The translations under genes were made by a program, and so were the position numbers. DNA of 55,962 nt from Bacteroidales bacterium (GTDB taxonomy: Bacteria > Bacteroidota > Bacteroidia > Bacteroidales > UBA932), in assembly GCA_017447815.1 (NCBI GenBank), contig JAFSMS010000086.1:1-55962 (forward strand). The letters are read 5' to 3'. The notes beneath the pieces are model-generated. The model did not search any database and had not been told where the DNA came from. It was given only the letters and a program-made list of their open reading frames with translations. Positions within the stretch are counted from its first letter, which is position 1. Each line of letters opens with the position of its first letter. This document shows, in pieces, positions 1 through 55,962 of this stretch.

Positions 1-1370
1 ATTATATCAAAAAGAATCCCGGTGAGAAGCGTTACAGGTTCCTGATGGAAAAAAGGTTCCTTAACGGCGAGGATATCGTAAAGGAGGACCTTGATGCGAT
101 TTGCCCGGATGCGGAACTCCAGATTCAGGAAGGTGAAGGACACAGCATCTGGGTGAACTCAAAAATCCTTCAGCGACATGGCATTAACGACGATACGCCG
201 GATCCCATTCCCGGACTTGCCTATTATGTGCGTAAGAACGGACATGTGACCGGGAACATGATTGAAGGTGCAGCGGAAGTTCCTGTCATACTGGACAGCG
301 GAATGGAACTGACTGACGAGCAGGTTGACGCGGCGCTTCAGCGTTGGATTGATTTCTCTGTCGAATACGGTGTGTGCGCGGTATTTGACGCCGGCCTTCC
401 GGGGGATGCCAAGTTCCATGCGAAGGTTTACAAGCGCCTGTGCGAACTGGACAAACAGGGAAAACTTCCTGTTTATATTGACGGCAGCCTGGTGGTCAAT
501 GCGGAGCGGGATGCCGAGGAAGGCCTCAAGGAAGTGAAGCGTTTCCAGCGTGAGTTCAACACGGAGCACCTGAAGGTGCATACCATGAAGATTTTCATGG
601 ACGGTACCCAGAAGATCCACACCGCCGCCATGGTCACGCCCTATGTGGATGTCCATACAACGGGGGTCACCGCCTTCTCGGCAGAAGGAATCGCGAAGCT
701 TTTGAAGGAACTCAACGAGGCCAATCTGGACCTCCACCTGCACACCGTGGGCGAGCGTGCGTCACGCACGGTGCTGGACGGCGTGGAAATGGCCCGGAAA
801 GAGTTGGGGGACAATTATCACGTGAGAGTTACCTGCGCCCATCTGGAGATTCAGGACGACGCTGACCTGGACCGTTTCGCAAAACTGGGCGTATTCGCCA
901 ACTTTACGCCGCACTGGCATTCCGCAGACCCTGCGATTTCGGCTTCCTGGCTGGGCATGGAGCGCGCCTGCAAGCAGTTCCGTTGCAAAACCATCTGGGA
1001 CAGCGGCGCCACGGTAGCCTGGTCCAGTGACAATATCGTCTTTATGGATTTTACCACATGGAATCCCTATCTGGGTATGGAGGTGGGTATGACCCGCTGG
1101 ATTAACGAAAAGACCCGGAACTACCCGTTCGCCAGGGTCGATAAAGTATTCCCTCCCGAGAACGAGAGAATGAGTATTGAAGAGATGATTCTGGGCTACA
1201 CCATCAACGGGGCCAGACAACTTGGCATCGAGGACAGGAAGGGCTCCATCGAGGCCGGCAAGGATGCCGACTTCCTGGTTTTCGACAAAGACCTTCTCAC
1301 GGCCGAACACGAAGGCTTCAGTTACAACATGCCCAAGGAAGTGTATTTCGGCGGAAAAAAGGTAAACTGA
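1..1370 (+). CDS. YtcJ-like amidohydrolase (AH1), 5' end outside window
   Basis: Metal-dependent amidohydrolase of the amidohydrolase_3/YtcJ type, predicted to be cytoplasmic. The reading frame is already open at base 3 and matches the interior of the intact paralogs at 19322 and 21129, so the N-terminus with the first HxH metal motif lies upstream; the ATG at 45 is internal. Visible family features are KIFMDGT (the position of the bridging lysine), the middle metal motif LHLHTVG, TCAHLEI with a metal histidine, and the WSSDN aspartate motif. The C-terminus is GSIEAGKDADFLVFDKD, the usual composite-domain ending. The sequence groups with the paralogs at 19322 and 21129 rather than those at 2975 and 9409. 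A carboxylesterase gene follows after 25 nt. Family assignment is secure; the substrate cannot be told. Confidence 0.9.
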   Translation, partial: YIKKNPGEKRYRFLMEKRFLNGEDIVKEDLDAICPDAELQIQEGEGHSIWVNSKILQRHGINDDTPDPIPGLAYYVRKNGHVTGNMIEGAAEVPVILDSGMELTDEQVDAALQRWIDFSVEYGVCAVFDAGLPGDAKFHAKVYKRLCELDKQGKLPVYIDGSLVVNAERDAEEGLKEVKRFQREFNTEHLKVHTMKIFMDGTQKIHTAAMVTPYVDVHTTGVTAFSAEGIAKLLKELNEANLDLHLHTVGERASRTVLDGVEMARKELGDNYHVRVTCAHLEIQDDADLDRFAKLGVFANFTPHWHSADPAISASWLGMERACKQFRCKTIWDSGATVAWSSDNIVFMDFTTWNPYLGMEVGMTRWINEKTRNYPFARVDKVFPPENERMSIEEMILGYTINGARQLGIEDRKGSIEAGKDADFLVFDKDLLTAEHEGFSYNMPKEVYFGGKKVN

Positions 1371-1395
1371 TACAGTAACACATAAATAACCAACT

Positions 1396-2943
1396 ATGAA
1401 ACAAGATATTATGAAAGCAGTCAAGTGCAACAACGGAACCTTCATCGGCAAAGAGACAGACGAACTGATTATCTGGAAGGGCATTCCCTACGCAACGCAG
1501 CCTGTGGGGAAACTTCGTTGGCAGAAGGCGCTCCCTGCCGCAGACGATGACGGCGTGTATGACGCGACAAAGCCCGGCCATGTTCCTATCGGCCCTGTGA
1601 ACGACTCGATGGGAACGGCGGAGTTCGGCGAAGACTGCCTGGTGCTGAACATCTATTGCAATACCCGCTGCACGGACGGCAAGAAGCCGGTCATGGTGTG
1701 GATTCATGGCGGCGGTTTCTGTGCCGAATCCCAGGCGTCGCCCCTCTACGACCTCACCAGTATTGCCAAGCAGTGCCCCGACATCCTGTTCGTGTCCATC
1801 GACTACCGGCTGGGCTTCCTGGGCTTCATGAATTTCGAGCGGGTACCCGGCGGAGAGAACTTCAAGGAGGCGGGCAACCTGGGTCTGCTGGACCAGCTTG
1901 AGGCCCTCCGGTGGGTGCAGAAAAACATCGCCGGGTTCGGCGGCGATCCGGACAATGTGACGATTTTCGGTGAGTCGGCAGGCTCGGCCAGTGTCACGTT
2001 CCTCCCGCTCATCGACGGAAGCGAGGGGCTTTTCAAGAGAATCATCGCCCAGAGCGCCAACATCGCCTACTGCGACACGATGGAGCACGGCATCCACGTC
2101 ACGCAGAACTTCCTGTCCGTAACGGGCTGCCAGACCATGGACGAGCTGATGGCGCTCACCACCGGGCAGCTTGTGGACGCCTATCTGAAAGCGGCGCTCA
2201 TTGACAAGAACTGCCTTCTGGGAACGGCCAACTTCCCGCTCCTGGACGGCGTCACGCTGCCCGAGGACCGGGCGGAGATGTATAAGATGTGGGGAGACGG
2301 GAAGCGGGCCAAGATAGACATGATGATTGGGTCCAATCAAGATGAAATCAGGTATTTCGTTCCGTCCGAGGGCGGAGAAGAAGGCTTCCTGAATACGCTG
2401 AGGTGGATTGCCAAGCGGGACCGCGCGCTGCTTAACGAGCAGGAGAAGGCCATGTATGACGAGTTTATGGCTACGCTTGCCGGCGAAAGCGAGGGGAGCA
2501 GGTTGGAGCAGTACTGCAACGACATGAACTTCCGCGCAGGTAACACCAATATGGCCATCCGGCACGCGGCCGCCGGCGGCAACACCTACATGTACTTCAT
2601 CAAGAAGCCGGTGACAACTCCCCAGCTTGGCGCAATACACGCGTGTGAGATTCCATACTTGTTCGACACGTGCATACCGGACCCGATGGGAAGCGGAGAG
2701 ATTGTTTCGACCGAAGACTGCGAATTCCGCCACGTCGCCAAACAGATGTGGACTAACTTCGCCCGGACGGGCAACCCCTCCACCGGCAAATACGCGTGGA
2801 AGAAGTTCTCCGGGGACGACCGCCAGACGATGGTCTTCGACGATGCCATCGGCATGCAGAAGGATATTTTCGGAAAACGGGAAGACCTGATGATGTCCTG
2901 GGCGGAGCGCCTCGGGAACGGGTCGTCCAAGCGAGTCTGCTAA
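1396..2943 (+). CDS. Type-B carboxylesterase (CE1)
   Basis: Alpha/beta hydrolase of the carboxylesterase type-B (COesterase) family, 515 aa, expected to cleave carboxylic esters. The oxyanion-hole motif HGGG is at about residues 104-107, the EDCLVLNIY signature at 79-87, and the nucleophile elbow FGESAGS places the catalytic serine near 194. The acid is probably in SNQDEIR and the histidine in AIHACEIP. No signal peptide is visible, which is unusual because many family members are secreted; cytoplasmic location is inferred. Two in-frame ATGs occur (1396 and 1411); the first is used here because neither has a clear ribosome-binding site. The gene lies between two amidohydrolase genes with gaps of 25 and 31 nt, so it is likely co-transcribed with them. 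Confidence 0.92.
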   Translation: MKQDIMKAVKCNNGTFIGKETDELIIWKGIPYATQPVGKLRWQKALPAADDDGVYDATKPGHVPIGPVNDSMGTAEFGEDCLVLNIYCNTRCTDGKKPVMVWIHGGGFCAESQASPLYDLTSIAKQCPDILFVSIDYRLGFLGFMNFERVPGGENFKEAGNLGLLDQLEALRWVQKNIAGFGGDPDNVTIFGESAGSASVTFLPLIDGSEGLFKRIIAQSANIAYCDTMEHGIHVTQNFLSVTGCQTMDELMALTTGQLVDAYLKAALIDKNCLLGTANFPLLDGVTLPEDRAEMYKMWGDGKRAKIDMMIGSNQDEIRYFVPSEGGEEGFLNTLRWIAKRDRALLNEQEKAMYDEFMATLAGESEGSRLEQYCNDMNFRAGNTNMAIRHAAAGGNTYMYFIKKPVTTPQLGAIHACEIPYLFDTCIPDPMGSGEIVSTEDCEFRHVAKQMWTNFARTGNPSTGKYAWKKFSGDDRQTMVFDDAIGMQKDIFGKREDLMMSWAERLGNGSSKRVC

Positions 2944-2974
2944 CGCAGGCTTCTGTATGAAAGGGATTAATGAT

Positions 2975-4654
2975 ATGGATAAAAAGAGTATTGCTGACCT
3001 CGTGGTCTATGGGAAGTTTTTTACTTCCGATAATAATCAGATTGTAGAAGCCTTTGCCGTGAAGGACGGCAAGTACGTGTATGTGGGCGACAAGAAAGGC
3101 GCCGGAGCGTATATTGAGGCTGGCAAAACTCAGGTGGTGGATTATACCGGCAAAGGCCTTGTAATGCCCTCCTGCGGCAACGGACACGCCCACTATTCAA
3201 TAGGCGTTGCTCTGCCTATCGTGGGAACTATAGCCATTGGCGCCACGCCCGACCAGTTCCTGAACGAACTCGTTCCCGCCGCCGTCAAGAAGGCAAGGGA
3301 AACAGGGGCGAAGTTCATCTTCGGCTTCGGCTGGAGCTACTTCACCTTCACGGATCATATTCCTACGCGTCAACAACTGGATGCCATCTGCAGCGATATT
3401 CCTATGTACTTCGCAGATGATGAGGGACATAAGGGTGTAGCGAATACCCTGATGTTGGTCAAAGCCGGCATTATGAAGGTCGACGGCACGGTGCTTAAAA
3501 AGGACAAGGACATCCGCGGAGGAGAGATTGTGATGGGCCCGGACGGAACGCCCACCGGCTTCCTTAAAGAACAGGCCGGCACGTATACCCGCTCTTTCCT
3601 GGACAACGAGAACCTCTATCCCGTTGACGTAGCCAAAGTAAAAGTAGTTGTCAAGGGCATCCAGGAGAAGATGCTGTCAGAGGGTTACACTATGTATATC
3701 GACGGCTGGGGTAACTATTTCAATAACACCAATTTCTTCAAGGCGGCCCAGCAGATGGATAAGGCCGGAGATATGAATATCATCCTGGGTCTTACCTACG
3801 AAGTGGAAAGCTGGATGAACGTAGAGAAAGAATTGAAGAACGCCGTTGATGTTCAGAAGTATGCTACCACTCACGTCAAGACAAACTGGCTCAAACTCTT
3901 TATGGATGGCACGGTGGAAGGCGGAACCGGTTATGTGGAGCCGCTATATCCCGACGGTCACCAGGGCCTGGCCAACTGGACGGAAGAGGAACTGACGGAT
4001 ATTACCCGCAAGACCAATGCTAATGGTATCACCATGCATATCCACACAATGGGCAACAAGGCCGTCAATACCGTGGTGAGTGCCTACGCGAATGGCGGAA
4101 AGGATGAGTTGCGCAATACACTTGTACACGTGCGTAATGTGAACCCGGAGGATTACAAGCGTATGGCCGACCATAATATGTATGTTACTTCCGGCATGCT
4201 CTGGCACAATATGCCGACGGGTGTGTCTGAGATACTGAAAACTATGGTTCCCGCCGGCATGGAGGACAAGTCGTATCCCATGAAATCCTATTTCGACAAC
4301 GGCATCCCCGTAACCTCCCACTCCGACTTCCCTGCCTTGAGCGGTTGCCCTGACGATCCGTTCGGCATTATGGAGATTGCGGTTACATGCGTACACCCGA
4401 CTGTGAAAGGTGATCCCTGGTGGCCTGAGGAGCACCTCACCCGCGAACAGGCCCTTGCCTCCCTCACCATTAACATCGCCAAACAGATGTTCATCGAGAA
4501 GGAAAGAGGCAGCATCCGTGAAGGTAAGTATGCCGACTTCCTCCTGGTAAACAAGGATGTGCTCTCCTGCCCGGAGACAGAGATTCACGAAGCCAAGCCC
4601 ACTGCGACTTACTTCGAAGGTAAGAAGGTTTTCTCCATAGGGCGTGTTTTATAA
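2975..4654 (+). CDS. YtcJ-like amidohydrolase (AH2)
   Basis: Full-length amidohydrolase_3 protein, 559 aa from the chosen start. An upstream in-frame ATG at 2957 would add six residues, but AAAGGGA sits about 9 nt before 2975, which favours the later ATG. The N-terminal metal motif is GNGHAHYS (His 71 and 73), followed by KLFMDGT (bridging-lysine position), MHIHTMG, LVHVRNV and the aspartate in TSHSDFP. All metal ligands are therefore present. It is the most divergent of the five paralogs together with the one at 9409, which suggests a different substrate from the 19322/21129 group. It has no signal peptide. A GLUG-repeat surface protein starts 21 nt downstream. Confidence 0.92.
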   Translation: MDKKSIADLVVYGKFFTSDNNQIVEAFAVKDGKYVYVGDKKGAGAYIEAGKTQVVDYTGKGLVMPSCGNGHAHYSIGVALPIVGTIAIGATPDQFLNELVPAAVKKARETGAKFIFGFGWSYFTFTDHIPTRQQLDAICSDIPMYFADDEGHKGVANTLMLVKAGIMKVDGTVLKKDKDIRGGEIVMGPDGTPTGFLKEQAGTYTRSFLDNENLYPVDVAKVKVVVKGIQEKMLSEGYTMYIDGWGNYFNNTNFFKAAQQMDKAGDMNIILGLTYEVESWMNVEKELKNAVDVQKYATTHVKTNWLKLFMDGTVEGGTGYVEPLYPDGHQGLANWTEEELTDITRKTNANGITMHIHTMGNKAVNTVVSAYANGGKDELRNTLVHVRNVNPEDYKRMADHNMYVTSGMLWHNMPTGVSEILKTMVPAGMEDKSYPMKSYFDNGIPVTSHSDFPALSGCPDDPFGIMEIAVTCVHPTVKGDPWWPEEHLTREQALASLTINIAKQMFIEKERGSIREGKYADFLLVNKDVLSCPETEIHEAKPTATYFEGKKVFSIGRVL

Positions 4655-4675
4655 AAGAAGAACTACAGTGATTTT

Positions 4676-7600
4676 ATGAAACGCACAATGAAATTGAAAC
4701 TCCTTTTTCTCTCGCTGCTGTGTGCAGTCGCGCAGGGGGCGTTGGCCCAAGTCAGCGTGTGGGACGGCAAGTCAAAAGAACCTCCCGTTATAGTAGAGTG
4801 GCCTGTTTATGCCATTAAGAATGCAGCTCAATTTGCCTGGCTTATTGACAGCCCGAGGGATTATATGAGTGGTAAGTATTATTACCGCTTGGACACCGAC
4901 CTGGACATGGGCGACCAAACGTGGACACCTATTGGTTATATAAACGGGGAAGTCGTAGGCTTCTATTCGCACCTGCTTGGTCAGGGGCACACCGTCCGTA
5001 TAAACATCAGTGGCGTCACCGAAAACTATCAGGGACTGTTTGCGAAGATCGGATACGAGGGGTCGGTTGATAACCTCCACGTGATTGGTAAGATATCATG
5101 CAGCCGTTCCCGCCTGGTGGGCGGTATTGCCGGCGAGAACGACGGCGGCAGCATCAGCAACTGCTGGGTGAGCGCTGACGTAAGTTCTGACTGGAAAGAA
5201 TCCGCGTCGGCATACACGGCCAAGGTGGGCGGCATTGTCGGCGAGAACCACGCAGGCACGATAGAGTACTGCTGCGTGACGGGCGACGTGACCAACAACG
5301 ATGCCGATGTGGGCGGAATTGCAGGTTACAACTGCAGTGATAATGGTGGCGGCATCATCAGGCACTGTACTTTCTACGGCACGCGCAACAGTACGCACTC
5401 GCAGGACAATAAATACGTGGGGGACCAGGATGCAACCATGGAAAATATGTACGACTCGTTCAACCAGGGCGAGTACGATGCTGCCGGCGCCAGAGCCTTG
5501 TACCGCTATGCCCTCAAGTACCCCTACGCCATCAATGTCTCCACCGAGGGCTATGGCACCGTTGAGGTCAGTGCCGGTGGTGAGAACAATATTCCTGGCT
5601 GGCGCAAGGGTGAAACCATTACGCTGACCTGTAAGACAGGTATGGTGAAAAGCATCGAAATCAAGGACTCAGGCGACGACACAGTCTCGTTGCAAGGTCA
5701 GTCTCATGATGGAACAATGTATTGGTTTGTCATGCCGAAGGGCGGTGTCAAAATCAAGCTTGTATTCGTCACGCCGGGCTGGCTCAACCATGCCGGCACG
5801 GAGGCCGACCCTATCAGTATCGGCAGCTCGGCCGACTGGGACGGCTTCGCCAATTACGTCAGCAACGTTACCAGCTTCAGTGGCAAGTATGTGAAGCTGA
5901 ACGCCGACATCAGCGCCTCCACCATGGCAGGCAGCAGCGACCATAAGTTCCAGGGCACATTCCTCGGCAACAACAAAACACTGACGCTTAATCTGAGTGC
6001 CACCGGCAACGACTGTGCTCCGTTCAGATACATCGACGGTGCAACCATCCGTGACTTGAAGATTGCGGGGACCGTCAACACATCGGCAAAGTTCGGCGCC
6101 AGCATTGCCGCCCATAACAGCGGCACCAGCACCATCACCAACTGCCACAGCTCGGTGACCATTGGCGGCACCATCAGCGGTGACGGCACCCACGGCGGTT
6201 TTGTGGCAATGAATGAAGGCGATGCCACGCTTGTCTTTGCAGGCTGCACATTCACAGGCGGCATGACAGGCAGCGCAGACTACAACGGCGGATTCGTGGG
6301 CTGGAATGCGGGTTCGACAATCCATTACACCCACTGCATCTTTGCACCCGCAGAGCTGACTATGGGCGCGTCGAACAGCTGCACCTTCAACCGCAACGGC
6401 AGGAACAACATTACACAAAGCTACTTTACCAGAGCATTTGGCGAAGCCCAGGGTACGAAGGCCATCGCCATTAATAAAGCCCCCGCCAACCTGGGCAGTC
6501 AGGTACAGGACTATGGTATGGTAAAGGCCTACGAGAACGGTTTGCTCTACGACGGCAAGTACTACACGGCTATTTCCATCCCCGGCTCAGGCACAGAGGC
6601 CAACCCTTGTTTAATCGGCACCGCAGACCAGTGGAATGACTTCACCGGTTACATCGCAAACGGATATACCTTCAGCGGCGAGTTCGTGAAGCTGGCCGGC
6701 AACATCAGTATCTCGACGATGGCAGGCACCGACAATGCCAACTCTTTCCAGGGCACCTTCGATGGCGACGGACACACACTGACGGTTAACTATAATACCT
6801 CAGAACCCCGGACCGCTCCGTTCCGTCACGTCAAGAATGCCGTCATCAGGAACCTTACCGTGGCCGGTACCATCACCACCAGCGCACAGTTTGCCGCCGG
6901 CATCGTGGGCGAGTCGCACGGCTCACTGACTCTTACGGGTTGCCGCAGTTCGGTTGCCATCAACAGCAGCGTCCAGGGCGACGGCACCCACGGCGGCCTG
7001 GTGAGCACACTGAGCGGAAAAGACAATGCCATCACCATCGAAGGCTGTGTCTTCGACGGTTCCTTTGCCACGACAAACGGCACCTCCAACTGTGGCGGAT
7101 TCATCGGATGGCCGGTTTATAACAGGCCCACTATCCGCCACTCGCTCATGATGCCCGGCAGCGTTGCGGCGGGTATGCTGAAGAACACCTTCTCCCGCTG
7201 GCACACCACCTACATGCCAACCATCGAAAAGTGCTTCTTCATCGCCACTGAGAATCTGCCTGAAGACCAGGGATCGGCGGGTCAGGGCGTTTCCGCCATT
7301 CCGGACCAGTTCGGCAAACTTGAGAAAGACTATGGCTTGGTGAAGGTTTACACGAACGGCATTCAGTATGACGGCATGTACTATCTGGAGAGTGCTTTGA
7401 TTCTGCCTGGATCAGGCACGGAATCAGACCCCTATACTATCGGCAGCACCGCAGATTGGGACAACTTTGCCAAGCAAACCGGCAGCGGCTGTCACTATAC
7501 CAATCAATATATAAAGCTGACAAGCGATATCAGCGTGACAGCTATGGCCGACACATTTGAAGGTACCTTTGACGGCAATGGGCACACGCTCACCATCAAT

Positions 7601-8773
7601 GTCGATCTTAAAGATTGGGGTTTACAGGCGGCCCCCATCCGCAATACCCGTAATGCCACCATCAAAAACCTTAAGACGGCAGGTACCATAACAAGCAATT
7701 ATTTATATATGGCAGGCATTGTCGGCAACGTCAAGGGAAACACGACCATTGAGAACTGCAGCAGTTCTATCGCCCTTCATTCTGGCGATATTACGATTAT
7801 CGGCGGCCTGGTAGCGTACGTAAACAGCGACGTAACCCTCAATATAAGCGGTTGCGCCTTCACAGGCAGTCTCACCATAGGCGGTTCTTACAAATTATTA
7901 GGTGGGGGCATTGTCGGCATTTCGAATCAACAAACCAATATCAGTATCCGTGATTGCCTGTTCGCTCCATCAGAACTGGCAACTCAGTGGAATAAATTCT
8001 ATACGTTTGTTACTGACGAAGTAGACAAGTTTTCCGTCACGGGTTGCTACTATACCCAGGACTATGGCACGGTGCAGGGAACGAAGGCCATCGCACTAGC
8101 CTCCGCCCCCGCCAGCCTCGGTGAACAGGTGAAGGACTATGGCATGCTGAAGGCATATGAGGGCGGCATCTTCTTCGACGGTAAGTACTACGTGGATGAC
8201 AGCAAGATCGGCCTGGACGACAAGGCCGATAACGGATCGGTCATCAGCGAACTGGACGGCATCACCGTAGATATTGCCCTTACGGGCTGCACGCTCTATA
8301 AAGACGGAGCGTGGAACACCATCTGCCTGCCGTTCAACCTGACGCTTGCGGGTTCGCCTCTTGACGGCGCAGTGGCCCGGCCGCTCAGCAGCGCCAGCAT
8401 CAGCGGCTTGACGCTTAACCTTGCATTCGGAGACGCTGTCACGGAACTCAAGGCCGGCACGCCTTATATTATCAAGTGGGCCAGCGGAGACAACATTGTC
8501 AATCCCCAGTTCATCGGCGTAACCATTGACGCCACGGACCGGAGCTTTGACAACGGCGCCAATGGCGACAAGCGCGTCCGCTTCATCGGCGTGTACAAGA
8601 GCATCGCGTTTGACGGAGAGGACAAGAGCGTCCTGCTCCTGGGTGGCGGTAATACGCTCTACCATCCAGTCAACGGAGCCGGTGTCGGCGCCCTTCACGC
8701 TTACTTCAAGATAGGCGACAGCGCAACCAAGGCTACCATCTCGGTGAAGGGTTCAGTGTTAACAGTTAAGTAA
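4676..8773 (+). CDS. Giant secreted GLUG-repeat protein (GLUG1)
   Basis: Exported protein of 1365 aa. The N-terminus is a signal peptide ending near GALAQ (residue 24-25). Three GLUG-type repeats follow at about 147-225 (VGGIAGEN, VGGIVGEN, VGGIAGYN), then a divergent InlB-B-like repeat at about 283-363. After that come three copies of a module of roughly 270 residues, starting near 366, 634 and 909, each opening with a GTEADP/GSGTE segment and IG-S-ADW. The C-terminal 180 residues contain WNTICLPFNL and an AGTPYIIKW segment, a common C-terminal module in Bacteroidales beta-helix proteins. The GLUG motif is associated with surface or adhesin-like proteins; a beta-helix fold is inferred. No type-IX sorting domain was recognised. 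The close paralog at 15964 has one module fewer. A lipoprotein gene starts 9 nt downstream. Confidence 0.88.
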   Translation: MKRTMKLKLLFLSLLCAVAQGALAQVSVWDGKSKEPPVIVEWPVYAIKNAAQFAWLIDSPRDYMSGKYYYRLDTDLDMGDQTWTPIGYINGEVVGFYSHLLGQGHTVRINISGVTENYQGLFAKIGYEGSVDNLHVIGKISCSRSRLVGGIAGENDGGSISNCWVSADVSSDWKESASAYTAKVGGIVGENHAGTIEYCCVTGDVTNNDADVGGIAGYNCSDNGGGIIRHCTFYGTRNSTHSQDNKYVGDQDATMENMYDSFNQGEYDAAGARALYRYALKYPYAINVSTEGYGTVEVSAGGENNIPGWRKGETITLTCKTGMVKSIEIKDSGDDTVSLQGQSHDGTMYWFVMPKGGVKIKLVFVTPGWLNHAGTEADPISIGSSADWDGFANYVSNVTSFSGKYVKLNADISASTMAGSSDHKFQGTFLGNNKTLTLNLSATGNDCAPFRYIDGATIRDLKIAGTVNTSAKFGASIAAHNSGTSTITNCHSSVTIGGTISGDGTHGGFVAMNEGDATLVFAGCTFTGGMTGSADYNGGFVGWNAGSTIHYTHCIFAPAELTMGASNSCTFNRNGRNNITQSYFTRAFGEAQGTKAIAINKAPANLGSQVQDYGMVKAYENGLLYDGKYYTAISIPGSGTEANPCLIGTADQWNDFTGYIANGYTFSGEFVKLAGNISISTMAGTDNANSFQGTFDGDGHTLTVNYNTSEPRTAPFRHVKNAVIRNLTVAGTITTSAQFAAGIVGESHGSLTLTGCRSSVAINSSVQGDGTHGGLVSTLSGKDNAITIEGCVFDGSFATTNGTSNCGGFIGWPVYNRPTIRHSLMMPGSVAAGMLKNTFSRWHTTYMPTIEKCFFIATENLPEDQGSAGQGVSAIPDQFGKLEKDYGLVKVYTNGIQYDGMYYLESALILPGSGTESDPYTIGSTADWDNFAKQTGSGCHYTNQYIKLTSDISVTAMADTFEGTFDGNGHTLTINVDLKDWGLQAAPIRNTRNATIKNLKTAGTITSNYLYMAGIVGNVKGNTTIENCSSSIALHSGDITIIGGLVAYVNSDVTLNISGCAFTGSLTIGGSYKLLGGGIVGISNQQTNISIRDCLFAPSELATQWNKFYTFVTDEVDKFSVTGCYYTQDYGTVQGTKAIALASAPASLGEQVKDYGMLKAYEGGIFFDGKYYVDDSKIGLDDKADNGSVISELDGITVDIALTGCTLYKDGAWNTICLPFNLTLAGSPLDGAVARPLSSASISGLTLNLAFGDAVTELKAGTPYIIKWASGDNIVNPQFIGVTIDATDRSFDNGANGDKRVRFIGVYKSIAFDGEDKSVLLLGGGNTLYHPVNGAGVGALHAYFKIGDSATKATISVKGSVLTVK
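5773..8214 (+). repeat. Three tandem ~270-residue modules inside GLUG1
   Basis: Protein-level tandem repeat with approximate boundaries 5773, 6577, 7402 and 8214. Each unit begins with GTE-DP, IG-S/TADW and a KL..DIS motif, then FQGTF or FEGTF with a LTLN/LTVN segment, APFR or APIR, and finally one or two GG(F/L/I)V turns. The repeats are diverged in DNA and are coding, so they are not a CRISPR array. Confidence 0.85.
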
Positions 8774-8782
8774 GAAAAAGTT

Positions 8783-9388
8783 ATGAAAAAGATAATTATA
8801 GCATTGTTTGCCGCCTCGGCACTCCTGTTGGGCCTGACGGGCTGCGATAAAGAAGTAGACATTAAGGAACTGGAACAGAGCCTTGTGGGCATCTGGTGGG
8901 ACGCGTATGAGTATTCGGACATCACGGAGACCGGCGTGGCCTTTGACAAGGTGCTTTTGGCCGTAAAGGCCGATGCCAACCACAGCGGCTGCCTCTACCT
9001 GGGCGCATACGACTCCAAAAGCGACGCCCTGGTTGCCGTCTATGGCGGCCCGGAGGATGCCGGCTTCAAATGGGAGCTGACCGGCAAAGGCGATATAGTG
9101 CTCAGCGATCCCGCCACCGGCGAGAGCACGGTGCTCACTCGCGCCGACGGAGGCAGCAGCTATGGCAACGATATGACCAATGTCAATGGAACGAACATGA
9201 CGTACACAAATGGCAGCGTGACGGTGACCAACGGCAACTATTCCGGCACACTCACCAAGGCCGACACCGGGAAAGAGGGAGAAATCAATGAGCAGTTCTC
9301 CGCGCTGTTCTCTGCCATTGCCACTAACCTCTCTTCTGAAGATAACATCCGTATCAAAGACACCCCCGGCAACACCTGGGGAAGATAA
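8783..9388 (+). CDS. Small lipoprotein of unknown function
   Basis: Predicted lipoprotein of 201 aa with a lipobox at GLTGC (Cys 22), followed by DKEVDIKE. The acidic stretch just after the cysteine resembles the Bacteroidota lipoprotein export signal that sends lipoproteins to the cell surface; this is an inference. The body begins LVGIWWDAYEY and is rich in G, D, N and T; the pattern is compatible with a small beta-barrel or lipocalin-like fold, but no family was recognised. It starts 9 nt after the GLUG1 stop, so the two are probably made together as a surface pair. The next gene, an amidohydrolase, begins 20 nt downstream. Confidence 0.8.
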   Translation: MKKIIIALFAASALLLGLTGCDKEVDIKELEQSLVGIWWDAYEYSDITETGVAFDKVLLAVKADANHSGCLYLGAYDSKSDALVAVYGGPEDAGFKWELTGKGDIVLSDPATGESTVLTRADGGSSYGNDMTNVNGTNMTYTNGSVTVTNGNYSGTLTKADTGKEGEINEQFSALFSAIATNLSSEDNIRIKDTPGNTWGR

Positions 9389-9408
9389 CCTAAAAATGCC
9401 CAATAGCC

Positions 9409-11040
9409 ATGAAAGCAGACAAAGTCATCTTTGGTAACATTTACACCGTTGATAGGAAACAGCCCAAGGCCGGAGCGGCAGCCATTGACGGCGGCAAATT
9501 CATCTATGTGGGCGATGAAGCCGGCGTAAAGGAATATATCGGCCCGGGCACGGAAGTGCTTCGACAGGAGGACGGTATCATCCTGCCGGGCTTTGGAGAA
9601 GGACACGGCCACATTGCTCCAGGAGCCACAGAGACGCTGTTTACGGTGCACCTGAACCTTTATGGAAGCCTGGAAGAGCATCTGAAAACAATAAGGGAGT
9701 TTGCCGACAGGCATCCGGAACTGGAGGTGATCCAGGGAGCAGGTTTTATGCCTTCAGATGACTTGACCGCCGATATGCTGGAGGGCCTCACGGACAGGCC
9801 CATCGTCCTCGCCGACATCGGCCACCACTCCTACTGGGTGAACCATGTCGCCATGGATCGGCTGGGGATCGACAAGAACACGCCGGACGTGAGCGATGGC
9901 ATCATCGTCCGGGATGCGGAAGGCAATCCCACGGGCTGTTTCCGCGAAGGCGCCATGGACCTTCTGAAACCGCTCACCGTTTTTTCCGTAGAGCAGTACA
10001 AGGAAGCTGTCCTGTATTTCCAGGAAGAATACCTGGCCCACGGAGAGACCCTGATTTTGGATCCTATTATCAACTGGGATTCCACTGACAATGCGGCCGA
10101 GGCCTGCCACCAGCTGGACGTAGAGGGGAAGCTGCGTATGCATATCTTTGCTGCCTACCAGGTATTCCAGGCCCAGGGGCATGATACTATGGCCGAAATA
10201 GAACATGCTGCCCAGTTACGCGACCGTACCATGGGGCCCATGTTTAAGCTTACTAATATCAAGGTTCAGGTGGACGGAACCATCGGCATGCCGCCCGCCA
10301 CAGCCTATGCGAAGGAGCCTTACAGCGACCCCTGGTCCCAGGAACATCAGTACCGCGGACAGCTCCGGTTCGACCTGGAAACCCTTACTGCGGTATATAG
10401 ACGCTCGCACGAGCTGGGCTTCACGGTGCACGCCCATACCATGGCCGACGGAGCGCTGGCCTTCACCCTGGATGCCATGGAGAAGGCGCTGGCGCAGACC
10501 GGACCGCACAATTACAGGGACGCTGTCACGCATCTGCAGATTGTGGATCCTGTAGACATTCCCCGTATGAAAAAACTGGGAGTAATTGCCGTCACCGACC
10601 CGCACTGGTTTGGGATGGATAAAGGCTACCTGGATATCATGGTGTCGGTTCTGGGGAAGGAACGCACCGAGGCCCAGCTGCCCATGAAATCATTCTTCGA
10701 CGCCGGCGTCGTGGTCACATCGGCCAGCGACTATCCCGTGGAGAATCCGGCCTATCCGCTCACGGGCATCCAGAAAGGCGTAACCCGCAGTGTGCCAGGC
10801 CAGTCTGAAACCCTGCATTGGCCCGCTGAACGGGTTACTGTGGAGCAGATGATTGAAGCCACCACCCTGAACGAGGCTTATCAGCTGCGGTGCGAAGACC
10901 GTCTGGGCAGCATCACCGTGGGCAAGGAAGCCGATCTGGTTGTGCTGGCAGAGGATATTACCACCTGCGATGCCGGGCGCATTGCCGATACTCAGGTGTT
11001 GAGCACTATGGTTGGCGGCGAATGGGTTTTCAAAAGATAG
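9409..11040 (+). CDS. YtcJ-like amidohydrolase (AH3)
   Basis: Amidohydrolase_3 protein of 543 aa without a signal peptide. Metal motifs are GEGHGH (His 66 and 68), KVQVDGT (bridging-lysine position), VHAHTMADG, VTHLQIV and the aspartate in TSASDYP. The usual GSITVGKEADLVVL segment closes the protein. It differs from the other paralogs in having Val-Asp rather than Met-Asp before the GT and an ADG after the middle motif, so substrate specificity probably differs. It starts 20 nt after a lipoprotein gene and is followed after 8 nt by an APH-fold protein. Confidence 0.92.
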   Translation: MKADKVIFGNIYTVDRKQPKAGAAAIDGGKFIYVGDEAGVKEYIGPGTEVLRQEDGIILPGFGEGHGHIAPGATETLFTVHLNLYGSLEEHLKTIREFADRHPELEVIQGAGFMPSDDLTADMLEGLTDRPIVLADIGHHSYWVNHVAMDRLGIDKNTPDVSDGIIVRDAEGNPTGCFREGAMDLLKPLTVFSVEQYKEAVLYFQEEYLAHGETLILDPIINWDSTDNAAEACHQLDVEGKLRMHIFAAYQVFQAQGHDTMAEIEHAAQLRDRTMGPMFKLTNIKVQVDGTIGMPPATAYAKEPYSDPWSQEHQYRGQLRFDLETLTAVYRRSHELGFTVHAHTMADGALAFTLDAMEKALAQTGPHNYRDAVTHLQIVDPVDIPRMKKLGVIAVTDPHWFGMDKGYLDIMVSVLGKERTEAQLPMKSFFDAGVVVTSASDYPVENPAYPLTGIQKGVTRSVPGQSETLHWPAERVTVEQMIEATTLNEAYQLRCEDRLGSITVGKEADLVVLAEDITTCDAGRIADTQVLSTMVGGEWVFKR

Positions 11041-11048
11041 TGACCATC

Positions 11049-11915
11049 ATGAGTGAGGAATACGAGCACATCTGTCTGGATGACTATATCCAGAGCGGGG
11101 AGGGTGGGACGGCCCTCTCCTACAGTCACAAAGACGGCAAGACCCTCGCTAAGCTTTTTATGGCGGGCATGGGCGCCGAGACGGCCGAGCGCGAGTTTCT
11201 GGTAAACAGGACCGTTTATGAAATGGGGATCCCTACGCCCAGGCCCATCCGGCTGGTGACGGACGGCACCCGATTCGGAGCAGAATACGAGCTTGTCTCT
11301 GGCAAGCGCTCTTTTGCCCGCATCATCTCACAGGAACCGGAGCAACTGGAACCGCTGTCCGTGCGCTTCGCCCATCTGGCCCGGAGAATCCATGATACCC
11401 CGGCCGACACCACCCGTCTGCCTTCCATGAAAGACATTATCAGGGCACAGATTGTCCGTTACACAGACGTGCCCGGGGATGTGCGTGAAAAAGCGCTGCA
11501 GTTTCTGGAAACCGTCCCGGATACTCCCACCTGCCTCCACGGAGACCTCCATATCGGCAATATCATTACCGACGGGAATCGCACCCTCTGGATTGACGTG
11601 GGCGATTTTGCTTACGGCGTTCCTGAATGGGACTTATGCATGATGTTCTACTCGTCCAATTATTTGAGCGAGCAGCGCGCCATGGATATTTTCCATCTTC
11701 CTATAGAGGTGCTCCGGCAGCACTGGGCTGTTTTTGCCAAGACCTATTATGGTATAGATGACCAGGAGGAACTCAGGAAAAGAGAGCAGGCCTTTTTACC
11801 GTATTATGCTGTGAAAATGCTTTTTATTATCAGTAAAATCCACAACGGATTCGGCGCTCCTTCGGATATGATTCTCTCTATGATACGCCGTAATTTAGGA
11901 ATGGTTCCGGAATGA
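11049..11915 (+). CDS. APH-family kinase-like protein
   Basis: Aminoglycoside/choline phosphotransferase-fold protein of 288 aa. The catalytic loop is LHGDLHIGN (His 164, Asp 166, Asn 171) and the metal-binding aspartate follows in WIDVGDFAYG (Asp 183). An N-lobe lysine is present in TLAKLF near residue 35. The frame extends upstream through the previous gene, but homology begins at MSEEYEHICL, so ATG 11049 is chosen. It resembles the TIGR02172-type uncharacterised APH-like proteins; this is recalled, not searched. It is predicted to phosphorylate a small hydroxylated molecule in the cytoplasm, possibly a product of the flanking hydrolases. It sits between amidohydrolase AH3 (8 nt) and esterase CE2 (56 nt). 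Confidence 0.8.
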   Translation: MSEEYEHICLDDYIQSGEGGTALSYSHKDGKTLAKLFMAGMGAETAEREFLVNRTVYEMGIPTPRPIRLVTDGTRFGAEYELVSGKRSFARIISQEPEQLEPLSVRFAHLARRIHDTPADTTRLPSMKDIIRAQIVRYTDVPGDVREKALQFLETVPDTPTCLHGDLHIGNIITDGNRTLWIDVGDFAYGVPEWDLCMMFYSSNYLSEQRAMDIFHLPIEVLRQHWAVFAKTYYGIDDQEELRKREQAFLPYYAVKMLFIISKIHNGFGAPSDMILSMIRRNLGMVPE

Positions 11916-11971
11916 AGATGAATATGATACGATGAGCAGCCATGAATGCTAATAATCTAAAATAGTGAATT

Positions 11972-13612
11972 ATGAAAAAGGAATTCAAAGACTTAATCCG
12001 ACTCGAGCAGTATGAATGCTTGAACAGTGAGATCAAGGGAAGTTTCGACAAGGCGCATGCCGTGAAGTGCGTGAACGGCACTTTCGTCGGAACCGAAGAA
12101 TACGGGGTGGCGTCGTGGCTGGGCATCCCCTACGCGAAGGCGCCCGTGGGCGAGCGCCGCTTCAAGGCGCCGGAGTACGTGGATGCGGGCGACGGGGTCT
12201 TCGAGGCCAAGTACTACGGGAAAAATTCTTTCGGCGGGACCGGCTATCCGGATTGTGTGCAGAAACTGTGCTCAGAGGACTGCCTCTATCTGAACATCTG
12301 GGTCAACACCGACGACGATACCAAGAAGAAGCCGGTGATGGTTTGGATCCACGGCGGAGCATACGTCGTCGGTTCGGGTTCGCAAGCCTCCTACAGCGGA
12401 GCCAACCTGGTCCAGGCGCATAGTGACATCATCATGGTGACCATCAACTACCGCCTGAACATGTACGGCTTCATGGACTTCTCGTCGGTGCCCGGCGGAG
12501 AAAACTTCAAGACGGCGCCCTGCAACGGCCTGCTGGACCAGGCCATGGCGCTCCGGTGGGTGCACGAGAATATCGCCGCTTTCGGCGGCGACCCGGGCAA
12601 CGTGACCATCTTCGGGCAAAGCGCCGGCGGCGGCTCGGTATCCATCCTGCCGGTCCTGAAGGAGGCGAACCGGTATTTCCAGAAGGTCATCGCCCAGAGC
12701 GGCTCCACCACCCTGGCCTTCCCGGTGGGCTGCGAAGCCGCGCAGGGCAAGACCAAGGCGCTGCTCGCGTACACCGGCTGCAAGACCATGGACGAGATTA
12801 TGGCGCTGAGCGAAGAGGATCTCCAGAAAGCGTATGTCGAAGCGGTCGGCAAGTTCACCTCCTGCCCCTACTACGGAACGGAAGTGCTTCCCGAGGCCCC
12901 CATCGAGATGTACAAGAAGGGCTATGCGAAGCACATATCCATCATGGCCGGCAGCACGGCCGACGAGATGAGGCTGTTCATGGGTGAGGGTCCGATGCTG
13001 AGTTTTGAAGAGCAAAAGCTATACGCCCAGCGCGCCGCAGGCGATGCCGTCCCCTACCTGAAGGAAGAGGACAAGAAGTATTACGAGGAATTTAAGCGGG
13101 TATGCCGGTTCCAGGAGCCGGGACTTGTAGAGACGGAGTTCATCAACGAGCTCATGTTCCGGGTTCCCATGCTCCTGCAGCTCGACGTGCAGAGCGCGTT
13201 CAACAAGACGTTCTCCTACTACTGGTCCTATCCAAGCAGCAATGCGGACCTGGGAGCCGCCCATTCCGTGGAGCTCATTTTTGTGTTCAACCTTCGCGGC
13301 GTAGGGACGGCCAGCAGTTTCAACGGAACCAACATCTCCGATGAAATTTTCACCACCGTTCAGCAGATGTGGACCAATTTCGCCCGCTGCGGCAACCCTT
13401 CCACTGACAAGGTGGAGTGGAAGGCGTATTCGGCCGACGACCAGAACGTCCTTGACATCGCCGGACCGGGCGACATACGTATCAAAAAGGGCCTTCTGGC
13501 CGAGCAGTACAAGGCCGTGCTTCCCTTGCTGGGCTACTACCAGTTCATAGACAAGTTCTTCACGCCCGGCTACCTTTTGGATATCATGGCCGCGCGCAAA
13601 TTAAATGAATAA
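11972..13612 (+). CDS. Type-B carboxylesterase (CE2)
   Basis: Carboxylesterase type-B family protein of 546 aa. The oxyanion hole is HGGA at 127-130 and the SEDCLYLNIW signature is at 101-110. The nucleophile elbow is FGQSAGG with Ser near 217, and the likely acid and histidine are in STADEMR and AAHSVEL. Gln replaces the usual Glu before the nucleophile; CE1 keeps Glu. A roughly 30-residue N-terminal extension without signal-peptide character precedes the conserved start. The stop codon overlaps the first possible ATG of the next gene by 8 nt within a 17-bp repeat that recurs at 19271. Cytoplasmic ester hydrolysis is inferred. Confidence 0.92.
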   Translation: MKKEFKDLIRLEQYECLNSEIKGSFDKAHAVKCVNGTFVGTEEYGVASWLGIPYAKAPVGERRFKAPEYVDAGDGVFEAKYYGKNSFGGTGYPDCVQKLCSEDCLYLNIWVNTDDDTKKKPVMVWIHGGAYVVGSGSQASYSGANLVQAHSDIIMVTINYRLNMYGFMDFSSVPGGENFKTAPCNGLLDQAMALRWVHENIAAFGGDPGNVTIFGQSAGGGSVSILPVLKEANRYFQKVIAQSGSTTLAFPVGCEAAQGKTKALLAYTGCKTMDEIMALSEEDLQKAYVEAVGKFTSCPYYGTEVLPEAPIEMYKKGYAKHISIMAGSTADEMRLFMGEGPMLSFEEQKLYAQRAAGDAVPYLKEEDKKYYEEFKRVCRFQEPGLVETEFINELMFRVPMLLQLDVQSAFNKTFSYYWSYPSSNADLGAAHSVELIFVFNLRGVGTASSFNGTNISDEIFTTVQQMWTNFARCGNPSTDKVEWKAYSADDQNVLDIAGPGDIRIKKGLLAEQYKAVLPLLGYYQFIDKFFTPGYLLDIMAARKLNE

Positions 13613-13618
13613 AGCCAA
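13602..13618 (+). repeat. 17-bp direct repeat, left copy
   Basis: TAAATGAATAAAGCCAA occurs here at the 3' end of CE2 and again, identically, at 19271-19287 at the 3' end of GLUG2. In both places it supplies the last codons and stop (Asn-Glu-stop). The copies bracket two lipoprotein genes and GLUG2. Confidence 0.85.
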
Positions 13619-14570
13619 GAATATGAACAGATTTCACGGACTTAGAACAGTTATTATGGCCCTTCCTGCGGCTATGGCTTTCTTCGGCTGCCAGAAGGTG
13701 GAAGAAGCCCTCGTCGAAGAAAAAAAGCCCGTGGTGGTGACGGAGCGCGAATGGCGCCTGACTGTGCAGGCCGTGAAGGGCGAAGCCCCCGGCACGAAAG
13801 GCCTCGCCATTGAAGGCGACGAGTCCACCACCACCGTCCTGCAATCCATCTGGAAGGCCGATGAACCCGTGAAGGTCTTTTTGGGGACCAGCTGCATCGG
13901 CACGCTGACGGCCGTGCCCGACCCGGAGGATGCCCACAAGGCCACCCTTTCGGGAACCGTTACCACATCGGGCCTTGTAGCCGGAACCACGACCCTTACC
14001 CTCCTGACTCCAAGAGAGAGCTGGGACTACATCGGCCAGGTGGGAAAACTGCTGCTGAAGGACGATGCCGAGAACTCCATCGAGAAGAAGTATCATTACA
14101 CCCGTGCCACGGTGCTGGTAACCGAAGTTTCCGGCGGTTCCGTCCGCACGAAGAGCGCCTTCTTCGCCAATGAGCAGAGCATCTACCGGCTCAATTTCCT
14201 CTTCCAGGCGGGCGGCGCGGGAGACAAGACTCCTGTCTTGGCCAAGTCCGTCATCATCTCCTCGGAGAACGGCCACCTGGTACAGAGCCAGTCGGCGGAC
14301 GGCTCCTCGCTGGAGGAAGGCCCCGTTACCGTTACGCTGGGCACCGCATCGTCCGAACCTTTCTTCGTTGCCCTTCGGAACGGCGATGAAACGAATGAAG
14401 AGGCCCTCGGCTTCACGGTGATTGACGACGACGGCGTCACCTACAAGGGAAGCAAGACCATCCCGGCCCGGTACAAGCCCAATGGCACTTTCCTGAACGT
14501 CAAGAACGCTACCTTGACCGGCCGTCTGGGGCTGGACCGCAGCGCTGCGGAAGTGAAAGAAGTGTTGTAG
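13605..14570 (+). CDS. Fimbrillin-like lipoprotein (LP2)
   Basis: Predicted lipoprotein of 321 aa from ATG 13605, which overlaps the CE2 stop; ATG 13623 (MNRFHG) is an equally good start. The lipobox is AFFGC followed by QKVEE, again an acidic post-cysteine stretch like a surface-export signal. The body has the look of the Mfa/fimbrillin family: an early TKG segment, a W-A-DEPVKVF strand, a KYHYTRA segment and repeated beta-strand patterns. The family call is by pattern only. It is likely a fimbrial or surface-fibre subunit, or a sugar-binding surface lipoprotein, and is followed after 28 nt by another lipoprotein. Confidence 0.7.
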   Translation: MNKAKNMNRFHGLRTVIMALPAAMAFFGCQKVEEALVEEKKPVVVTEREWRLTVQAVKGEAPGTKGLAIEGDESTTTVLQSIWKADEPVKVFLGTSCIGTLTAVPDPEDAHKATLSGTVTTSGLVAGTTTLTLLTPRESWDYIGQVGKLLLKDDAENSIEKKYHYTRATVLVTEVSGGSVRTKSAFFANEQSIYRLNFLFQAGGAGDKTPVLAKSVIISSENGHLVQSQSADGSSLEEGPVTVTLGTASSEPFFVALRNGDETNEEALGFTVIDDDGVTYKGSKTIPARYKPNGTFLNVKNATLTGRLGLDRSAAEVKEVL

Positions 14571-14598
14571 TGCAAACTTTTCAAAGAATAATCAGACG

Positions 14599-15951
14599 AT
14601 GAATAGAAGATTATTTATACTTACAGCGTGCCTTTTCTGCTCTCTGGCGTCCTGCATCAAGCCGGAGGACCGGATTCCTGCCGATACGCCGATGACCTTC
14701 AAACTGGAAATCCTTCAGACCAAGGCCGCAGATGACGACTGGGTGAACGGAGACAAGGTATATGTGTTTGTGAACGGAATCGGCGGCAAATATGTGTCAA
14801 TGGCGTATGACGGCCGCGACTGGACCACGACAACCAGCGCGGAGTTCGTGAAAGGGGATTTTTCCGACCCCGAAAAGGCCACCCTTACCGCGGTGTATTT
14901 CCCGGTTCCGGTAGATGTCACCTATGCCGATGACAAGTTCTCTTTCACCAGCGGCGGTGAAAAAGTGTACAGCTACTATCTTCTGGCCACGGGAACGGCC
15001 TATAGTGTGGACGGGACCGAGGTGACGGCTACGTTGGAAATGGGCAAGACGGCAGACTTCGTGGGAATATTTATGGAAGGTCTCCAGGCCGATGTGGACA
15101 AGTACACGCTCAGCTGCCCTCTCATCCGTCCGGTGGCCTGTGAGAGTGTGGGGAAAGACGGAGTAGTCACGGAAGACGCCCGCCAGGCCGGAGCGCGCAT
15201 CAGCGGCATCGTCAGTGGCGACGGTGTTCTTTTCGCCGGCGGTCTTGTCCGTCCCGGCGTCAGCGCGGACTACGTCTTCACGCTGTCTGCCGACTACAAG
15301 GTTTACACGCTTGTGCAGGAAAGACAAACGCTTGAGGCAAAGCGCATCTATGAATATCCGTCACTGTCCGGGGCATCTGGCGGCGACTGGTCTTCGACAA
15401 ATGTCTCCGGCCTTTTCGTGGACTTGGGCTTGAGCGTGAATTGGGCCGGGTGCAATCTGGGCGCCGGCACGGAGACGGAAGTCGGCCACTCCTTCTCCTG
15501 GGGCGCCATCAACGGCGGAAACAGCAACGCTTCCTGGAGCGACTATCTGTATTATTCCGATGGCAAGGTTACCAAATACACCGGCGGAGACTTCACGCTG
15601 CTCCAAGCGGAAGATGATGCCGCTTATGCCAGCCTGGGCGGGCAGTTCCGGATGCCTACGGAGAAGGAATGGGAAGAGCTGATAAACCAGTGCAACTGGG
15701 AATGGAAGGGCAATGGCTATCAGGTGAGCGGCAAGCTGGAGGGTTTCACCGACAGAAGCATCTTCCTCCCGGCGGCAAACTACTGGAGTTCCTCCCTGTC
15801 AGCGGCCTCCAATGAGAATGCGGGAAGTGTGCATCTCCAGTCCGGCGAAGCGTCCCTGAAGTCCTTGCAGCGCTACTCCGGATGCGCCATCCGCCCTGTT
15901 GCCAGTTACGAAGGCGATATCCTGAATGACTACAACTACGGTGATTTATAG
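14599..15951 (+). CDS. Lipoprotein with fimbrillin-like and VDLGLS/FISUMP-like domains (LP3)
   Basis: Predicted lipoprotein of 450 aa with lipobox SLASC and IKPED after the cysteine. Residues about 30-260 look fimbrillin-like: LQTKAADDDWVNGDKVYVF is the typical TKA-W-NGD-VYVF opening. Residues about 275-440 form a second domain that begins FVDLGLSVNWAGCNLGA and runs through FSWG, GGQFRMPTEKEWEEL, FLPAANYWSSS and CAIRPV. This matches the Bacteroidota version of the fibrobacter-type major paralogous domain often found on surface proteins. A ligand is unknown. GLUG2 begins 12 nt downstream, so LP2, LP3 and GLUG2 form one surface-protein block. Confidence 0.8.
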   Translation: MNRRLFILTACLFCSLASCIKPEDRIPADTPMTFKLEILQTKAADDDWVNGDKVYVFVNGIGGKYVSMAYDGRDWTTTTSAEFVKGDFSDPEKATLTAVYFPVPVDVTYADDKFSFTSGGEKVYSYYLLATGTAYSVDGTEVTATLEMGKTADFVGIFMEGLQADVDKYTLSCPLIRPVACESVGKDGVVTEDARQAGARISGIVSGDGVLFAGGLVRPGVSADYVFTLSADYKVYTLVQERQTLEAKRIYEYPSLSGASGGDWSSTNVSGLFVDLGLSVNWAGCNLGAGTETEVGHSFSWGAINGGNSNASWSDYLYYSDGKVTKYTGGDFTLLQAEDDAAYASLGGQFRMPTEKEWEELINQCNWEWKGNGYQVSGKLEGFTDRSIFLPAANYWSSSLSAASNENAGSVHLQSGEASLKSLQRYSGCAIRPVASYEGDILNDYNYGDL

Positions 15952-15963
15952 ACTCAAGCAAAA

Positions 15964-18900
15964 ATGAAAAACTTGGTTGTAAATAGAATTCTTTCCATTC
16001 TCCTGCTGCTTTTTGCAGCGGTGCCGGTGGCGTGGGCCGACGGCGACGAATGGAGCGTCTGGGACGGAAAGACGAAAACATTCCCTGAGCATATGGGACA
16101 CACGTATGAACCATTGGCGTATCATATCCATATTCACTCGGCAGCCGAATTGGCCTACATCATCGAACACTTCAATGAAGCGATGAATCAGGACGGGACC
16201 TATGCGTTTTGTAATCAATACTATTATCTGGATGTAAATATTGATATGGGGGATACGCCATGGACTCCTATCGGCAATAAGAATGGGAGCATCACTGAAC
16301 TTGATTTGGGAGAGTTCCACGGTAATGGCCACACCATTCGCTTCAAAATCAAAGATGCCACAGAGAACTATCAGGGCCTGTTTGCAAAAATAGGTTTGGG
16401 CGGGCGAGTATATAACCTCCACGTGGAGGGAGACATTTCGTGCAGCCGGTCCCGGCTGGTGGGCGGCATCGCCGGCGAGAACAATGGCAAGATAGCAAAC
16501 TGCTGGGTGAGCGCCAATGTCCGCTCCGACTGGAAAGAGCCAGGCTCGGCCTATACCGCCAAAGTGGGCGGCATCGCCGGCGAGAACAATGGCACGATAG
16601 AATACTGCTGTGTGAGTGGCGATGTGACCAACAACGACGCCGACGTGGGTGGCCTGGTGGGTTACAACAGCCGCGATGGCAAAGTCCGGCACAGCACCTT
16701 CCACGGCACGCGTTACAGTACCCACAGCCAGGAATACACCATCATCGGCGACCAGGATGGCACGATAGACAGTTGCTACGACATTTTCCAGAGCAGCGAG
16801 GTGACTTCCGACCAGAAGATGTATAACTATGCCCTCAAGTATCCCTTTGCCATCAATGTTACCACAGAAGGCGAAGGTGCATACCAGTTGAGCGCCGGCG
16901 ATGAGAAAGACATTACGCGCTGGTATCCCGGCGCGGCGGTTACGCTGACCAAAATTTTGGGCAGTATCCAAAGTCTTTCCATCAAGGATGCCGAAGGAAA
17001 AGTTGTCAACTATAACGGTGACATCAACGATGCGGTTACCTTCACCATGCCGAGGAAAGACGTAAACATCACAATCGCCTATGGCAAAGGCACGGAGAAA
17101 AACCCCTTCATCATCGACAGCGCTGACGAATGGGACAGAATCGTCAATTTGGTCAATTCCGGCGAGGACAGCTTCCGTGGCGAATATGTGAAGCTGACAA
17201 ACGACATCAGCGTAGGCCGGATGATGGGGGAAAGTGACGTCCACTCTTTCCAGGGAACCTTTGATGGCGCCGGACATACGCTGACGGTTGATTTTAATAC
17301 GTCAGAACCCAGAACCGCGCCGTTCCGCCACGTCTTGAATGCTACCATCAAGAACCTCACCGTGACCGGCATCATCACTACGAGCGCCCAGTTTGCCGCC
17401 GGCATCGTATCGGAGTCTTACGGCTCGCTGCGTCTCGAGGGCTGCCGCAGTTCGGTCACCATCAACAGCAGCGTCCAGGGCGACGGTACCCACGGGGGCC
17501 TGGTGAGCAGGCTGAGCGGACAAGACAACAACATCGTTATCGCAGGCTGTGTCTTCGACGGCTCCTTTGCCACCACCGGAGGAACTACCAACTGCGGAGG
17601 CTTCATCGGATGGCCCGTGTATAATAAACCCTCCATCACCCATTCTCTTATGGTGCCCAAGAGCGTTGCGGCAGGAATGCTCAACAATACCTTCGCCCGC
17701 TGGCATACTACCTACAGTCCCAACATTACCAAGAGCCTCTTCGTGGCCACCGACAATCTGCCCGCCGATCAGGGCGCCCCGGCCGTTGCTTACGCTACCG
17801 CTCCCAACAATCTTGGCAATCTTGAAAAAGACTATGGGGTGATACAGGCTCACCAAAATGGCTTCCGGTTCGAAGGCAAGTATTATATGGACTCCAGGGT
17901 GATGCTGCCGGGTGAAGGCACGGAGGAGAACCCCTACACCATCGGCAGTGAGGAAGATTGGAACATTTTCGTCGGCAACATTGACCGTTACCATTATTAC
18001 ACCGGCAATTTTGTAAAGTTGACAAAGGACATCAGCGTGACGACGCCGGCTTCGTTTTTTGATGGCATCTTCGACGGAGACGGTCATACGCTGACGATCA
18101 CGCTTCAAGGCGAATGGCCTATAATATTCGCCCCATTCGTTATGACTGATAACGCTACTATCAAGAATCTCAAGACGGCAGGCAGCTTAAAAAGCGAATT
18201 CACACACGTCCTGGGAGGCATCGTTGGCTTGGCTAGTGGGAACACTACAATTGAGAACTGCAGCAGTTCTGTTGCTATGAGCATTCCCATTTATTCCAGT
18301 AGCGGCATTGAAGCAAAGACAGGCGGCATTGTTTCGTCCGTGCGTGCTTCCAGCAAGTATTCAGCCAAAATAACGGGCTGCTCCTTCACCGGCAGCATCA
18401 CTTACACCCGTGCTGAGGCATCCGGCGGTGGGGGCATCGTTGGCGATGTATCTGACGAGGGTCTGGTGACTATCAGCCAATGCGTCTTCGCTCCTTCGGC
18501 CATTAACATGCCCAAAATGGAGACATTCAACTCGATAGCAGGAGGTTCTCTATCCCATACTGCCATTACCGATTGCTACCATACGGAGCCGAATGTGAAA
18601 GCCCAGAGCGCGAAGATTTCCAGCATCACCGGCGGCGAAGGCGTCACTGTGTCCAATGCCGGGGCTGTCAAACAGGAATATGATGCGGGCGGGCTCACCT
18701 TCTATGAGACGGGCCTCAAAGTGGGCGATGTGCTTTATGCCGCGAGCGGAGAGTCCGTCAGCCTCAAACTCGGTCACGACGAAAGGGATGGCTTTGTCTT
18801 CAGAAAGTACACCTCCTCGGGCGGCACGCTGAGCGGCACCACCCTCACGATGGCCGATGCCGATGTCACCGTCGATGCGGTTTGGATGAAGTTGGCCGGC

Positions 18901-19281
18901 GTCACCATTCTCGGAGAGCCCAAGTACGTGACCTCCTTCTATGACGGCGCGCAGAGTTACCGGCTTACCGGCGGCGCACTGGCCTATACGGTAGATAAGG
19001 ATGGCATTTTCCACCGGATTGGGGACGATAGCAGCGATGTGATTCCCGCCGGCACGGCCGTAATCATCTTGTCCGACACCACTACCTTCGACCTGGTTGC
19101 CCTGGATTCGACCGATGTGACGGCCCGTTCCGGCAACATCCTTCTGGGCTCGGACACGGAAATTTCCTGTCCCGCGGGCAGCGTGTATGTGCAGGGCATT
19201 GTCGGGGATACCCCCGGCTTCTACAAGTACACCGGCAGCACCCTCCCGGCCGGGAAGGCCTACTATGTCGTAAATGAATAA
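15964..19281 (+). CDS. Giant secreted GLUG-repeat protein (GLUG2)
   Basis: Exported protein of 1105 aa and close paralog of GLUG1. The signal peptide ends near PVAWA (about residue 27). GLUG repeats VGGIAGEN, VGGIAGEN and VGGLVGYN lie at about 158-240, followed by an InlB-B-like repeat and two modules starting near 372 and 646, corresponding to the second and third modules of GLUG1. The C-terminus is unrelated to that of GLUG1: it has another InlB-like stretch (FVFRKYTSSGGTLSGTTLTM) and then an AYTVDKDGIFHRIGD-type terminal domain. DNA similarity to GLUG1 is high in patches, for example 6960-7130 against 17460-17630, which points to recent duplication or gene conversion. Adhesin or matrix-type function is inferred. 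Confidence 0.88.
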   Translation: MKNLVVNRILSILLLLFAAVPVAWADGDEWSVWDGKTKTFPEHMGHTYEPLAYHIHIHSAAELAYIIEHFNEAMNQDGTYAFCNQYYYLDVNIDMGDTPWTPIGNKNGSITELDLGEFHGNGHTIRFKIKDATENYQGLFAKIGLGGRVYNLHVEGDISCSRSRLVGGIAGENNGKIANCWVSANVRSDWKEPGSAYTAKVGGIAGENNGTIEYCCVSGDVTNNDADVGGLVGYNSRDGKVRHSTFHGTRYSTHSQEYTIIGDQDGTIDSCYDIFQSSEVTSDQKMYNYALKYPFAINVTTEGEGAYQLSAGDEKDITRWYPGAAVTLTKILGSIQSLSIKDAEGKVVNYNGDINDAVTFTMPRKDVNITIAYGKGTEKNPFIIDSADEWDRIVNLVNSGEDSFRGEYVKLTNDISVGRMMGESDVHSFQGTFDGAGHTLTVDFNTSEPRTAPFRHVLNATIKNLTVTGIITTSAQFAAGIVSESYGSLRLEGCRSSVTINSSVQGDGTHGGLVSRLSGQDNNIVIAGCVFDGSFATTGGTTNCGGFIGWPVYNKPSITHSLMVPKSVAAGMLNNTFARWHTTYSPNITKSLFVATDNLPADQGAPAVAYATAPNNLGNLEKDYGVIQAHQNGFRFEGKYYMDSRVMLPGEGTEENPYTIGSEEDWNIFVGNIDRYHYYTGNFVKLTKDISVTTPASFFDGIFDGDGHTLTITLQGEWPIIFAPFVMTDNATIKNLKTAGSLKSEFTHVLGGIVGLASGNTTIENCSSSVAMSIPIYSSSGIEAKTGGIVSSVRASSKYSAKITGCSFTGSITYTRAEASGGGGIVGDVSDEGLVTISQCVFAPSAINMPKMETFNSIAGGSLSHTAITDCYHTEPNVKAQSAKISSITGGEGVTVSNAGAVKQEYDAGGLTFYETGLKVGDVLYAASGESVSLKLGHDERDGFVFRKYTSSGGTLSGTTLTMADADVTVDAVWMKLAGVTILGEPKYVTSFYDGAQSYRLTGGALAYTVDKDGIFHRIGDDSSDVIPAGTAVIILSDTTTFDLVALDSTDVTARSGNILLGSDTEISCPAGSVYVQGIVGDTPGFYKYTGSTLPAGKAYYVVNE
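17080..18580 (+). repeat. Two tandem ~270-residue modules inside GLUG2
   Basis: Protein-level repeat with approximate starts 17080 and 17902. The units open with GTEKNPFII and GTEENPYTIG and align with modules two and three of GLUG1; the module near 5773-6576 of GLUG1 has no counterpart here. Confidence 0.8.
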
Positions 19282-19287
19282 AGCCAA
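19271..19287 (+). repeat. 17-bp direct repeat, right copy
   Basis: Identical copy of TAAATGAATAAAGCCAA at 13602-13618. It covers the last codons and stop of GLUG2 and a few bases beyond. Similarity ends just downstream of it. Confidence 0.85.
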
Positions 19288-19321
19288 TCAATCGTAAATC
19301 CAACACTAAAAAGAATATACC

Positions 19322-20971
19322 ATGAGAGCAGACAAGATTATCAAGAACGCCAAAATCTTTACGGCGGACAAAAACCAGCCCAGGGCCACGGCTTTGGTAG
19401 TGAAAGACGGAAAATTCGTCTATGTAGGCGACGAGGCAGGCCTTTCGGCCTATGAAGGCGAAGTGACCGACCTGGGGGGCAAGTTCATCATGCCCGGTAT
19501 CTTTGACAACCATGTGCATGTGACCCTGCCCGTGGGTTTTGCCTATGCGGAAGCCAGCGAGCGCTTTGCCTGCAACGGCAAAAAGGAGGCCCTGGACTTT
19601 ATGGCCGATTTTATCGGCAAGCATCCCGGCCGGAAGTGCTACCGGTTCATCCTGGAGAAAAAGTGCCTGAATGGCGAGATGCTCACCACGGAAGACCTTG
19701 ACGCCGTCTGCCCGGATGCCGAGCTCCAGATTCAGGAGGCGGAATTCCATAGCGTGTGGGTGAACTCCCGCGTGCTCCGGCGCCATGGCATTACCGACGA
19801 AACGCCGGACCCCGTACCCGGACTCAGCGTTTATGAGCGCAAGGACGGCAAGTTGACCGGCTATATCATTGAAGGCTCTGCGGAGGTGCGCATCGTCCTG
19901 GACGGTTCCATGGACCTCAGTGACGAGCAGATTGACGCCGCGCTCCAGGCCTGGATCGATTTCTCCGTGAGTCATGGTGTATCGGCGGTCTTTGACGCCG
20001 GGATTCCGGGCTTCCCTGAGTTCCATGAGCGGGTGTACCAGCGCCTGAAGGTTATGGATGAGCAGGGAAAACTTCCCGTCTATGTAGATGGATGCTATGT
20101 GATTGCCGCCAACTGGCAGGCGGAGGAAGGCTTGAAGGAACTCAAGCGTTTCCGGAAGGAATACAATACGGAGCACCTCAAGATTCACACCATGAAGATT
20201 TTCATGGACGGCACGCAGAAGATCCATACTGCAGCGATGCTCACGCCCTATGTGGACGTTCCCGAGAAGGGTGCCACCGCCTTCAACAAGGAGGATCTCG
20301 CCGCCCTGATGGTCAAACTCAATGGGGAAGGCCTGGACCTTCATATGCATACCGTAGGCTCTGCAGCCTCCCGCGTGGCGTTGGACGCCGCGGAACTGGC
20401 CAGAAAGGAAGTGGGAGACAAGTTTACCATGAAGGTCACCTGCGCCCACCTGGAAGTGCAGGACGACGCCGACCTGGACCGTTTTGCCAAGTTGGGCGTT
20501 ATCGCGAACTATACGCCCTGGTGGCATGCCGGCGACTACAAGGTATGGGGCACCTGGCTGGGTGAGGAGCGGGCCCGCAAGCTGTTCCGCTGCAAGACGC
20601 TATGGGACAGCGGCGCCCTGGTTACCTGGTCCAGCGACAACGTCGTTTTCAGTTTCGAGGTCTGGAATCCCTATCTGGGCATGGAAGTGGGCATGACGCG
20701 CCATATTACAGAAAAGACCAATGCCCCCGCCTTTACCAGAGGTGAAGTGCTTCCTCCCGAAGACCAGAAAATGAGCGTTGAGCAAATGCTGTTGGGCTAC
20801 ACCATCAACGGTGCCAGGCAGTTGGGCGTGGAGAACAAAAAGGGCTCCATCACCCCCGGCAAGGATGCCGACTTCCTGGTATTCGACAAAGACCTGCTCG
20901 CGGCCGAGCACGAGGGCTTCAGCCATAATCTGCCTTCGCTTGTGTATTTCGAAGGAAAGAAGGTGAACTGA
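19322..20971 (+). CDS. YtcJ-like amidohydrolase (AH4)
   Basis: Amidohydrolase_3 protein of 549 aa without a signal peptide. Metal motifs are FDNHVHV (His 64 and 66), KIFMDGT, LHMHTVG, TCAHLEV and WSSDN. The first 60 residues are almost identical to those of the AH5 gene downstream, including a shared DNA run of about 30 bases near 19340-19375, so the two are recent duplicates; AH1 belongs to the same subgroup. It follows GLUG2 by 40 nt. A 157-nt gap with a long hairpin separates it from AH5, the widest gap among the first fourteen genes of the block. The substrate is unknown; hydrolysis of an amide, carbamate or related bond is expected for the fold. Confidence 0.93.
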   Translation: MRADKIIKNAKIFTADKNQPRATALVVKDGKFVYVGDEAGLSAYEGEVTDLGGKFIMPGIFDNHVHVTLPVGFAYAEASERFACNGKKEALDFMADFIGKHPGRKCYRFILEKKCLNGEMLTTEDLDAVCPDAELQIQEAEFHSVWVNSRVLRRHGITDETPDPVPGLSVYERKDGKLTGYIIEGSAEVRIVLDGSMDLSDEQIDAALQAWIDFSVSHGVSAVFDAGIPGFPEFHERVYQRLKVMDEQGKLPVYVDGCYVIAANWQAEEGLKELKRFRKEYNTEHLKIHTMKIFMDGTQKIHTAAMLTPYVDVPEKGATAFNKEDLAALMVKLNGEGLDLHMHTVGSAASRVALDAAELARKEVGDKFTMKVTCAHLEVQDDADLDRFAKLGVIANYTPWWHAGDYKVWGTWLGEERARKLFRCKTLWDSGALVTWSSDNVVFSFEVWNPYLGMEVGMTRHITEKTNAPAFTRGEVLPPEDQKMSVEQMLLGYTINGARQLGVENKKGSITPGKDADFLVFDKDLLAAEHEGFSHNLPSLVYFEGKKVN

Positions 20972-20986
20972 TACGTGATTACAACA

Positions 20987-21028
20987 TCCCGAGCATCTTT
21001 CCAATGAACTGGAAAGATGCTTCCGGGA
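20987..21028 (+). other. Long hairpin between two amidohydrolase genes
   Basis: Perfect 11-bp inverted repeat GCATCTTTCCA (20993-21003) and TGGAAAGATGC (21010-21020) with loop ATGAAC. It extends outward through CCCG (20988-20991) and CGGG (21024-21027) across a small internal loop. No T-run follows on the + strand, so it is not a typical intrinsic terminator; an mRNA processing or stabilising structure, or a regulatory hairpin, is more likely. The rest of the gap to 21128 shows no TAnnTTTG element. Confidence 0.7.
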
Positions 21029-21128
21029 GAAGATCAAGGTAATTCCCTCCTTCCGGACGACGTTTTGAAACTGCTGTGACCGGCACTGCTAATGTTAAAA
21101 TACAAGTAACACGATAAACGAATAAGCT

Positions 21129-22796
21129 ATGAAAGCAGACAAAATCATAAAAAACGCCAAAATCTTTACGGCGGACAAAAACCGGCCGCAGGCGACTGCA
21201 CTGGCGGTAAAAGACGGCAAATTCGTCTATGTGGGAGACGAGGCCGGCCTTTCGGCCTATGATGGAGCAGTCACGGACCTGGGCGGAAAGTTCATCATGC
21301 CCGGCATCATTGACAGCCATGTCCATGTGACCACGGGCGTAGGGTTTGAATACACGGATTTGGGAGTTCCCGTCATGTGCGACACCAAAAAAGACTGCCT
21401 GGACTTCATGGCCGATTATATCGCCAAAAATCCCGGACTGGAGCGTTACCGCTTCATGATGGAACGGACCTGCCTGGGTGGAGAGGAACTAACAAAGGAA
21501 GACCTGGACGCGATATGCCCGGATGCGGAGATGCTGGTCCTGGAGGGCGAAGTGCACAGCAACTGGGTGAACTCCAAGATTTTGGCGGCGCACGGATTGA
21601 CGGACGAAACGCCGGATCCCGTGCCGGGGCTGGCCTACTTCGTGCGCAAGGACGGCCACCTGACGGGGAACTCGTTCGAGACCGCCAGCTGGCCCATGCT
21701 CTTTGACGGAATAAGCCAACTGACGGACGAACAGATTAAAACGGCCGTCCTGCGCTGGTTAGACAATTCCATCGCGTATGGCGTAAGCGCTGTATTTGAT
21801 GCCGGGTTCCCGGAGCATAATGGGGTCAATGAGCGGATTTACGCGTGTCTGCAGGAGTTGGACAGGCAGGGGAAGCTTCCGGTTTATGTGGACGGATGCT
21901 ATGTGCTTACCCAGCCCCGAAAAATGAAAGAAGCCCTGGAGGGCGTGAAGCGTTTCCGGGAGAAGTTCAATACGGAGCACATGAAGGTACATACGCTGAA
22001 AATCTTCATGGACGGCACCTTGAAGATTGAAACGGCGGCCATGGTAACGCCTTACGTGGATACCGGCCTGACGGGTGCTACGGCTTTTGACGCAGAGCAA
22101 GTGTCGGAAATTTTGAAAGAACTCAATGAGGCCGGACTGGACCTGCATGTCCACACGGTGGGCGAGGCTGCTTCCCGCGTGGTGCTGGACGGCGTAGAGA
22201 TGGCCCGGAAGGAGCTGGGAGACCGTTTCCGCGTGAAGGTTACCTGCGCTCACCTGTGGGTGCAGGACGACGCCGATTTGGACCGTTTTGCCCAATTGGG
22301 CGTGACGGCCAATTTTACGCCGTGGTGGCACAGCGGCAACGTGGGAGGCAACCCCATTGCGTACTGGCCCACGTTCATCGGAGAAAAACGTGCACATTCC
22401 ATGTTCCGCTGCAAAACCATGTGGGACAGCGGTGCGCTGGTGACCTGGTCCAGCGATGAGGTCTTCTATGGCGATTTCAAGAACTGGAGCCCCTATCTTG
22501 CCATGGAGATTGGCATGACGCGTTGGATTAACGAGAAAACCCGCTTCGAGGAAGCCAGCAGAACCGTTGCGGCTTTCCCTCCCGGGAGCGAGAAGATGAA
22601 CATAGAGGAAATGATGCTGGGCTACACCATCAACGGCGCCAGGCAGCTGGGCGTGGAGGCCGCCAAGGGCTCCATCACCCCCGGAAAGGATGCCGATTTC
22701 CTGGTATTCGACAAAGACCTCCTCACGGCCGAGCAGGAAGGCTTCAGCTACAACATGCCGGCAGAAGTGTATTTTGAAGGAAAGAAAATAAACTAA
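21129..22796 (+). CDS. YtcJ-like amidohydrolase (AH5)
   Basis: Amidohydrolase_3 protein of 555 aa without a signal peptide. Metal motifs are IDSHVHV (His 64 and 66), KIFMDGT, LHVHTVG, TCAHLWV and the aspartate in WSSDEVF. It is a near neighbour in sequence of AH4 and AH1. Compared with AH4 it has a small insertion (GNVGGNPIAYW) in the loop before the KRAHSMFRCKT segment, and Glu instead of Asn after the metal-binding aspartate. Both changes lie near the expected active-site mouth and may alter specificity. The DUF3089 hydrolase gene starts 18 nt downstream. Confidence 0.93.
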   Translation: MKADKIIKNAKIFTADKNRPQATALAVKDGKFVYVGDEAGLSAYDGAVTDLGGKFIMPGIIDSHVHVTTGVGFEYTDLGVPVMCDTKKDCLDFMADYIAKNPGLERYRFMMERTCLGGEELTKEDLDAICPDAEMLVLEGEVHSNWVNSKILAAHGLTDETPDPVPGLAYFVRKDGHLTGNSFETASWPMLFDGISQLTDEQIKTAVLRWLDNSIAYGVSAVFDAGFPEHNGVNERIYACLQELDRQGKLPVYVDGCYVLTQPRKMKEALEGVKRFREKFNTEHMKVHTLKIFMDGTLKIETAAMVTPYVDTGLTGATAFDAEQVSEILKELNEAGLDLHVHTVGEAASRVVLDGVEMARKELGDRFRVKVTCAHLWVQDDADLDRFAQLGVTANFTPWWHSGNVGGNPIAYWPTFIGEKRAHSMFRCKTMWDSGALVTWSSDEVFYGDFKNWSPYLAMEIGMTRWINEKTRFEEASRTVAAFPPGSEKMNIEEMMLGYTINGARQLGVEAAKGSITPGKDADFLVFDKDLLTAEQEGFSYNMPAEVYFEGKKIN

Positions 22797-22814
22797 CTAA
22801 AATTACCATAAAAG

Positions 22815-23780
22815 ATGAACAAGATTTTACCACTGGATTATTCCAACAAGGCCAATTGGTGCAAGATTCCTGAAGTCACCAAGGAATTCGATACGTTTTA
22901 CGTATATGCTACCGAGTACATCCTGGGCAGCATGGCCCCGGGTGCTCCCGACTATGCGGACATGGACAATGCAGAAATGCTGGAAGGTGCTGAGGGTGAG
23001 TACCTTCTGCATGCCACTGCCTTTGCGGATTCCACCAACGTATTCATGCCGTTCTACCGTCAGGTGGGCTTGCACCATGCCGGCGAGGTATGGAAGCGGG
23101 ATGGAATCTTTGACGCCTCCATTGCCGGTATGCCTTATGGCGATATCGTCGCTGCGCTGGACTATTACTTCGAGCACTACAATGGCGGTCGCCCGTTCAT
23201 TATTGCCGGCCATAGCCAGGGATCGGCTATCGTCAAGATGGTGCTTAAGAAATACTTTGCGGAGCACCCCGATTACTACAAGCGCATGGTGGCCGCCTAT
23301 CCGATTGGCTATGCTTTCACCAAGGACGAATTCAAGACCTATCCGCACATGAAGTTCGCCACCGGCGAGTGCGACACGGGCGTTATCGTCACCTGGAACA
23401 CCGAAGGCCCCCGGAACAGGGAGGTAAATGCCGATACTTGCGTGTTGCAGCCCGGCTCCATGAGCATCAATCCGCTCAACTGGAAACTGGATGACACCTA
23501 TGCTCCGGCCAGCCTGAACCTGGGCTCCCTTTACATGGACGAGAAAACCGGCGAGGTGAAGATGGGGGACGTCGGCGCAGATGCGCAGGTGTTCCCGGAC
23601 CGCGGCGTGGTGGTGACGCATGCCAAGGGCGAGCCAATGACTGCAGAAAAGGCCGCAGTGGCCGAATATTTCTTCGGCCCGGATGGCCGCCACGGCGAGG
23701 ATTATGCGCTCTTTTACTGCAACATCAAGGCCAATGTGGCCAAACGCGTTGCAGCGTATAAGGCGGCGAATAACGCATAA
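22815..23780 (+). CDS. DUF3089 alpha/beta hydrolase
   Basis: Protein of 321 aa of the DUF3089 family, an alpha/beta-hydrolase group often annotated as lysophospholipase-like. The nucleophile motif GHSQGS occurs in FIIAGHSQGSAIVKMVLKK, and the N-terminal FDTFYVYATEY and FMPFYRQVGL segments are typical of the family. No signal peptide is present, so it would act in the cytoplasm. It is the fourth predicted ester or amide hydrolase type in the cluster, following AH5 by 18 nt and preceding the MATE transporter by 23 nt. The real substrate is unknown. Confidence 0.88.
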   Translation: MNKILPLDYSNKANWCKIPEVTKEFDTFYVYATEYILGSMAPGAPDYADMDNAEMLEGAEGEYLLHATAFADSTNVFMPFYRQVGLHHAGEVWKRDGIFDASIAGMPYGDIVAALDYYFEHYNGGRPFIIAGHSQGSAIVKMVLKKYFAEHPDYYKRMVAAYPIGYAFTKDEFKTYPHMKFATGECDTGVIVTWNTEGPRNREVNADTCVLQPGSMSINPLNWKLDDTYAPASLNLGSLYMDEKTGEVKMGDVGADAQVFPDRGVVVTHAKGEPMTAEKAAVAEYFFGPDGRHGEDYALFYCNIKANVAKRVAAYKAANNA

Positions 23781-23803
23781 GAAATAGAACCACATGACAT
23801 TCG

Positions 23804-25138
23804 ATGGCACCCAGAATACATTTATCCGCGCATTTTACAGACAGTAAATTACTTCGGTTTACACTGCCGTCCATTGCGATGAACATATTTGCATCGCTGT
23901 ACATCGTGGTGGACGGCATGTTTGTCGCCAATTTGGCGGGGAAGTCGGAATTTGCGGCGGTGACCCTCATCTTTCCCATACTGAACATTCTCGGTACCAT
24001 CGGCTATATGTTCGGTGTGGGCGGTAACGCACTGGTCGCAAAGACGCTTGGGGAGAACGACCGGCAGAAGGCAAACCGCCTGTTCTCCTTGATTGTGCTG
24101 GCCTCTTCTGTCGTGGGTTTTCTGCTGATGGTGCTGGGCTATGTCTTTATGCCCCGGATTGCAAGCCTCCTGGGAGCGGAAGGCAAACTTCTTGAAAACA
24201 GTGTGCTGTACGGGCGCATCTTTATTCTGGCTCTGCCCGCCTGGATTTGGGTGTATGAGTTCCAACTATTCTTCATCGCAGCCGAGAAACCTCATCTGGG
24301 GCTTGCCGTTACCGTATTCACCGGGCTTTGCAATATCGCGTTGGATGCGCTGTTTATGATAGGCTTCAAATGGGGACTTGCGGGCGCGGCGGCTGCTTCG
24401 GCCATCACGCAGATTGTGGGAGGCGTTTTTCCGCTCATCTACTTCAGCCGGAAGAACGACAGTATCCTCAGGCTGGTGAAGCCTGCGTGGGACGCCCGGT
24501 CGCTTGTCAAATGCTGTGTAAACGGCTCTTCGGAATTCATGGAGGAAGCCGCCGCTTCTTTTGTGGGGATTTTCTACAACGTGCAGTTGCTGAAGTATGC
24601 AGGGGAGGACGGAGTGGTCATTTATGGCCTGTTGATGTATGTCAGCCTTATTTTTTCCGCCATTTTTGTGGGGTATTCCAACGGGATAGGACCGGTCATC
24701 AGTTACAATTACGGCTCGCGGAATCACGAGGAACTGAAGAATCTGCGAAAGAGGAGCCTGAAGATCATCGCAATCACATCCGTTGCCATGTTTGTCCTTT
24801 CTCAACTGCTGGCCCGGCCGTTTTCCGCCCTGTTCCTGCGGGATGGAGGGAAATTGTTGGCCGATGCCGTCCATGCGTTCCGGATTTTCTCTTTCGCCTA
24901 CTTGTTTACGGGAATGGCGGTTTTCGGTTCGGCCTTTTTTACCGCCTTGAACAACGGGCAGGTATCGGCCCTGATCGCTTTTTTAAGGACATTCGTGTTT
25001 GAACTCGGGGCTGTGCTTCTGTTGCCGCTGCTGCTCGGAGTGGACGGGATATGGTCTTCCGTTGTTTTCGCAGAATTCATGGCGGCCGTCACGGGGACGG
25101 TATTTATAATCGCCCTGCAAAAGAGATATCATTATTAA
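23804..25138 (+). CDS. MATE-family efflux transporter
   Basis: Integral membrane protein of 444 aa with about twelve hydrophobic segments. The N-terminal TLPSIAMNIFASLYIVVDGMF and the GVGGNALVAKTLGE segment are characteristic of the MATE/NorM-DinF superfamily of Na+ or H+ driven exporters; the GxGxN/A-x-K-x-L-G pattern suggests the DinF/MepA-like branch. It follows the DUF3089 gene by 23 nt. In context it may export a substrate or product of the cluster enzymes, or protect the cell from it; this is inference. The start ATG at 23804 is the first in frame after the preceding stop. Confidence 0.92.
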   Translation: MAPRIHLSAHFTDSKLLRFTLPSIAMNIFASLYIVVDGMFVANLAGKSEFAAVTLIFPILNILGTIGYMFGVGGNALVAKTLGENDRQKANRLFSLIVLASSVVGFLLMVLGYVFMPRIASLLGAEGKLLENSVLYGRIFILALPAWIWVYEFQLFFIAAEKPHLGLAVTVFTGLCNIALDALFMIGFKWGLAGAAAASAITQIVGGVFPLIYFSRKNDSILRLVKPAWDARSLVKCCVNGSSEFMEEAAASFVGIFYNVQLLKYAGEDGVVIYGLLMYVSLIFSAIFVGYSNGIGPVISYNYGSRNHEELKNLRKRSLKIIAITSVAMFVLSQLLARPFSALFLRDGGKLLADAVHAFRIFSFAYLFTGMAVFGSAFFTALNNGQVSALIAFLRTFVFELGAVLLLPLLLGVDGIWSSVVFAEFMAAVTGTVFIIALQKRYHY

Positions 25139-25144
25139 ATTGTT

Positions 25145-25152
25145 TATCTTTG
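25145..25152 (+). promoter_or_regulatory. Candidate -7 element TATCTTTG
   Basis: TATCTTTG matches the Bacteroidota TAnnTTTG element just after the MATE gene. No clear TTTG lies 20 nt upstream. It could drive the phosphatase gene at 25313 through a leader of about 150 nt, or a small ORF at 25187. Confidence 0.5.
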
Positions 25153-25186
25153 CAAGGATTTCCCAAATACGATAAACGTGTATAAA

Positions 25187-25255
25187 ATGAACGACTACAG
25201 AATCATTGACCTTCAGCACTGGACCGTTTTGAAGCCGACTGCAAGCGTAATGTGA
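25187..25255 (+). other. Possible gene remnant: 22-codon ORF behind a promoter
   Basis: A short ORF runs from ATG 25187 to TGA 25253-25255 and begins MNDYRIIDLQHW, which resembles the start of CatA-like chloramphenicol acetyltransferase proteins (IDL-x-x-W). The resemblance stops after about 12 residues. It lies 34 nt behind a -7 element. It may be the 5' stub of a deleted gene, a leader peptide, or chance. The remainder of 25139-25312 shows no other gene. Confidence 0.25.
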
Positions 25256-25312
25256 CGCGCCTGCCCGAGGAGCGTTGTTCGAGATTAATTTATTTGGCGT
25301 TTAAGATTGATT

Positions 25313-26194
25313 ATGAAACGTATTTTCACTTTTTTGATTCCTTTTATGATGGTGTATGCCTGCTCACCTTCCTCTGCCCCCAAGGACAGAATCCTTCATT
25401 TCGACGGTATTGAGAACGCCCGCGAACTGGGCGGTCTTGTGATGCAGGACGGCCGGACCATCCGCAGCGGAAAACTGGTCCGTTCCGCTGAACTCTCCAA
25501 GGCATCCGACAACGATGTCGCCATTCTGAAGAAACGTTTTGCCCTGAGCGACGTTTTCGATTTCCGCTTTGAAAAGGAGCGCAGCGCCAAACCGGACCGC
25601 GAGATAGAAGGCGTCACCAACACCTGGCTTTCTACGCTGCCGGCGGTTTTTGTCGCCAGTTTCTCATCCGGACGTGCCGACAGCACCACGGTACAGTCGG
25701 ACAATCTGCTGGAGGCCCTGGCCTCCTATGCCTTCCATCCCAAGGCCCAGGCGATGGCCCAGAAACTGTATCCGGCCATCGTGATGGATACCACGTCGCA
25801 GAAGCGCTATGGCGAATTCCTCCGCGGCGTCCTGGAGGCCGATGGCGGCGCGCTCTGGCATTGCTCCCAGGGCAAGGACCGCTGCGGATGGGGCTCCGCC
25901 TTCGTCCTGGCGGCTCTGGGTGCCAGCCGGGAAACCATTGTGGAAGACTTTGCCCTGTCCAATGCCTCCTATGCTCCGGCCATCGAGGCCCTGTCGGCCA
26001 AAATCAAAGAAAAGGGAGGGGGAGAGGCCGAACTGGGCTTCATCAATGCCATGATCGGCGTGAATGTCGAGAACTTTGAGCATACCCTGGACTTGATTGA
26101 TTCGCAGTATGGCTCCCTCCAGGCCTATCTGGAAAAGGCCCTCGGTTTCACGGCCCGGGATCAGGAAAAGATGAAGAAAAAATATTTGCGCTAA
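25313..26194 (+). CDS. Lipoprotein tyrosine-phosphatase-like protein
   Basis: Protein of 293 aa with a lipoprotein signal (VYAC, Cys 17) and a Y_phosphatase3-type domain. FDGIENARELGGL is the usual N-terminal signature and WHCSQGKDRCG carries the C-x5-R catalytic loop (Cys 184, Arg 190). The usual T or S after the loop arginine is Cys here (DRCG). The frame opens at TTG 25307, but ATG 25313 is the better start. Being lipid-anchored, it would act in the periplasm or at the surface, on phosphoesters or phosphoinositide-like substrates rather than on cytoplasmic proteins. It is the last + strand gene before the terminator at 26221. It has its own upstream promoter candidate, so membership of the long operon is uncertain. 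Confidence 0.85.
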   Translation: MKRIFTFLIPFMMVYACSPSSAPKDRILHFDGIENARELGGLVMQDGRTIRSGKLVRSAELSKASDNDVAILKKRFALSDVFDFRFEKERSAKPDREIEGVTNTWLSTLPAVFVASFSSGRADSTTVQSDNLLEALASYAFHPKAQAMAQKLYPAIVMDTTSQKRYGEFLRGVLEADGGALWHCSQGKDRCGWGSAFVLAALGASRETIVEDFALSNASYAPAIEALSAKIKEKGGGEAELGFINAMIGVNVENFEHTLDLIDSQYGSLQAYLEKALGFTARDQEKMKKKYLR

Positions 26195-26220
26195 ACGAGC
26201 GCGGCTTCCTGAAAAGAAAA

Positions 26221-26252
26221 AGCCCCTGCAGATAACTGCGGGGGCTTTTTTT
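26221..26252. terminator. Bidirectional intrinsic terminator
   Basis: Perfect 11-bp stem AGCCCCTGCAG / CTGCGGGGGCT (one T-G pair) with loop ATAA, followed by a run of seven T and preceded by an A-rich tract (26212-26221). It ends the long + strand block and, read the other way, terminates the tRNA-Cys transcript. Confidence 0.92.
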
Positions 26253-26254
26253 GG

Positions 26255-26325
26255 AGGTACCAAGCGGAATCGAACCGCTGTAGCAGGTTTTGCAGACCTG
26301 TGCCTAACCACTCGGCCATAGTACC
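26255..26325 (-). tRNA. tRNA-Cys (GCA)
   Basis: A 71-nt cloverleaf on the minus strand. The acceptor stem is GGTACTA paired with TGGTACC (one T-G pair) and the discriminator is T, the identity base expected for cysteine. The anticodon loop is CTGCAAA with anticodon GCA, and the T-loop is GGTTCGAATCC. The CCA end is not encoded. Confidence 0.95.
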
Positions 26326-26337
26326 AGAAGCGGAATG

Positions 26338-26370
26338 CAAAGTTAGCGCTTTTTCCGAGAAACGCAAAAA
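26338..26370 (-). promoter_or_regulatory. Promoter of tRNA-Cys
   Basis: On the minus strand TTTTTG (26370-26365) is followed after 19 nt by TAACTTTG (26345-26338), a strong match to the Bacteroidota -33/-7 promoter. It ends 12 nt before the tRNA 5' end. Confidence 0.8.
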
Positions 26371-26375
26371 TTATT

Positions 26376-27581
26376 TCAGCGTTTCTGCTTTTTATCCGGA
26401 CCGGCCAGGGAATCGGCCAGGTGGCGGAGCCTCTGATTCTCGGTGTACAGGGAATCATTCATGCCTGCGAGGCCGTCCAGGCGTTTTTCCATAGCGTTCA
26501 GGCGTCCTTTCAGGGCTTCCATCACCCTGTCGTTCTCGTTGATCTCCGCCTCTGTCCGGCTGTAGATTTCGGAGACGATGTTGTCCATGTCTTTCTCGCT
26601 CATGCCAAAGGAATGCTCGGTGAGGTGAATCTGTTTGTCCTTGATGCCGTAATGCCCGGTTTTTTCCAGGAAGGCCGTTTTAAGGCTGTCGGAAAGGGGC
26701 TCTCCGGCCAGAATGAATTCCACGGCGCGTCCCTGTATCTTGTATTCACTGATATAGGTGCGGGGGCCCACCAGGCGGTCGTTTTCCATGACGGACTGCA
26801 CGTTGCGCTCGAAATTGTTCTCCCGGATCATGACGATGGCGCTCCAGATGCTGGGAACCAGCACAATGGTCAGGATGGCCGATATCAGGTCTCGGCGGCG
26901 TTTGGCGGTAACGGGATCGATGCCGCTGACCGTTTTGAAGCGCAGATACTTGACCATCAGATATGTGGCCAGGGTGATGAAGACGCTGTTGATGATGAAC
27001 AGGTACATGGCCCCGAGGAAAAAACGCATCTCCCAATGGGCCAGGCCATATCCCGCCGTACAGAGGGGCGGCATGAGGGCGGTGGCGATGGCAACGCCCG
27101 AAAGCACGGTTCCGCGCTCTTTGCGGCTGTTTTCCAGGATGCCGGCCAAACCGCCGAACAGGGCGATGAGCACATCGTAGATCGTGGGGCTGGTTCTTGC
27201 CTCCAGTTCTGTCGGGTTCACCAGGGAAAGGGGAGACAGGATAAAGAAGAGGGTGGACGCCACCAGCGAAATCAAGACCATCACCAGCAGGTTCTTCGAC
27301 GCGTTTTTGAGAAGGTCAACGTCATTGGTCCCCAGGGCCAGGCCCATGCCGATGATCGGCCCCATCAGGGGAGAGATGAGCATGGCGCCGATGATGACGG
27401 CGGTGGAGTTGACATTGAGGCCCACTGAGGCGATGATGATGGAGAAGGCGAGAATCCACACGTTGGGTCCCCGGAACCAGATGCCGTTTTTGATACGCTG
27501 GGAGGCTCCCTCCCGATCCATCTCTTCGTAAATATAGATATACCGGTGAATGAACCGGCGGATTCTCTGTTGAAGGGTCAT
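26376..27581 (-). CDS. DUF389 (TIGR00341-like) membrane protein
   Basis: Membrane protein of 401 aa from the start MTLQQRIRRF; the frame remains open upstream but that part is not family-like. The DUF389 signature NSTAVIIGAMLISPLMGPI lies near residues 57-75, within several hydrophobic helices up to about residue 240. The last 60 residues are charged and heptad-like (ALKGRLNAMEKRLDGLAG), suggesting a short coiled coil. The function of DUF389 proteins is not established. The gene is divergent from the flavodiiron gene at 27646 with 64 nt between the starts. Confidence 0.9.
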   Translation of the reverse strand: MTLQQRIRRFIHRYIYIYEEMDREGASQRIKNGIWFRGPNVWILAFSIIIASVGLNVNSTAVIIGAMLISPLMGPIIGMGLALGTNDVDLLKNASKNLLVMVLISLVASTLFFILSPLSLVNPTELEARTSPTIYDVLIALFGGLAGILENSRKERGTVLSGVAIATALMPPLCTAGYGLAHWEMRFFLGAMYLFIINSVFITLATYLMVKYLRFKTVSGIDPVTAKRRRDLISAILTIVLVPSIWSAIVMIRENNFERNVQSVMENDRLVGPRTYISEYKIQGRAVEFILAGEPLSDSLKTAFLEKTGHYGIKDKQIHLTEHSFGMSEKDMDNIVSEIYSRTEAEINENDRVMEALKGRLNAMEKRLDGLAGMNDSLYTENQRLRHLADSLAGPDKKQKR

Positions 27582-27617
27582 AACTTCAATTTTTTCGCAA
27601 GATACACATTTTATTCT

Positions 27618-27625
27618 TAACTTTG
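27618..27625 (+). promoter_or_regulatory. Candidate -7 element for the flavodiiron/heptose operon
   Basis: TAACTTTG matches TAnnTTTG exactly, with TTCG (27594-27597) about 20 nt upstream as a weak -33. It lies 20 nt before ATG 27646. Confidence 0.7.
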
Positions 27626-27645
27626 TGGGACAAACGAAGAAAGAT

Positions 27646-28821
27646 ATGAAAGAAATTGCGAAGGGCATTCTCTACATCGGCACCGATGATACCCAGTTAG
27701 ATTTATTTGAGAGTCAATATGTTGTCCCGGAAGGGATGGCCTATAACTCCTATCTGATAAAAGATGAAAAGTATGCTGTCCTGGACACGGTCGACCGCCG
27801 GAAGGGGGAAGATTGGCTCCGGAACCTGAAAGAAGCCCTGGAAGGCCGCGCCCCGGACTATCTGGTGGTCCACCACATGGAGCCGGACCACTCGGCCCTG
27901 ATCGGCGAACTGGCGGCCCTCTATCCCCAGATGCAAATCGTGGCCAGTGCCAAAGCCATCCAGTTGCTGGGCCAGTTCCAGCCGGGGCAGTGTTTTAACA
28001 CCCTGGCCGTGAAGGAAGGGGACAGCCTTTCCCTCGGCACTTGCCAACTCCGGTTTTTCGCCGCCCCCATGGTCCACTGGCCGGAGGTGCTGGTGAGTTT
28101 CGAACCTTCCACGGGAACCCTCTTCAGTGCCGATGCCTTCGGCAAGTTCGGCGCCCTGTCCACCTGCGGTTTCTACGGAGACGAGGACCGCGACTGGGCC
28201 TGTGAAGGCCGCCGGTACTATTTCAATATCTGCGGAAAGTATGGTGCTCAGGTTCAGGCACTTCTGAAAAAATTGTCCGGCCTTCCCGTGAAAACCATCG
28301 CCTCGCTGCACGGCCCGGTTCTCCGCAAAGACCTGGACCAATACCTTTCCCTGTACCACACCTGGAGCAGTTACGCCGTGGAAACCCCCGGCGTGTTCGT
28401 GGCCTATGCCTCCATCCACGGGGGTACGAAGGAAGTGGCGCTGAAGTTTGCCCGACTGCTTCGCGACAAGGGCTGTCCCAAGGTGGCCACCTGCGACCTC
28501 ACCCGCGATGACCGGGCCGAGGCCGTGGAAGACGCATTTCGCTACGGAACCCTGGTGATGGCCGCCTGTTCCTATGACGCAGGGCTCTTCACTCCGGCAT
28601 ACGATTTCCTGCACAGCCTGCAGATGAAAGGCTGGCAGAAGCGCCGCGTGGCCCTTATCGAGAACGGCTCCTGGGCCCCCAGTGCCGGCCGCGTGATGAA
28701 GGAAATGTTCGCCGCCATGAAAGATGTTGAGCAGGTGGGAGAACTCGTGACCATCAAGAGCCGTCTCAAGAAAGAAGATGAACCGGCCCTGGAAGCCCTT
28801 GCAAACGCTGTTTTGGCATGA
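27646..28821 (+). CDS. Flavodiiron protein (FprA family)
   Basis: A-type flavoprotein of 391 aa that reduces O2 (to water) or NO, protecting anaerobes. The N-terminal metallo-beta-lactamase domain has the diiron motif HHMEPDH (His 77, Glu 79, Asp 81, His 82), the aspartate in FSADAFGKFG, and a final histidine in ASLHGPV. The C-terminal flavodoxin domain starts near residue 250 (VFVAYASIHGGTKEVA). No rubredoxin domain is attached, so an external electron donor is needed. The ATG at 27646 is chosen because the upstream part of the frame overlaps the promoter. Its stop overlaps the hddA start by 4 nt (ATGA), implying coupled translation with heptose synthesis. Confidence 0.93.
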   Translation: MKEIAKGILYIGTDDTQLDLFESQYVVPEGMAYNSYLIKDEKYAVLDTVDRRKGEDWLRNLKEALEGRAPDYLVVHHMEPDHSALIGELAALYPQMQIVASAKAIQLLGQFQPGQCFNTLAVKEGDSLSLGTCQLRFFAAPMVHWPEVLVSFEPSTGTLFSADAFGKFGALSTCGFYGDEDRDWACEGRRYYFNICGKYGAQVQALLKKLSGLPVKTIASLHGPVLRKDLDQYLSLYHTWSSYAVETPGVFVAYASIHGGTKEVALKFARLLRDKGCPKVATCDLTRDDRAEAVEDAFRYGTLVMAACSYDAGLFTPAYDFLHSLQMKGWQKRRVALIENGSWAPSAGRVMKEMFAAMKDVEQVGELVTIKSRLKKEDEPALEALANAVLA

Positions 28822-29840
28822 TTGTAAGAAGTAAAGCCCCCTTGCGTCTGGGCCTGGCCGGTGGCGGAAGCGATGTGTCTCCCTACAGCGACCTGTATGG
28901 CGGGAACATCCTCAACGCCACCATCAACCTGGCTGCCTATTGCACCATCGAGCCCCTTCCTCGCCCGGCCCTCCGGGTACAGGCGGCCGATGCGGGCATT
29001 GCCTGCGAGGTCCCGCTGGGAACCGGACCGGTGAATTCCGGTGCCCTTCTCATCGACGGTGTGTACAACCGCATCCTCCGGGATTTCGGCCCTGTCCCGT
29101 CTCCGGGCTTTGCCATCACCACCTATAACGACGCTCCTGCCGGTTCCGGCCTGGGAACCTCCTCTACCATGGTGGTGTGCATTCTCAAGTGCTTCTCCGA
29201 GTGGATGGGCATTCCGCTGGGAAACTACGAACTGGCCCGGCTGGCCTACGAAATCGAACGGAAAGACCTTCTCCTCTCCGGCGGCAAGCAGGATCAGTAT
29301 GCGGCTGCCTTCGGCGGTTTCAACTTCATGGAATTCCTGCCCAGCGACCTGGTCATCGTGAACCCTCTGCGGGTAAAAGACTGGATTGTAGAAGAACTGG
29401 AAGCCTCTCTGCTGTTGTACTTTACGGGGCGCAGCAGGGAAGGGGCGGCCATCATCGAAAAGCAGCAGCAGGCCACCCGCAGCGGAGATTCCGTTGCCGT
29501 GGAAGCCATGCACCGCATCAAGCAGAGCGCCATCGACATGAAACTCGCTCTCCTGCAGGGTGATATGGCGTCCTTCGCCCGCATTCTGGGAGCGGCTTGG
29601 GAAGACAAGAAGAAAATGGCCGATGCCATCACCAATCCCATGATTCAGGAAGCATTTGACGTGGCCCTCGGAGCCGGCGCCATCTCCGGAAAGGTATCCG
29701 GAGCCGGCGGGGGAGGTTTCATCATGCTCATGGTTCCGCCCCAAAAGAAGTACGCGGTGCGTGAGGCGCTGCAGGTGCTCCCCGGCAAGGTGGTTCCTTT
29801 CCAGTTCACCGATAAAGGCGCTGTCGCATGGAAGTTATAA
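28818..29840 (+). CDS. hddA: D-glycero-D-manno-heptose 7-phosphate kinase
   Basis: GHMP-family kinase of 340 aa in the GDP-heptose pathway, adding the anomeric phosphate to D-glycero-alpha-D-manno-heptose 7-phosphate. It begins MIVRSKAPLRLGLAGGGSDV, has the ATP-binding glycine/serine loop PAGSGLGTSST near 112, and the C-terminal GKVSGAGGGGF motif. The KQDQYAAAFGGFNF segment is typical of HddA. It overlaps the preceding gene by 4 nt and the following gene by 13 nt. No gmhA isomerase is present in the window. Confidence 0.9.
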   Translation: MIVRSKAPLRLGLAGGGSDVSPYSDLYGGNILNATINLAAYCTIEPLPRPALRVQAADAGIACEVPLGTGPVNSGALLIDGVYNRILRDFGPVPSPGFAITTYNDAPAGSGLGTSSTMVVCILKCFSEWMGIPLGNYELARLAYEIERKDLLLSGGKQDQYAAAFGGFNFMEFLPSDLVIVNPLRVKDWIVEELEASLLLYFTGRSREGAAIIEKQQQATRSGDSVAVEAMHRIKQSAIDMKLALLQGDMASFARILGAAWEDKKKMADAITNPMIQEAFDVALGAGAISGKVSGAGGGGFIMLMVPPQKKYAVREALQVLPGKVVPFQFTDKGAVAWKL

Positions 29841-30982
29841 TCCTCGCCGGCGGCCTGGGCACCCGGCTTCGCTCCGTCGTGCAGGAAGTCCCCAAGTGCA
29901 TGGCCCCCGTCGGAGGCCGTCCCTTCTTGGCATATCTGCTGGATTGGATTCAGATGTATCCGGTTGACCATGTGGTGTTTTCCGTTGGTTACCTAAAGGA
30001 ATGGATTATTGATTTCATGCAAAAGGGAAACTGGCCTTTTGCCTATGATTTCGCCTGCGAGGAAACTCCGCTTGGAACCGGAGGCGGCATCCGTCTCGCG
30101 TTGGGCTTCTGCCGGGAAGAGACCGTTTTCGTGGTGAACGGAGACAGTTTTTTCCCGGTCCGTCTGGATGCGATGCCCTCTGACGGGGCGCTGACCCTGG
30201 CCCTGCAGCATATGGAAAAGTTCGAGCGTTACGGCGCCGTGACTTTCTCCGGCAACCGCATATCGGCCTTCCGGGAAAAGCGGTACTGTGAAGAAGGTTT
30301 CATCAACGGGGGCATCTATGCCATCAACCGTTCCCGGCTGGATTTGTCGGCCTTTCCGGAGAAATTCTCCTTCGAAAAGGAAGTCCTGGAGCCGATGGCG
30401 GCCTGCGGCGAACTCCGCGGCTGGGACGGGGACAGTTATTTCATCGACATCGGTATCCCGGAAGACTATGCCCGCGCCCAGTGGGAGATTCCGGCCTGGT
30501 TCGCCCTCCGGAAGGCTTCCGACGCCGTCATGAAGGCCGATGCCGACACCCTTTTCCTGGACCGGGATGGCGTCATCAACCGCCTCCGCCCCGGAGATTA
30601 TGTGAAAAACTGGGAGGAGTTCGAGTACCTTCCCGGAATTCTTCCTGCCTTGTGCAGTTGGTCGGCCCGTTTCCGTCACCTCATCCTTGTCACCAACCAG
30701 CGCGGCGTAGGGAAGGGGCTCATGACCGACGCCGACCTTTCCCGCATCCATGCCCATATGATGAAGGATATCCTGGCTGCCGGCGGGCGCCTGGACCTCA
30801 TTCTTGTCTGTACCTCCACCGATGATGCCGATCCCCGGCGGAAACCCCATCCGGGCATGTTCGAAGAGGCCTGCGCCCTGTTTCCGGACATTCAGGCCAG
30901 TCGTTGCGTGATGCTGGGAGACTCCGATTCCGATGCCGCCTTCGCCGCAGCCTGCGGGATGCTGTTTATCCGGCTTGGATAG
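29828..30982 (+). CDS. Fused heptose-1-P guanylyltransferase / heptose-1,7-bisphosphate phosphatase
   Basis: Two-domain protein of 384 aa. Residues 1-225 are an HddC-like nucleotidyltransferase: LAGGLGTRL at 6-14, PKCMAPVGG, and the metal aspartate in VVNGDSFF. Residues 240-384 are a GmhB-like HAD phosphatase: FLDRDGVIN with Asp 245 and 247, VTNQ at 288-291, RRKPHPGM with Lys 339 and LGDSDSD at 364-369. The zinc-binding Cys/His loop of classical GmhB is replaced by VCTSTDDADPRRKPHPGM, so it appears zinc-free. With hddA it covers three of the four GDP-D-glycero-D-manno-heptose steps. Its 3' end overlaps the convergent gene at 30966 by 17 nt. Confidence 0.88.
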   Translation: MEVIILAGGLGTRLRSVVQEVPKCMAPVGGRPFLAYLLDWIQMYPVDHVVFSVGYLKEWIIDFMQKGNWPFAYDFACEETPLGTGGGIRLALGFCREETVFVVNGDSFFPVRLDAMPSDGALTLALQHMEKFERYGAVTFSGNRISAFREKRYCEEGFINGGIYAINRSRLDLSAFPEKFSFEKEVLEPMAACGELRGWDGDSYFIDIGIPEDYARAQWEIPAWFALRKASDAVMKADADTLFLDRDGVINRLRPGDYVKNWEEFEYLPGILPALCSWSARFRHLILVTNQRGVGKGLMTDADLSRIHAHMMKDILAAGGRLDLILVCTSTDDADPRRKPHPGMFEEACALFPDIQASRCVMLGDSDSDAAFAAACGMLFIRLG

Positions 30983-32159
30983 TTTTCAGTATGCCCCGGG
31001 CGCAGATGAATCCCGTGCTCCAGGCCGCCTGTAAATTAAAGCCACCTGTAATCGCATCGATATCAAGCACTTCTCCGGCGAAGAAAAGCCCTTTGTGCCG
31101 TTTGCACTCGAGGGTGGACAGATCGATGTTGCCGAGGGAGACGCCCCCGGCCGTCACAAATTCGTCCCGGAATTTGCTTTTCCCGGAAAGGGGATATGTG
31201 TCGGTGGTGAGGACGGCCGTGAGCCGATTCAGGCCTTTGCCGCCCAGTTCGGCCCAGCGGAGGTCTTTCCGCACTCCGGCACGTTCGAGAAGATGCTCCC
31301 ACAGGCGCTGCTGGAGCGGATGCACGGTGGATACCTGTTTCTGCGGATGGGCCGATGCCGTTTCCCGCAGCCGTTCCCGCACCTCGATCTCACCGGCATT
31401 CAGCCAGTTGACAAGGACACTTCCTTTGTACTGCCGCTCTGCCAGATAACGGGCGGCATAAGCGGACAGTTTGAGGGTGGCAGGGCCGCTGAGGCCCCAG
31501 TCTGTGATCAGGAGCGGACCGCTGGCCGTGAATTTGGTCCCCGGAAGGCTCACGGATGCGTCTGCCACCAACCCCATGAGGCTGCGAAGCCCGGCATCCG
31601 GGACGGTAAAGGTGAAAAGGGAGGGAACCGGCGGAATCGTTTCCAGTTCCAGCGCGTTCAGAAACGACAGCCCGCGGGTGGCTCCGCCCGTTGTAACCAC
31701 CACATAGTCAAATGATTCAGCGTTGACCAAGTAGGAGCCCTGCTCCGGAACCACCTCCTGCACCGGTGTGCAGAGCCGCAGGTCCGCTCCTTTCATGCCT
31801 CTTTCCAGGCAGCGGACGATATCCATGGCATTCTGCGAGCGGGGAAACCAGCAGTGGTCGCTTTGGAGCACCAGCGGGATGCCTTCCTGTTCGAACCACT
31901 TCACCGTGTCTTCCTGCGAGAAAACCTTCAGGGCCCGTTTCATGAGCCTTTCCCCGCGGGGGTATGCCTCGGAAAGGGAGGAAATTCCTTCGAAGGAGTT
32001 GGTGAGGTTGCATCGGCCGCCACCGGTGACGGCCAACTTGGCCATAGGCCTGGGCGCCGCCTCGAAAACAGTCACCGACAACTCCGGGGCTGCCTTTCGC
32101 AACTGAACGGCGCAGAAACTGCCGGCGGCTCCGGCTCCTATGATGGCAACTCGTTTCAA
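30966..32159 (-). CDS. HI0933/YhiN-like FAD-dependent oxidoreductase
   Basis: Flavoprotein of about 397 aa of the HI0933-like (aminoacetone-oxidase-type) family. The Rossmann FAD motif GAGAAGSFCA follows directly after the chosen start (KRVAII), then VTGGGRCNLTN, FPRSQNAMDI and the C-terminal GEVLDIDAITGGFNLQAAWSTG signature. The start is uncertain: TTG 32159 fits the family's usual N-terminus, while an ATG at 32210 would add 17 residues and lies 8 nt after the upstream stop. A TATTTTTG element at 32173-32166 ends six bases before the TTG, favouring the TTG start if used. Biological role is unclear; some relatives are implicated in RNA modification or redox chemistry. Confidence 0.85.
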   Translation of the reverse strand: MKRVAIIGAGAAGSFCAVQLRKAAPELSVTVFEAAPRPMAKLAVTGGGRCNLTNSFEGISSLSEAYPRGERLMKRALKVFSQEDTVKWFEQEGIPLVLQSDHCWFPRSQNAMDIVRCLERGMKGADLRLCTPVQEVVPEQGSYLVNAESFDYVVVTTGGATRGLSFLNALELETIPPVPSLFTFTVPDAGLRSLMGLVADASVSLPGTKFTASGPLLITDWGLSGPATLKLSAYAARYLAERQYKGSVLVNWLNAGEIEVRERLRETASAHPQKQVSTVHPLQQRLWEHLLERAGVRKDLRWAELGGKGLNRLTAVLTTDTYPLSGKSKFRDEFVTAGGVSLGNIDLSTLECKRHKGLFFAGEVLDIDAITGGFNLQAAWSTGFICARGILKTIQAG

Positions 32160-32165
32160 TCTATG

Positions 32166-32173
32166 CAAAAATA
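32166..32173 (-). promoter_or_regulatory. Candidate -7 element TATTTTTG before HI0933-like gene
   Basis: Minus-strand TATTTTTG lies six nucleotides before TTG 32159. If active, the mRNA would be nearly leaderless and the ATG at 32210 would be excluded. Confidence 0.4.
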
Positions 32174-32218
32174 GGAAATAATCTTCAATCCCGGCCCTAT
32201 TTCGGGCCATAAACGTGA

Positions 32219-32630
32219 CTAAGACCGTATGCGGTACTGCCGGAGTGCTTTTTCCAGTTCCCGGTGGCCGGGACAGACTTCTTCCAGCAGGGCATGGAAC
32301 TTGGGGCCGTGGTTCATCTGCCTGAGGTGGCACAACTCGTGCAGCATCACATAGTCCCGAAGATCTTCCGGGAGGGTCACGAGGCGCAGGTTCAGGTTGA
32401 TGTTCCCCCTCACGGAGCAACTGCCCCAGTTGCTCACGTTGTTCTTGATAAACACTTTGTTGTAGGAAAAGCCATGGGCCGAAGCCAACTCCGCCAGCCT
32501 TCCGGGAAGGGTGGCCTTGGCCTGGGCGCGCATCGCCTCGATTTCCGGCGTAACGGCGGCCTTCCTTCTTTTTCTTCTGAAAATGATATAACGCCCCGTG
32601 AAGGGGTTGAACAGAATCTTAGTCATCATC
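32219..32630 (-). CDS. YgjP-like (DUF45) metallopeptidase
   Basis: Small zincin-like protein of about 136 aa. The zinc motif HELCH (MLHELCHLRQMNHGPKF, with a further His) and the NVSNWGSCS segment identify the DUF45/YgjP/M48-like family. Tandem ATGs occur at 32630 and 32627, just behind a GAGGAGG sequence that lies inside the end of the upstream gene; the two genes overlap by about 12 nt, implying coupled translation. The frame continues further upstream, but that portion is an alternative reading of the CNNM gene. Cytoplasmic location is inferred from the lack of a signal peptide. The substrate is unknown. Confidence 0.85.
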
Positions 32631-33680
32631 CTCCTCCGGCAGGACGATTTGCTTGTACTGGTTCTGGCGCTTGAGCCAGCGCTCCTTGGCGTACTGCTGC
32701 ATGTCGGTGACGGTGTCGTTTTCGTCGATGATTTCCATTCCCAGGATGGTCTCGATGATGTCCTCCAGGGTGATGATGCCCTGGAAGCAGCCGTAGTCGT
32801 CGATGATGAGGGCAATCTGGTCCTTGGTGCGCAGCAGGCTTTCCCAGACGTCGCTTACCGTTGTTTCCTCATGGAAAGCGGCGATTTTGCGCTTGATGCC
32901 CTTGAGGCGCATGTCGAACTTGTCTTCGGCCAGGTTTTCCAGGACGTCGTTGCGCATGATATAGCCCGTGATGAATTCCGGGGATTCCGCATAGACGGGG
33001 ATGCGGGAATTGTGGGAGAGTTCTTCCTGGCGGTAGAACTGCTTGAGGGTCATGGTTTCCGGGGCGATGTTGGCCACTACGCGCGGGGTCATCACCTCGT
33101 AGGCCTTGATGTCGTCCAACTTGATGATATTCTGGATGACCTTGTTCTCGCTGTTGTCCAGCACGCCTTCCTCTTCGCCGATATTGGCCATGGCCGACAC
33201 TTCCTCGCGGGAGATGGCGGTGTCCGGCTCTTCGTCCGAGATGCTGTTGTGCAGTTTTTCGATGATCCAGACGATGGGGTAGAGCAGATATACCAGCAAC
33301 TGCATGATTTTGGACAGCCACAGGAGGTCTTTCCAATGGGATGTGCCGATGGTTTTGGGAACAATCTCGGAAAAGACGAGGATGAGGATGGTCATCGTGG
33401 CGCTGATGATGCCGAACCAGTGCTCTCCGGTGAGCAGGGTGGCCTGGTGGCCCACGGCGGCGGCTCCCAGGGTGTTGGCGATGGTGTTCAGGGAAAGGAT
33501 GGCCGACAGGGGACGGTCAGGGTCCTGTTTCATCTTGGCGAAAAGGATGGCATTCTTGTCCCCTTCGTCTTCCTTCATGCTGATATAGGAGATGGGGGTG
33601 GACATCAGTACCGACTCCAGCAGCGAGCACAGGAAGGAGATTCCCATGGTGAGGAGCAGGTAGAAGAGAAGCAGCGTCAT
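32619..33680 (-). CDS. CNNM/CorC-type transporter-associated CBS protein
   Basis: Protein of 353 aa with an N-terminal DUF21 membrane domain (three or four helices within residues 1-150, containing FSEIVPKTIG and LNTIANTLGAAAVG) and a C-terminal CBS pair (about 200-330: VMTPRVVAN and GIITLEDIIETILGMEI). This is the hemolysin-C/CorC/MpfA group linked to Mg2+ export. It is shorter than many relatives because the C-terminal transporter-associated domain after the CBS pair is missing. It is transcribed from a clear promoter at 33702-33732 and heads a minus-strand set with the YgjP-like and HI0933-like genes. Confidence 0.9.
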   Translation of the reverse strand: MTLLLFYLLLTMGISFLCSLLESVLMSTPISYISMKEDEGDKNAILFAKMKQDPDRPLSAILSLNTIANTLGAAAVGHQATLLTGEHWFGIISATMTILILVFSEIVPKTIGTSHWKDLLWLSKIMQLLVYLLYPIVWIIEKLHNSISDEEPDTAISREEVSAMANIGEEEGVLDNSENKVIQNIIKLDDIKAYEVMTPRVVANIAPETMTLKQFYRQEELSHNSRIPVYAESPEFITGYIMRNDVLENLAEDKFDMRLKGIKRKIAAFHEETTVSDVWESLLRTKDQIALIIDDYGCFQGIITLEDIIETILGMEIIDENDTVTDMQQYAKERWLKRQNQYKQIVLPEEDDD

Positions 33681-33701
33681 GTCTAACGTTCAATAATCAT
33701 G

Positions 33702-33732
33702 CAAAGATACACATTTTTCCGCATTAAGCCAA
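33702..33732 (-). promoter_or_regulatory. Promoter of the CNNM gene
   Basis: Minus-strand TTG (33732-33730) is followed after 20 nt by TATCTTTG (33709-33702). The leader to ATG 33680 would be about 15 nt. Confidence 0.75.
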
Positions 33733-33742
33733 TACGGGCTCT

Positions 33743-33774
33743 TTTGGATACGGCGATAATATTTTCTATCTTTG
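33743..33774 (+). promoter_or_regulatory. Promoter of serB, probably giving a leaderless mRNA
   Basis: TTTG (33743-33746) lies 20 nt before TATCTTTG (33767-33774), a near-perfect -33/-7 promoter. Only six bases separate it from ATG 33781, so transcription would begin at or next to the start codon. Confidence 0.75.
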
Positions 33775-33780
33775 CATACT

Positions 33781-35010
33781 ATGACGCAAGAACAGATTTT
33801 AATCCGCATTTCAGGAAAAGACCAGATAGGGCTCACCGCCTCCATCATGGCCATTCTGTCCCGGTACGACGCCCAGATCCTGGACATCGGCCAGGCCGAT
33901 ATCCACAGCACCCTCTCGCTGGGAATCCTGATCCGCATCGGGGAGGGCGATTCCGGCCAGGTGATGAAGGAACTCCTTTTCAAGGCGACGGAACTGGGCG
34001 TGACCATTGGCTTTGAACCCATATCGGACGAAGACTACGAGGCATGGGCCGGACGGCAGGGAAAGAACCGCTATATCCTCACGGTCATCGGCCGCAGCCT
34101 GAGCGCCAAGCAAATCGCGATGGCGGCGCAGGTGGTCGCCAGCCACGGCCTCAATATCGATGCCATCAAGCGTCTGACCGGCCGCATGAGCATTATGCAT
34201 CCGGAGCGAAATGTGCGTGCCTGCGTGGAATTCTCCATCCGGGGTACGCTGGAAGACAAGGTGGCCCTGCAGAAGGAACTGATGTCGATGAGCCGTTCCA
34301 GCGGGATGGACTTCTCTTTCCAGAAGGACGATATGTACCGCAGGATGCGCCGCCTGATCTGTTTCGATATGGACTCGACGCTCATCCAGACGGAATGCAT
34401 CGACGAACTGGCCCGCCGGCACGGCGTTTATGACCAGGTGGCCGCCATTACCGAGCGTGCCATGCGGGGAGAAATCGACTTCAAGGAGAGTTTCACCGAG
34501 AGGGTCGCCCTGTTGAAGGGACTCGACATTTCCGTGATGCAGGACATCGCCGACCACCTGCCCATTACGGAAGGGACGGACCGGCTGATGTCCGTGCTCA
34601 AGACCTGCGGCTACAAAATCGCCATCCTGAGCGGCGGATTCACCTATTTCGGGGAGCATCTGCAGAAAAAATACGGCATCGATTATGTGTATGCCAATGA
34701 ACTGGAAGTGGGGGAGGACGGCAAACTCACGGGGCGCTATGTGGGAGAAATCGTCGATGGCCGTCGCAAGGCCGACCTGTTGCGTCTGATCGCCATGACG
34801 GAAAAGGTGAACATCGCCCAGACCATCGCCGTGGGAGACGGCGCCAACGACCTTCCCATGCTGCTGGAAGCCGGCCTGGGCATCGCTTTCCACGCCAAGC
34901 CCCGTGTCAAGGAGGAAGCCCGACAGAGCCTGAGCACCATCGGCCTGGACGGGGTGCTGTATTTCCTCGGATTCAAAGATTCCCATCTGGGAGAACAAGG
35001 CAGGTTATGA
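33781..35010 (+). CDS. serB: Phosphoserine phosphatase with N-terminal ACT domains
   Basis: Final enzyme of serine synthesis, 409 aa. Residues 1-180 form a tandem ACT-like region (ILIRISGKDQIGLTASIM opens the first; YILTVIGRSLSAKQ the second), which probably senses serine or another amino acid. The HAD domain has CFDMDSTLI with Asp 196 and 198, ILSGGFTYF, and VGDGANDLPML. ATG 33781 is preferred over an upstream TTG at 33772 that lies inside the -7 element. The stop overlaps the next gene by 4 nt (ATGA). Confidence 0.93.
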   Translation: MTQEQILIRISGKDQIGLTASIMAILSRYDAQILDIGQADIHSTLSLGILIRIGEGDSGQVMKELLFKATELGVTIGFEPISDEDYEAWAGRQGKNRYILTVIGRSLSAKQIAMAAQVVASHGLNIDAIKRLTGRMSIMHPERNVRACVEFSIRGTLEDKVALQKELMSMSRSSGMDFSFQKDDMYRRMRRLICFDMDSTLIQTECIDELARRHGVYDQVAAITERAMRGEIDFKESFTERVALLKGLDISVMQDIADHLPITEGTDRLMSVLKTCGYKIAILSGGFTYFGEHLQKKYGIDYVYANELEVGEDGKLTGRYVGEIVDGRRKADLLRLIAMTEKVNIAQTIAVGDGANDLPMLLEAGLGIAFHAKPRVKEEARQSLSTIGLDGVLYFLGFKDSHLGEQGRL

Positions 35011-37574
35011 AAAAAAGATCGCTGATCATCATATCGTTACTGGTCCTGCTGGCCCTTCCGGCCGCGGCCGTGCTCAAGGAGGAGAGCCTGAAAGAGACGC
35101 TTCGCGTCCTGAAGACGGAATTGCTCAAGACCGTTGTCGGCCTGGAGCGCACCGCCTCTTCCCAGAAGCGCCTGGAGGAACAGCATCAGAAACTGCTGAA
35201 CCTCATCGAACGGAGCAACGAGCTCTCCGTCATCATGTACTCCCAGCAGCAGGGGAACACCTTCGAACTCACGTATGCGCTCAACAGCGCTACCAAGCAG
35301 TACGAGGAGTTCCAGACCCAGAAACTTCCTTACGAGGAAATCATCAATTCCGTCCAACTGGAATACAACCGTTACCGGCGGCTTTCCCAGGCCCTGGGCA
35401 AAATCCCTCCCGTGAAAGAAGACTTGGAACTGCCGGTCATCACCATCACGGACTCCTCCGGTGTGGTGCTGGATTCCATCCTGCTGTCACTGCCTTCCTT
35501 TGCCGTGGGGGATACCACCCTGATCATGGACCAGGAGACCGCCATCCTGCGGGACACCTGTCTGATCATGTCGGACCGGATTGTCTCCTTCTATTCCGAC
35601 CTCATCCAGAATATCAACGACGACAACAGTTCCTACGAGGAGACCGATGCCCTGCTCAAGGAAGCCTATGACTATGCGCAGGACCGTTACCAGATTGTCC
35701 AGAAACAGGTTTTCCTGCAGGGGTCCAGGGATTATTTCCATGTGTTGAAACAGTTCGGCCGCTATTTCACCCGCGCCATGCGGGACCTCGGCGCCAAGTA
35801 CGGAAGGCAGACCTTATCGACGGAAAGTTACTGGAAAGGCCCCATCGTTTGGCTGTTTGCCTTCGTGATGCTCATCATGCTGGTCTTGGCCATCGTCCTG
35901 GCCAACCTGATCACCCGGCTCACCATCCGCTGGGTGCCCTGGTTCCGGACACCGGCTTTCCAGGAGAACAAGGGCATGATCATCACCCTGACGGGAATCG
36001 TACTGTTCACCATCTTCTGTTTCACGGGTTTCAGCAGTTCGGTCGAGAGTTTCGTATCCATGGCAAGCCGTATCATGGCGGAGTTCGCCTTCCTGCTGGG
36101 AACCATTTTCCTGTCCATTTTCATCCGCCTGGACCGGCAGGAGCGCCGCCATGCTGTATCGGTGTACCTTCCGCTGATTATCCTGGCCTTCCTGGTCATC
36201 TTCCTGCGGATCATCTTCATTCCCGACAGCGCCCTGAACCTCATATTCCCTCCTGTCGTCCTGCTTTTCGCCATCTGGCAGATGGTTGTGAATATCCGCC
36301 GGGGAGCATCCCTTCCCAATGCCGACCGCTCCCTGCTGTGGATATCGGCCGCGGTGATGATCATCAGTACGATCGTCAGTTGGTCCGGCCTGGTGATGAT
36401 GGCGCTCCTGCTGCTGATATGGTGGTTCTTCCAGTTGATGCTGTTGCAACTGCTGGTCGCGGTGTCCGTCATGATCACCCGCCATTATAAGAACACCATC
36501 AAGGAAAGAAACCTGACCTACCGCAAAAAGCATCCCTACCTTCCCCTCTCATCCGAGCCCGGTGCCTTCATCGAAGTGACATGGGCTTACGACCTGGCCA
36601 AGAAAATGCTCCTGCCCATCCTGGGGCTCTGGTCGCTTCCCGTGGCCGTGAATCTGGCCTGCCGCGTATTCAACCTGAATAATGTGGCGTCCAAGTTCTT
36701 CATGAATCCGTTCCTTCATGTGGACAAAGTGGTGAACCTCTCCCTCTTCAAGTTGCTGCTGGTGGTGAGCCTTTTCTTTGTCTTCCGCTATCTGGTCTAT
36801 GCCATCAAGGCTTTCTTCAAGGTGTGGAGAACCAAGGCGGTCCTGAACAAGATGAAGGATCCGGCCCTGTTCAAGGAGAGCGACATCAACTTCAACCTGG
36901 CCAACAATATCATCTCCCTGGCAGGCTGGGGGATTTACGTCATCGCCGCCTTGGTGATGCTGGAGATTCCCACATCGGCCCTTACCATCGTGGCGACCGG
37001 TTTCACGACAGGTGTCGGTTTCGCCATGAAGGATGTCCTGAACAACTTCTTCTATGGCGTGCAACTCATGGGCGGCCGCGTCCGGGTGGGGGATACCATC
37101 GAATGCGACGGCATCCGCGGCAAAGTGGAAAGCCTCAGTTACCAGAGTACCCAGGTGGCTTCCGAGGACGGTTCCATCATTGCTTTCACCAATACGGCCT
37201 TGTTCAACAAGAACTTCAAGAACCTTACCCGAAATCATCAGTATGAGATGATTAACTTTACGGTGGGCGTGAAATACGGAACCGATGTAGAAAAGGCCCG
37301 CCAGGTGATCCGGGAGGCGCTGGAACCGCTCCTGGTGAAAGACAAGTACGGACGCGACCTGGTGGACATGAAGCGGGGAATCGCCATCCGGCTCCGCAAT
37401 TTCGGGGACAGTTCCATCGATATCCAGGTGCTGCTTTTTGCGGCGGTGGAGGTGCATTATTCCTTTGCCGCCAGCGCCAAGGAGGCCATCTACAATGCCT
37501 TCAACGCCAACGGCATCGAGATTCCTTTCCCGCAGCGGGATGTCTATATCAAGGAAGCGCCTAAGGCTGAATAG
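35007..37574 (+). CDS. Large MscS-family mechanosensitive channel
   Basis: Protein of 855 aa, comparable in plan to MscK/YnaI-type extended channels. A signal peptide (ends near PAAAV) leads into a periplasmic, partly coiled-coil region (about 23-270) and then many hydrophobic helices (about 280-670). The C-terminal MscS core has the pore-lining helix TSALTIVATGFTTGVGFAMK, followed by the beta domain (GDTIECDGIRGKVESLSYQS). It would open on membrane tension in hypo-osmotic shock. It overlaps serB by 4 nt at the start, and its 3' end overlaps the convergent mutY by 14 nt. Confidence 0.92.
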   Translation: MKKRSLIIISLLVLLALPAAAVLKEESLKETLRVLKTELLKTVVGLERTASSQKRLEEQHQKLLNLIERSNELSVIMYSQQQGNTFELTYALNSATKQYEEFQTQKLPYEEIINSVQLEYNRYRRLSQALGKIPPVKEDLELPVITITDSSGVVLDSILLSLPSFAVGDTTLIMDQETAILRDTCLIMSDRIVSFYSDLIQNINDDNSSYEETDALLKEAYDYAQDRYQIVQKQVFLQGSRDYFHVLKQFGRYFTRAMRDLGAKYGRQTLSTESYWKGPIVWLFAFVMLIMLVLAIVLANLITRLTIRWVPWFRTPAFQENKGMIITLTGIVLFTIFCFTGFSSSVESFVSMASRIMAEFAFLLGTIFLSIFIRLDRQERRHAVSVYLPLIILAFLVIFLRIIFIPDSALNLIFPPVVLLFAIWQMVVNIRRGASLPNADRSLLWISAAVMIISTIVSWSGLVMMALLLLIWWFFQLMLLQLLVAVSVMITRHYKNTIKERNLTYRKKHPYLPLSSEPGAFIEVTWAYDLAKKMLLPILGLWSLPVAVNLACRVFNLNNVASKFFMNPFLHVDKVVNLSLFKLLLVVSLFFVFRYLVYAIKAFFKVWRTKAVLNKMKDPALFKESDINFNLANNIISLAGWGIYVIAALVMLEIPTSALTIVATGFTTGVGFAMKDVLNNFFYGVQLMGGRVRVGDTIECDGIRGKVESLSYQSTQVASEDGSIIAFTNTALFNKNFKNLTRNHQYEMINFTVGVKYGTDVEKARQVIREALEPLLVKDKYGRDLVDMKRGIAIRLRNFGDSSIDIQVLLFAAVEVHYSFAASAKEAIYNAFNANGIEIPFPQRDVYIKEAPKAE

Positions 37575-38553
37575 TTTCCAGCAGCAGTTCAAACAGGCGG
37601 GGCTTGGCGTACTTGTCAAGTTCCGCTTCTTTTATCCACTTGTAGCCTTCGGGCAGTTCCGGACGTGAAGAGGGCTGCCAGAGGTAGAAATCGGCCAGGA
37701 GGGTGCGGTGGGTGAGTTGGTGCTTCACGCCGGCTTTCAGCAGGACGGGAGATGCTTCGCGGACGAATGCCGGGTCCGGGACCAGCGGTTCATAGAGGCC
37801 TTGCCAGATGTCTCCGGGCCCGCGGCGGCGGATGGCCGTCTCTCCGTCAAATCGGACATAGACGTAGTTCAGCCGCTGTTCCCGGGGCTTGGCGGCCGAC
37901 TTTTTCAATGGCAGAAGATGGGTGCGGCCGGTCCGGAAGGCATCGCAGGTCGCCTGCAGGGGGCAGGTGATGCAGTCAGGATTCTGCGGCGTACACTGGA
38001 GGGCTCCGAAGTCCATCATGCCCTGGTTGAAGGCCGACGCTTCTTTTTCCGGCAGCAGTTTGCCTGCCAGGAGGGTGAATTCCTTTTTGGCCTCCGTGGT
38101 GCCCACCGGAGTGGAGATGCCGAAATGGCGGGCCAGCACACGGTACACATTGCCGTCCACGACGGCGGCGGGGATGCCGAAGCAGATGGAGCCGATGGCT
38201 GCCGCCGTATAGTCACCGATGCCTTTGAGGGAGCGGATGCCCTCCAGGGTGTCCGGAAAGGCGCCCAGGGCGACAATCTGCCGGGCGGCGGCGTGAAGGT
38301 TCCTGGCGCGGGAGTAGTAGCCGAGGCCCTCCCAGAGGCGGAGGACTTCGTCTTCGGTGGCATCGGCCAGGTCCCGGACGGTAGGGAAGCGCTCCATGAA
38401 ACGGTGCCAGTAGGCGGTCCCCTGTGCAATCCGGGTCTGCTGCAGGATGATTTCGCTGAGCCAGACGGCGTAGGGGTCGGTGTTGCGGCGCCAGGGGAGA
38501 TCCCGGGCGTTTTCTGCGTACCAGTCCAAAATCCTTCGTGAAAAGTCGTTCAT
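37561..38553 (-). CDS. mutY: A/G-specific adenine glycosylase MutY
   Basis: DNA-repair glycosylase of 330 aa that removes adenine opposite 8-oxoguanine. SEIILQQT holds the catalytic Glu (about 34), the helix-hairpin-helix is LKGIGDYTAAAIGS, and VDGNVYRVL has the catalytic Asp (about 133). The [4Fe-4S] cluster cysteines are at about 187, 194, 197 and 203 (C-x6-C-x2-C-x5-C). The C-terminal MutT-like domain runs from about 220 to the end. A TAATTTTG element ends five bases before ATG 38553, suggesting a leaderless mRNA. Confidence 0.95.
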   Translation of the reverse strand: MNDFSRRILDWYAENARDLPWRRNTDPYAVWLSEIILQQTRIAQGTAYWHRFMERFPTVRDLADATEDEVLRLWEGLGYYSRARNLHAAARQIVALGAFPDTLEGIRSLKGIGDYTAAAIGSICFGIPAAVVDGNVYRVLARHFGISTPVGTTEAKKEFTLLAGKLLPEKEASAFNQGMMDFGALQCTPQNPDCITCPLQATCDAFRTGRTHLLPLKKSAAKPREQRLNYVYVRFDGETAIRRRGPGDIWQGLYEPLVPDPAFVREASPVLLKAGVKHQLTHRTLLADFYLWQPSSRPELPEGYKWIKEAELDKYAKPRLFELLLETIQP

Positions 38554-38558
38554 CGGCA

Positions 38559-38566
38559 CAAAATTA
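38559..38566 (-). promoter_or_regulatory. -7 element of mutY (likely leaderless)
   Basis: Minus-strand TAATTTTG is separated from ATG 38553 by five bases. It shares a 38-bp intergenic region with the divergent -7 element at 38580. Confidence 0.6.
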
Positions 38567-38579
38567 CTTATTTTTTGCG

Positions 38580-38587
38580 TATTTTTG
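38580..38587 (+). promoter_or_regulatory. -7 element of the ThrE-like gene (likely leaderless)
   Basis: TATTTTTG is separated from ATG 38592 by only four bases (CGCC). No clear TTTG is found 20 nt upstream. Confidence 0.6.
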
Positions 38588-38591
38588 CGCC

Positions 38592-39872
38592 ATGGAAACG
38601 AGAGAAGATTTCACTCAAGTGCTGGAACTGGCTTCGGAGGCCGGCCATATCCTCCTGGAAAACGGGGCGGAGATTGCCCGTGTCGAGGATATCATGGCCC
38701 GTATCTGCACGCATTACGGAGTGGATTCGAAGAATTTTTTCATTGTCTCCAACGGGATCTTCACTTCCGGAAAAGCCGGGAAGGTGGAGAAATCCGGCGG
38801 GCAGGCATCCACCTATGCCAATATCGATTTCATCCCCATCCGGGGCTCCCAACTCAATAAGGTGACCGCCGTGAACCGGCTCAGTTACGAGATTTCTCAA
38901 GGGAAATATACGGTCCGGGAGGCCCGCGAGCGGCTGGAAACCATCAGGCATCTGCCCAAAAAGCCCGATTGGCTGCAAATCCTGGCTTCCGGAATCGCCT
39001 CCGGCGGTTTCGCCATCATCTTCGGCGGTGCCTGGGCCGATTGCCTGGCCGCCACCCTGGCGGGCCTGCTGCTGTATGTGTTCATCCTCTATGTGAGCAA
39101 CCGCTATCTGTCCAAGATTGTTGGCGCCATGTGCAATGCGCTGGTGGTGATGCTCCTCAGTATCACTTTCTGGCGTCTGGGGCTGGGGGAGAGTCTGAGC
39201 AACATTATCGTGGGCGCCATCATGCCGCTGGTCCCCGGCGTCGCCTTCACCAACGGGGTCAGGGATCTGGCCAACTCGGACCATCTGGCGGGCCTGACAC
39301 GCCTTACGGATGCCCTGCTGGGCTTTTTCTGCATTGCGCTGGGCGTGTCGGTGGCCTTCATGCTGGACGGGTGGCTGTTCGGCGGGCTTATCGATCTGCC
39401 GGGCGTGACGCTGAGTCCGGAGACCTCCGGCTTCTTCTGGCAGGCCTTGGGGGCCTTTGCCGGAACCTGGGGCTTCGCCGTGCTCTATACCGTGGACAAG
39501 GAGCAGTACCTGGTTTCCGGCCTGGTGGGTGTCATGGGCTGGATGGTATATCTTGTGGCGCTGCGTTTCGGCCAGTTTTCGGCTCCCGTCTCAACGCTGT
39601 TCGCCGCCGTGATGGTGTGCCTGCTCTCCCGTTTTTCCGCCGTTCCCACACGCTGTCCCGCCCAGATTTTCATCATCTGCGGCATTTTCCCGCTGGTGCC
39701 CGGAGCCGGTCTGTTCTGGTTTTCGTATTATCTCACGGCCGGGGAACTGGACCTTTCGTCCCATTACGGATTCGTGGCGGTGAAAGTGGCCATCGCCATC
39801 GTGCTGGGCATCATCCTGGCCATGGAACTGCCCCAGCGGTGGTTCTCCGGGCGAAGGAAAGCCGCCCATTGA
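38592..39872 (+). CDS. Threonine/serine exporter family protein (ThrE-like)
   Basis: Membrane protein of 426 aa joining the two ThrE-family halves. The N-terminal cytoplasmic part (LENGAEIARVEDIMARIC, FFIVSNGIF) belongs to the DUF1212/ThrE domain, followed by about ten hydrophobic helices; the second half from about residue 280 corresponds to the DUF3815 part. It is expected to export threonine and serine. The frame is open upstream to 38538, but METREDFTQ is the conserved start and lies right behind a -7 element. It ends 7 nt before the convergent maf gene. Confidence 0.87.
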   Translation: METREDFTQVLELASEAGHILLENGAEIARVEDIMARICTHYGVDSKNFFIVSNGIFTSGKAGKVEKSGGQASTYANIDFIPIRGSQLNKVTAVNRLSYEISQGKYTVREARERLETIRHLPKKPDWLQILASGIASGGFAIIFGGAWADCLAATLAGLLLYVFILYVSNRYLSKIVGAMCNALVVMLLSITFWRLGLGESLSNIIVGAIMPLVPGVAFTNGVRDLANSDHLAGLTRLTDALLGFFCIALGVSVAFMLDGWLFGGLIDLPGVTLSPETSGFFWQALGAFAGTWGFAVLYTVDKEQYLVSGLVGVMGWMVYLVALRFGQFSAPVSTLFAAVMVCLLSRFSAVPTRCPAQIFIICGIFPLVPGAGLFWFSYYLTAGELDLSSHYGFVAVKVAIAIVLGIILAMELPQRWFSGRRKAAH

Positions 39873-39879
39873 TATATCC

Positions 39880-40473
39880 TCAGAATGTCCGGAGGGCCTC
39901 ATAGACCCGCTGGACAGGGAAGCCTACCACATTGAAATAAGAGCCCTCGATGCGGGTGATGCCGATATGGCCGATCCACTCCTGGATGGCGTAGGCCCCC
40001 GCTTTGTCAAAGGGCTTGTAGGTGTCGACATAATAGGTGATTTCTTCTTCAGAAAGGGCTTTGAACCACACCCGGGTGGTAACATCGAAGGTTTGTTCAT
40101 GCCGGCAGTCCCGCAGGGTGACGGCGGTGGTGACATGATGTTCCCGGCCGGAGAGGTCGCGGAGCATCCGCAGGGCATCTTCCCGGTCTTTGGGTTTGCC
40201 GAGGATTTCGCCGGGACGGTCTCCTTGTGGCGGCAGGATCACCATGGTGTCGGCCGTGATAAGGATTTCGTTCTCGGCAAGGGGGCGGTGAAAGCCGTGG
40301 GATTTGCCGGTTGACATGAGGCGGGGAACTTGGCCGTACGGGACGTCCGGACCAAAGTTTTCCTCAAAATTATTGCCTGTATCTACTTCAAAATCAATAT
40401 CAAGTCCTTTTAACAATTCCCTTCTTCTGGGGGAGTTGCTGCTCAGGATGATATGCTTTTCTTTGCCATCCAT
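39880..40473 (-). CDS. maf: Maf-like nucleotide pyrophosphatase
   Basis: House-cleaning pyrophosphatase of 197 aa that hydrolyses non-canonical or modified nucleoside triphosphates such as dTTP/UTP derivatives. IILSSNSPRRRELL is the nucleotide-binding signature at 8-21. ITADTMVI carries the catalytic aspartate, and KPKDREDALRML, WFKALSEEEI and GAYAIQEW complete the family pattern. It follows the KdsC-like gene by 3 nt on the minus strand and is very probably co-transcribed with it and the DUF3467 gene. Confidence 0.93.
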   Translation of the reverse strand: MDGKEKHIILSSNSPRRRELLKGLDIDFEVDTGNNFEENFGPDVPYGQVPRLMSTGKSHGFHRPLAENEILITADTMVILPPQGDRPGEILGKPKDREDALRMLRDLSGREHHVTTAVTLRDCRHEQTFDVTTRVWFKALSEEEITYYVDTYKPFDKAGAYAIQEWIGHIGITRIEGSYFNVVGFPVQRVYEALRTF

Positions 40474-40476
40474 TCC

Positions 40477-41001
40477 CTAAAACTTTTGTTTGTACAGCGT
40501 CGGGTCGAAAGTCCAGTTTCCCTGGGTGCGGAGGGCGTTTTCAATGCATTCGCGGAGGCAGCCCTTGCCGCCCGGCCGGCCGGAGACCCAGTCGGCGACG
40601 GCTTTGACTTCCTCCACCGCATCCGAAGGACATACTCCGCAGCCGCAGGCTTTCAGGACGTCAATGTCCGGGACGTCGTCTCCGAAGTACATCACTTCCG
40701 AAGGGTCCAGGCTGTAGCGTGAACAGAACTGGGCGAACTGTTCCCGTTTGTCACGGCAGTGAAGGAAAACATCTTCGGCCTTTACACCGCTGGTAACCAT
40801 GCGTTTACGAATGCTCTCCGAACTGCCGCCGGTGATGACGGCCACGGGGTAGCCGTGCATGACGGCCATCCGGATGGCGAAACCGTCCTTGGCGTCATAG
40901 GTGCGCAGGAGGTCTCCGTCCCCGTTGCAGAAAACGCCGCCGTCGGTGGCGACGCCGTCAATGTCGAAGGCGAACGCTTTGATTTTTGCCAGATCCGTCA
41001 T
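40477..41001 (-). CDS. kdsC: KdsC-like HAD phosphatase (Kdo 8-phosphate phosphatase)
   Basis: Type C0 HAD phosphatase of 174 aa, the usual KdsC length. AFDIDGVATDGGVF has Asp 13 and 15, VITGGSS is motif II, and FGDDVPDIDVL is the acidic motif. It is predicted to make free Kdo for lipopolysaccharide; assignment to Kdo-8-P rather than an acylneuraminate or other sugar phosphate rests on family resemblance. The start MTDLAKIKAF lies 1 nt after the DUF3467 stop. The frame is open upstream but that part is antisense to nothing family-like and is disregarded. Confidence 0.85.
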   Translation of the reverse strand: MTDLAKIKAFAFDIDGVATDGGVFCNGDGDLLRTYDAKDGFAIRMAVMHGYPVAVITGGSSESIRKRMVTSGVKAEDVFLHCRDKREQFAQFCSRYSLDPSEVMYFGDDVPDIDVLKACGCGVCPSDAVEEVKAVADWVSGRPGGKGCLRECIENALRTQGNWTFDPTLYKQKF

Positions 41002-41002
41002 C

Positions 41003-41344
41003 TTACGACTTGCTCCCTCCGCCCAGCGGGCCGAAATCGGCCAGGTTGAACGTGCCGCCCTGCTGGGGGCCCTTGCCGCCGAGGTCGATGACGCCGAACT
41101 GGGCCTCATACTTGGAAATGTTGTCGAACAGGGCGTTCATCAGGCGCTTGGCATGCTCCGGTGTCATGATGATGCGGTTGCCGATCTCGGGTTTCTGAAG
41201 GCCCGGGAGGGTGGTGGCGAAATCGATGATGAACTCGCTGCGGGAGTGCGATATGATGGCCAGATTGGAGTAGGAGCCTTTGGCCACTTCGGGCTTAAGT
41301 TCCAGACTGATCTGATTTTGGGGTTTTGCTTGGTTGTTATCCAT
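41003..41344 (-). CDS. DUF3467 protein
   Basis: Small soluble protein of 113 aa with the DUF3467 pattern: YSNLAIISHSRSEFIIDFA, then a segment NRIIMTPEHAKRLMNALFDN. The glycine-rich C-terminus GGKGPQQGGTFNLADFG is probably flexible. The function is unknown; the family is widespread in Bacteroidota. It heads the minus-strand set with kdsC and maf from a promoter divergent to valS. Confidence 0.88.
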   Translation of the reverse strand: MDNNQAKPQNQISLELKPEVAKGSYSNLAIISHSRSEFIIDFATTLPGLQKPEIGNRIIMTPEHAKRLMNALFDNISKYEAQFGVIDLGGKGPQQGGTFNLADFGPLGGGSKS

Positions 41345-41365
41345 ATTTTATTGTGTTCTTTTCTG

Positions 41366-41373
41366 CAAAATTA
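41366..41373 (-). promoter_or_regulatory. -7 element of the DUF3467-kdsC-maf operon
   Basis: Minus-strand TAATTTTG lies 21 nt before ATG 41344. No good TTTG lies 20 nt upstream. Confidence 0.55.
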
Positions 41374-41385
41374 ACAATTTTTCCG

Positions 41386-41393
41386 TACATTTG
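41386..41393 (+). promoter_or_regulatory. -7 element of valS
   Basis: TACATTTG matches TAnnTTTG and lies 27 nt before ATG 41421. An out-of-frame ATG at 41402 sits in the resulting short leader. Confidence 0.6.
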
Positions 41394-41420
41394 TAAGATT
41401 AATGCTTGAAGTATATTTTT

Positions 41421-44075
41421 ATGAAAGAATTAGCCGCCAAATACAGTGCTGCGCAGGTTGAAGACAAGTGGTACCGCTACTGGTTGGAACACAAGTTTTT
41501 CCATAGCGAACCCAATGAGAAGGAACCTTATACCATCGTGATTCCGCCGCCCAATGTGACAGGTATCCTGCACATGGGACACGTGCTCAACAATACGCTC
41601 AACGACGTTCTCATCCGCAAGGCCCGCATGGACGGGAAGAATGCCTGCTGGGTCCCCGGTACGGACCACGCTTCCATCGCTACGGAGAGCAAGGTGGTGG
41701 CCAAACTCAAATCCATGGGCATTTCCAAGGAGGATATCGGCCGGGAAGAATTCCTTAAGCACGCCTGGGAGTGGAAGGAAGAGCATGGCGGCATCATTCT
41801 GGAACAGTTGCGCAAACTGGGCTGCTCCTGCGACTGGGACCGCACCCGCTTCACCATGGAACCGGCCCTGAGCGAGGCCGTGATCAACACGTTCGTGTAT
41901 TTTTACAAAAAAGGCTGGATTTACAAGGGTGTGAGAATGGTGAACTGGGATCCGGAAGCCCTCACCGCCGTCAGCGACGACGAGGTCATCCACAAGGACA
42001 CCAAAAGCCATTTCTATCATCTTAAATACTACATTTCCGACGGCAATGGCCATCCCACGGACCAGTATCTCGTGATTGCCACCACCCGTCCGGAAACCAT
42101 CATGGCCGATGCCGCCATCTGCGTCAACCCCAAGGACGAGCGTCATTTCTGGCTGCATGGCAAAAAGGTGCTCATCCCGCTCATCAACCGGGAAATTCCC
42201 GTCATCGAGGACGATTACGTGGAAATGGACTTCGGTACCGGCTGCCTCAAGGTAACCCCCGCCCACGATGTGCACGACTATGAAATCGGCCTGCGCCACA
42301 ACCTGCCCGTGCTGGAAATCATCGACGACCACGGCAAACTCAACGAGAAGGCGGAAATCCTTATTGGGGAAGACCGTTTCGTGGCCCGGAAGAAGATCGT
42401 GAAGATGCTGGAAGAGTCCGGCAACCTCGTGAAGACCGAAGAATACATTTCTCCGGTGGGTTATTCCGAGCGCACCGATGCCGTCATTGAGCCCAAACTC
42501 AGCGCCCAGTGGTTCCTCAAGATGGATACGCTGGCCAAGATGGCCCTGGAAACCGTGGAGAGCGGCCGCACGCAGTTCATCCCCGAGAAATATGTGAACA
42601 CCTACCGTCACTGGATGGAAAACGCCCGGGACTGGTGCATCTCCCGCCAACTGTGGTGGGGCCAGCGCATTCCGGCCTATTACCTTCCGGACGGCACCTA
42701 CGTGGTGGAAGCCACCCCCGAGGCCGCTCTGAAGGCAGCCCAGGCCGTCAATCCGGCCATCACGGCGGCGGACCTCAAGCAGGACGAGGATGTGCTGGAC
42801 ACCTGGTTCAGTTCCTGGCTCTGGCCCATCTCCGTGTTCGACCCTGAGAAACCCGGTCACCCGGACCATCAGCCCAACAGGGACCTTGCCTATTATTATC
42901 CCACCAACGATCTCGTGACCGGTCCGGACATCATCTTTTTCTGGGTGGCCCGCATGATCATGGCCGGGGAGGAGTTCATGGGCAAGGAACCTTTCTCCAA
43001 CGTGTATTTCACCGGCATCGTGCGCGACAAGATCGGCCGCAAGATGTCCAAGACCCTTGGCAACAGCCCCAATCCGCTGGACCTGATCAACACCTACGGG
43101 GCCGACGCCGTGCGCATCGGCATGCTGCTGTGCTCCAGCGCCGGCAACGATATCTTCTATGACGAGGCCCAGATCAAGCAGGGCGCCGCTTTCTGCAACA
43201 AGATCTGGAACAGTTACCGTCTGGTCAAAGGTTTCCATGTGGACGAAACCCTATCGCAGAGTCCCGTGGCCGTCTCGGCCATCCGTTGGTTCAGCGCCAA
43301 ACTCTCCGAGACCGTCGCCATCGTCGAAGACCATTACAGCAAATTCCGCATTTCGGATGCCCTGATGACCATCTACAAACTCTTCTGGGACGACTATTGC
43401 TCCTGGTATCTGGAGGCCATCAAACCCGCTTACGGCCAGCCCATCGACAAGGCTACGTACGAAGTGACCCTTCAGTACTTCGAAGCCCTTCTCAAACTCA
43501 TCCATCCCGTGATGCCGTTCATCACGGAGGAACTCTGGCAGGATATCGCCCCCCGCGAGGAAGGGGAGACCATCATGTATGCCGCCACTCCCAAGGCCGA
43601 AGCCTACGAGCCCGCTGTGCTGGAGCATTTCGCGCTTGCCATGGAGGCCGTCAACGGCGTCCGCGGCGTCCGCAGCCAGCGGGGCATTGCTCCCAAGGAA
43701 TCGCTGGAACTCAAGATCAAAGGCGATGCTTTCCCGGCCGATGTCATCCCCGTCGTGGAGAAGATGGCGGGCTGTGAAGTGGCCCTCGTCGAGGATTTCG
43801 GCAATGCCCAGGGCGTGGGGTTCCTCGTTCGCACCATAGAAATGTTCGTCACCCTGGACGGCATGGTGAACGTGGCCGAAGAACTGGAGAAGGCGGAAAA
43901 GGACCTTGCCTATCTCCAGAAATTCCTCCAGGGAGTCCGCGGCAAACTCTCCAACGAGCGTTTCGTGGCCAATGCTCCGGCTGCCGTCATCGAGAACGAG
44001 CGTAAGAAAGAGTCCGACGCCCTTTCCAAGATCGAGAGTCTGGAGGCCAAGATCAAACAACTCAAAAACAGTTAG
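41421..44075 (+). CDS. valS: Valyl-tRNA synthetase
   Basis: Class I aminoacyl-tRNA synthetase of 884 aa. The HIGH-type motif is HMGH at 51-54 within PPPNVTGILHMGH, and the KMSKS-type motif is GRKMSKTLGNS. The editing domain (TTRPETIMAD, VTPAHDVHDYE) is present, and a C-terminal coiled coil (EELEKAEKDLAYLQKFLQG) closes the protein. An upstream TTG at 41406 is open but ATG 41421 (MKELAAKYS) is the natural start. It begins a seven-gene + strand run; the thioesterase follows after 3 nt. Confidence 0.97.
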   Translation: MKELAAKYSAAQVEDKWYRYWLEHKFFHSEPNEKEPYTIVIPPPNVTGILHMGHVLNNTLNDVLIRKARMDGKNACWVPGTDHASIATESKVVAKLKSMGISKEDIGREEFLKHAWEWKEEHGGIILEQLRKLGCSCDWDRTRFTMEPALSEAVINTFVYFYKKGWIYKGVRMVNWDPEALTAVSDDEVIHKDTKSHFYHLKYYISDGNGHPTDQYLVIATTRPETIMADAAICVNPKDERHFWLHGKKVLIPLINREIPVIEDDYVEMDFGTGCLKVTPAHDVHDYEIGLRHNLPVLEIIDDHGKLNEKAEILIGEDRFVARKKIVKMLEESGNLVKTEEYISPVGYSERTDAVIEPKLSAQWFLKMDTLAKMALETVESGRTQFIPEKYVNTYRHWMENARDWCISRQLWWGQRIPAYYLPDGTYVVEATPEAALKAAQAVNPAITAADLKQDEDVLDTWFSSWLWPISVFDPEKPGHPDHQPNRDLAYYYPTNDLVTGPDIIFFWVARMIMAGEEFMGKEPFSNVYFTGIVRDKIGRKMSKTLGNSPNPLDLINTYGADAVRIGMLLCSSAGNDIFYDEAQIKQGAAFCNKIWNSYRLVKGFHVDETLSQSPVAVSAIRWFSAKLSETVAIVEDHYSKFRISDALMTIYKLFWDDYCSWYLEAIKPAYGQPIDKATYEVTLQYFEALLKLIHPVMPFITEELWQDIAPREEGETIMYAATPKAEAYEPAVLEHFALAMEAVNGVRGVRSQRGIAPKESLELKIKGDAFPADVIPVVEKMAGCEVALVEDFGNAQGVGFLVRTIEMFVTLDGMVNVAEELEKAEKDLAYLQKFLQGVRGKLSNERFVANAPAAVIENERKKESDALSKIESLEAKIKQLKNS

Positions 44076-44078
44076 TTC

Positions 44079-44492
44079 ATGGCCGTTTTCAAGTCCACAT
44101 TCCCGGTACGCTACTACGAAACCGACCAGATGGCCGTCGTGCACCACTCGAATTACATCCGGTATTTCGAGATTGCCCGTGACGAGATGATGGTCCGACT
44201 CGGTTTCCCGATTGAACGTTGCGAGAAGGAATTGGGTATCCAGGTCCCCATCGTGTCGGTGGAATGCCATTTCAAGCATCCCGCCCGCATGGGGGATGTC
44301 CTTACGGCTACGGCCGAGGTGGACCGCGTTCCCCTGGCCAAGATGGTCATTCGCCAGACCGTCTATAACCAGGACGGCGTAATCTGCGCGGAGGGAGCGG
44401 TGACACTGGGCTTTATCAGCAGCACCACCTTCCGGCCGGTCCGCTGTCCGGAACCGGTGGCCGCTTTATTTGAAAAATACATCAATCTCTGA
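44079..44492 (+). CDS. YbgC/FadM-type acyl-CoA thioesterase
   Basis: Hot-dog-fold thioesterase of 137 aa. The signature [19 protein letters not shown] at 13-31 has the catalytic Asp 16 (the residue is D in the YxTDxxG/A context). It should hydrolyse acyl-CoA thioesters in the cytoplasm; chain-length preference cannot be told. It lies 3 nt after valS and 4 nt before tatA, so co-expression is almost certain. Confidence 0.9.
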
Positions 44493-44496
44493 TATT

Positions 44497-44703
44497 ATGA
44501 CTACTTATCCGCTTATTATCATGCTCGGCACCTGGGAGATCGTGGCCATCGTCGCCATTGTCCTTCTCCTTTTCGGTGGGAAGAAGATTCCTGAACTCAT
44601 GCAGGGACTTGGCAAAGGCGTCAAGAGTTTCAAGAAGGGAATGAACGAGGTGGAAGAAGAAATCAAGTCCGTCGATACGGATATTAAAAAAGAAGACAAG
44701 TAG
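44497..44703 (+). CDS. tatA: Sec-independent translocase subunit TatA
   Basis: Small protein of 68 aa. One N-terminal transmembrane helix ([22 protein letters not shown]) is followed by an amphipathic helix ([13 protein letters not shown]) and a charged tail. The FGGKKIPEL hinge is typical of TatA/TatE. The ATG at 44497 is chosen; the frame is open from TTG 44470 inside the previous gene. tatC follows 1 nt later. No tatB is present, as is usual in this phylum. Confidence 0.95.
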
Positions 44704-44704
44704 C

Positions 44705-45484
44705 GTGGCGGAGAAGGACACCGAAATGTCCTTCTGGGACCATCTGGAGGCACTGAGGGGAACCCTGTTCCGCTCGGTGGCCGCCGTGGGCCTGCTGTCG
44801 ATTGTTTTCCTCTGCATTCCGGAGTCGCTTTTCAAGGTTGTCCTATGGCCGACGCAGGGTGATTTTATCCTGTACAGCGCCCTGGGCCTTCCTTTTGAGA
44901 TGTCCCTGATCAACGTTGACATATCGGCCCAATTCTTTGTACACCTTAAGGTTTCCATCCTGTGCGGACTGGTCCTGGCGTTTCCGTATATCGTGTACGA
45001 AATCTGGAAATTCATCGCCCCGGCGCTGTACGACCATGAAAAGAAGGCGGTCCGGGGAGGTTTTCTGATTTCTTCCGGTCTGTTCTACCTGGGGGTGGCC
45101 GTCGGGTACTTCGTGGTGCTCCCGGTGTGTCTGATGTTCTTTATGAACTACACGGTGAGCGACGCCATCGCCAATACCATCTCGCTGAACTCCTACATGT
45201 CGCTCTTCGTGTCGATGGTCTTTCTCATCGGCCTGCTGTTCGAGTTCCCCACCGTCATCCTGGTGCTGTCCGCGATGGGTATTGTAAACCGGGAACATCT
45301 CAGAAAATACCGGAAGTATGCCTTTGTGGTGGTGCTCATCCTGTCTGCATTCATCACCCCCAGCGACCCTTTCTCCATGTTCGTGCTGGCCATTCCGCTA
45401 TACGGCCTGTACGAATTCTCCATCCTGATCTGCAAGAAGGAAACGCCTGAACCTCAGGAAGAAGAAGAGGAGGAAACCGCATGA
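44705..45484 (+). CDS. tatC: Twin-arginine translocase subunit TatC
   Basis: Polytopic membrane protein of 259 aa with six helices. The N-terminal EMSFWDHLEALRGTLFRS segment is the conserved TatC cytoplasmic motif with the signal-peptide-binding acidic residues. FPYIVYEIWKFIAPALY and FLIGLLFEFPTVI (with the conserved F-E-P) are diagnostic. The start is GTG 44705, directly after the tatA stop. The acidic C-terminal tail (PEPQEEEEEE) overlaps the next gene by 4 nt. Confidence 0.95.
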   Translation: MAEKDTEMSFWDHLEALRGTLFRSVAAVGLLSIVFLCIPESLFKVVLWPTQGDFILYSALGLPFEMSLINVDISAQFFVHLKVSILCGLVLAFPYIVYEIWKFIAPALYDHEKKAVRGGFLISSGLFYLGVAVGYFVVLPVCLMFFMNYTVSDAIANTISLNSYMSLFVSMVFLIGLLFEFPTVILVLSAMGIVNREHLRKYRKYAFVVVLILSAFITPSDPFSMFVLAIPLYGLYEFSILICKKETPEPQEEEEEETA

Positions 45485-47409
45485 TTTCGGTCAACAATGT
45501 TACGGTTTCCTTCGGCAGTTGGAACCTGCTGGACGGCATCAATTTCCATATCAGCGAAAACGACAAGATCGGCCTGGTGGGAAAGAACGGTGCCGGCAAG
45601 TCCACCCTCATGAAACTCATTACCGGAGAGCAGGTCCCGACATCCGGCAGCATCGAAAAGCCCGCCGGTATCCGGATTGGCTACCTGCCCCAGATCATGG
45701 AACACCACCGCGGGCATTCGGTGATGGAGGAGGTCCTGTCGGTTTTCCATTATATCCATGAGATGGAAGAGGAACTGACGCGCATCACGGCGCAGTTGGC
45801 CGAAAGGACGGACTACGAATCCCGTGAATACGCCGCCCTCATCGAGCGGATGAATGAAATCAACGACACGCTGGCCCTGGAGGGTGGTGTTTCGCCCCGC
45901 GCCCAGGCTCAGAAGGTGCTCTTCGGCCTGGGATTCAAGGAAGACGAACTGGACCGCCTTACGGAAACTTTCAGCCAGGGGTGGAACATGCGCATCGAAC
46001 TGGCCAAGATCCTGCTCTCGCAGCCGGATGTCCTCCTGTTGGACGAACCCACCAACCATTTGGACATCGAGTCTATCGAGTGGTTCGAAGATTACTTGAA
46101 AGCCTTCCGGGGTTCCGTCCTGCTGGTGTCCCACGACCGCAAGTTCCTGGACAATGTCACAACGCGCACCGTGGAGATTCTCCTGGGACACGTGAATGAC
46201 TATAAAGTCCCTTACAGCCAATACGTTGTACTCCGGGCCGAGCGTCTTGCCCAGCAGACGGCCGCCTACGAGAACCAGCAGCGGATGATCGAAAAGACGG
46301 AGGATTTCATTAACCGCTTCCGTTACAAGCCCACCAAGAGCAACCAGGTGCAGTCCCGTATCAAGGCGTTGGAAAAGTTGGACCGCATCGAGATCGACGA
46401 AACCGACAACGCCGCCCTGGCGCTCAAGTTCCCGCCGGCACAACGCTGCGGCGATATCGTATTCAAGGGAACCGACCTCACCGTCGGCTATCCGCAGAAA
46501 GTGGTCTTCCGGAATGCGCAGATCGAAATCAAGCGAGGGGAGAAGGTTGCGCTCATCGGACGCAACGGAGAGGGGAAGACCACGCTCATGCGTGTGATTA
46601 TGAAGGAGTTGGAGCCGATGGAAGGGGAGGCCCGGGTAGGGCATAATGTCCATATCGGCTATTATGCGCAGAATCAGGAGGATATCCTGGACCCTGGAGA
46701 AACCGTTTTCGGAACCTTGGACCGCATTGCCGTGGGCGAAATCCGTACCCGTCTGAGGGACCTTCTGGGTGCCTTCCTGTTCAAGGGAGAGGACATCGAC
46801 AAGAAGGTTTCTGTCCTGAGCGGCGGGGAACGGGCCCGGCTGGGGATGGCCAAACTGATGCTTTCTCCCTACAACGTGCTGGCGCTGGACGAGCCGACCA
46901 ACCACATGGATATCCGCTCCAAGGATATCCTGAAACAGGCCTTGAAATCTTTTGACGGCACGCTAATTGTTGTCTCGCATGACCGTGATTTCCTGGACGG
47001 GCTGGTGGACAAACTGTATGAGTTCCGCGACGGCCGGGTCATGGAGCACCTGGGAAGCGTGCAGGAATTCCTCCTGAAACGGAAACTGGAAACCCTGCAG
47101 GAACTTGAAAGACGGTTCCCGGCTGCGGAGGAAAAGAGCGTCAGCCAGGAGAAGTCACAGCAGGTGAAGAAGTTCCAGGAGCAGAAAATCGTCAGCAAGG
47201 AGCAGCGGAAGGTGCGCAGCCGCATCTCATATCTGGAAAAGGAAATCACAAAGTTGGAGGGCCGGATGGGGGAGATTGAGAAAGTGCTGGCCCAGCCCGG
47301 CGAAAAAGATGATATCATGGAACTGACCAGAGAGTATCTGGAACTCAAACGGGCGCTGGACGCCCACACAGATGAATGGACCTCTCTGATGGAACAAATT
47401 GAAAACTAA
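45481..47409 (+). CDS. ABC-F family ATPase
   Basis: Soluble tandem ATPase of 642 aa with no membrane domain, acting on the ribosome. The first Walker A is GKNGAGKST near 35 and the second is GRNGEGKTT near 360. The signature motifs are TFSQGWNMRIELAK and LSGGERARLGMAK, with an interdomain linker around 240-310. The C-terminal 80 residues form a coiled coil (RSRISYLEKEITKLEGRM), as in Uup/YheS-like ABC-F proteins. Whether it is a translation factor or resistance protein cannot be decided. It overlaps tatC by 4 nt. Confidence 0.93.
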   Translation: MISVNNVTVSFGSWNLLDGINFHISENDKIGLVGKNGAGKSTLMKLITGEQVPTSGSIEKPAGIRIGYLPQIMEHHRGHSVMEEVLSVFHYIHEMEEELTRITAQLAERTDYESREYAALIERMNEINDTLALEGGVSPRAQAQKVLFGLGFKEDELDRLTETFSQGWNMRIELAKILLSQPDVLLLDEPTNHLDIESIEWFEDYLKAFRGSVLLVSHDRKFLDNVTTRTVEILLGHVNDYKVPYSQYVVLRAERLAQQTAAYENQQRMIEKTEDFINRFRYKPTKSNQVQSRIKALEKLDRIEIDETDNAALALKFPPAQRCGDIVFKGTDLTVGYPQKVVFRNAQIEIKRGEKVALIGRNGEGKTTLMRVIMKELEPMEGEARVGHNVHIGYYAQNQEDILDPGETVFGTLDRIAVGEIRTRLRDLLGAFLFKGEDIDKKVSVLSGGERARLGMAKLMLSPYNVLALDEPTNHMDIRSKDILKQALKSFDGTLIVVSHDRDFLDGLVDKLYEFRDGRVMEHLGSVQEFLLKRKLETLQELERRFPAAEEKSVSQEKSQQVKKFQEQKIVSKEQRKVRSRISYLEKEITKLEGRMGEIEKVLAQPGEKDDIMELTREYLELKRALDAHTDEWTSLMEQIEN

Positions 47410-47422
47410 ATATTTGAGGTAT

Positions 47423-48418
47423 ATGAAAGCACTTGTAAACAAAATCCTCTGGCTTACGATTGGGTTCGTTTGCATTCTTGCCTTTCCCGCCCGTGCCCAG
47501 CAGATGACGGCCGGACAGGAAGAAAAGACCATCCCCGTGGGAGATTTCTCGTCCATCTCCGTTTCGGACGATTTCGAAGTTTCTCTGGTGAAAGGGAAGC
47601 AGGGCGTGAAAGTGACTTCCGAGAAGGAACTGATCCCTTATATTCAGGTATATGTGCGTTCCAAGACGCTTTTCATCAGTTACGATGAGAAATCGGTCCC
47701 CAAGGACACCCGGAAACTGTTCAAGCGGCGCGGCGCCTCCGATCCTGTTTTCCGCGCTGTCGTGTCGATGCCGGAGTTGGGCGGCATCACCCTGTCCAAC
47801 AATGCGACCCTGTCTGCCGTCGAAAACTTCAGCGGTAACAACCTGGAAATCAACCTGGCCGACAAGGCTCAGGTCAAAACCCTGTCGGCCCATGTGAATG
47901 CCGCCACCTTGACGATGAAGAAAAATGCCCAGGCTTCGGTGAATATCGAGGCTGACAGCAAACTGACAATCAATACCGAAGGGAATGCCGAACTGAAGTT
48001 GGGCGGAAAGGCGCAGGAGATTGCGGTGGATGCGGCCGGTTCTTCCGAACTTACTTTGGCGGCCGACTGCAAGACCTCTGCCATCACGACGTCCGGAACG
48101 GCCGAACTCAGCCTCTCCCAGAAGGCCGAAAAGATTTCGTTGAATGCAGGCGGCTATTCCAAGTTGAATCTCTCCGGAGAAGCAGATGTCATCCAATTGC
48201 AGGGCGAACGGAGCGCATCGGTCGAAGCCAATGCTTTTACCGTAAAAAAGGCCGAAGCCAATTTGAGCGGCTCGACCAAGGTGAATATCAGTATCACCGA
48301 ATCCCTGGATGCGACGCTGCTGGGCGGAAGCGCTCTCTATTATACCGGCACGCCTTCCATTAAGATCGGCAAGATCATCAAATCCACCCTGGCGCCTTAC
48401 GGTTCCACCGCCAAGTAA
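47423..48418 (+). CDS. Secreted DUF2807 (head-GIN domain) protein
   Basis: Exported protein of about 331 aa with a signal peptide ending near ARAQQ. The body is a DUF2807/GIN-type beta-helix: strands such as NLEINLADKAQVKTLSAHVNA recur at roughly 20-residue spacing. FSSISVSDDFEVSLVKG is the typical domain opening. The function is unknown; the family is cell-envelope associated in Bacteroidota. The frame is open from TTG 47399, but ATG 47423 gives a proper signal peptide. It is followed by the dipeptidase after 5 nt. Confidence 0.88.
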   Translation: MKALVNKILWLTIGFVCILAFPARAQQMTAGQEEKTIPVGDFSSISVSDDFEVSLVKGKQGVKVTSEKELIPYIQVYVRSKTLFISYDEKSVPKDTRKLFKRRGASDPVFRAVVSMPELGGITLSNNATLSAVENFSGNNLEINLADKAQVKTLSAHVNAATLTMKKNAQASVNIEADSKLTINTEGNAELKLGGKAQEIAVDAAGSSELTLAADCKTSAITTSGTAELSLSQKAEKISLNAGGYSKLNLSGEADVIQLQGERSASVEANAFTVKKAEANLSGSTKVNISITESLDATLLGGSALYYTGTPSIKIGKIIKSTLAPYGSTAK

Positions 48419-48423
48419 AAGGT

Positions 48424-49509
48424 ATGTACGATTCGCATGTAGATACCCCCTCCCAGCTGATGCGGCTCCGGAATTTGGGCGTTGACAATCCCTATGCCCA
48501 CGTGGATTTTCCCAAACTCCGGCGCGGGGGAGTCGATGGTTCGTTCTTTGCCCTTTATACGCCCGCGGAAATGGCTCCGGATGCGGCTACGCGCTATGCC
48601 CTGCAGATGCTTTCGGCGGTCTATGATGCCGTAGATGAGAATCCGGACTATGCTGCGCTGGCCTTTTCTCCGGCCGAAGCGGCCCGAAACAAGGCCGACG
48701 GCCTCCTTTCCGTTTTCATGGGGATGGAAAACGCTTCGCCCATCCAGGAATCCTTGTCCCTCCTCCGTACATTTTACCGGCTCGGCGCCAGTTATGTGAC
48801 GCTGACCCATAACGGAGACAATGCCGTGGCCGACTGTGCTGCAGAAGGCCGGAAATGGGGCGGATTGAGCCCTTTCGGCCGGCAGGTTGTGGCCGAAATG
48901 AATGCCCTGGGCATGATGATCGACCTGTCCCATGCCTCGGACAAGACGTTTTGGGACTGCCTCGCGCTTTCCAAGGCTCCGGTGGTGGCCACCCATTCGT
49001 GTTGCCGGTCCCTCTGCGGACACAGACGCAACCTGACGGACGAAATGCTGCAGGCCCTGGGAGAAAAGGGCGGCTATGTGGGAATCAATTTCTGCCCGGC
49101 CTTTCTTTCCGACGCTTTTGCCGCCAGTCCCGAGGACTCGGCGCTGATGGACGAGGCCGAAAGGGTAGAGGCGGCCTTTATTGCCGACCCTGCCAGCCGG
49201 GAAAAGACGGAAGCCTGGCACCGGATGCAGGACCGCCTGCTGCAAATGTGGAGACCCGGCGTGAAAGAAATCGTTGACCATATCGACCATGCCGTCCGTT
49301 GGGCCGGTCTGGATCATGTCGGAATCGGAACGGATTTCGACGGAATTCTGGTGCCCCCTCAGGGCTTGGAGGATGTCTCCAAAATGGACTGTCTATGGGA
49401 GGAAATGAGACGCCGCGGATACAGTGAAGAGCAGATAGAACGCATTTCCGGTGGCAATTTGATGGCTGTTTTCGATAGAGTTATAAAGTCTTCTGAATTA
49501 GACAGTTAG
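48424..49509 (+). CDS. Membrane-dipeptidase-type peptidase (M19)
   Basis: Zinc dipeptidase of 361 aa of family M19. Metal ligands appear as DSHVDTP (His and Asp at residues 4-6), GMENASP (Glu), DLSHASDKTFWD (His) and THSCCRSLCGHRRNL (His). GIGTDFDG is the conserved C-terminal motif. It lacks a signal peptide and so would be cytoplasmic. The renal dipeptidase family cleaves L,D- or L,L-dipeptides and some beta-lactams. It ends 12 nt before a strong terminator. Confidence 0.92.
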   Translation: MYDSHVDTPSQLMRLRNLGVDNPYAHVDFPKLRRGGVDGSFFALYTPAEMAPDAATRYALQMLSAVYDAVDENPDYAALAFSPAEAARNKADGLLSVFMGMENASPIQESLSLLRTFYRLGASYVTLTHNGDNAVADCAAEGRKWGGLSPFGRQVVAEMNALGMMIDLSHASDKTFWDCLALSKAPVVATHSCCRSLCGHRRNLTDEMLQALGEKGGYVGINFCPAFLSDAFAASPEDSALMDEAERVEAAFIADPASREKTEAWHRMQDRLLQMWRPGVKEIVDHIDHAVRWAGLDHVGIGTDFDGILVPPQGLEDVSKMDCLWEEMRRRGYSEEQIERISGGNLMAVFDRVIKSSELDS

Positions 49510-49520
49510 ATGAATTTTAG

Positions 49521-49568
49521 CAAAAAGTAACACAAATGTTATTCTTAATAACACTTGTGTTACTTTTG
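49521..49568. terminator. Long-stem bidirectional terminator between convergent genes
   Basis: Inverted repeat with a 21-bp stem and one mismatch (left arm 49523-49543, right arm 49547-49567), a CTT loop, and A- and T-runs at the outer ends. It sits between the M19 peptidase (+) and cinA (-) and can serve both. Confidence 0.88.
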
Positions 49569-49581
49569 TTATAAATCAGCA

Positions 49582-50835
49582 CTAAAGCTCTTCCTGAAGG
49601 ATGAGCCGCAAAAAATTGAGGGCGGAGGCTGCAAAGCGCTCGATATTCCGTTTCCGGTCATTCTTGTAACAGTAACTGACGGTGCGGGTTCCTCGCGGTC
49701 CGGCCACTCCGATCCACACGGTCCCGACCGGATTCCGCTCGTCCCCGGACGGGCCGGCCAGCCCCGTGGTGGAGACGGCATAGTCGCTTCCCGTCACGCG
49801 GCGGACTCCCTCGGCCATGGCGGCCGCCACCTCGCTGCTCACCACACCGAAGTTTTCGATGGTGGAAGAAGGGACCCCCAGCACCGCCTCCTTCACGGAG
49901 ACCGCATACGAAGTGACCGAGCCCAGGAAATAGGCCGACGAGCCGGGGACCGAAGTGATGAGGTGCGCGATTTCTCCGCCGGTGCAGGATTCGGCGGCGG
50001 AAAGGGTTTTTCCGCCCTTGACGAGCAGTTCTCCCACGGTGGTCTCCAGGTCAGAGTCCTTGTCGGCGTACACGAGAGGGCCCAGCAGGGACTTTAAACG
50101 GGTCATTTGCTCTTCGACGCGGATGCGGTTTTCCTCGGCATTGCCCCCATAGACGGACAGCCTGAGCCGGATTCCGGTGAGGGGATTGGGCAGATAGGCC
50201 AGGTGCATGTCGGCGGGAAGGGCGTCTTCCCAAGGCGCAATCCGTTCGGAGAGGGCCGATTCCGCCATTCCATAGACCATGATATTGCGGTGCAGGATGC
50301 TTTCTGTGGGCTGATGGCTGCAGATATCCTTCATGATGTCGGGAATGGCCCCTACGGCCTCGTGAGGCACCCCGGGAAGGGCATAGAGCGTCCCTCCGCC
50401 CTGAACATTCCTGAAAACCATGACAGGAGCCGTTCCCAGCTTGTTTACGATAACTTCGGCACGGTCCGGGACCTGTGCCTGCGCCAGGTTGGAAGGCAGC
50501 ACGTCCAGGCCTCTTTTGGCCAGGATTTTATGCACCATTTCCAACTGTCCGGGGTGTACGACATAGCCTTTGCTGCCGCTAATCTGCCCCAGGACGGGCT
50601 TTGTGATGTCGTCCTTGGTGGGGCCCAGACCGCCGGTGGTGATGACGATGGCGTGCCGGGCAAGGGCGTCCTGAAGGACGGAAGCGATTTCCTGCCGGTC
50701 GTCTCCGATGGAAATCATCCGTTTGACATGGATTCCGGCTTCTTCCAGAGCCTGTGCGAGTTGAGCCGAATTGGTATCGACCACCTGGCCGATGAGAATT
50801 TCATCGCCGATGGTGCAGACAATGGCATCGATCAT
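49582..50835 (-). CDS. cinA: CinA: competence/damage-inducible protein, nicotinamide-nucleotide amidase
   Basis: Protein of 417 aa with both CinA domains. Residues 1-170 are the MoaB/MogA-like domain (AIVCTIGDEILIGQVVDTNS, TTGGLGPTKDDITK). Residues about 260-417 are the PncC-type NMN deamidase domain (LSAAESCTGGEIAHLITSV, GLAGPSGDERNPVGTVWIG). It salvages NAD by converting NMN to nicotinic acid mononucleotide and may hydrolyse ADP-ribose. The start MIDAIVCTIG overlaps the PyrD-like stop by 4 nt, so translation is coupled. Confidence 0.95.
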   Translation of the reverse strand: MIDAIVCTIGDEILIGQVVDTNSAQLAQALEEAGIHVKRMISIGDDRQEIASVLQDALARHAIVITTGGLGPTKDDITKPVLGQISGSKGYVVHPGQLEMVHKILAKRGLDVLPSNLAQAQVPDRAEVIVNKLGTAPVMVFRNVQGGGTLYALPGVPHEAVGAIPDIMKDICSHQPTESILHRNIMVYGMAESALSERIAPWEDALPADMHLAYLPNPLTGIRLRLSVYGGNAEENRIRVEEQMTRLKSLLGPLVYADKDSDLETTVGELLVKGGKTLSAAESCTGGEIAHLITSVPGSSAYFLGSVTSYAVSVKEAVLGVPSSTIENFGVVSSEVAAAMAEGVRRVTGSDYAVSTTGLAGPSGDERNPVGTVWIGVAGPRGTRTVSYCYKNDRKRNIERFAASALNFLRLILQEEL

Positions 50836-51512
50836 ACGTTTTCTGCTGTTTGTTTCTCTAAGAGTTTCAATAGTCTCGCCAGCGCGAGCGGGCGCATGGA
50901 CGTTTCGATGAGGCTGGCGCCTGCAAGGAGTTCTTCCATGGCTTCCTCCGGAGTTTGTGCAACGCCGATAACAGGCATTCTTCCCTGGCATTCCTCCAGG
51001 CTCATACGGACTTTCTGAGGGGTAGGAGCCACCAGGCCGTCCAGCCCGGAAAGGCGGGCACAGGAGACCAGCTGCGGAATCTCTTCGGGCGTATCCGCGT
51101 GGGAAAGCCGGAGAAAAATGGGATTATACCGCTCGTAACAGAGCCGGAGGTTGACAATCTCGTCCAGGAGTTCGGTGGTGTCGGAGATGTCGGGAGAGGA
51201 GATGCCATTGTCGGTATCAGGATCGATGATGATGAAATCGGCAAAATCATATACCAGGGAGAAACAACGGATGATGTCGGCATTGAGATTGACGGCCAGC
51301 AAGGTGTCCTTCCTGAAATCCTGCAAATTCATGATCCATTCCAGTACATGGCTCCGAGGAGGTGTAAGGACCACAAAACCGGCCTTACAGCGCGTTCTAC
51401 ACCGCTTTTTGGAAATATCAGAAGCCTCAATGATCCCCACAGGATTTGAGAATTTGAGGCCGACGAGCTGCACCTCGGGTATTTTTGGGTTTCTACCGGC
51501 GAAAAGCATCAC
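50832..51512 (-). CDS. Degenerate PyrD-like TIM-barrel protein
   Basis: Protein of 226 aa resembling dihydroorotate dehydrogenase but shorter (the family is usually 300 or more). Recognisable pieces are VGLKFSNPVGI near 18-28, LRLSHADTPEEIPQLV, and a C-terminal MPVIGVAQTPEEAMEELLAGASLIET like the FMN-phosphate site. The segment that normally reads NxSxPN, which holds catalytic and orotate-binding residues, is IDPDTDNGIS here. True pyrD function is therefore doubtful. It overlaps cinA by 4 nt. Confidence 0.7.
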   Translation of the reverse strand: MMLFAGRNPKIPEVQLVGLKFSNPVGIIEASDISKKRCRTRCKAGFVVLTPPRSHVLEWIMNLQDFRKDTLLAVNLNADIIRCFSLVYDFADFIIIDPDTDNGISSPDISDTTELLDEIVNLRLCYERYNPIFLRLSHADTPEEIPQLVSCARLSGLDGLVAPTPQKVRMSLEECQGRMPVIGVAQTPEEAMEELLAGASLIETSMRPLALARLLKLLEKQTAENV

Positions 51513-51542
51513 AAATCGATTTGTAATGCAAAAATACGAAAA

Positions 51543-51890
51543 TTATTGGTTTGCGCGGAATTCTTGATAGGTATTGTCATCATAGAATACCAGAATACGG
51601 TCGATCTGGCGGGGTTCGGAAGGGCTGGGCAAAGGGAAAAGAGCCAGTTGAGCGCTGTCAGTGCCTTCTTCGGCCGAAGAATCGCGATACATTTTGCCCC
51701 GGCCGGTAAGCAGCCAGTCCAAATTCAGGGAGGGGTAGTGGAGCAGCAGGCTTTCCAGAAAGTCGTAACCGGGCTTGTTCCTGCCGGACAGAATGTGGGA
51801 TACGCTGCCGCGCGCAACGGAGAGCGTATCGGCAAATTGCGTTTGCGTGAGATTTTCTGCTTGCAAAAACTGGAGAAGACGCCGATTCAT
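51543..51890 (-). CDS. XRE-family transcriptional regulator
   Basis: DNA-binding protein of 115 aa. The helix-turn-helix is LTQTQFADTLSVARGSVSHILSGRNKP (about residues 14-40; shown in part as TQTQFADTLSVARGSVSH), followed by the Bacteroidales-type LNLDWLLTGRGKMYR. The C-terminal tail (DRILVFYDDNTYQEF) may mediate dimerisation or signal binding. The frame is open further upstream, but MNRRLLQFL is the natural start and lies 20 nt after a strong promoter. A palindrome lies in that promoter's spacer, suggesting self-regulation. Confidence 0.88.
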   Translation of the reverse strand: MNRRLLQFLQAENLTQTQFADTLSVARGSVSHILSGRNKPGYDFLESLLLHYPSLNLDWLLTGRGKMYRDSSAEEGTDSAQLALFPLPSPSEPRQIDRILVFYDDNTYQEFRANQ

Positions 51891-51910
51891 TTTTCTAACA
51901 TTTCTTTTTA

Positions 51911-51942
51911 CAAAAATAATCATCCTTTTCAAGAAAAGCAAA
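51911..51942 (-). promoter_or_regulatory. Promoter of the XRE regulator
   Basis: Minus-strand TTTG (51942-51939) is followed after exactly 20 nt by TATTTTTG (51918-51911), the consensus Bacteroidota arrangement. The leader to ATG 51890 would be about 15 nt. Confidence 0.82.
51925..51938. promoter_or_regulatory. Candidate operator for the XRE regulator
   Basis: CTTTTC-AA-GAAAAG is a perfect 6-2-6 inverted repeat located entirely between the -33 and -7 elements of the regulator's own promoter, the position expected for a repressor site. Confidence 0.6.
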
Positions 51943-52344
51943 TGCGCAGGGCGGCGGGTAGGGGAGGATAGCGTGCAGAAAAGAAGATAATAAACCGAAA
52001 GTATTACTTTATTTAATAAAGATAAACTTTTGAATTACTGATGAATAATATAAATTTAGCATCGGATTCGGAAAGTATTTGGCAGTCTTTCGGAGCAGCG
52101 TGAGGCCCTTTTTTGTCTCATTACTTGCAGTAGAAGTATCGCTAAAATTTATAATTCTCTGATTATACGATAATTATATGCATTGCTAAATATACTATAA
52201 AAAATATTTATGATATTTTAGCAGGCGATTGTCGGGTCGTGTAAACAAATCGCTATGCTTTTACAACTTGATAATACTTATGCCTATTATTTGTTTCAGT
52301 TTTGTAAACAACAAGGACGGGGAAATGCGATTTCCGGACGAGAA
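51943..52344. other. AT-rich non-coding region with inverted repeats
   Basis: About 400 nt between the regulator's promoter and the queA promoter hold no credible gene. From about 51,985 the composition becomes much more AT-rich than the surroundings. It has inverted copies of a GCTAAA core: GCTAAA at 52141 and 52185, TTTAGC at 52055 and 52217. The pair TGCTAAATAT (52184-52193) and ATATTTTAGCA (52213-52223) can form a hairpin. No tRNA or known riboswitch was recognised. Confidence 0.5.
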
Positions 52345-52375
52345 TTGAGTATTTCCGATAAATAGTGTAACTTTG
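52345..52375 (+). promoter_or_regulatory. Promoter of queA
   Basis: TTG (52345-52347) lies 20 nt before TAACTTTG (52368-52375). The remaining distance to ATG 52395 is 19 nt, too short for a preQ1 riboswitch. Confidence 0.78.
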
Positions 52376-52394
52376 CGCGAAATAAAGAATTCTG

Positions 52395-53603
52395 ATGATA
52401 CCTGAAATTCACATAGAAGACTATAATTATGGCCTGGACGACGCCAGAATAGCGAAATACCCGCTTCCGGAACGCGATGCCTCCAAATTGCTGCATTACA
52501 AAGATGGCGTGATTGAGGAGCATGTTTTCCGCGATTTACCTTCCCTTCTTCCGGCAAGCGGGCTCATGGTATTCAATGATACAAAAGTGGTCCCTGCCCG
52601 GCTTCATTTCCAGCGGGATACCGGTGCCCACATCGAAATCTTCTGCCTGGAACCTGTCCAGCCCGTGGAATACAATACCGCTTTCGCTGCAACGGAGGAA
52701 ACCGTCTGGAAATGCGTCATCGGCAACGCCAAAAAGTGGAAAGAGGATGTCCTTCACCTGTATAACCCTGAGGACGATGCTGCGATTGCCGCCATGGGGC
52801 TGGAAGCGCGACTGGCACAACGGGACGGTCAGACGGGTCTGGTCCGTTTTTCCTGGAAGGATGCCTCTCCCTTCTCCCGTGTGCTCGAATGTGCCGGTAC
52901 CGTGCCCATTCCCCCCTATCTGAATCGAGAGTCGGAAGCCATTGATACCGAGCGCTATCAGACACTTTATGCCCATATCAGGGGCTCTGTGGCCGCCCCG
53001 ACGGCCGGTCTTCATTTCACACAGGCGGTTTTGGACGGGATCAAGGCCAAAGGAATCGACATGGAGACCGTCTGCCTGCATGTAGGGGCCGGCACCTTTC
53101 TTCCGGTCAAGAGTTCCCTTGTCAGCGAACATCCCATGCACCGCGAGCCGTTCGTGGTATCGAAGGACCTGCTCCGGCGCCTGATTGCCCGGAAGGGGCC
53201 TGTCATTGCCGTGGGCACCACGTCCGTCCGTACGCTGGAATCCCTGTATTATATCGGCGTCAGTTGCCTGGAAAGCGGCCATCCGGCCGATGTCGAGCAG
53301 TGGGCTCCCTACACACGTGACTACCCGTACAGCACGGAGGAAGCCTTGGAAGCCCTTGTCGCCTATCTGGACCGGAACCAACTGGACAGCCTGGTGGCCG
53401 GCACGCGGATTATCATTGTGCCCGGTTTCCGCTTCCGTCTGGTCGAAAGGCTGGTGACCAATTTCCACCAGCCTGAAAGCACCCTCATCCTCCTGGTATC
53501 GGCCTTTGTGAAAGGGGATTGGCGCTGTATTTATGACTATGCCCTTTCCCATGACTTCCGTTTCCTAAGTTATGGAGACAGTTCTTTATTAGAAAGGAGA
53601 TAG
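52395..53603 (+). CDS. queA: S-adenosylmethionine:tRNA ribosyltransferase-isomerase
   Basis: Enzyme of queuosine synthesis, 402 aa, transferring the ribosyl part of SAM to preQ1 in tRNA. The N-terminal ARIAKYPLPERDASKLL and MVFNDTKVVPARL segments, the central APTAGLHFT motif and LHVGAGTFLPV are diagnostic. It is somewhat longer than the usual 340-360 residues; an insertion around 80-130 and the C-terminal FRLVERLVTNFHQPESTL region account for this. It has its own promoter. Other queuosine genes are not in the window. Confidence 0.93.
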   Translation: MIPEIHIEDYNYGLDDARIAKYPLPERDASKLLHYKDGVIEEHVFRDLPSLLPASGLMVFNDTKVVPARLHFQRDTGAHIEIFCLEPVQPVEYNTAFAATEETVWKCVIGNAKKWKEDVLHLYNPEDDAAIAAMGLEARLAQRDGQTGLVRFSWKDASPFSRVLECAGTVPIPPYLNRESEAIDTERYQTLYAHIRGSVAAPTAGLHFTQAVLDGIKAKGIDMETVCLHVGAGTFLPVKSSLVSEHPMHREPFVVSKDLLRRLIARKGPVIAVGTTSVRTLESLYYIGVSCLESGHPADVEQWAPYTRDYPYSTEEALEALVAYLDRNQLDSLVAGTRIIIVPGFRFRLVERLVTNFHQPESTLILLVSAFVKGDWRCIYDYALSHDFRFLSYGDSSLLERR

Positions 53604-53653
53604 TCCCATATGGAATGCAATTTGCAGTCAAATAAAGCAAAAGTAACAATGTT

Positions 53654-54799
53654 ATGATAGATCTGACTGAATTCAGCGATATAGCCCCCTTTACCGACGA
53701 AGAGGCCGATGCTGCCTTGACGAGGCTTTCCAACCATCCCAATACCAAGTGGGTTTCCAAGTTCATTTTTCCGGACAAGCCGGAATCCTTTTTGGCAGAG
53801 GTCCTTCGGAATATCCATACCGTGGACCAGTTCCAATCGGTGGTGATGGCCAAGGCTATCCAGTGGGTGATCGATACCAGTATGACCGATTTCACGTATG
53901 AAGGAATCGAGAATCTGAAGGCATTGGACGGCAAGTTTCTGGCGATGTCCAACCATCGGGATATTATCCTGGATCCTGCTCTGTTCCAGATTATCCTGCA
54001 ACAGAACCATCTTCCCGAAACTCAGATTTGCGTCGGAGACAATCTCCTCAAATTCAAGTCTGTCGAGCTCTTAATCCGCTCCAACCGCATGATCAAGGTC
54101 ATCCGGGGCATATCGGCCCGGGAACTGTACCTGTCTTCCCAGTTGCTGTCCCGCTATATCCGGGAAACGGTCACTTCCGGCACGTCTTCGGTATGGATCG
54201 CCCAGCGTCAGGGACGTACCAAGGATGGATGGGACACCACCGAGCAGGGCCTGCTGAAAATGCTGGACATGAGCGGTACCAAGGATTTTGTGCAGAATTT
54301 CTTGGAACTGAACATCGTCCCGATGAGCATCTCCTACGAATATGAACCCTGCGATATCATGAAGGCGCGCGAACTGCTCATTTCCCGGACCCAGAAGTAC
54401 GTGAAAGGGGAAACTGAGGATCTTGAGAGCATCATGACAGGAATCCGGCAGCCCAAAGGTCACGTCCATCTCACCATCGGCAAGCCGCTTACGGAGGAGG
54501 AAATCCGGGAGGCGTCGCTCTGCGACAAGAATGACCGCTACCAGCAGATTCGCCATGCGGTGGACCGCCGGGTCATCGAGGGATACAAACTCTGGAAGAC
54601 CAATTACATGGCATACGACCTGATGAATGACACGGACAAATATGCCGGGGAATACACGTCTGAGGACATGGAGGCATTCAAGTCCTACATCGCCAGACAG
54701 TTCATGCGCGTGGAACCCAATCTGAACCGGCAGGACCTGGCGGAAATCTTACTCCGGATCTACAGCAATCCGGTCCAGGCCAAGGAACAACTGGATTAA
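53654..54799 (+). CDS. PlsC-like acyltransferase family protein
   Basis: Predicted acyltransferase of 381 aa that may act in phospholipid or lipid A type acylation at the membrane. The active-site block is MSNHRDIILDPALF near 97-110: the spacing from His to the second Asp is H-x5-D rather than the standard H-x4-D. The block corresponding to the EGxxR substrate loop is AQRQGRTKDG. The helix-rich N- and C-terminal extensions are longer than in simple PlsC proteins. No transmembrane segment is evident. The gap to queA (50 nt) lacks a clear promoter. Confidence 0.75.
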   Translation: MIDLTEFSDIAPFTDEEADAALTRLSNHPNTKWVSKFIFPDKPESFLAEVLRNIHTVDQFQSVVMAKAIQWVIDTSMTDFTYEGIENLKALDGKFLAMSNHRDIILDPALFQIILQQNHLPETQICVGDNLLKFKSVELLIRSNRMIKVIRGISARELYLSSQLLSRYIRETVTSGTSSVWIAQRQGRTKDGWDTTEQGLLKMLDMSGTKDFVQNFLELNIVPMSISYEYEPCDIMKARELLISRTQKYVKGETEDLESIMTGIRQPKGHVHLTIGKPLTEEEIREASLCDKNDRYQQIRHAVDRRVIEGYKLWKTNYMAYDLMNDTDKYAGEYTSEDMEAFKSYIARQFMRVEPNLNRQDLAEILLRIYSNPVQAKEQLD

Positions 54800-55753
54800 T
54801 TACAGATTTACAATCAGATACGCCATATAGGCCGCCCACAGAAGCAGGAACAGGCTTCCGTCCAGGCGGTCTATTTGGTTTTTCTTCCCGACCCAGCAAG
54901 ACGTCAGAAGGGCCAGGGAGCAGGCCAGGAGGACTCCCAGATCGACATAACTGATTCCGGCGAAGGACAGGGGATGGATCAGGGCCGATCCGCCCAGGAT
55001 GAGGAGGATGTTGAAGACATTGGAGCCGATGATGTTGCCAAGGGCCAACTGTCCTTTCTTCTTGACGGCGGCCGCGATGCAGGTGGCCAGTTCCGGCAGC
55101 GAAGTGCCTCCGGCCAGGATGGTGATGGCGATGAATTTGTCGCTGACACCCAGGGAGCGCGCAATATAAGTGGCGGAATCGACGAAAAGGTTGCCGCCGA
55201 AGACGAGGGCCGCCAGGCCGCCGATAATCATCAAAACGGCCAGCCAGGGCTTCACAGGCTTTGACTGCTCTTCTTCCTGTGCCGGTTTATTCTGGTGGAA
55301 GGAAAGGATCATATATCCGATGAACAGTGCGATGAGGATGGCGCCGTCCAATCGACTGAGCCCATCCGTACCAATCCCGAAGAGCGTGGCTTCCAGGCCC
55401 AGTACGATGAGCAGGACCGTAATGAGGATGTTCACCGGAATGTCTTTTTTCCGGTTGTCTGCAGTGATGGACATGGGCAGTATCATTGCCGTCAGCCCCA
55501 GGATGAGCAGGGTATTGAAGATATTGGATCCGATGACGTTGCCGATGGAAATGTCGGCATTTCCCTGTGCGGCGCCGATGAAACTCACCACCATCTCCGG
55601 CGCGGAGGTTCCCATCCCGACGATGGTAAGGCCGATTACGAACTCGCTGAGGCCGAATTTGCGTGCGATGGAGGATGCTCCTTCTACCAAATAGTCGGCC
55701 CCGAAAACGACCAGGGCCAAACCGACAAGCAGCAACAGTATCTGTACAAGCAT
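54800..55753 (-). CDS. Calcium/sodium antiporter (CaCA family, YrbG-like)
   Basis: Membrane protein of 317 aa with about ten helices and two Na_Ca_ex repeats. The alpha-repeat ion-binding motifs are GMGTSAPEMVVSF in the first half and AGGTSLPELATCI in the second. The start MLVQILLLLVG at 55753 is preferred; eight residues upstream are in the leader after the -7 element. It is convergent with the acyltransferase, the stops abutting at 54799/54800, and divergent from the lipoprotein gene at 55833. Confidence 0.93.
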   Translation of the reverse strand: MLVQILLLLVGLALVVFGADYLVEGASSIARKFGLSEFVIGLTIVGMGTSAPEMVVSFIGAAQGNADISIGNVIGSNIFNTLLILGLTAMILPMSITADNRKKDIPVNILITVLLIVLGLEATLFGIGTDGLSRLDGAILIALFIGYMILSFHQNKPAQEEEQSKPVKPWLAVLMIIGGLAALVFGGNLFVDSATYIARSLGVSDKFIAITILAGGTSLPELATCIAAAVKKKGQLALGNIIGSNVFNILLILGGSALIHPLSFAGISYVDLGVLLACSLALLTSCWVGKKNQIDRLDGSLFLLLWAAYMAYLIVNL

Positions 55754-55774
55754 GGTTCTCGCTGATTTGAGACG

Positions 55775-55782
55775 CAAAGTTA
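55775..55782 (-). promoter_or_regulatory. -7 element of the CaCA antiporter
   Basis: Minus-strand TAACTTTG lies 21 nt before ATG 55753 and matches TAnnTTTG exactly. Confidence 0.65.
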
Positions 55783-55803
55783 GTATTTTTTGAAGATATT
55801 ATT

Positions 55804-55811
55804 TATATTTG
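55804..55811 (+). promoter_or_regulatory. -7 element of the terminal lipoprotein gene
   Basis: TATATTTG matches TAnnTTTG and lies 21 nt before ATG 55833. Confidence 0.6.
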
Positions 55812-55832
55812 TGTTGTACTGGAACCTGAAAT

Positions 55833-55962
55833 ATGAGATTTTTTTCTCTCAACCGCATTCTGATATGCTTGCTGGGGCTGCTGCTACTGGCGGGCTGCGT
55901 CGATACGCGGTTGCTTCCGGCAGATGAAGATAACGGTTTCGTCGTCAACGGGCGTATCGCAG
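55833..55962 (+). CDS. Lipoprotein, 3' end outside window
   Basis: The first 43 codons of a lipoprotein gene run off the window. The signal peptide MRFFSLNRILICLLGLL continues to a lipobox LLAGC (Cys 21), followed by VDTRLLPADEDNG. The acidic residues are further from the cysteine than in the surface lipoproteins of region A. It has its own -7 element. The family cannot be told from this fragment. Confidence 0.75.
   Translation, partial: MRFFSLNRILICLLGLLLLAGCVDTRLLPADEDNGFVVNGRIA

Follow-up and report, generated by a model that had tools for sequence, protein, structure and literature searches.

Metal binding in amidohydrolases of family PF07969 relies on conserved HxH, Lys, His and Asp residues, and integron-type cassettes are individual genes that get rearranged, head to tail, along one strand. 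Among described enzymes, the metallo bile salt hydrolases of Bilophila (PF07969, COG1574) share both family and metal-site motif with the amidohydrolases considered here, according to the available text of a preprint (PMC13081902). The same text credits Bilophila with 10 short paralogues (482-572 aa), one of them predicted to be secreted; several short paralogues have only weak bile salt hydrolase activity and are placed in an uncharacterised cluster.

The stretch of DNA that we analysed (the window) is one whole contig (C78), 55,962 bases long, from a MAG of 2.5 Mb with 86% completeness and 4% contamination. Its left part is an island of 16 tandem genes on the + strand, from 3 to 26194 by ORF calling, with intergenic gaps of -8 to 56 nt apart from two of 157 and 168 nt. 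The features are as follows.

3..1370, +, AH1, YtcJ-type amidohydrolase of family AHa (Amidohydro_3 4.6e-62, profile positions 79-471); 5' end cut at the contig edge
1396..2943, +, CE1, type-B carboxylesterase of family CEa (COesterase 3.1e-95)
2957..4654, +, AH2, amidohydrolase of family AHb (Amidohydro_3 1.9e-50)
4676..8773, +, GLUG1, exported GLUG-repeat protein, local passenger (weak Pfam GLUG match)
8783..9388, +, lipoprotein 1, local passenger (lipobox by eye; no Pfam or NCBIfam match)
9409..11040, +, AH3, amidohydrolase of family AHc (Amidohydro_3 2.9e-64)
11049..11915, +, APH-like kinase of the TIGR02172 family (NCBIfam TIGR02172 8.7e-81, above cut-off; Pfam APH 8e-13; start codon assigned)
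11972..13612, +, CE2, type-B carboxylesterase of family CEb (COesterase 3.8e-96)
13605..14570, +, lipoprotein 2, local passenger (lipobox by eye; no Pfam or NCBIfam family)
14599..15951, +, lipoprotein 3, local passenger (weak Lcl_C match, below the Pfam cut-off)
15964..19281, +, GLUG2, exported GLUG-repeat protein and GLUG1 paralogue, local passenger (weak Glug 4.8e-10; repeats D4, D8, D12-D14)
19322..20971, +, AH4, amidohydrolase of family AHa (Amidohydro_3 1.6e-66), the search query for 78 loci
21129..22796, +, AH5, amidohydrolase of family AHa (Amidohydro_3 3.7e-66)
22815..23780, +, DUF3089 alpha/beta hydrolase (DUF3089 1e-38)
23804..25138, +, MATE-family exporter (MatE 1.3e-31; NCBIfam MATE models, best PRK09575, below cut-offs)
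25307..26194, +, rightmost gene, lipoprotein-like protein of uncertain membership (Y_phosphatase3 1.1e-59)
26252..26325, -, tRNA-Cys at the right border, 3' end towards the island (tRNA call)

The single-strand gene inventory of an earlier note on this DNA is borne out, Pfam confirming the families of the 16 genes. Its three lipoproteins are present; the last gene, which it did not list, encodes a further lipoprotein-like tyrosine phosphatase, with relatives at 54-79% in four loci (L023, L028, L050, L088) and at 27-30% in two (L059, L076). The same note held that every catalytic motif is intact, and this holds for every hydrolase whose gene is complete. The YtcJ-type profile is matched by five proteins (E 1.9e-50 to 1.6e-66), by AH1 only in part, and residues H64, H66, K292, H341, H343, H376 and D439 are invariant across 46 aligned amidohydrolases including AH2-AH5; AH1 lacks the HxH because the contig edge cuts the gene at base 1. 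CE1 and CE2 are type-B carboxylesterases (PF00135) by profile match and by a Ser nucleophile motif seen by eye, as is that of the DUF3089 hydrolase. The four complete amidohydrolases have 543-565 aa, a Pfam match that extends to the C-terminus and no N-terminal signal by eye; the hydrolases do look cytoplasmic on such inspection, as had been claimed.

AH1 is 92% identical to a protein of RUG13332 and 88% to one of Oribacterium WCC10, AH2 74% to one of AD3010 (presumably a rumen isolate), and AH5 98.6% to one of RUG13987. Proteins from Bacillota MAGs are 89% identical to CE1 and 77% identical to the MATE exporter; CE1 has a dN/dS of 0.09-0.12. The window amidohydrolases match only two solved structures along their length, both named uncharacterised, and CE1 matches 1qe3 (2.7e-60), 2ogs (4.5e-63) and 8s6d (9.4e-45) over most of its length. 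We also inspected two esterases of another family, CEc, which have a membrane-like or DUF1269 domain at the N-terminus.

The clustering of these genes exceeds chance: every Amidohydro_3 match of the assembly that scores more than 170 bits, five in number, falls within the island (next best 46.6 bits), and the same families adjoin one another in tens of genomes. With AH4 as query, a scan of species genomes returned 78 AHa loci, most of them in Bacteroidota and Bacillota. By title these represent about 73 genomes, five having been met twice; because AH4 was the query, AHa is present in every locus by construction and islands devoid of it are missed, one such island (G313/L134) having been reached via CE2. 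Wherever the title tells, the origin is ruminant: 57 of the 78 titles contain a ruminant word or a prefix (RUG, RUI, SIG) that we take to denote rumen series. Of the other 21, six are Oribacterium isolate loci, from a cattle-rumen isolate or Hungate1000 strains (PMC6439248), AD3010 is also among them, and the rest are UBA or SRR records. In the genus of the window, AHa and CEb (the CE2 family, at least 90% identity) occur in the same 3 of 61 genomes.

The earlier note had thought that the hydrolases belong together, and had counted unlinked neighbours in all relatives against this idea; the same hydrolase families in fact recur side by side in both Bacteroidota and Bacillota. Close neighbours are on the same strand in 318 of 326 pairs (median gap 51 nt), their order is largely scrambled (124 distinct ordered pairs among 384, the commonest, AHa then the DUF3089 gene, accounting for 21), and islands often hold two or three diverged CE families together. 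Could this be an assembly or binning artefact, or a chance clustering of common gut genes? The window itself comes from a MAG, a number of its relatives are short contigs of MAGs with possibly wrong bin labels, and a 'Victivallales' contig (L020) is 98-99% identical to Bacteroidia loci. However, the same sets are also present on contigs as long as 151 kb (RUG395) and 613 kb (RUG12106), and in cultured bacteria, namely Oribacterium WCC10, C9, KHPX15 and NK2B42 and Lachnospiraceae AD3010; since isolates carry them, this explanation is already contradicted, and we consider it very improbable.

Taking the best match of each Bacteroidota protein and the median per family, identity across the two phyla is 89.3% for CEa, 86.6% for CEb, 86.5% for AHd, 84.6% for AHa and 80.9% for MATE, compared with 47-53% for RpoB over its longest stretch. 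A block bearing AHc in a Bacteroidia MAG is 96-97% identical in DNA to its counterpart in three Lachnospiraceae isolates. Synonymous distances to RUG395, whose island sits at a different chromosomal place, are 0.01-0.23 for seven shared island genes (CE2 0.23, AH4 0.19, the other five being GLUG and lipoprotein genes) versus 0.57 for rpoB. Towards RUG13987, neighbouring collinear genes differ among themselves, with dS of 0.43 for AH4, 0.07 for AH5 and 0.42 for the DUF3089 gene. The CEa and CEb trees need 4 and 2 phylum changes, respectively, but are not by themselves proof of repeated transfer, since their starred branches force only 1. With dN/dS of 0.06-0.18, the hydrolases are under purifying selection. 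We are highly confident that these hydrolase families recur in more than one phylum, have been transferred horizontally, are maintained by purifying selection and vary gene by gene from island to island.

The surface proteins behave differently. In the earlier note, capture fell to the exported partners of the hydrolases, the GLUG proteins and the lipoproteins. We find no support for this role and reject these proteins as members of the shared set: their close copies are confined to the window and its near kin, outside the shared set (for GLUG1, only RUG395 among the loci), and their dN/dS is 0.31-0.45 versus 0.06-0.18 for the hydrolases. GLUG1 was measured against its paralogue, and the lipoproteins and GLUG2 at dS of 0.03-0.09, a range in which such ratios tend to be high; even so, AH5 has a dN/dS of 0.11 at a dS of 0.07. 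The GLUG proteins are local passengers.

A join is resolved in one Bacteroidales locus (L015): some 90 nt ahead of its stop codon, the AHa gene passes into DNA that is 93-100% identical to that of rumen Lachnospiraceae and leads into a new amidohydrolase gene; another locus (L026) bears a scar at the same AHa 3' position. Both are MAG contigs (6.5 kb for L015; 19 kb of 25 kb for L026), so that chimeric assembly is possible in either case. Within the window, AH4 and AH5 share a tract in which synonymous sites are unusually close.

20777..20911, +, possible gene-conversion tract, AH4 side (codons 486-530)
22602..22736, +, possible gene-conversion tract, AH5 partner

In this tract pS is 0.24, versus 0.48-0.71 in the other 11 windows of the scan shown (an approximate binomial p of 3e-5 to 1e-4, uncorrected for the 12 windows and the several gene pairs). 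For the last 45 codons, to which the tract lies just upstream, p is only 0.04, and other gene pairs show less or nothing. The test is thus mixed, and gene conversion is a possible reading. Tentatively, we suggest that the AHa gene may double as a recombination handle: paralogous copies with a well-conserved 3' end would let DNA from another phylum recombine in, bringing the next gene with it, and such self-sustaining, integrase-free cassette shuffling would keep a community-wide hydrolase pool circulating in the ruminant gut.

Several other routes and candidates were considered. A chimeric AH4/AH5 gene (L081), suspected from a comparison that lists blocks of at least 84% identity and 80 nt, was rejected, being AH4-like throughout all windows. 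Eleven AHa rows flagged as chimeric were left unused, eight flags being due to AH1-type references that lack the N-terminus; the other three (L040, L041, L063) show a different pattern. As a general integration site, tRNA-Cys was also rejected, any tRNA occurring in only 3 of 56 loci scanned; no clear second copy of its 3' end was found in the window or the assembly, the left border of the window lying beyond the contig, and the same tRNA-Cys adjoins other, mobile-element-like genes in RUG13332. Plasmid movement was set aside (the best match among those listed is only 31%), a peptide-pattern scan of IMG/VR gave no viral relative, and Pfam shows no integrase among the island genes or among the 25 commonest families per batch for 112 neighbours.

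The neighbours scanned with Pfam were 112 of 169 unlabelled ORFs (28 of 36 intercalated, 84 of 133 flanking), ORFs of less than 100 aa or more than 52% R+G+A+P+H having been left out beforehand. Across 89 loci, a tally that counts pieces of one island separately (e.g. L099/L100, L101/L102, L013/L103), MATE relatives (some only 25-48% identical) occur in 17, MATE2 in 10, GNAT in 11 and PAP2 in 5, MATE2 and GNAT being seen in Bacteroidota alone. The kinase belongs to a family that we take to have been described from Fibrobacter succinogenes, and at 25% cross-phylum identity is not common to both phyla. Membrane-like proteins of no known family (U220, TM4) recur at the loci. A search of 9 of the 16 island proteins with PADLOC anti-phage models gave 0 matches.

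One fixed pathway of capture, hydrolysis, phosphorylation and export, as proposed in the earlier note, does not fit the number of distinct neighbour pairs or the unshared kinase; given this varying content and order, the enzymes look like parallel activities rather than sequential steps. We put at about even the chance that the island is a variant of a mobile and reassorting operon of hydrolases, common to ruminant-gut bacteria and serving detoxification. As to the role alone, we rate detoxification, set against catabolism or the modification of compounds that the cell makes itself, slightly below even. The island genes would be co-transcribed; the left end of the window's island is missing. 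About half of the Bacteroidales islands that have an MscS-like gene have it first, often behind a promoter-like box (pattern of one fixed spacing), and TAnnTTTG boxes lie upstream of it in 7 of 12 cases, counted with no shuffle control. Amides and esters would enter the cell unaided, cytoplasmic metallo-amidohydrolases and serine esterases would hydrolyse diverse ones, and occasional conjugation by a kinase or acetyltransferase would be followed by MATE efflux of the products; such a set would resemble phase I/II/III detoxification, its repertoire renewed by gene exchange as feed chemistry varies. The substrates would be amide or ester small molecules, most likely ones in feed.

The recurrence of efflux pumps, and the fact that no importer dominates the 25 commonest families per batch for the 112 neighbours scanned, speak for detoxification. 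Against it, a one-strand operon fits catabolism equally well: cytoplasmic amidohydrolases and esterases could free carbon and nitrogen from amides and esters in the diet, with the variation in gene content mirroring a range of related substrates. The many hydrolase paralogues under purifying selection agree with this, as do two-component regulators near Bacillota islands (LytR in 10 loci, HK2 in 10, HTH-RR in 12, HK in 11), SBP_bac_3 binding proteins in 4 of the 112 neighbours, and single neighbours with citrate (CitMHS), dicarboxylate or sulfate transporter domains. However, neither a pathway for assimilation nor an importer that is widely shared appears among the families shown for these 112 neighbours, the hydrolase families combine freely, and an efflux family recurs in both phyla; we regard a catabolic operon as possible and rather unlikely. 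Alternatively, the enzymes might modify or recycle a signal molecule or lipid, an acyl amide or ester made by the cell itself or by its community, that MATE exports. The sensor kinases and response regulators linked to Bacillota islands, the AraC and MscS genes linked to Bacteroidota ones, the recurring U220 and TM4 and the N-terminal domains of the two CEc esterases would suit such a role, but regulators differ by phylum, presence in the genus is patchy, and the families shown for the scanned neighbours include no condensation enzymes of biosynthesis; we find this improbable.

If detoxification is the correct reading, the ruminant gut community holds an exchangeable toolkit of cytoplasmic amide and ester hydrolases that crosses phyla (in the best case at the 96-97% DNA identity given above). 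It would open a direct way into how microbes of ruminants disarm compounds in feed, supply uncharacterised enzymes whose hosts, Oribacterium and AD3010, are in culture, and provide a natural case of gene-by-gene operon shuffling, possibly driven by paralogue homology. We found no description of this gene set in the open-access literature (PMC), to which our search was confined.

With respect to known systems, the island is not a polysaccharide utilisation locus, as the earlier note had rightly said: by Pfam, its 16 genes include neither SusC/SusD nor glycoside hydrolases or other carbohydrate-active enzymes. CE1 matches p-nitrobenzyl esterase, Est50 and fumonisin B1 esterase over most of its length, and no characterised type-B carboxylesterase is close enough for its substrate to be transferred. 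Metallo bile salt hydrolases are secreted and have an additional C-terminal domain; as far as the available text on the Bilophila enzymes allows comparison, the four complete window amidohydrolases differ in having neither that domain nor (by eye) a signal peptide, and in belonging to a set shared with esterases. The acquired interbacterial defence clusters of Bacteroidales, in the parts of the two reports available (PMC12247911, PMC10470768), are alike in outline, as a horizontally gained accessory array of protective genes, but the island encodes small-molecule hydrolases rather than immunity proteins, crosses phyla and is not a member of that class. The islands resemble integron cassettes in being made of individual genes whose head-to-tail order along one strand has been reshuffled. 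Pfam shows no integrase among the island genes or the commonest families of the 112 neighbours, and the islands differ from such cassettes in their short gaps (median 51 nt) and in the one resolved join, which falls in the AHa 3' end rather than at a dedicated recombination site.

The window corresponds exactly to contig C78 of a metagenome-assembled genome of 2.5 Mb (118 contigs, 86% complete), and its bases 3-26194, here called the island, hold 16 + strand genes separated by mostly very short gaps:

Genes of the island, in order
3-26194, + strand, first eight: AH1 (amidohydrolase, family AHa), CE1 (type-B carboxylesterase, CEa), AH2 (amidohydrolase, AHb), GLUG1, lipoprotein 1, AH3 (amidohydrolase, AHc), APH-like kinase, CE2 (type-B carboxylesterase, CEb)
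3-26194, + strand, continued: lipoproteins 2 and 3, GLUG2 (paralogue of GLUG1), AH4 and AH5 (amidohydrolases, AHa), DUF3089 hydrolase, MATE, Y_phosphatase3 protein

AH1 is incomplete, its gene running past the contig edge; with AH4 and AH5 it forms one family (65-68% identical), and the other four amidohydrolases, AH2-AH5, keep the conserved metal-site residues. The right end lies near a tRNA-Cys on the opposite strand. A second DUF3089 gene of this genome lies outside the island (G000:C31:16231-16809).

Searching a species-genome collection with AH4 gave 84 relatives, the best 80 of which were kept and represent 78 distinct loci; ruminant words or rumen-series prefixes occur in 57 of the 78 titles, and 21 are without any habitat name. 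Among the cultured Oribacterium strains, C9 was isolated from the cattle rumen, and WCC10, NK2B42 and KHPX15 belong to Hungate1000 (PMC6439248). When the window's proteins and recurring neighbours were mapped back onto the loci to compare content, the same families were found in varying combinations: AHa, AHb, AHc, CEa, CEb and DUF3089, two additional amidohydrolase families (AHd, AHe), a third esterase family (CEc), MATE or MATE2, and GNAT. Two further families also recur, for which Pfam has no match: U220, of about 200-220 aa, and TM4, membrane-like and about 185 aa long.

Family counts in 89 loci or pieces (window and later-fetched regions included, two duplicates omitted), and median best cross-phylum identity
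AHa: Bacteroidota 34, Bacillota 52, Synergistota 1, Spirochaetota 1, Lentisphaerota 1; 84.6%
CEa: Bacteroidota 17, Bacillota 15; 89.3%
CEb: Bacteroidota 13, Bacillota 11; 86.6%
AHd: Bacteroidota 15, Bacillota 11; 86.5%
MATE: Bacteroidota 6, Bacillota 10; 80.9%
DUF3089: Bacteroidota 19, Bacillota 8; 68.8%
U220: Bacteroidota 10, Bacillota 12
AHc: 76.4%
AHb: 71.8%

The Lentisphaerota case, a contig labelled Victivallales (L020), is 98-99% identical in DNA to two Bacteroidia loci (L021, L024) and is probably a mislabelled or mis-binned Bacteroidia contig. U220 (L043:9485-10150 and 21 other members, aligned) and TM4 (L076:1676-2242 and 18 others, mostly in Bacteroidota) recur with islands in both main phyla and look membrane-associated by eye. 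Two CEc esterases carry additions N-terminal to the esterase domain, a DUF1269 domain in L047:7862-9937 and membrane-like segments in L078:3832-5766.

Transfer between phyla is clear from these identities, as judged against RpoB, which in the window's genome is 95% identical to that of RUG395 and, over the longest matched stretch, 47-53% to those of five cultured Lachnospiraceae and RUG12106 (66-72% over a short C-terminal stretch; a match was obtained from seven of the eight genomes queried). The number of transfers is not given by the CEa and CEb trees, where sequences from one phylum mostly cluster together; 4 and 2 phylum changes occur in them, strong branches forcing only one. Within the genus the gene set is accessory: AHa (E <= 1e-100) occurs in 3 of 61 genomes, CEb at 90% identity or more in the same three, and a fourth genome, G313, has a relative, MscS-TM4-AHd-CEa-GNAT-CEc, without AHa in the sequenced part, where the contig ends. 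Elsewhere in the order, across 294 genomes, CE1 had no match above 35% (E <= 1e-50), and 10 of them gave a match of any kind. Synonymous divergence from RUG395 is 0.01-0.23 over seven common island genes (CE2 0.23 and AH4 0.19 among the hydrolases) against 0.57 for rpoB. To the right of the island, the chromosome has matches in six genomes, mostly with 66-81% identity in DNA; the counterpart of this stretch lies on C7 in RUG395 and on C2 in RUG13332, with their islands on C19 and C5. In the collinear stretch common to the window and RUG13987, dS is 0.43 for AH4, 0.07 for AH5 and 0.42 for DUF3089, and neighbouring genes therefore differ in history.

Where three or more members were mapped (71 loci), close neighbours lie on the same strand in 318 of 326 pairs (median gap 51 nt). 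The 384 ordered pairs include 124 distinct ones; shuffling the order within each locus gives 144.0 (s.d. 4.3, minimum of 500 shuffles 130), so that gene order is largely, not wholly, scrambled; the commonest pair is AHa then DUF3089 (21 of 384). Among blocks of at least 84% identity, those common to the window and its relatives often have borders coinciding with single-gene borders, such as the CE2 block, from the start codon (11968-11972) to 13597-13605, in L015, L016, L017 and L026; longer ones reach 9 kb in RUG395 and 4.5 kb in RUG13987. In RUG395, a CEc piece and the 3'-terminal 115 codons of CEa stand directly 5' of GLUG1 (L103:8245-8679), where the window has complete CE1 and AH2; we read this as a remnant left by a deletion.

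As to the shuffling route, the clearest case is found in the Bacteroidia contig L026, whose AHc lies in a 1.75-1.79-kb block with 96-97% DNA identity to Oribacterium KHPX15 and NK2B42 and Lachnospiraceae AD3010, with 60% GC in L026, KHPX15 and NK2B42 (Bacillota whole-locus median 45%). Just 5' of it, by eye, the first bases of one AHa gene are joined to the last bases of another; the intergenic sequence that comes next, with its AGGAGG ribosome-binding site, is the one present in these Lachnospiraceae strains. L015, a second Bacteroidales contig, carries an intact AHa that is, in the windows shown, 92-100% identical to L014 and L026 AH4 until about base 1560 and 61-70% to Bacteroidales relatives past it, its last two windows matching AD3010 and KHPX15 at 93-100% and extending into the intergenic region before AHc. 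Within the island, codons 486-530 of AH4 against AH5 have a pS of 0.24 (other 11 windows, 0.48-0.71), with a weaker effect in the last 45 codons. The dip is weaker in the AH1 pairs (0.41, 0.45) and absent in the L021 pair (0.60 at the same tract); for the AH4/AH5 pair of G332 the value is 0.43 there, yet 0.33 in the first window. From these two loci and one tract we offer the hypothesis that the AHa 3' end may serve as a recombination handle for incoming DNA. The 44 core-family remnants inside loci, away from contig ends, are 3' ends in 21 cases, 5' ends in 16 and internal in 7; 26 belong with other pieces of the same broken gene, and 18 are lone (10, 6 and 2), a slight 3' preference at most. 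Separately, in NK2B42 an insert of roughly 400 nt (L041:11623-12066) interrupts the AHc upstream region, with flanks overlapping by 9 nt, the pattern expected of a small insertion element. The tRNA-Cys at the island border adjoins other genes in RUG13332 (L126, G368:C2:104000-114000), where inspection by eye shows a tyrosine-recombinase-like ORF (7631-9019) and primase-like ORFs; the tRNA end is repeated over 13 nt at 9202. Within the genus, this tRNA-Cys may be a hotspot for integration.

MscS-like genes near the island occur only in Bacteroidota among the 89 loci or pieces: in 7 of 13 non-duplicate placements they are the first mapped gene and TM4 follows within 18 nt, the rest being after TM4 or MATE2, or elsewhere. 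TAnnTTTG, the Bacteroidetes promoter box, lies 23-95 nt 5' of the mapped MscS-like start in 7 of 12 cases, a count without shuffle control; the + strand of window bases 1-26252 has no match to the two-box promoter pattern when a single spacing and at most one mismatch are allowed. Bacillota loci have histidine kinases and response regulators nearby.

With dN/dS of 0.06-0.18 the hydrolases are under strong purifying selection; GLUG and lipoproteins give 0.31-0.45, GLUG1 being compared with a paralogue, and lipoproteins and GLUG2 at dS of 0.03-0.09, where ratios run high. Solved structures assign no substrate: the only full-length matches of AH3 and AH4 are two metal-dependent hydrolases that are themselves uncharacterised, CE1 resembles p-nitrobenzyl esterase and Est50 and, to a lesser degree, fumonisin B1 esterase, and DUF3089, the kinase and U220 have no convincing match among them. 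Loci repeatedly contain MATE relatives, GNAT and PAP2, and a few of the loci also APH-like kinases. In 112 of 169 unlabelled neighbours scanned, the commonest families had three members per batch, including MatE, Abhydrolase_3 and alpha-acetolactate decarboxylase, and the binding protein SBP_bac_3 appeared four times in all. We think that the function is most likely detoxification, in which the island enzymes would hydrolyse a compound inside the cell, accompanied by conjugation and export; catabolism is the main rival.

We found no description of this hydrolase gene set in the open-access literature searched, where a cross-phylum island shuffled gene by gene appears undescribed; its component parts are known families. 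In one study, Amidohydro_3 enzymes of gut bacteria gained a function as Bilophila metallo bile salt hydrolases, and short Bilophila members fall in an uncharacterised cluster (PMC13081902). The metallo bile salt hydrolases, as described there, differ in being secreted and in carrying an extra domain.
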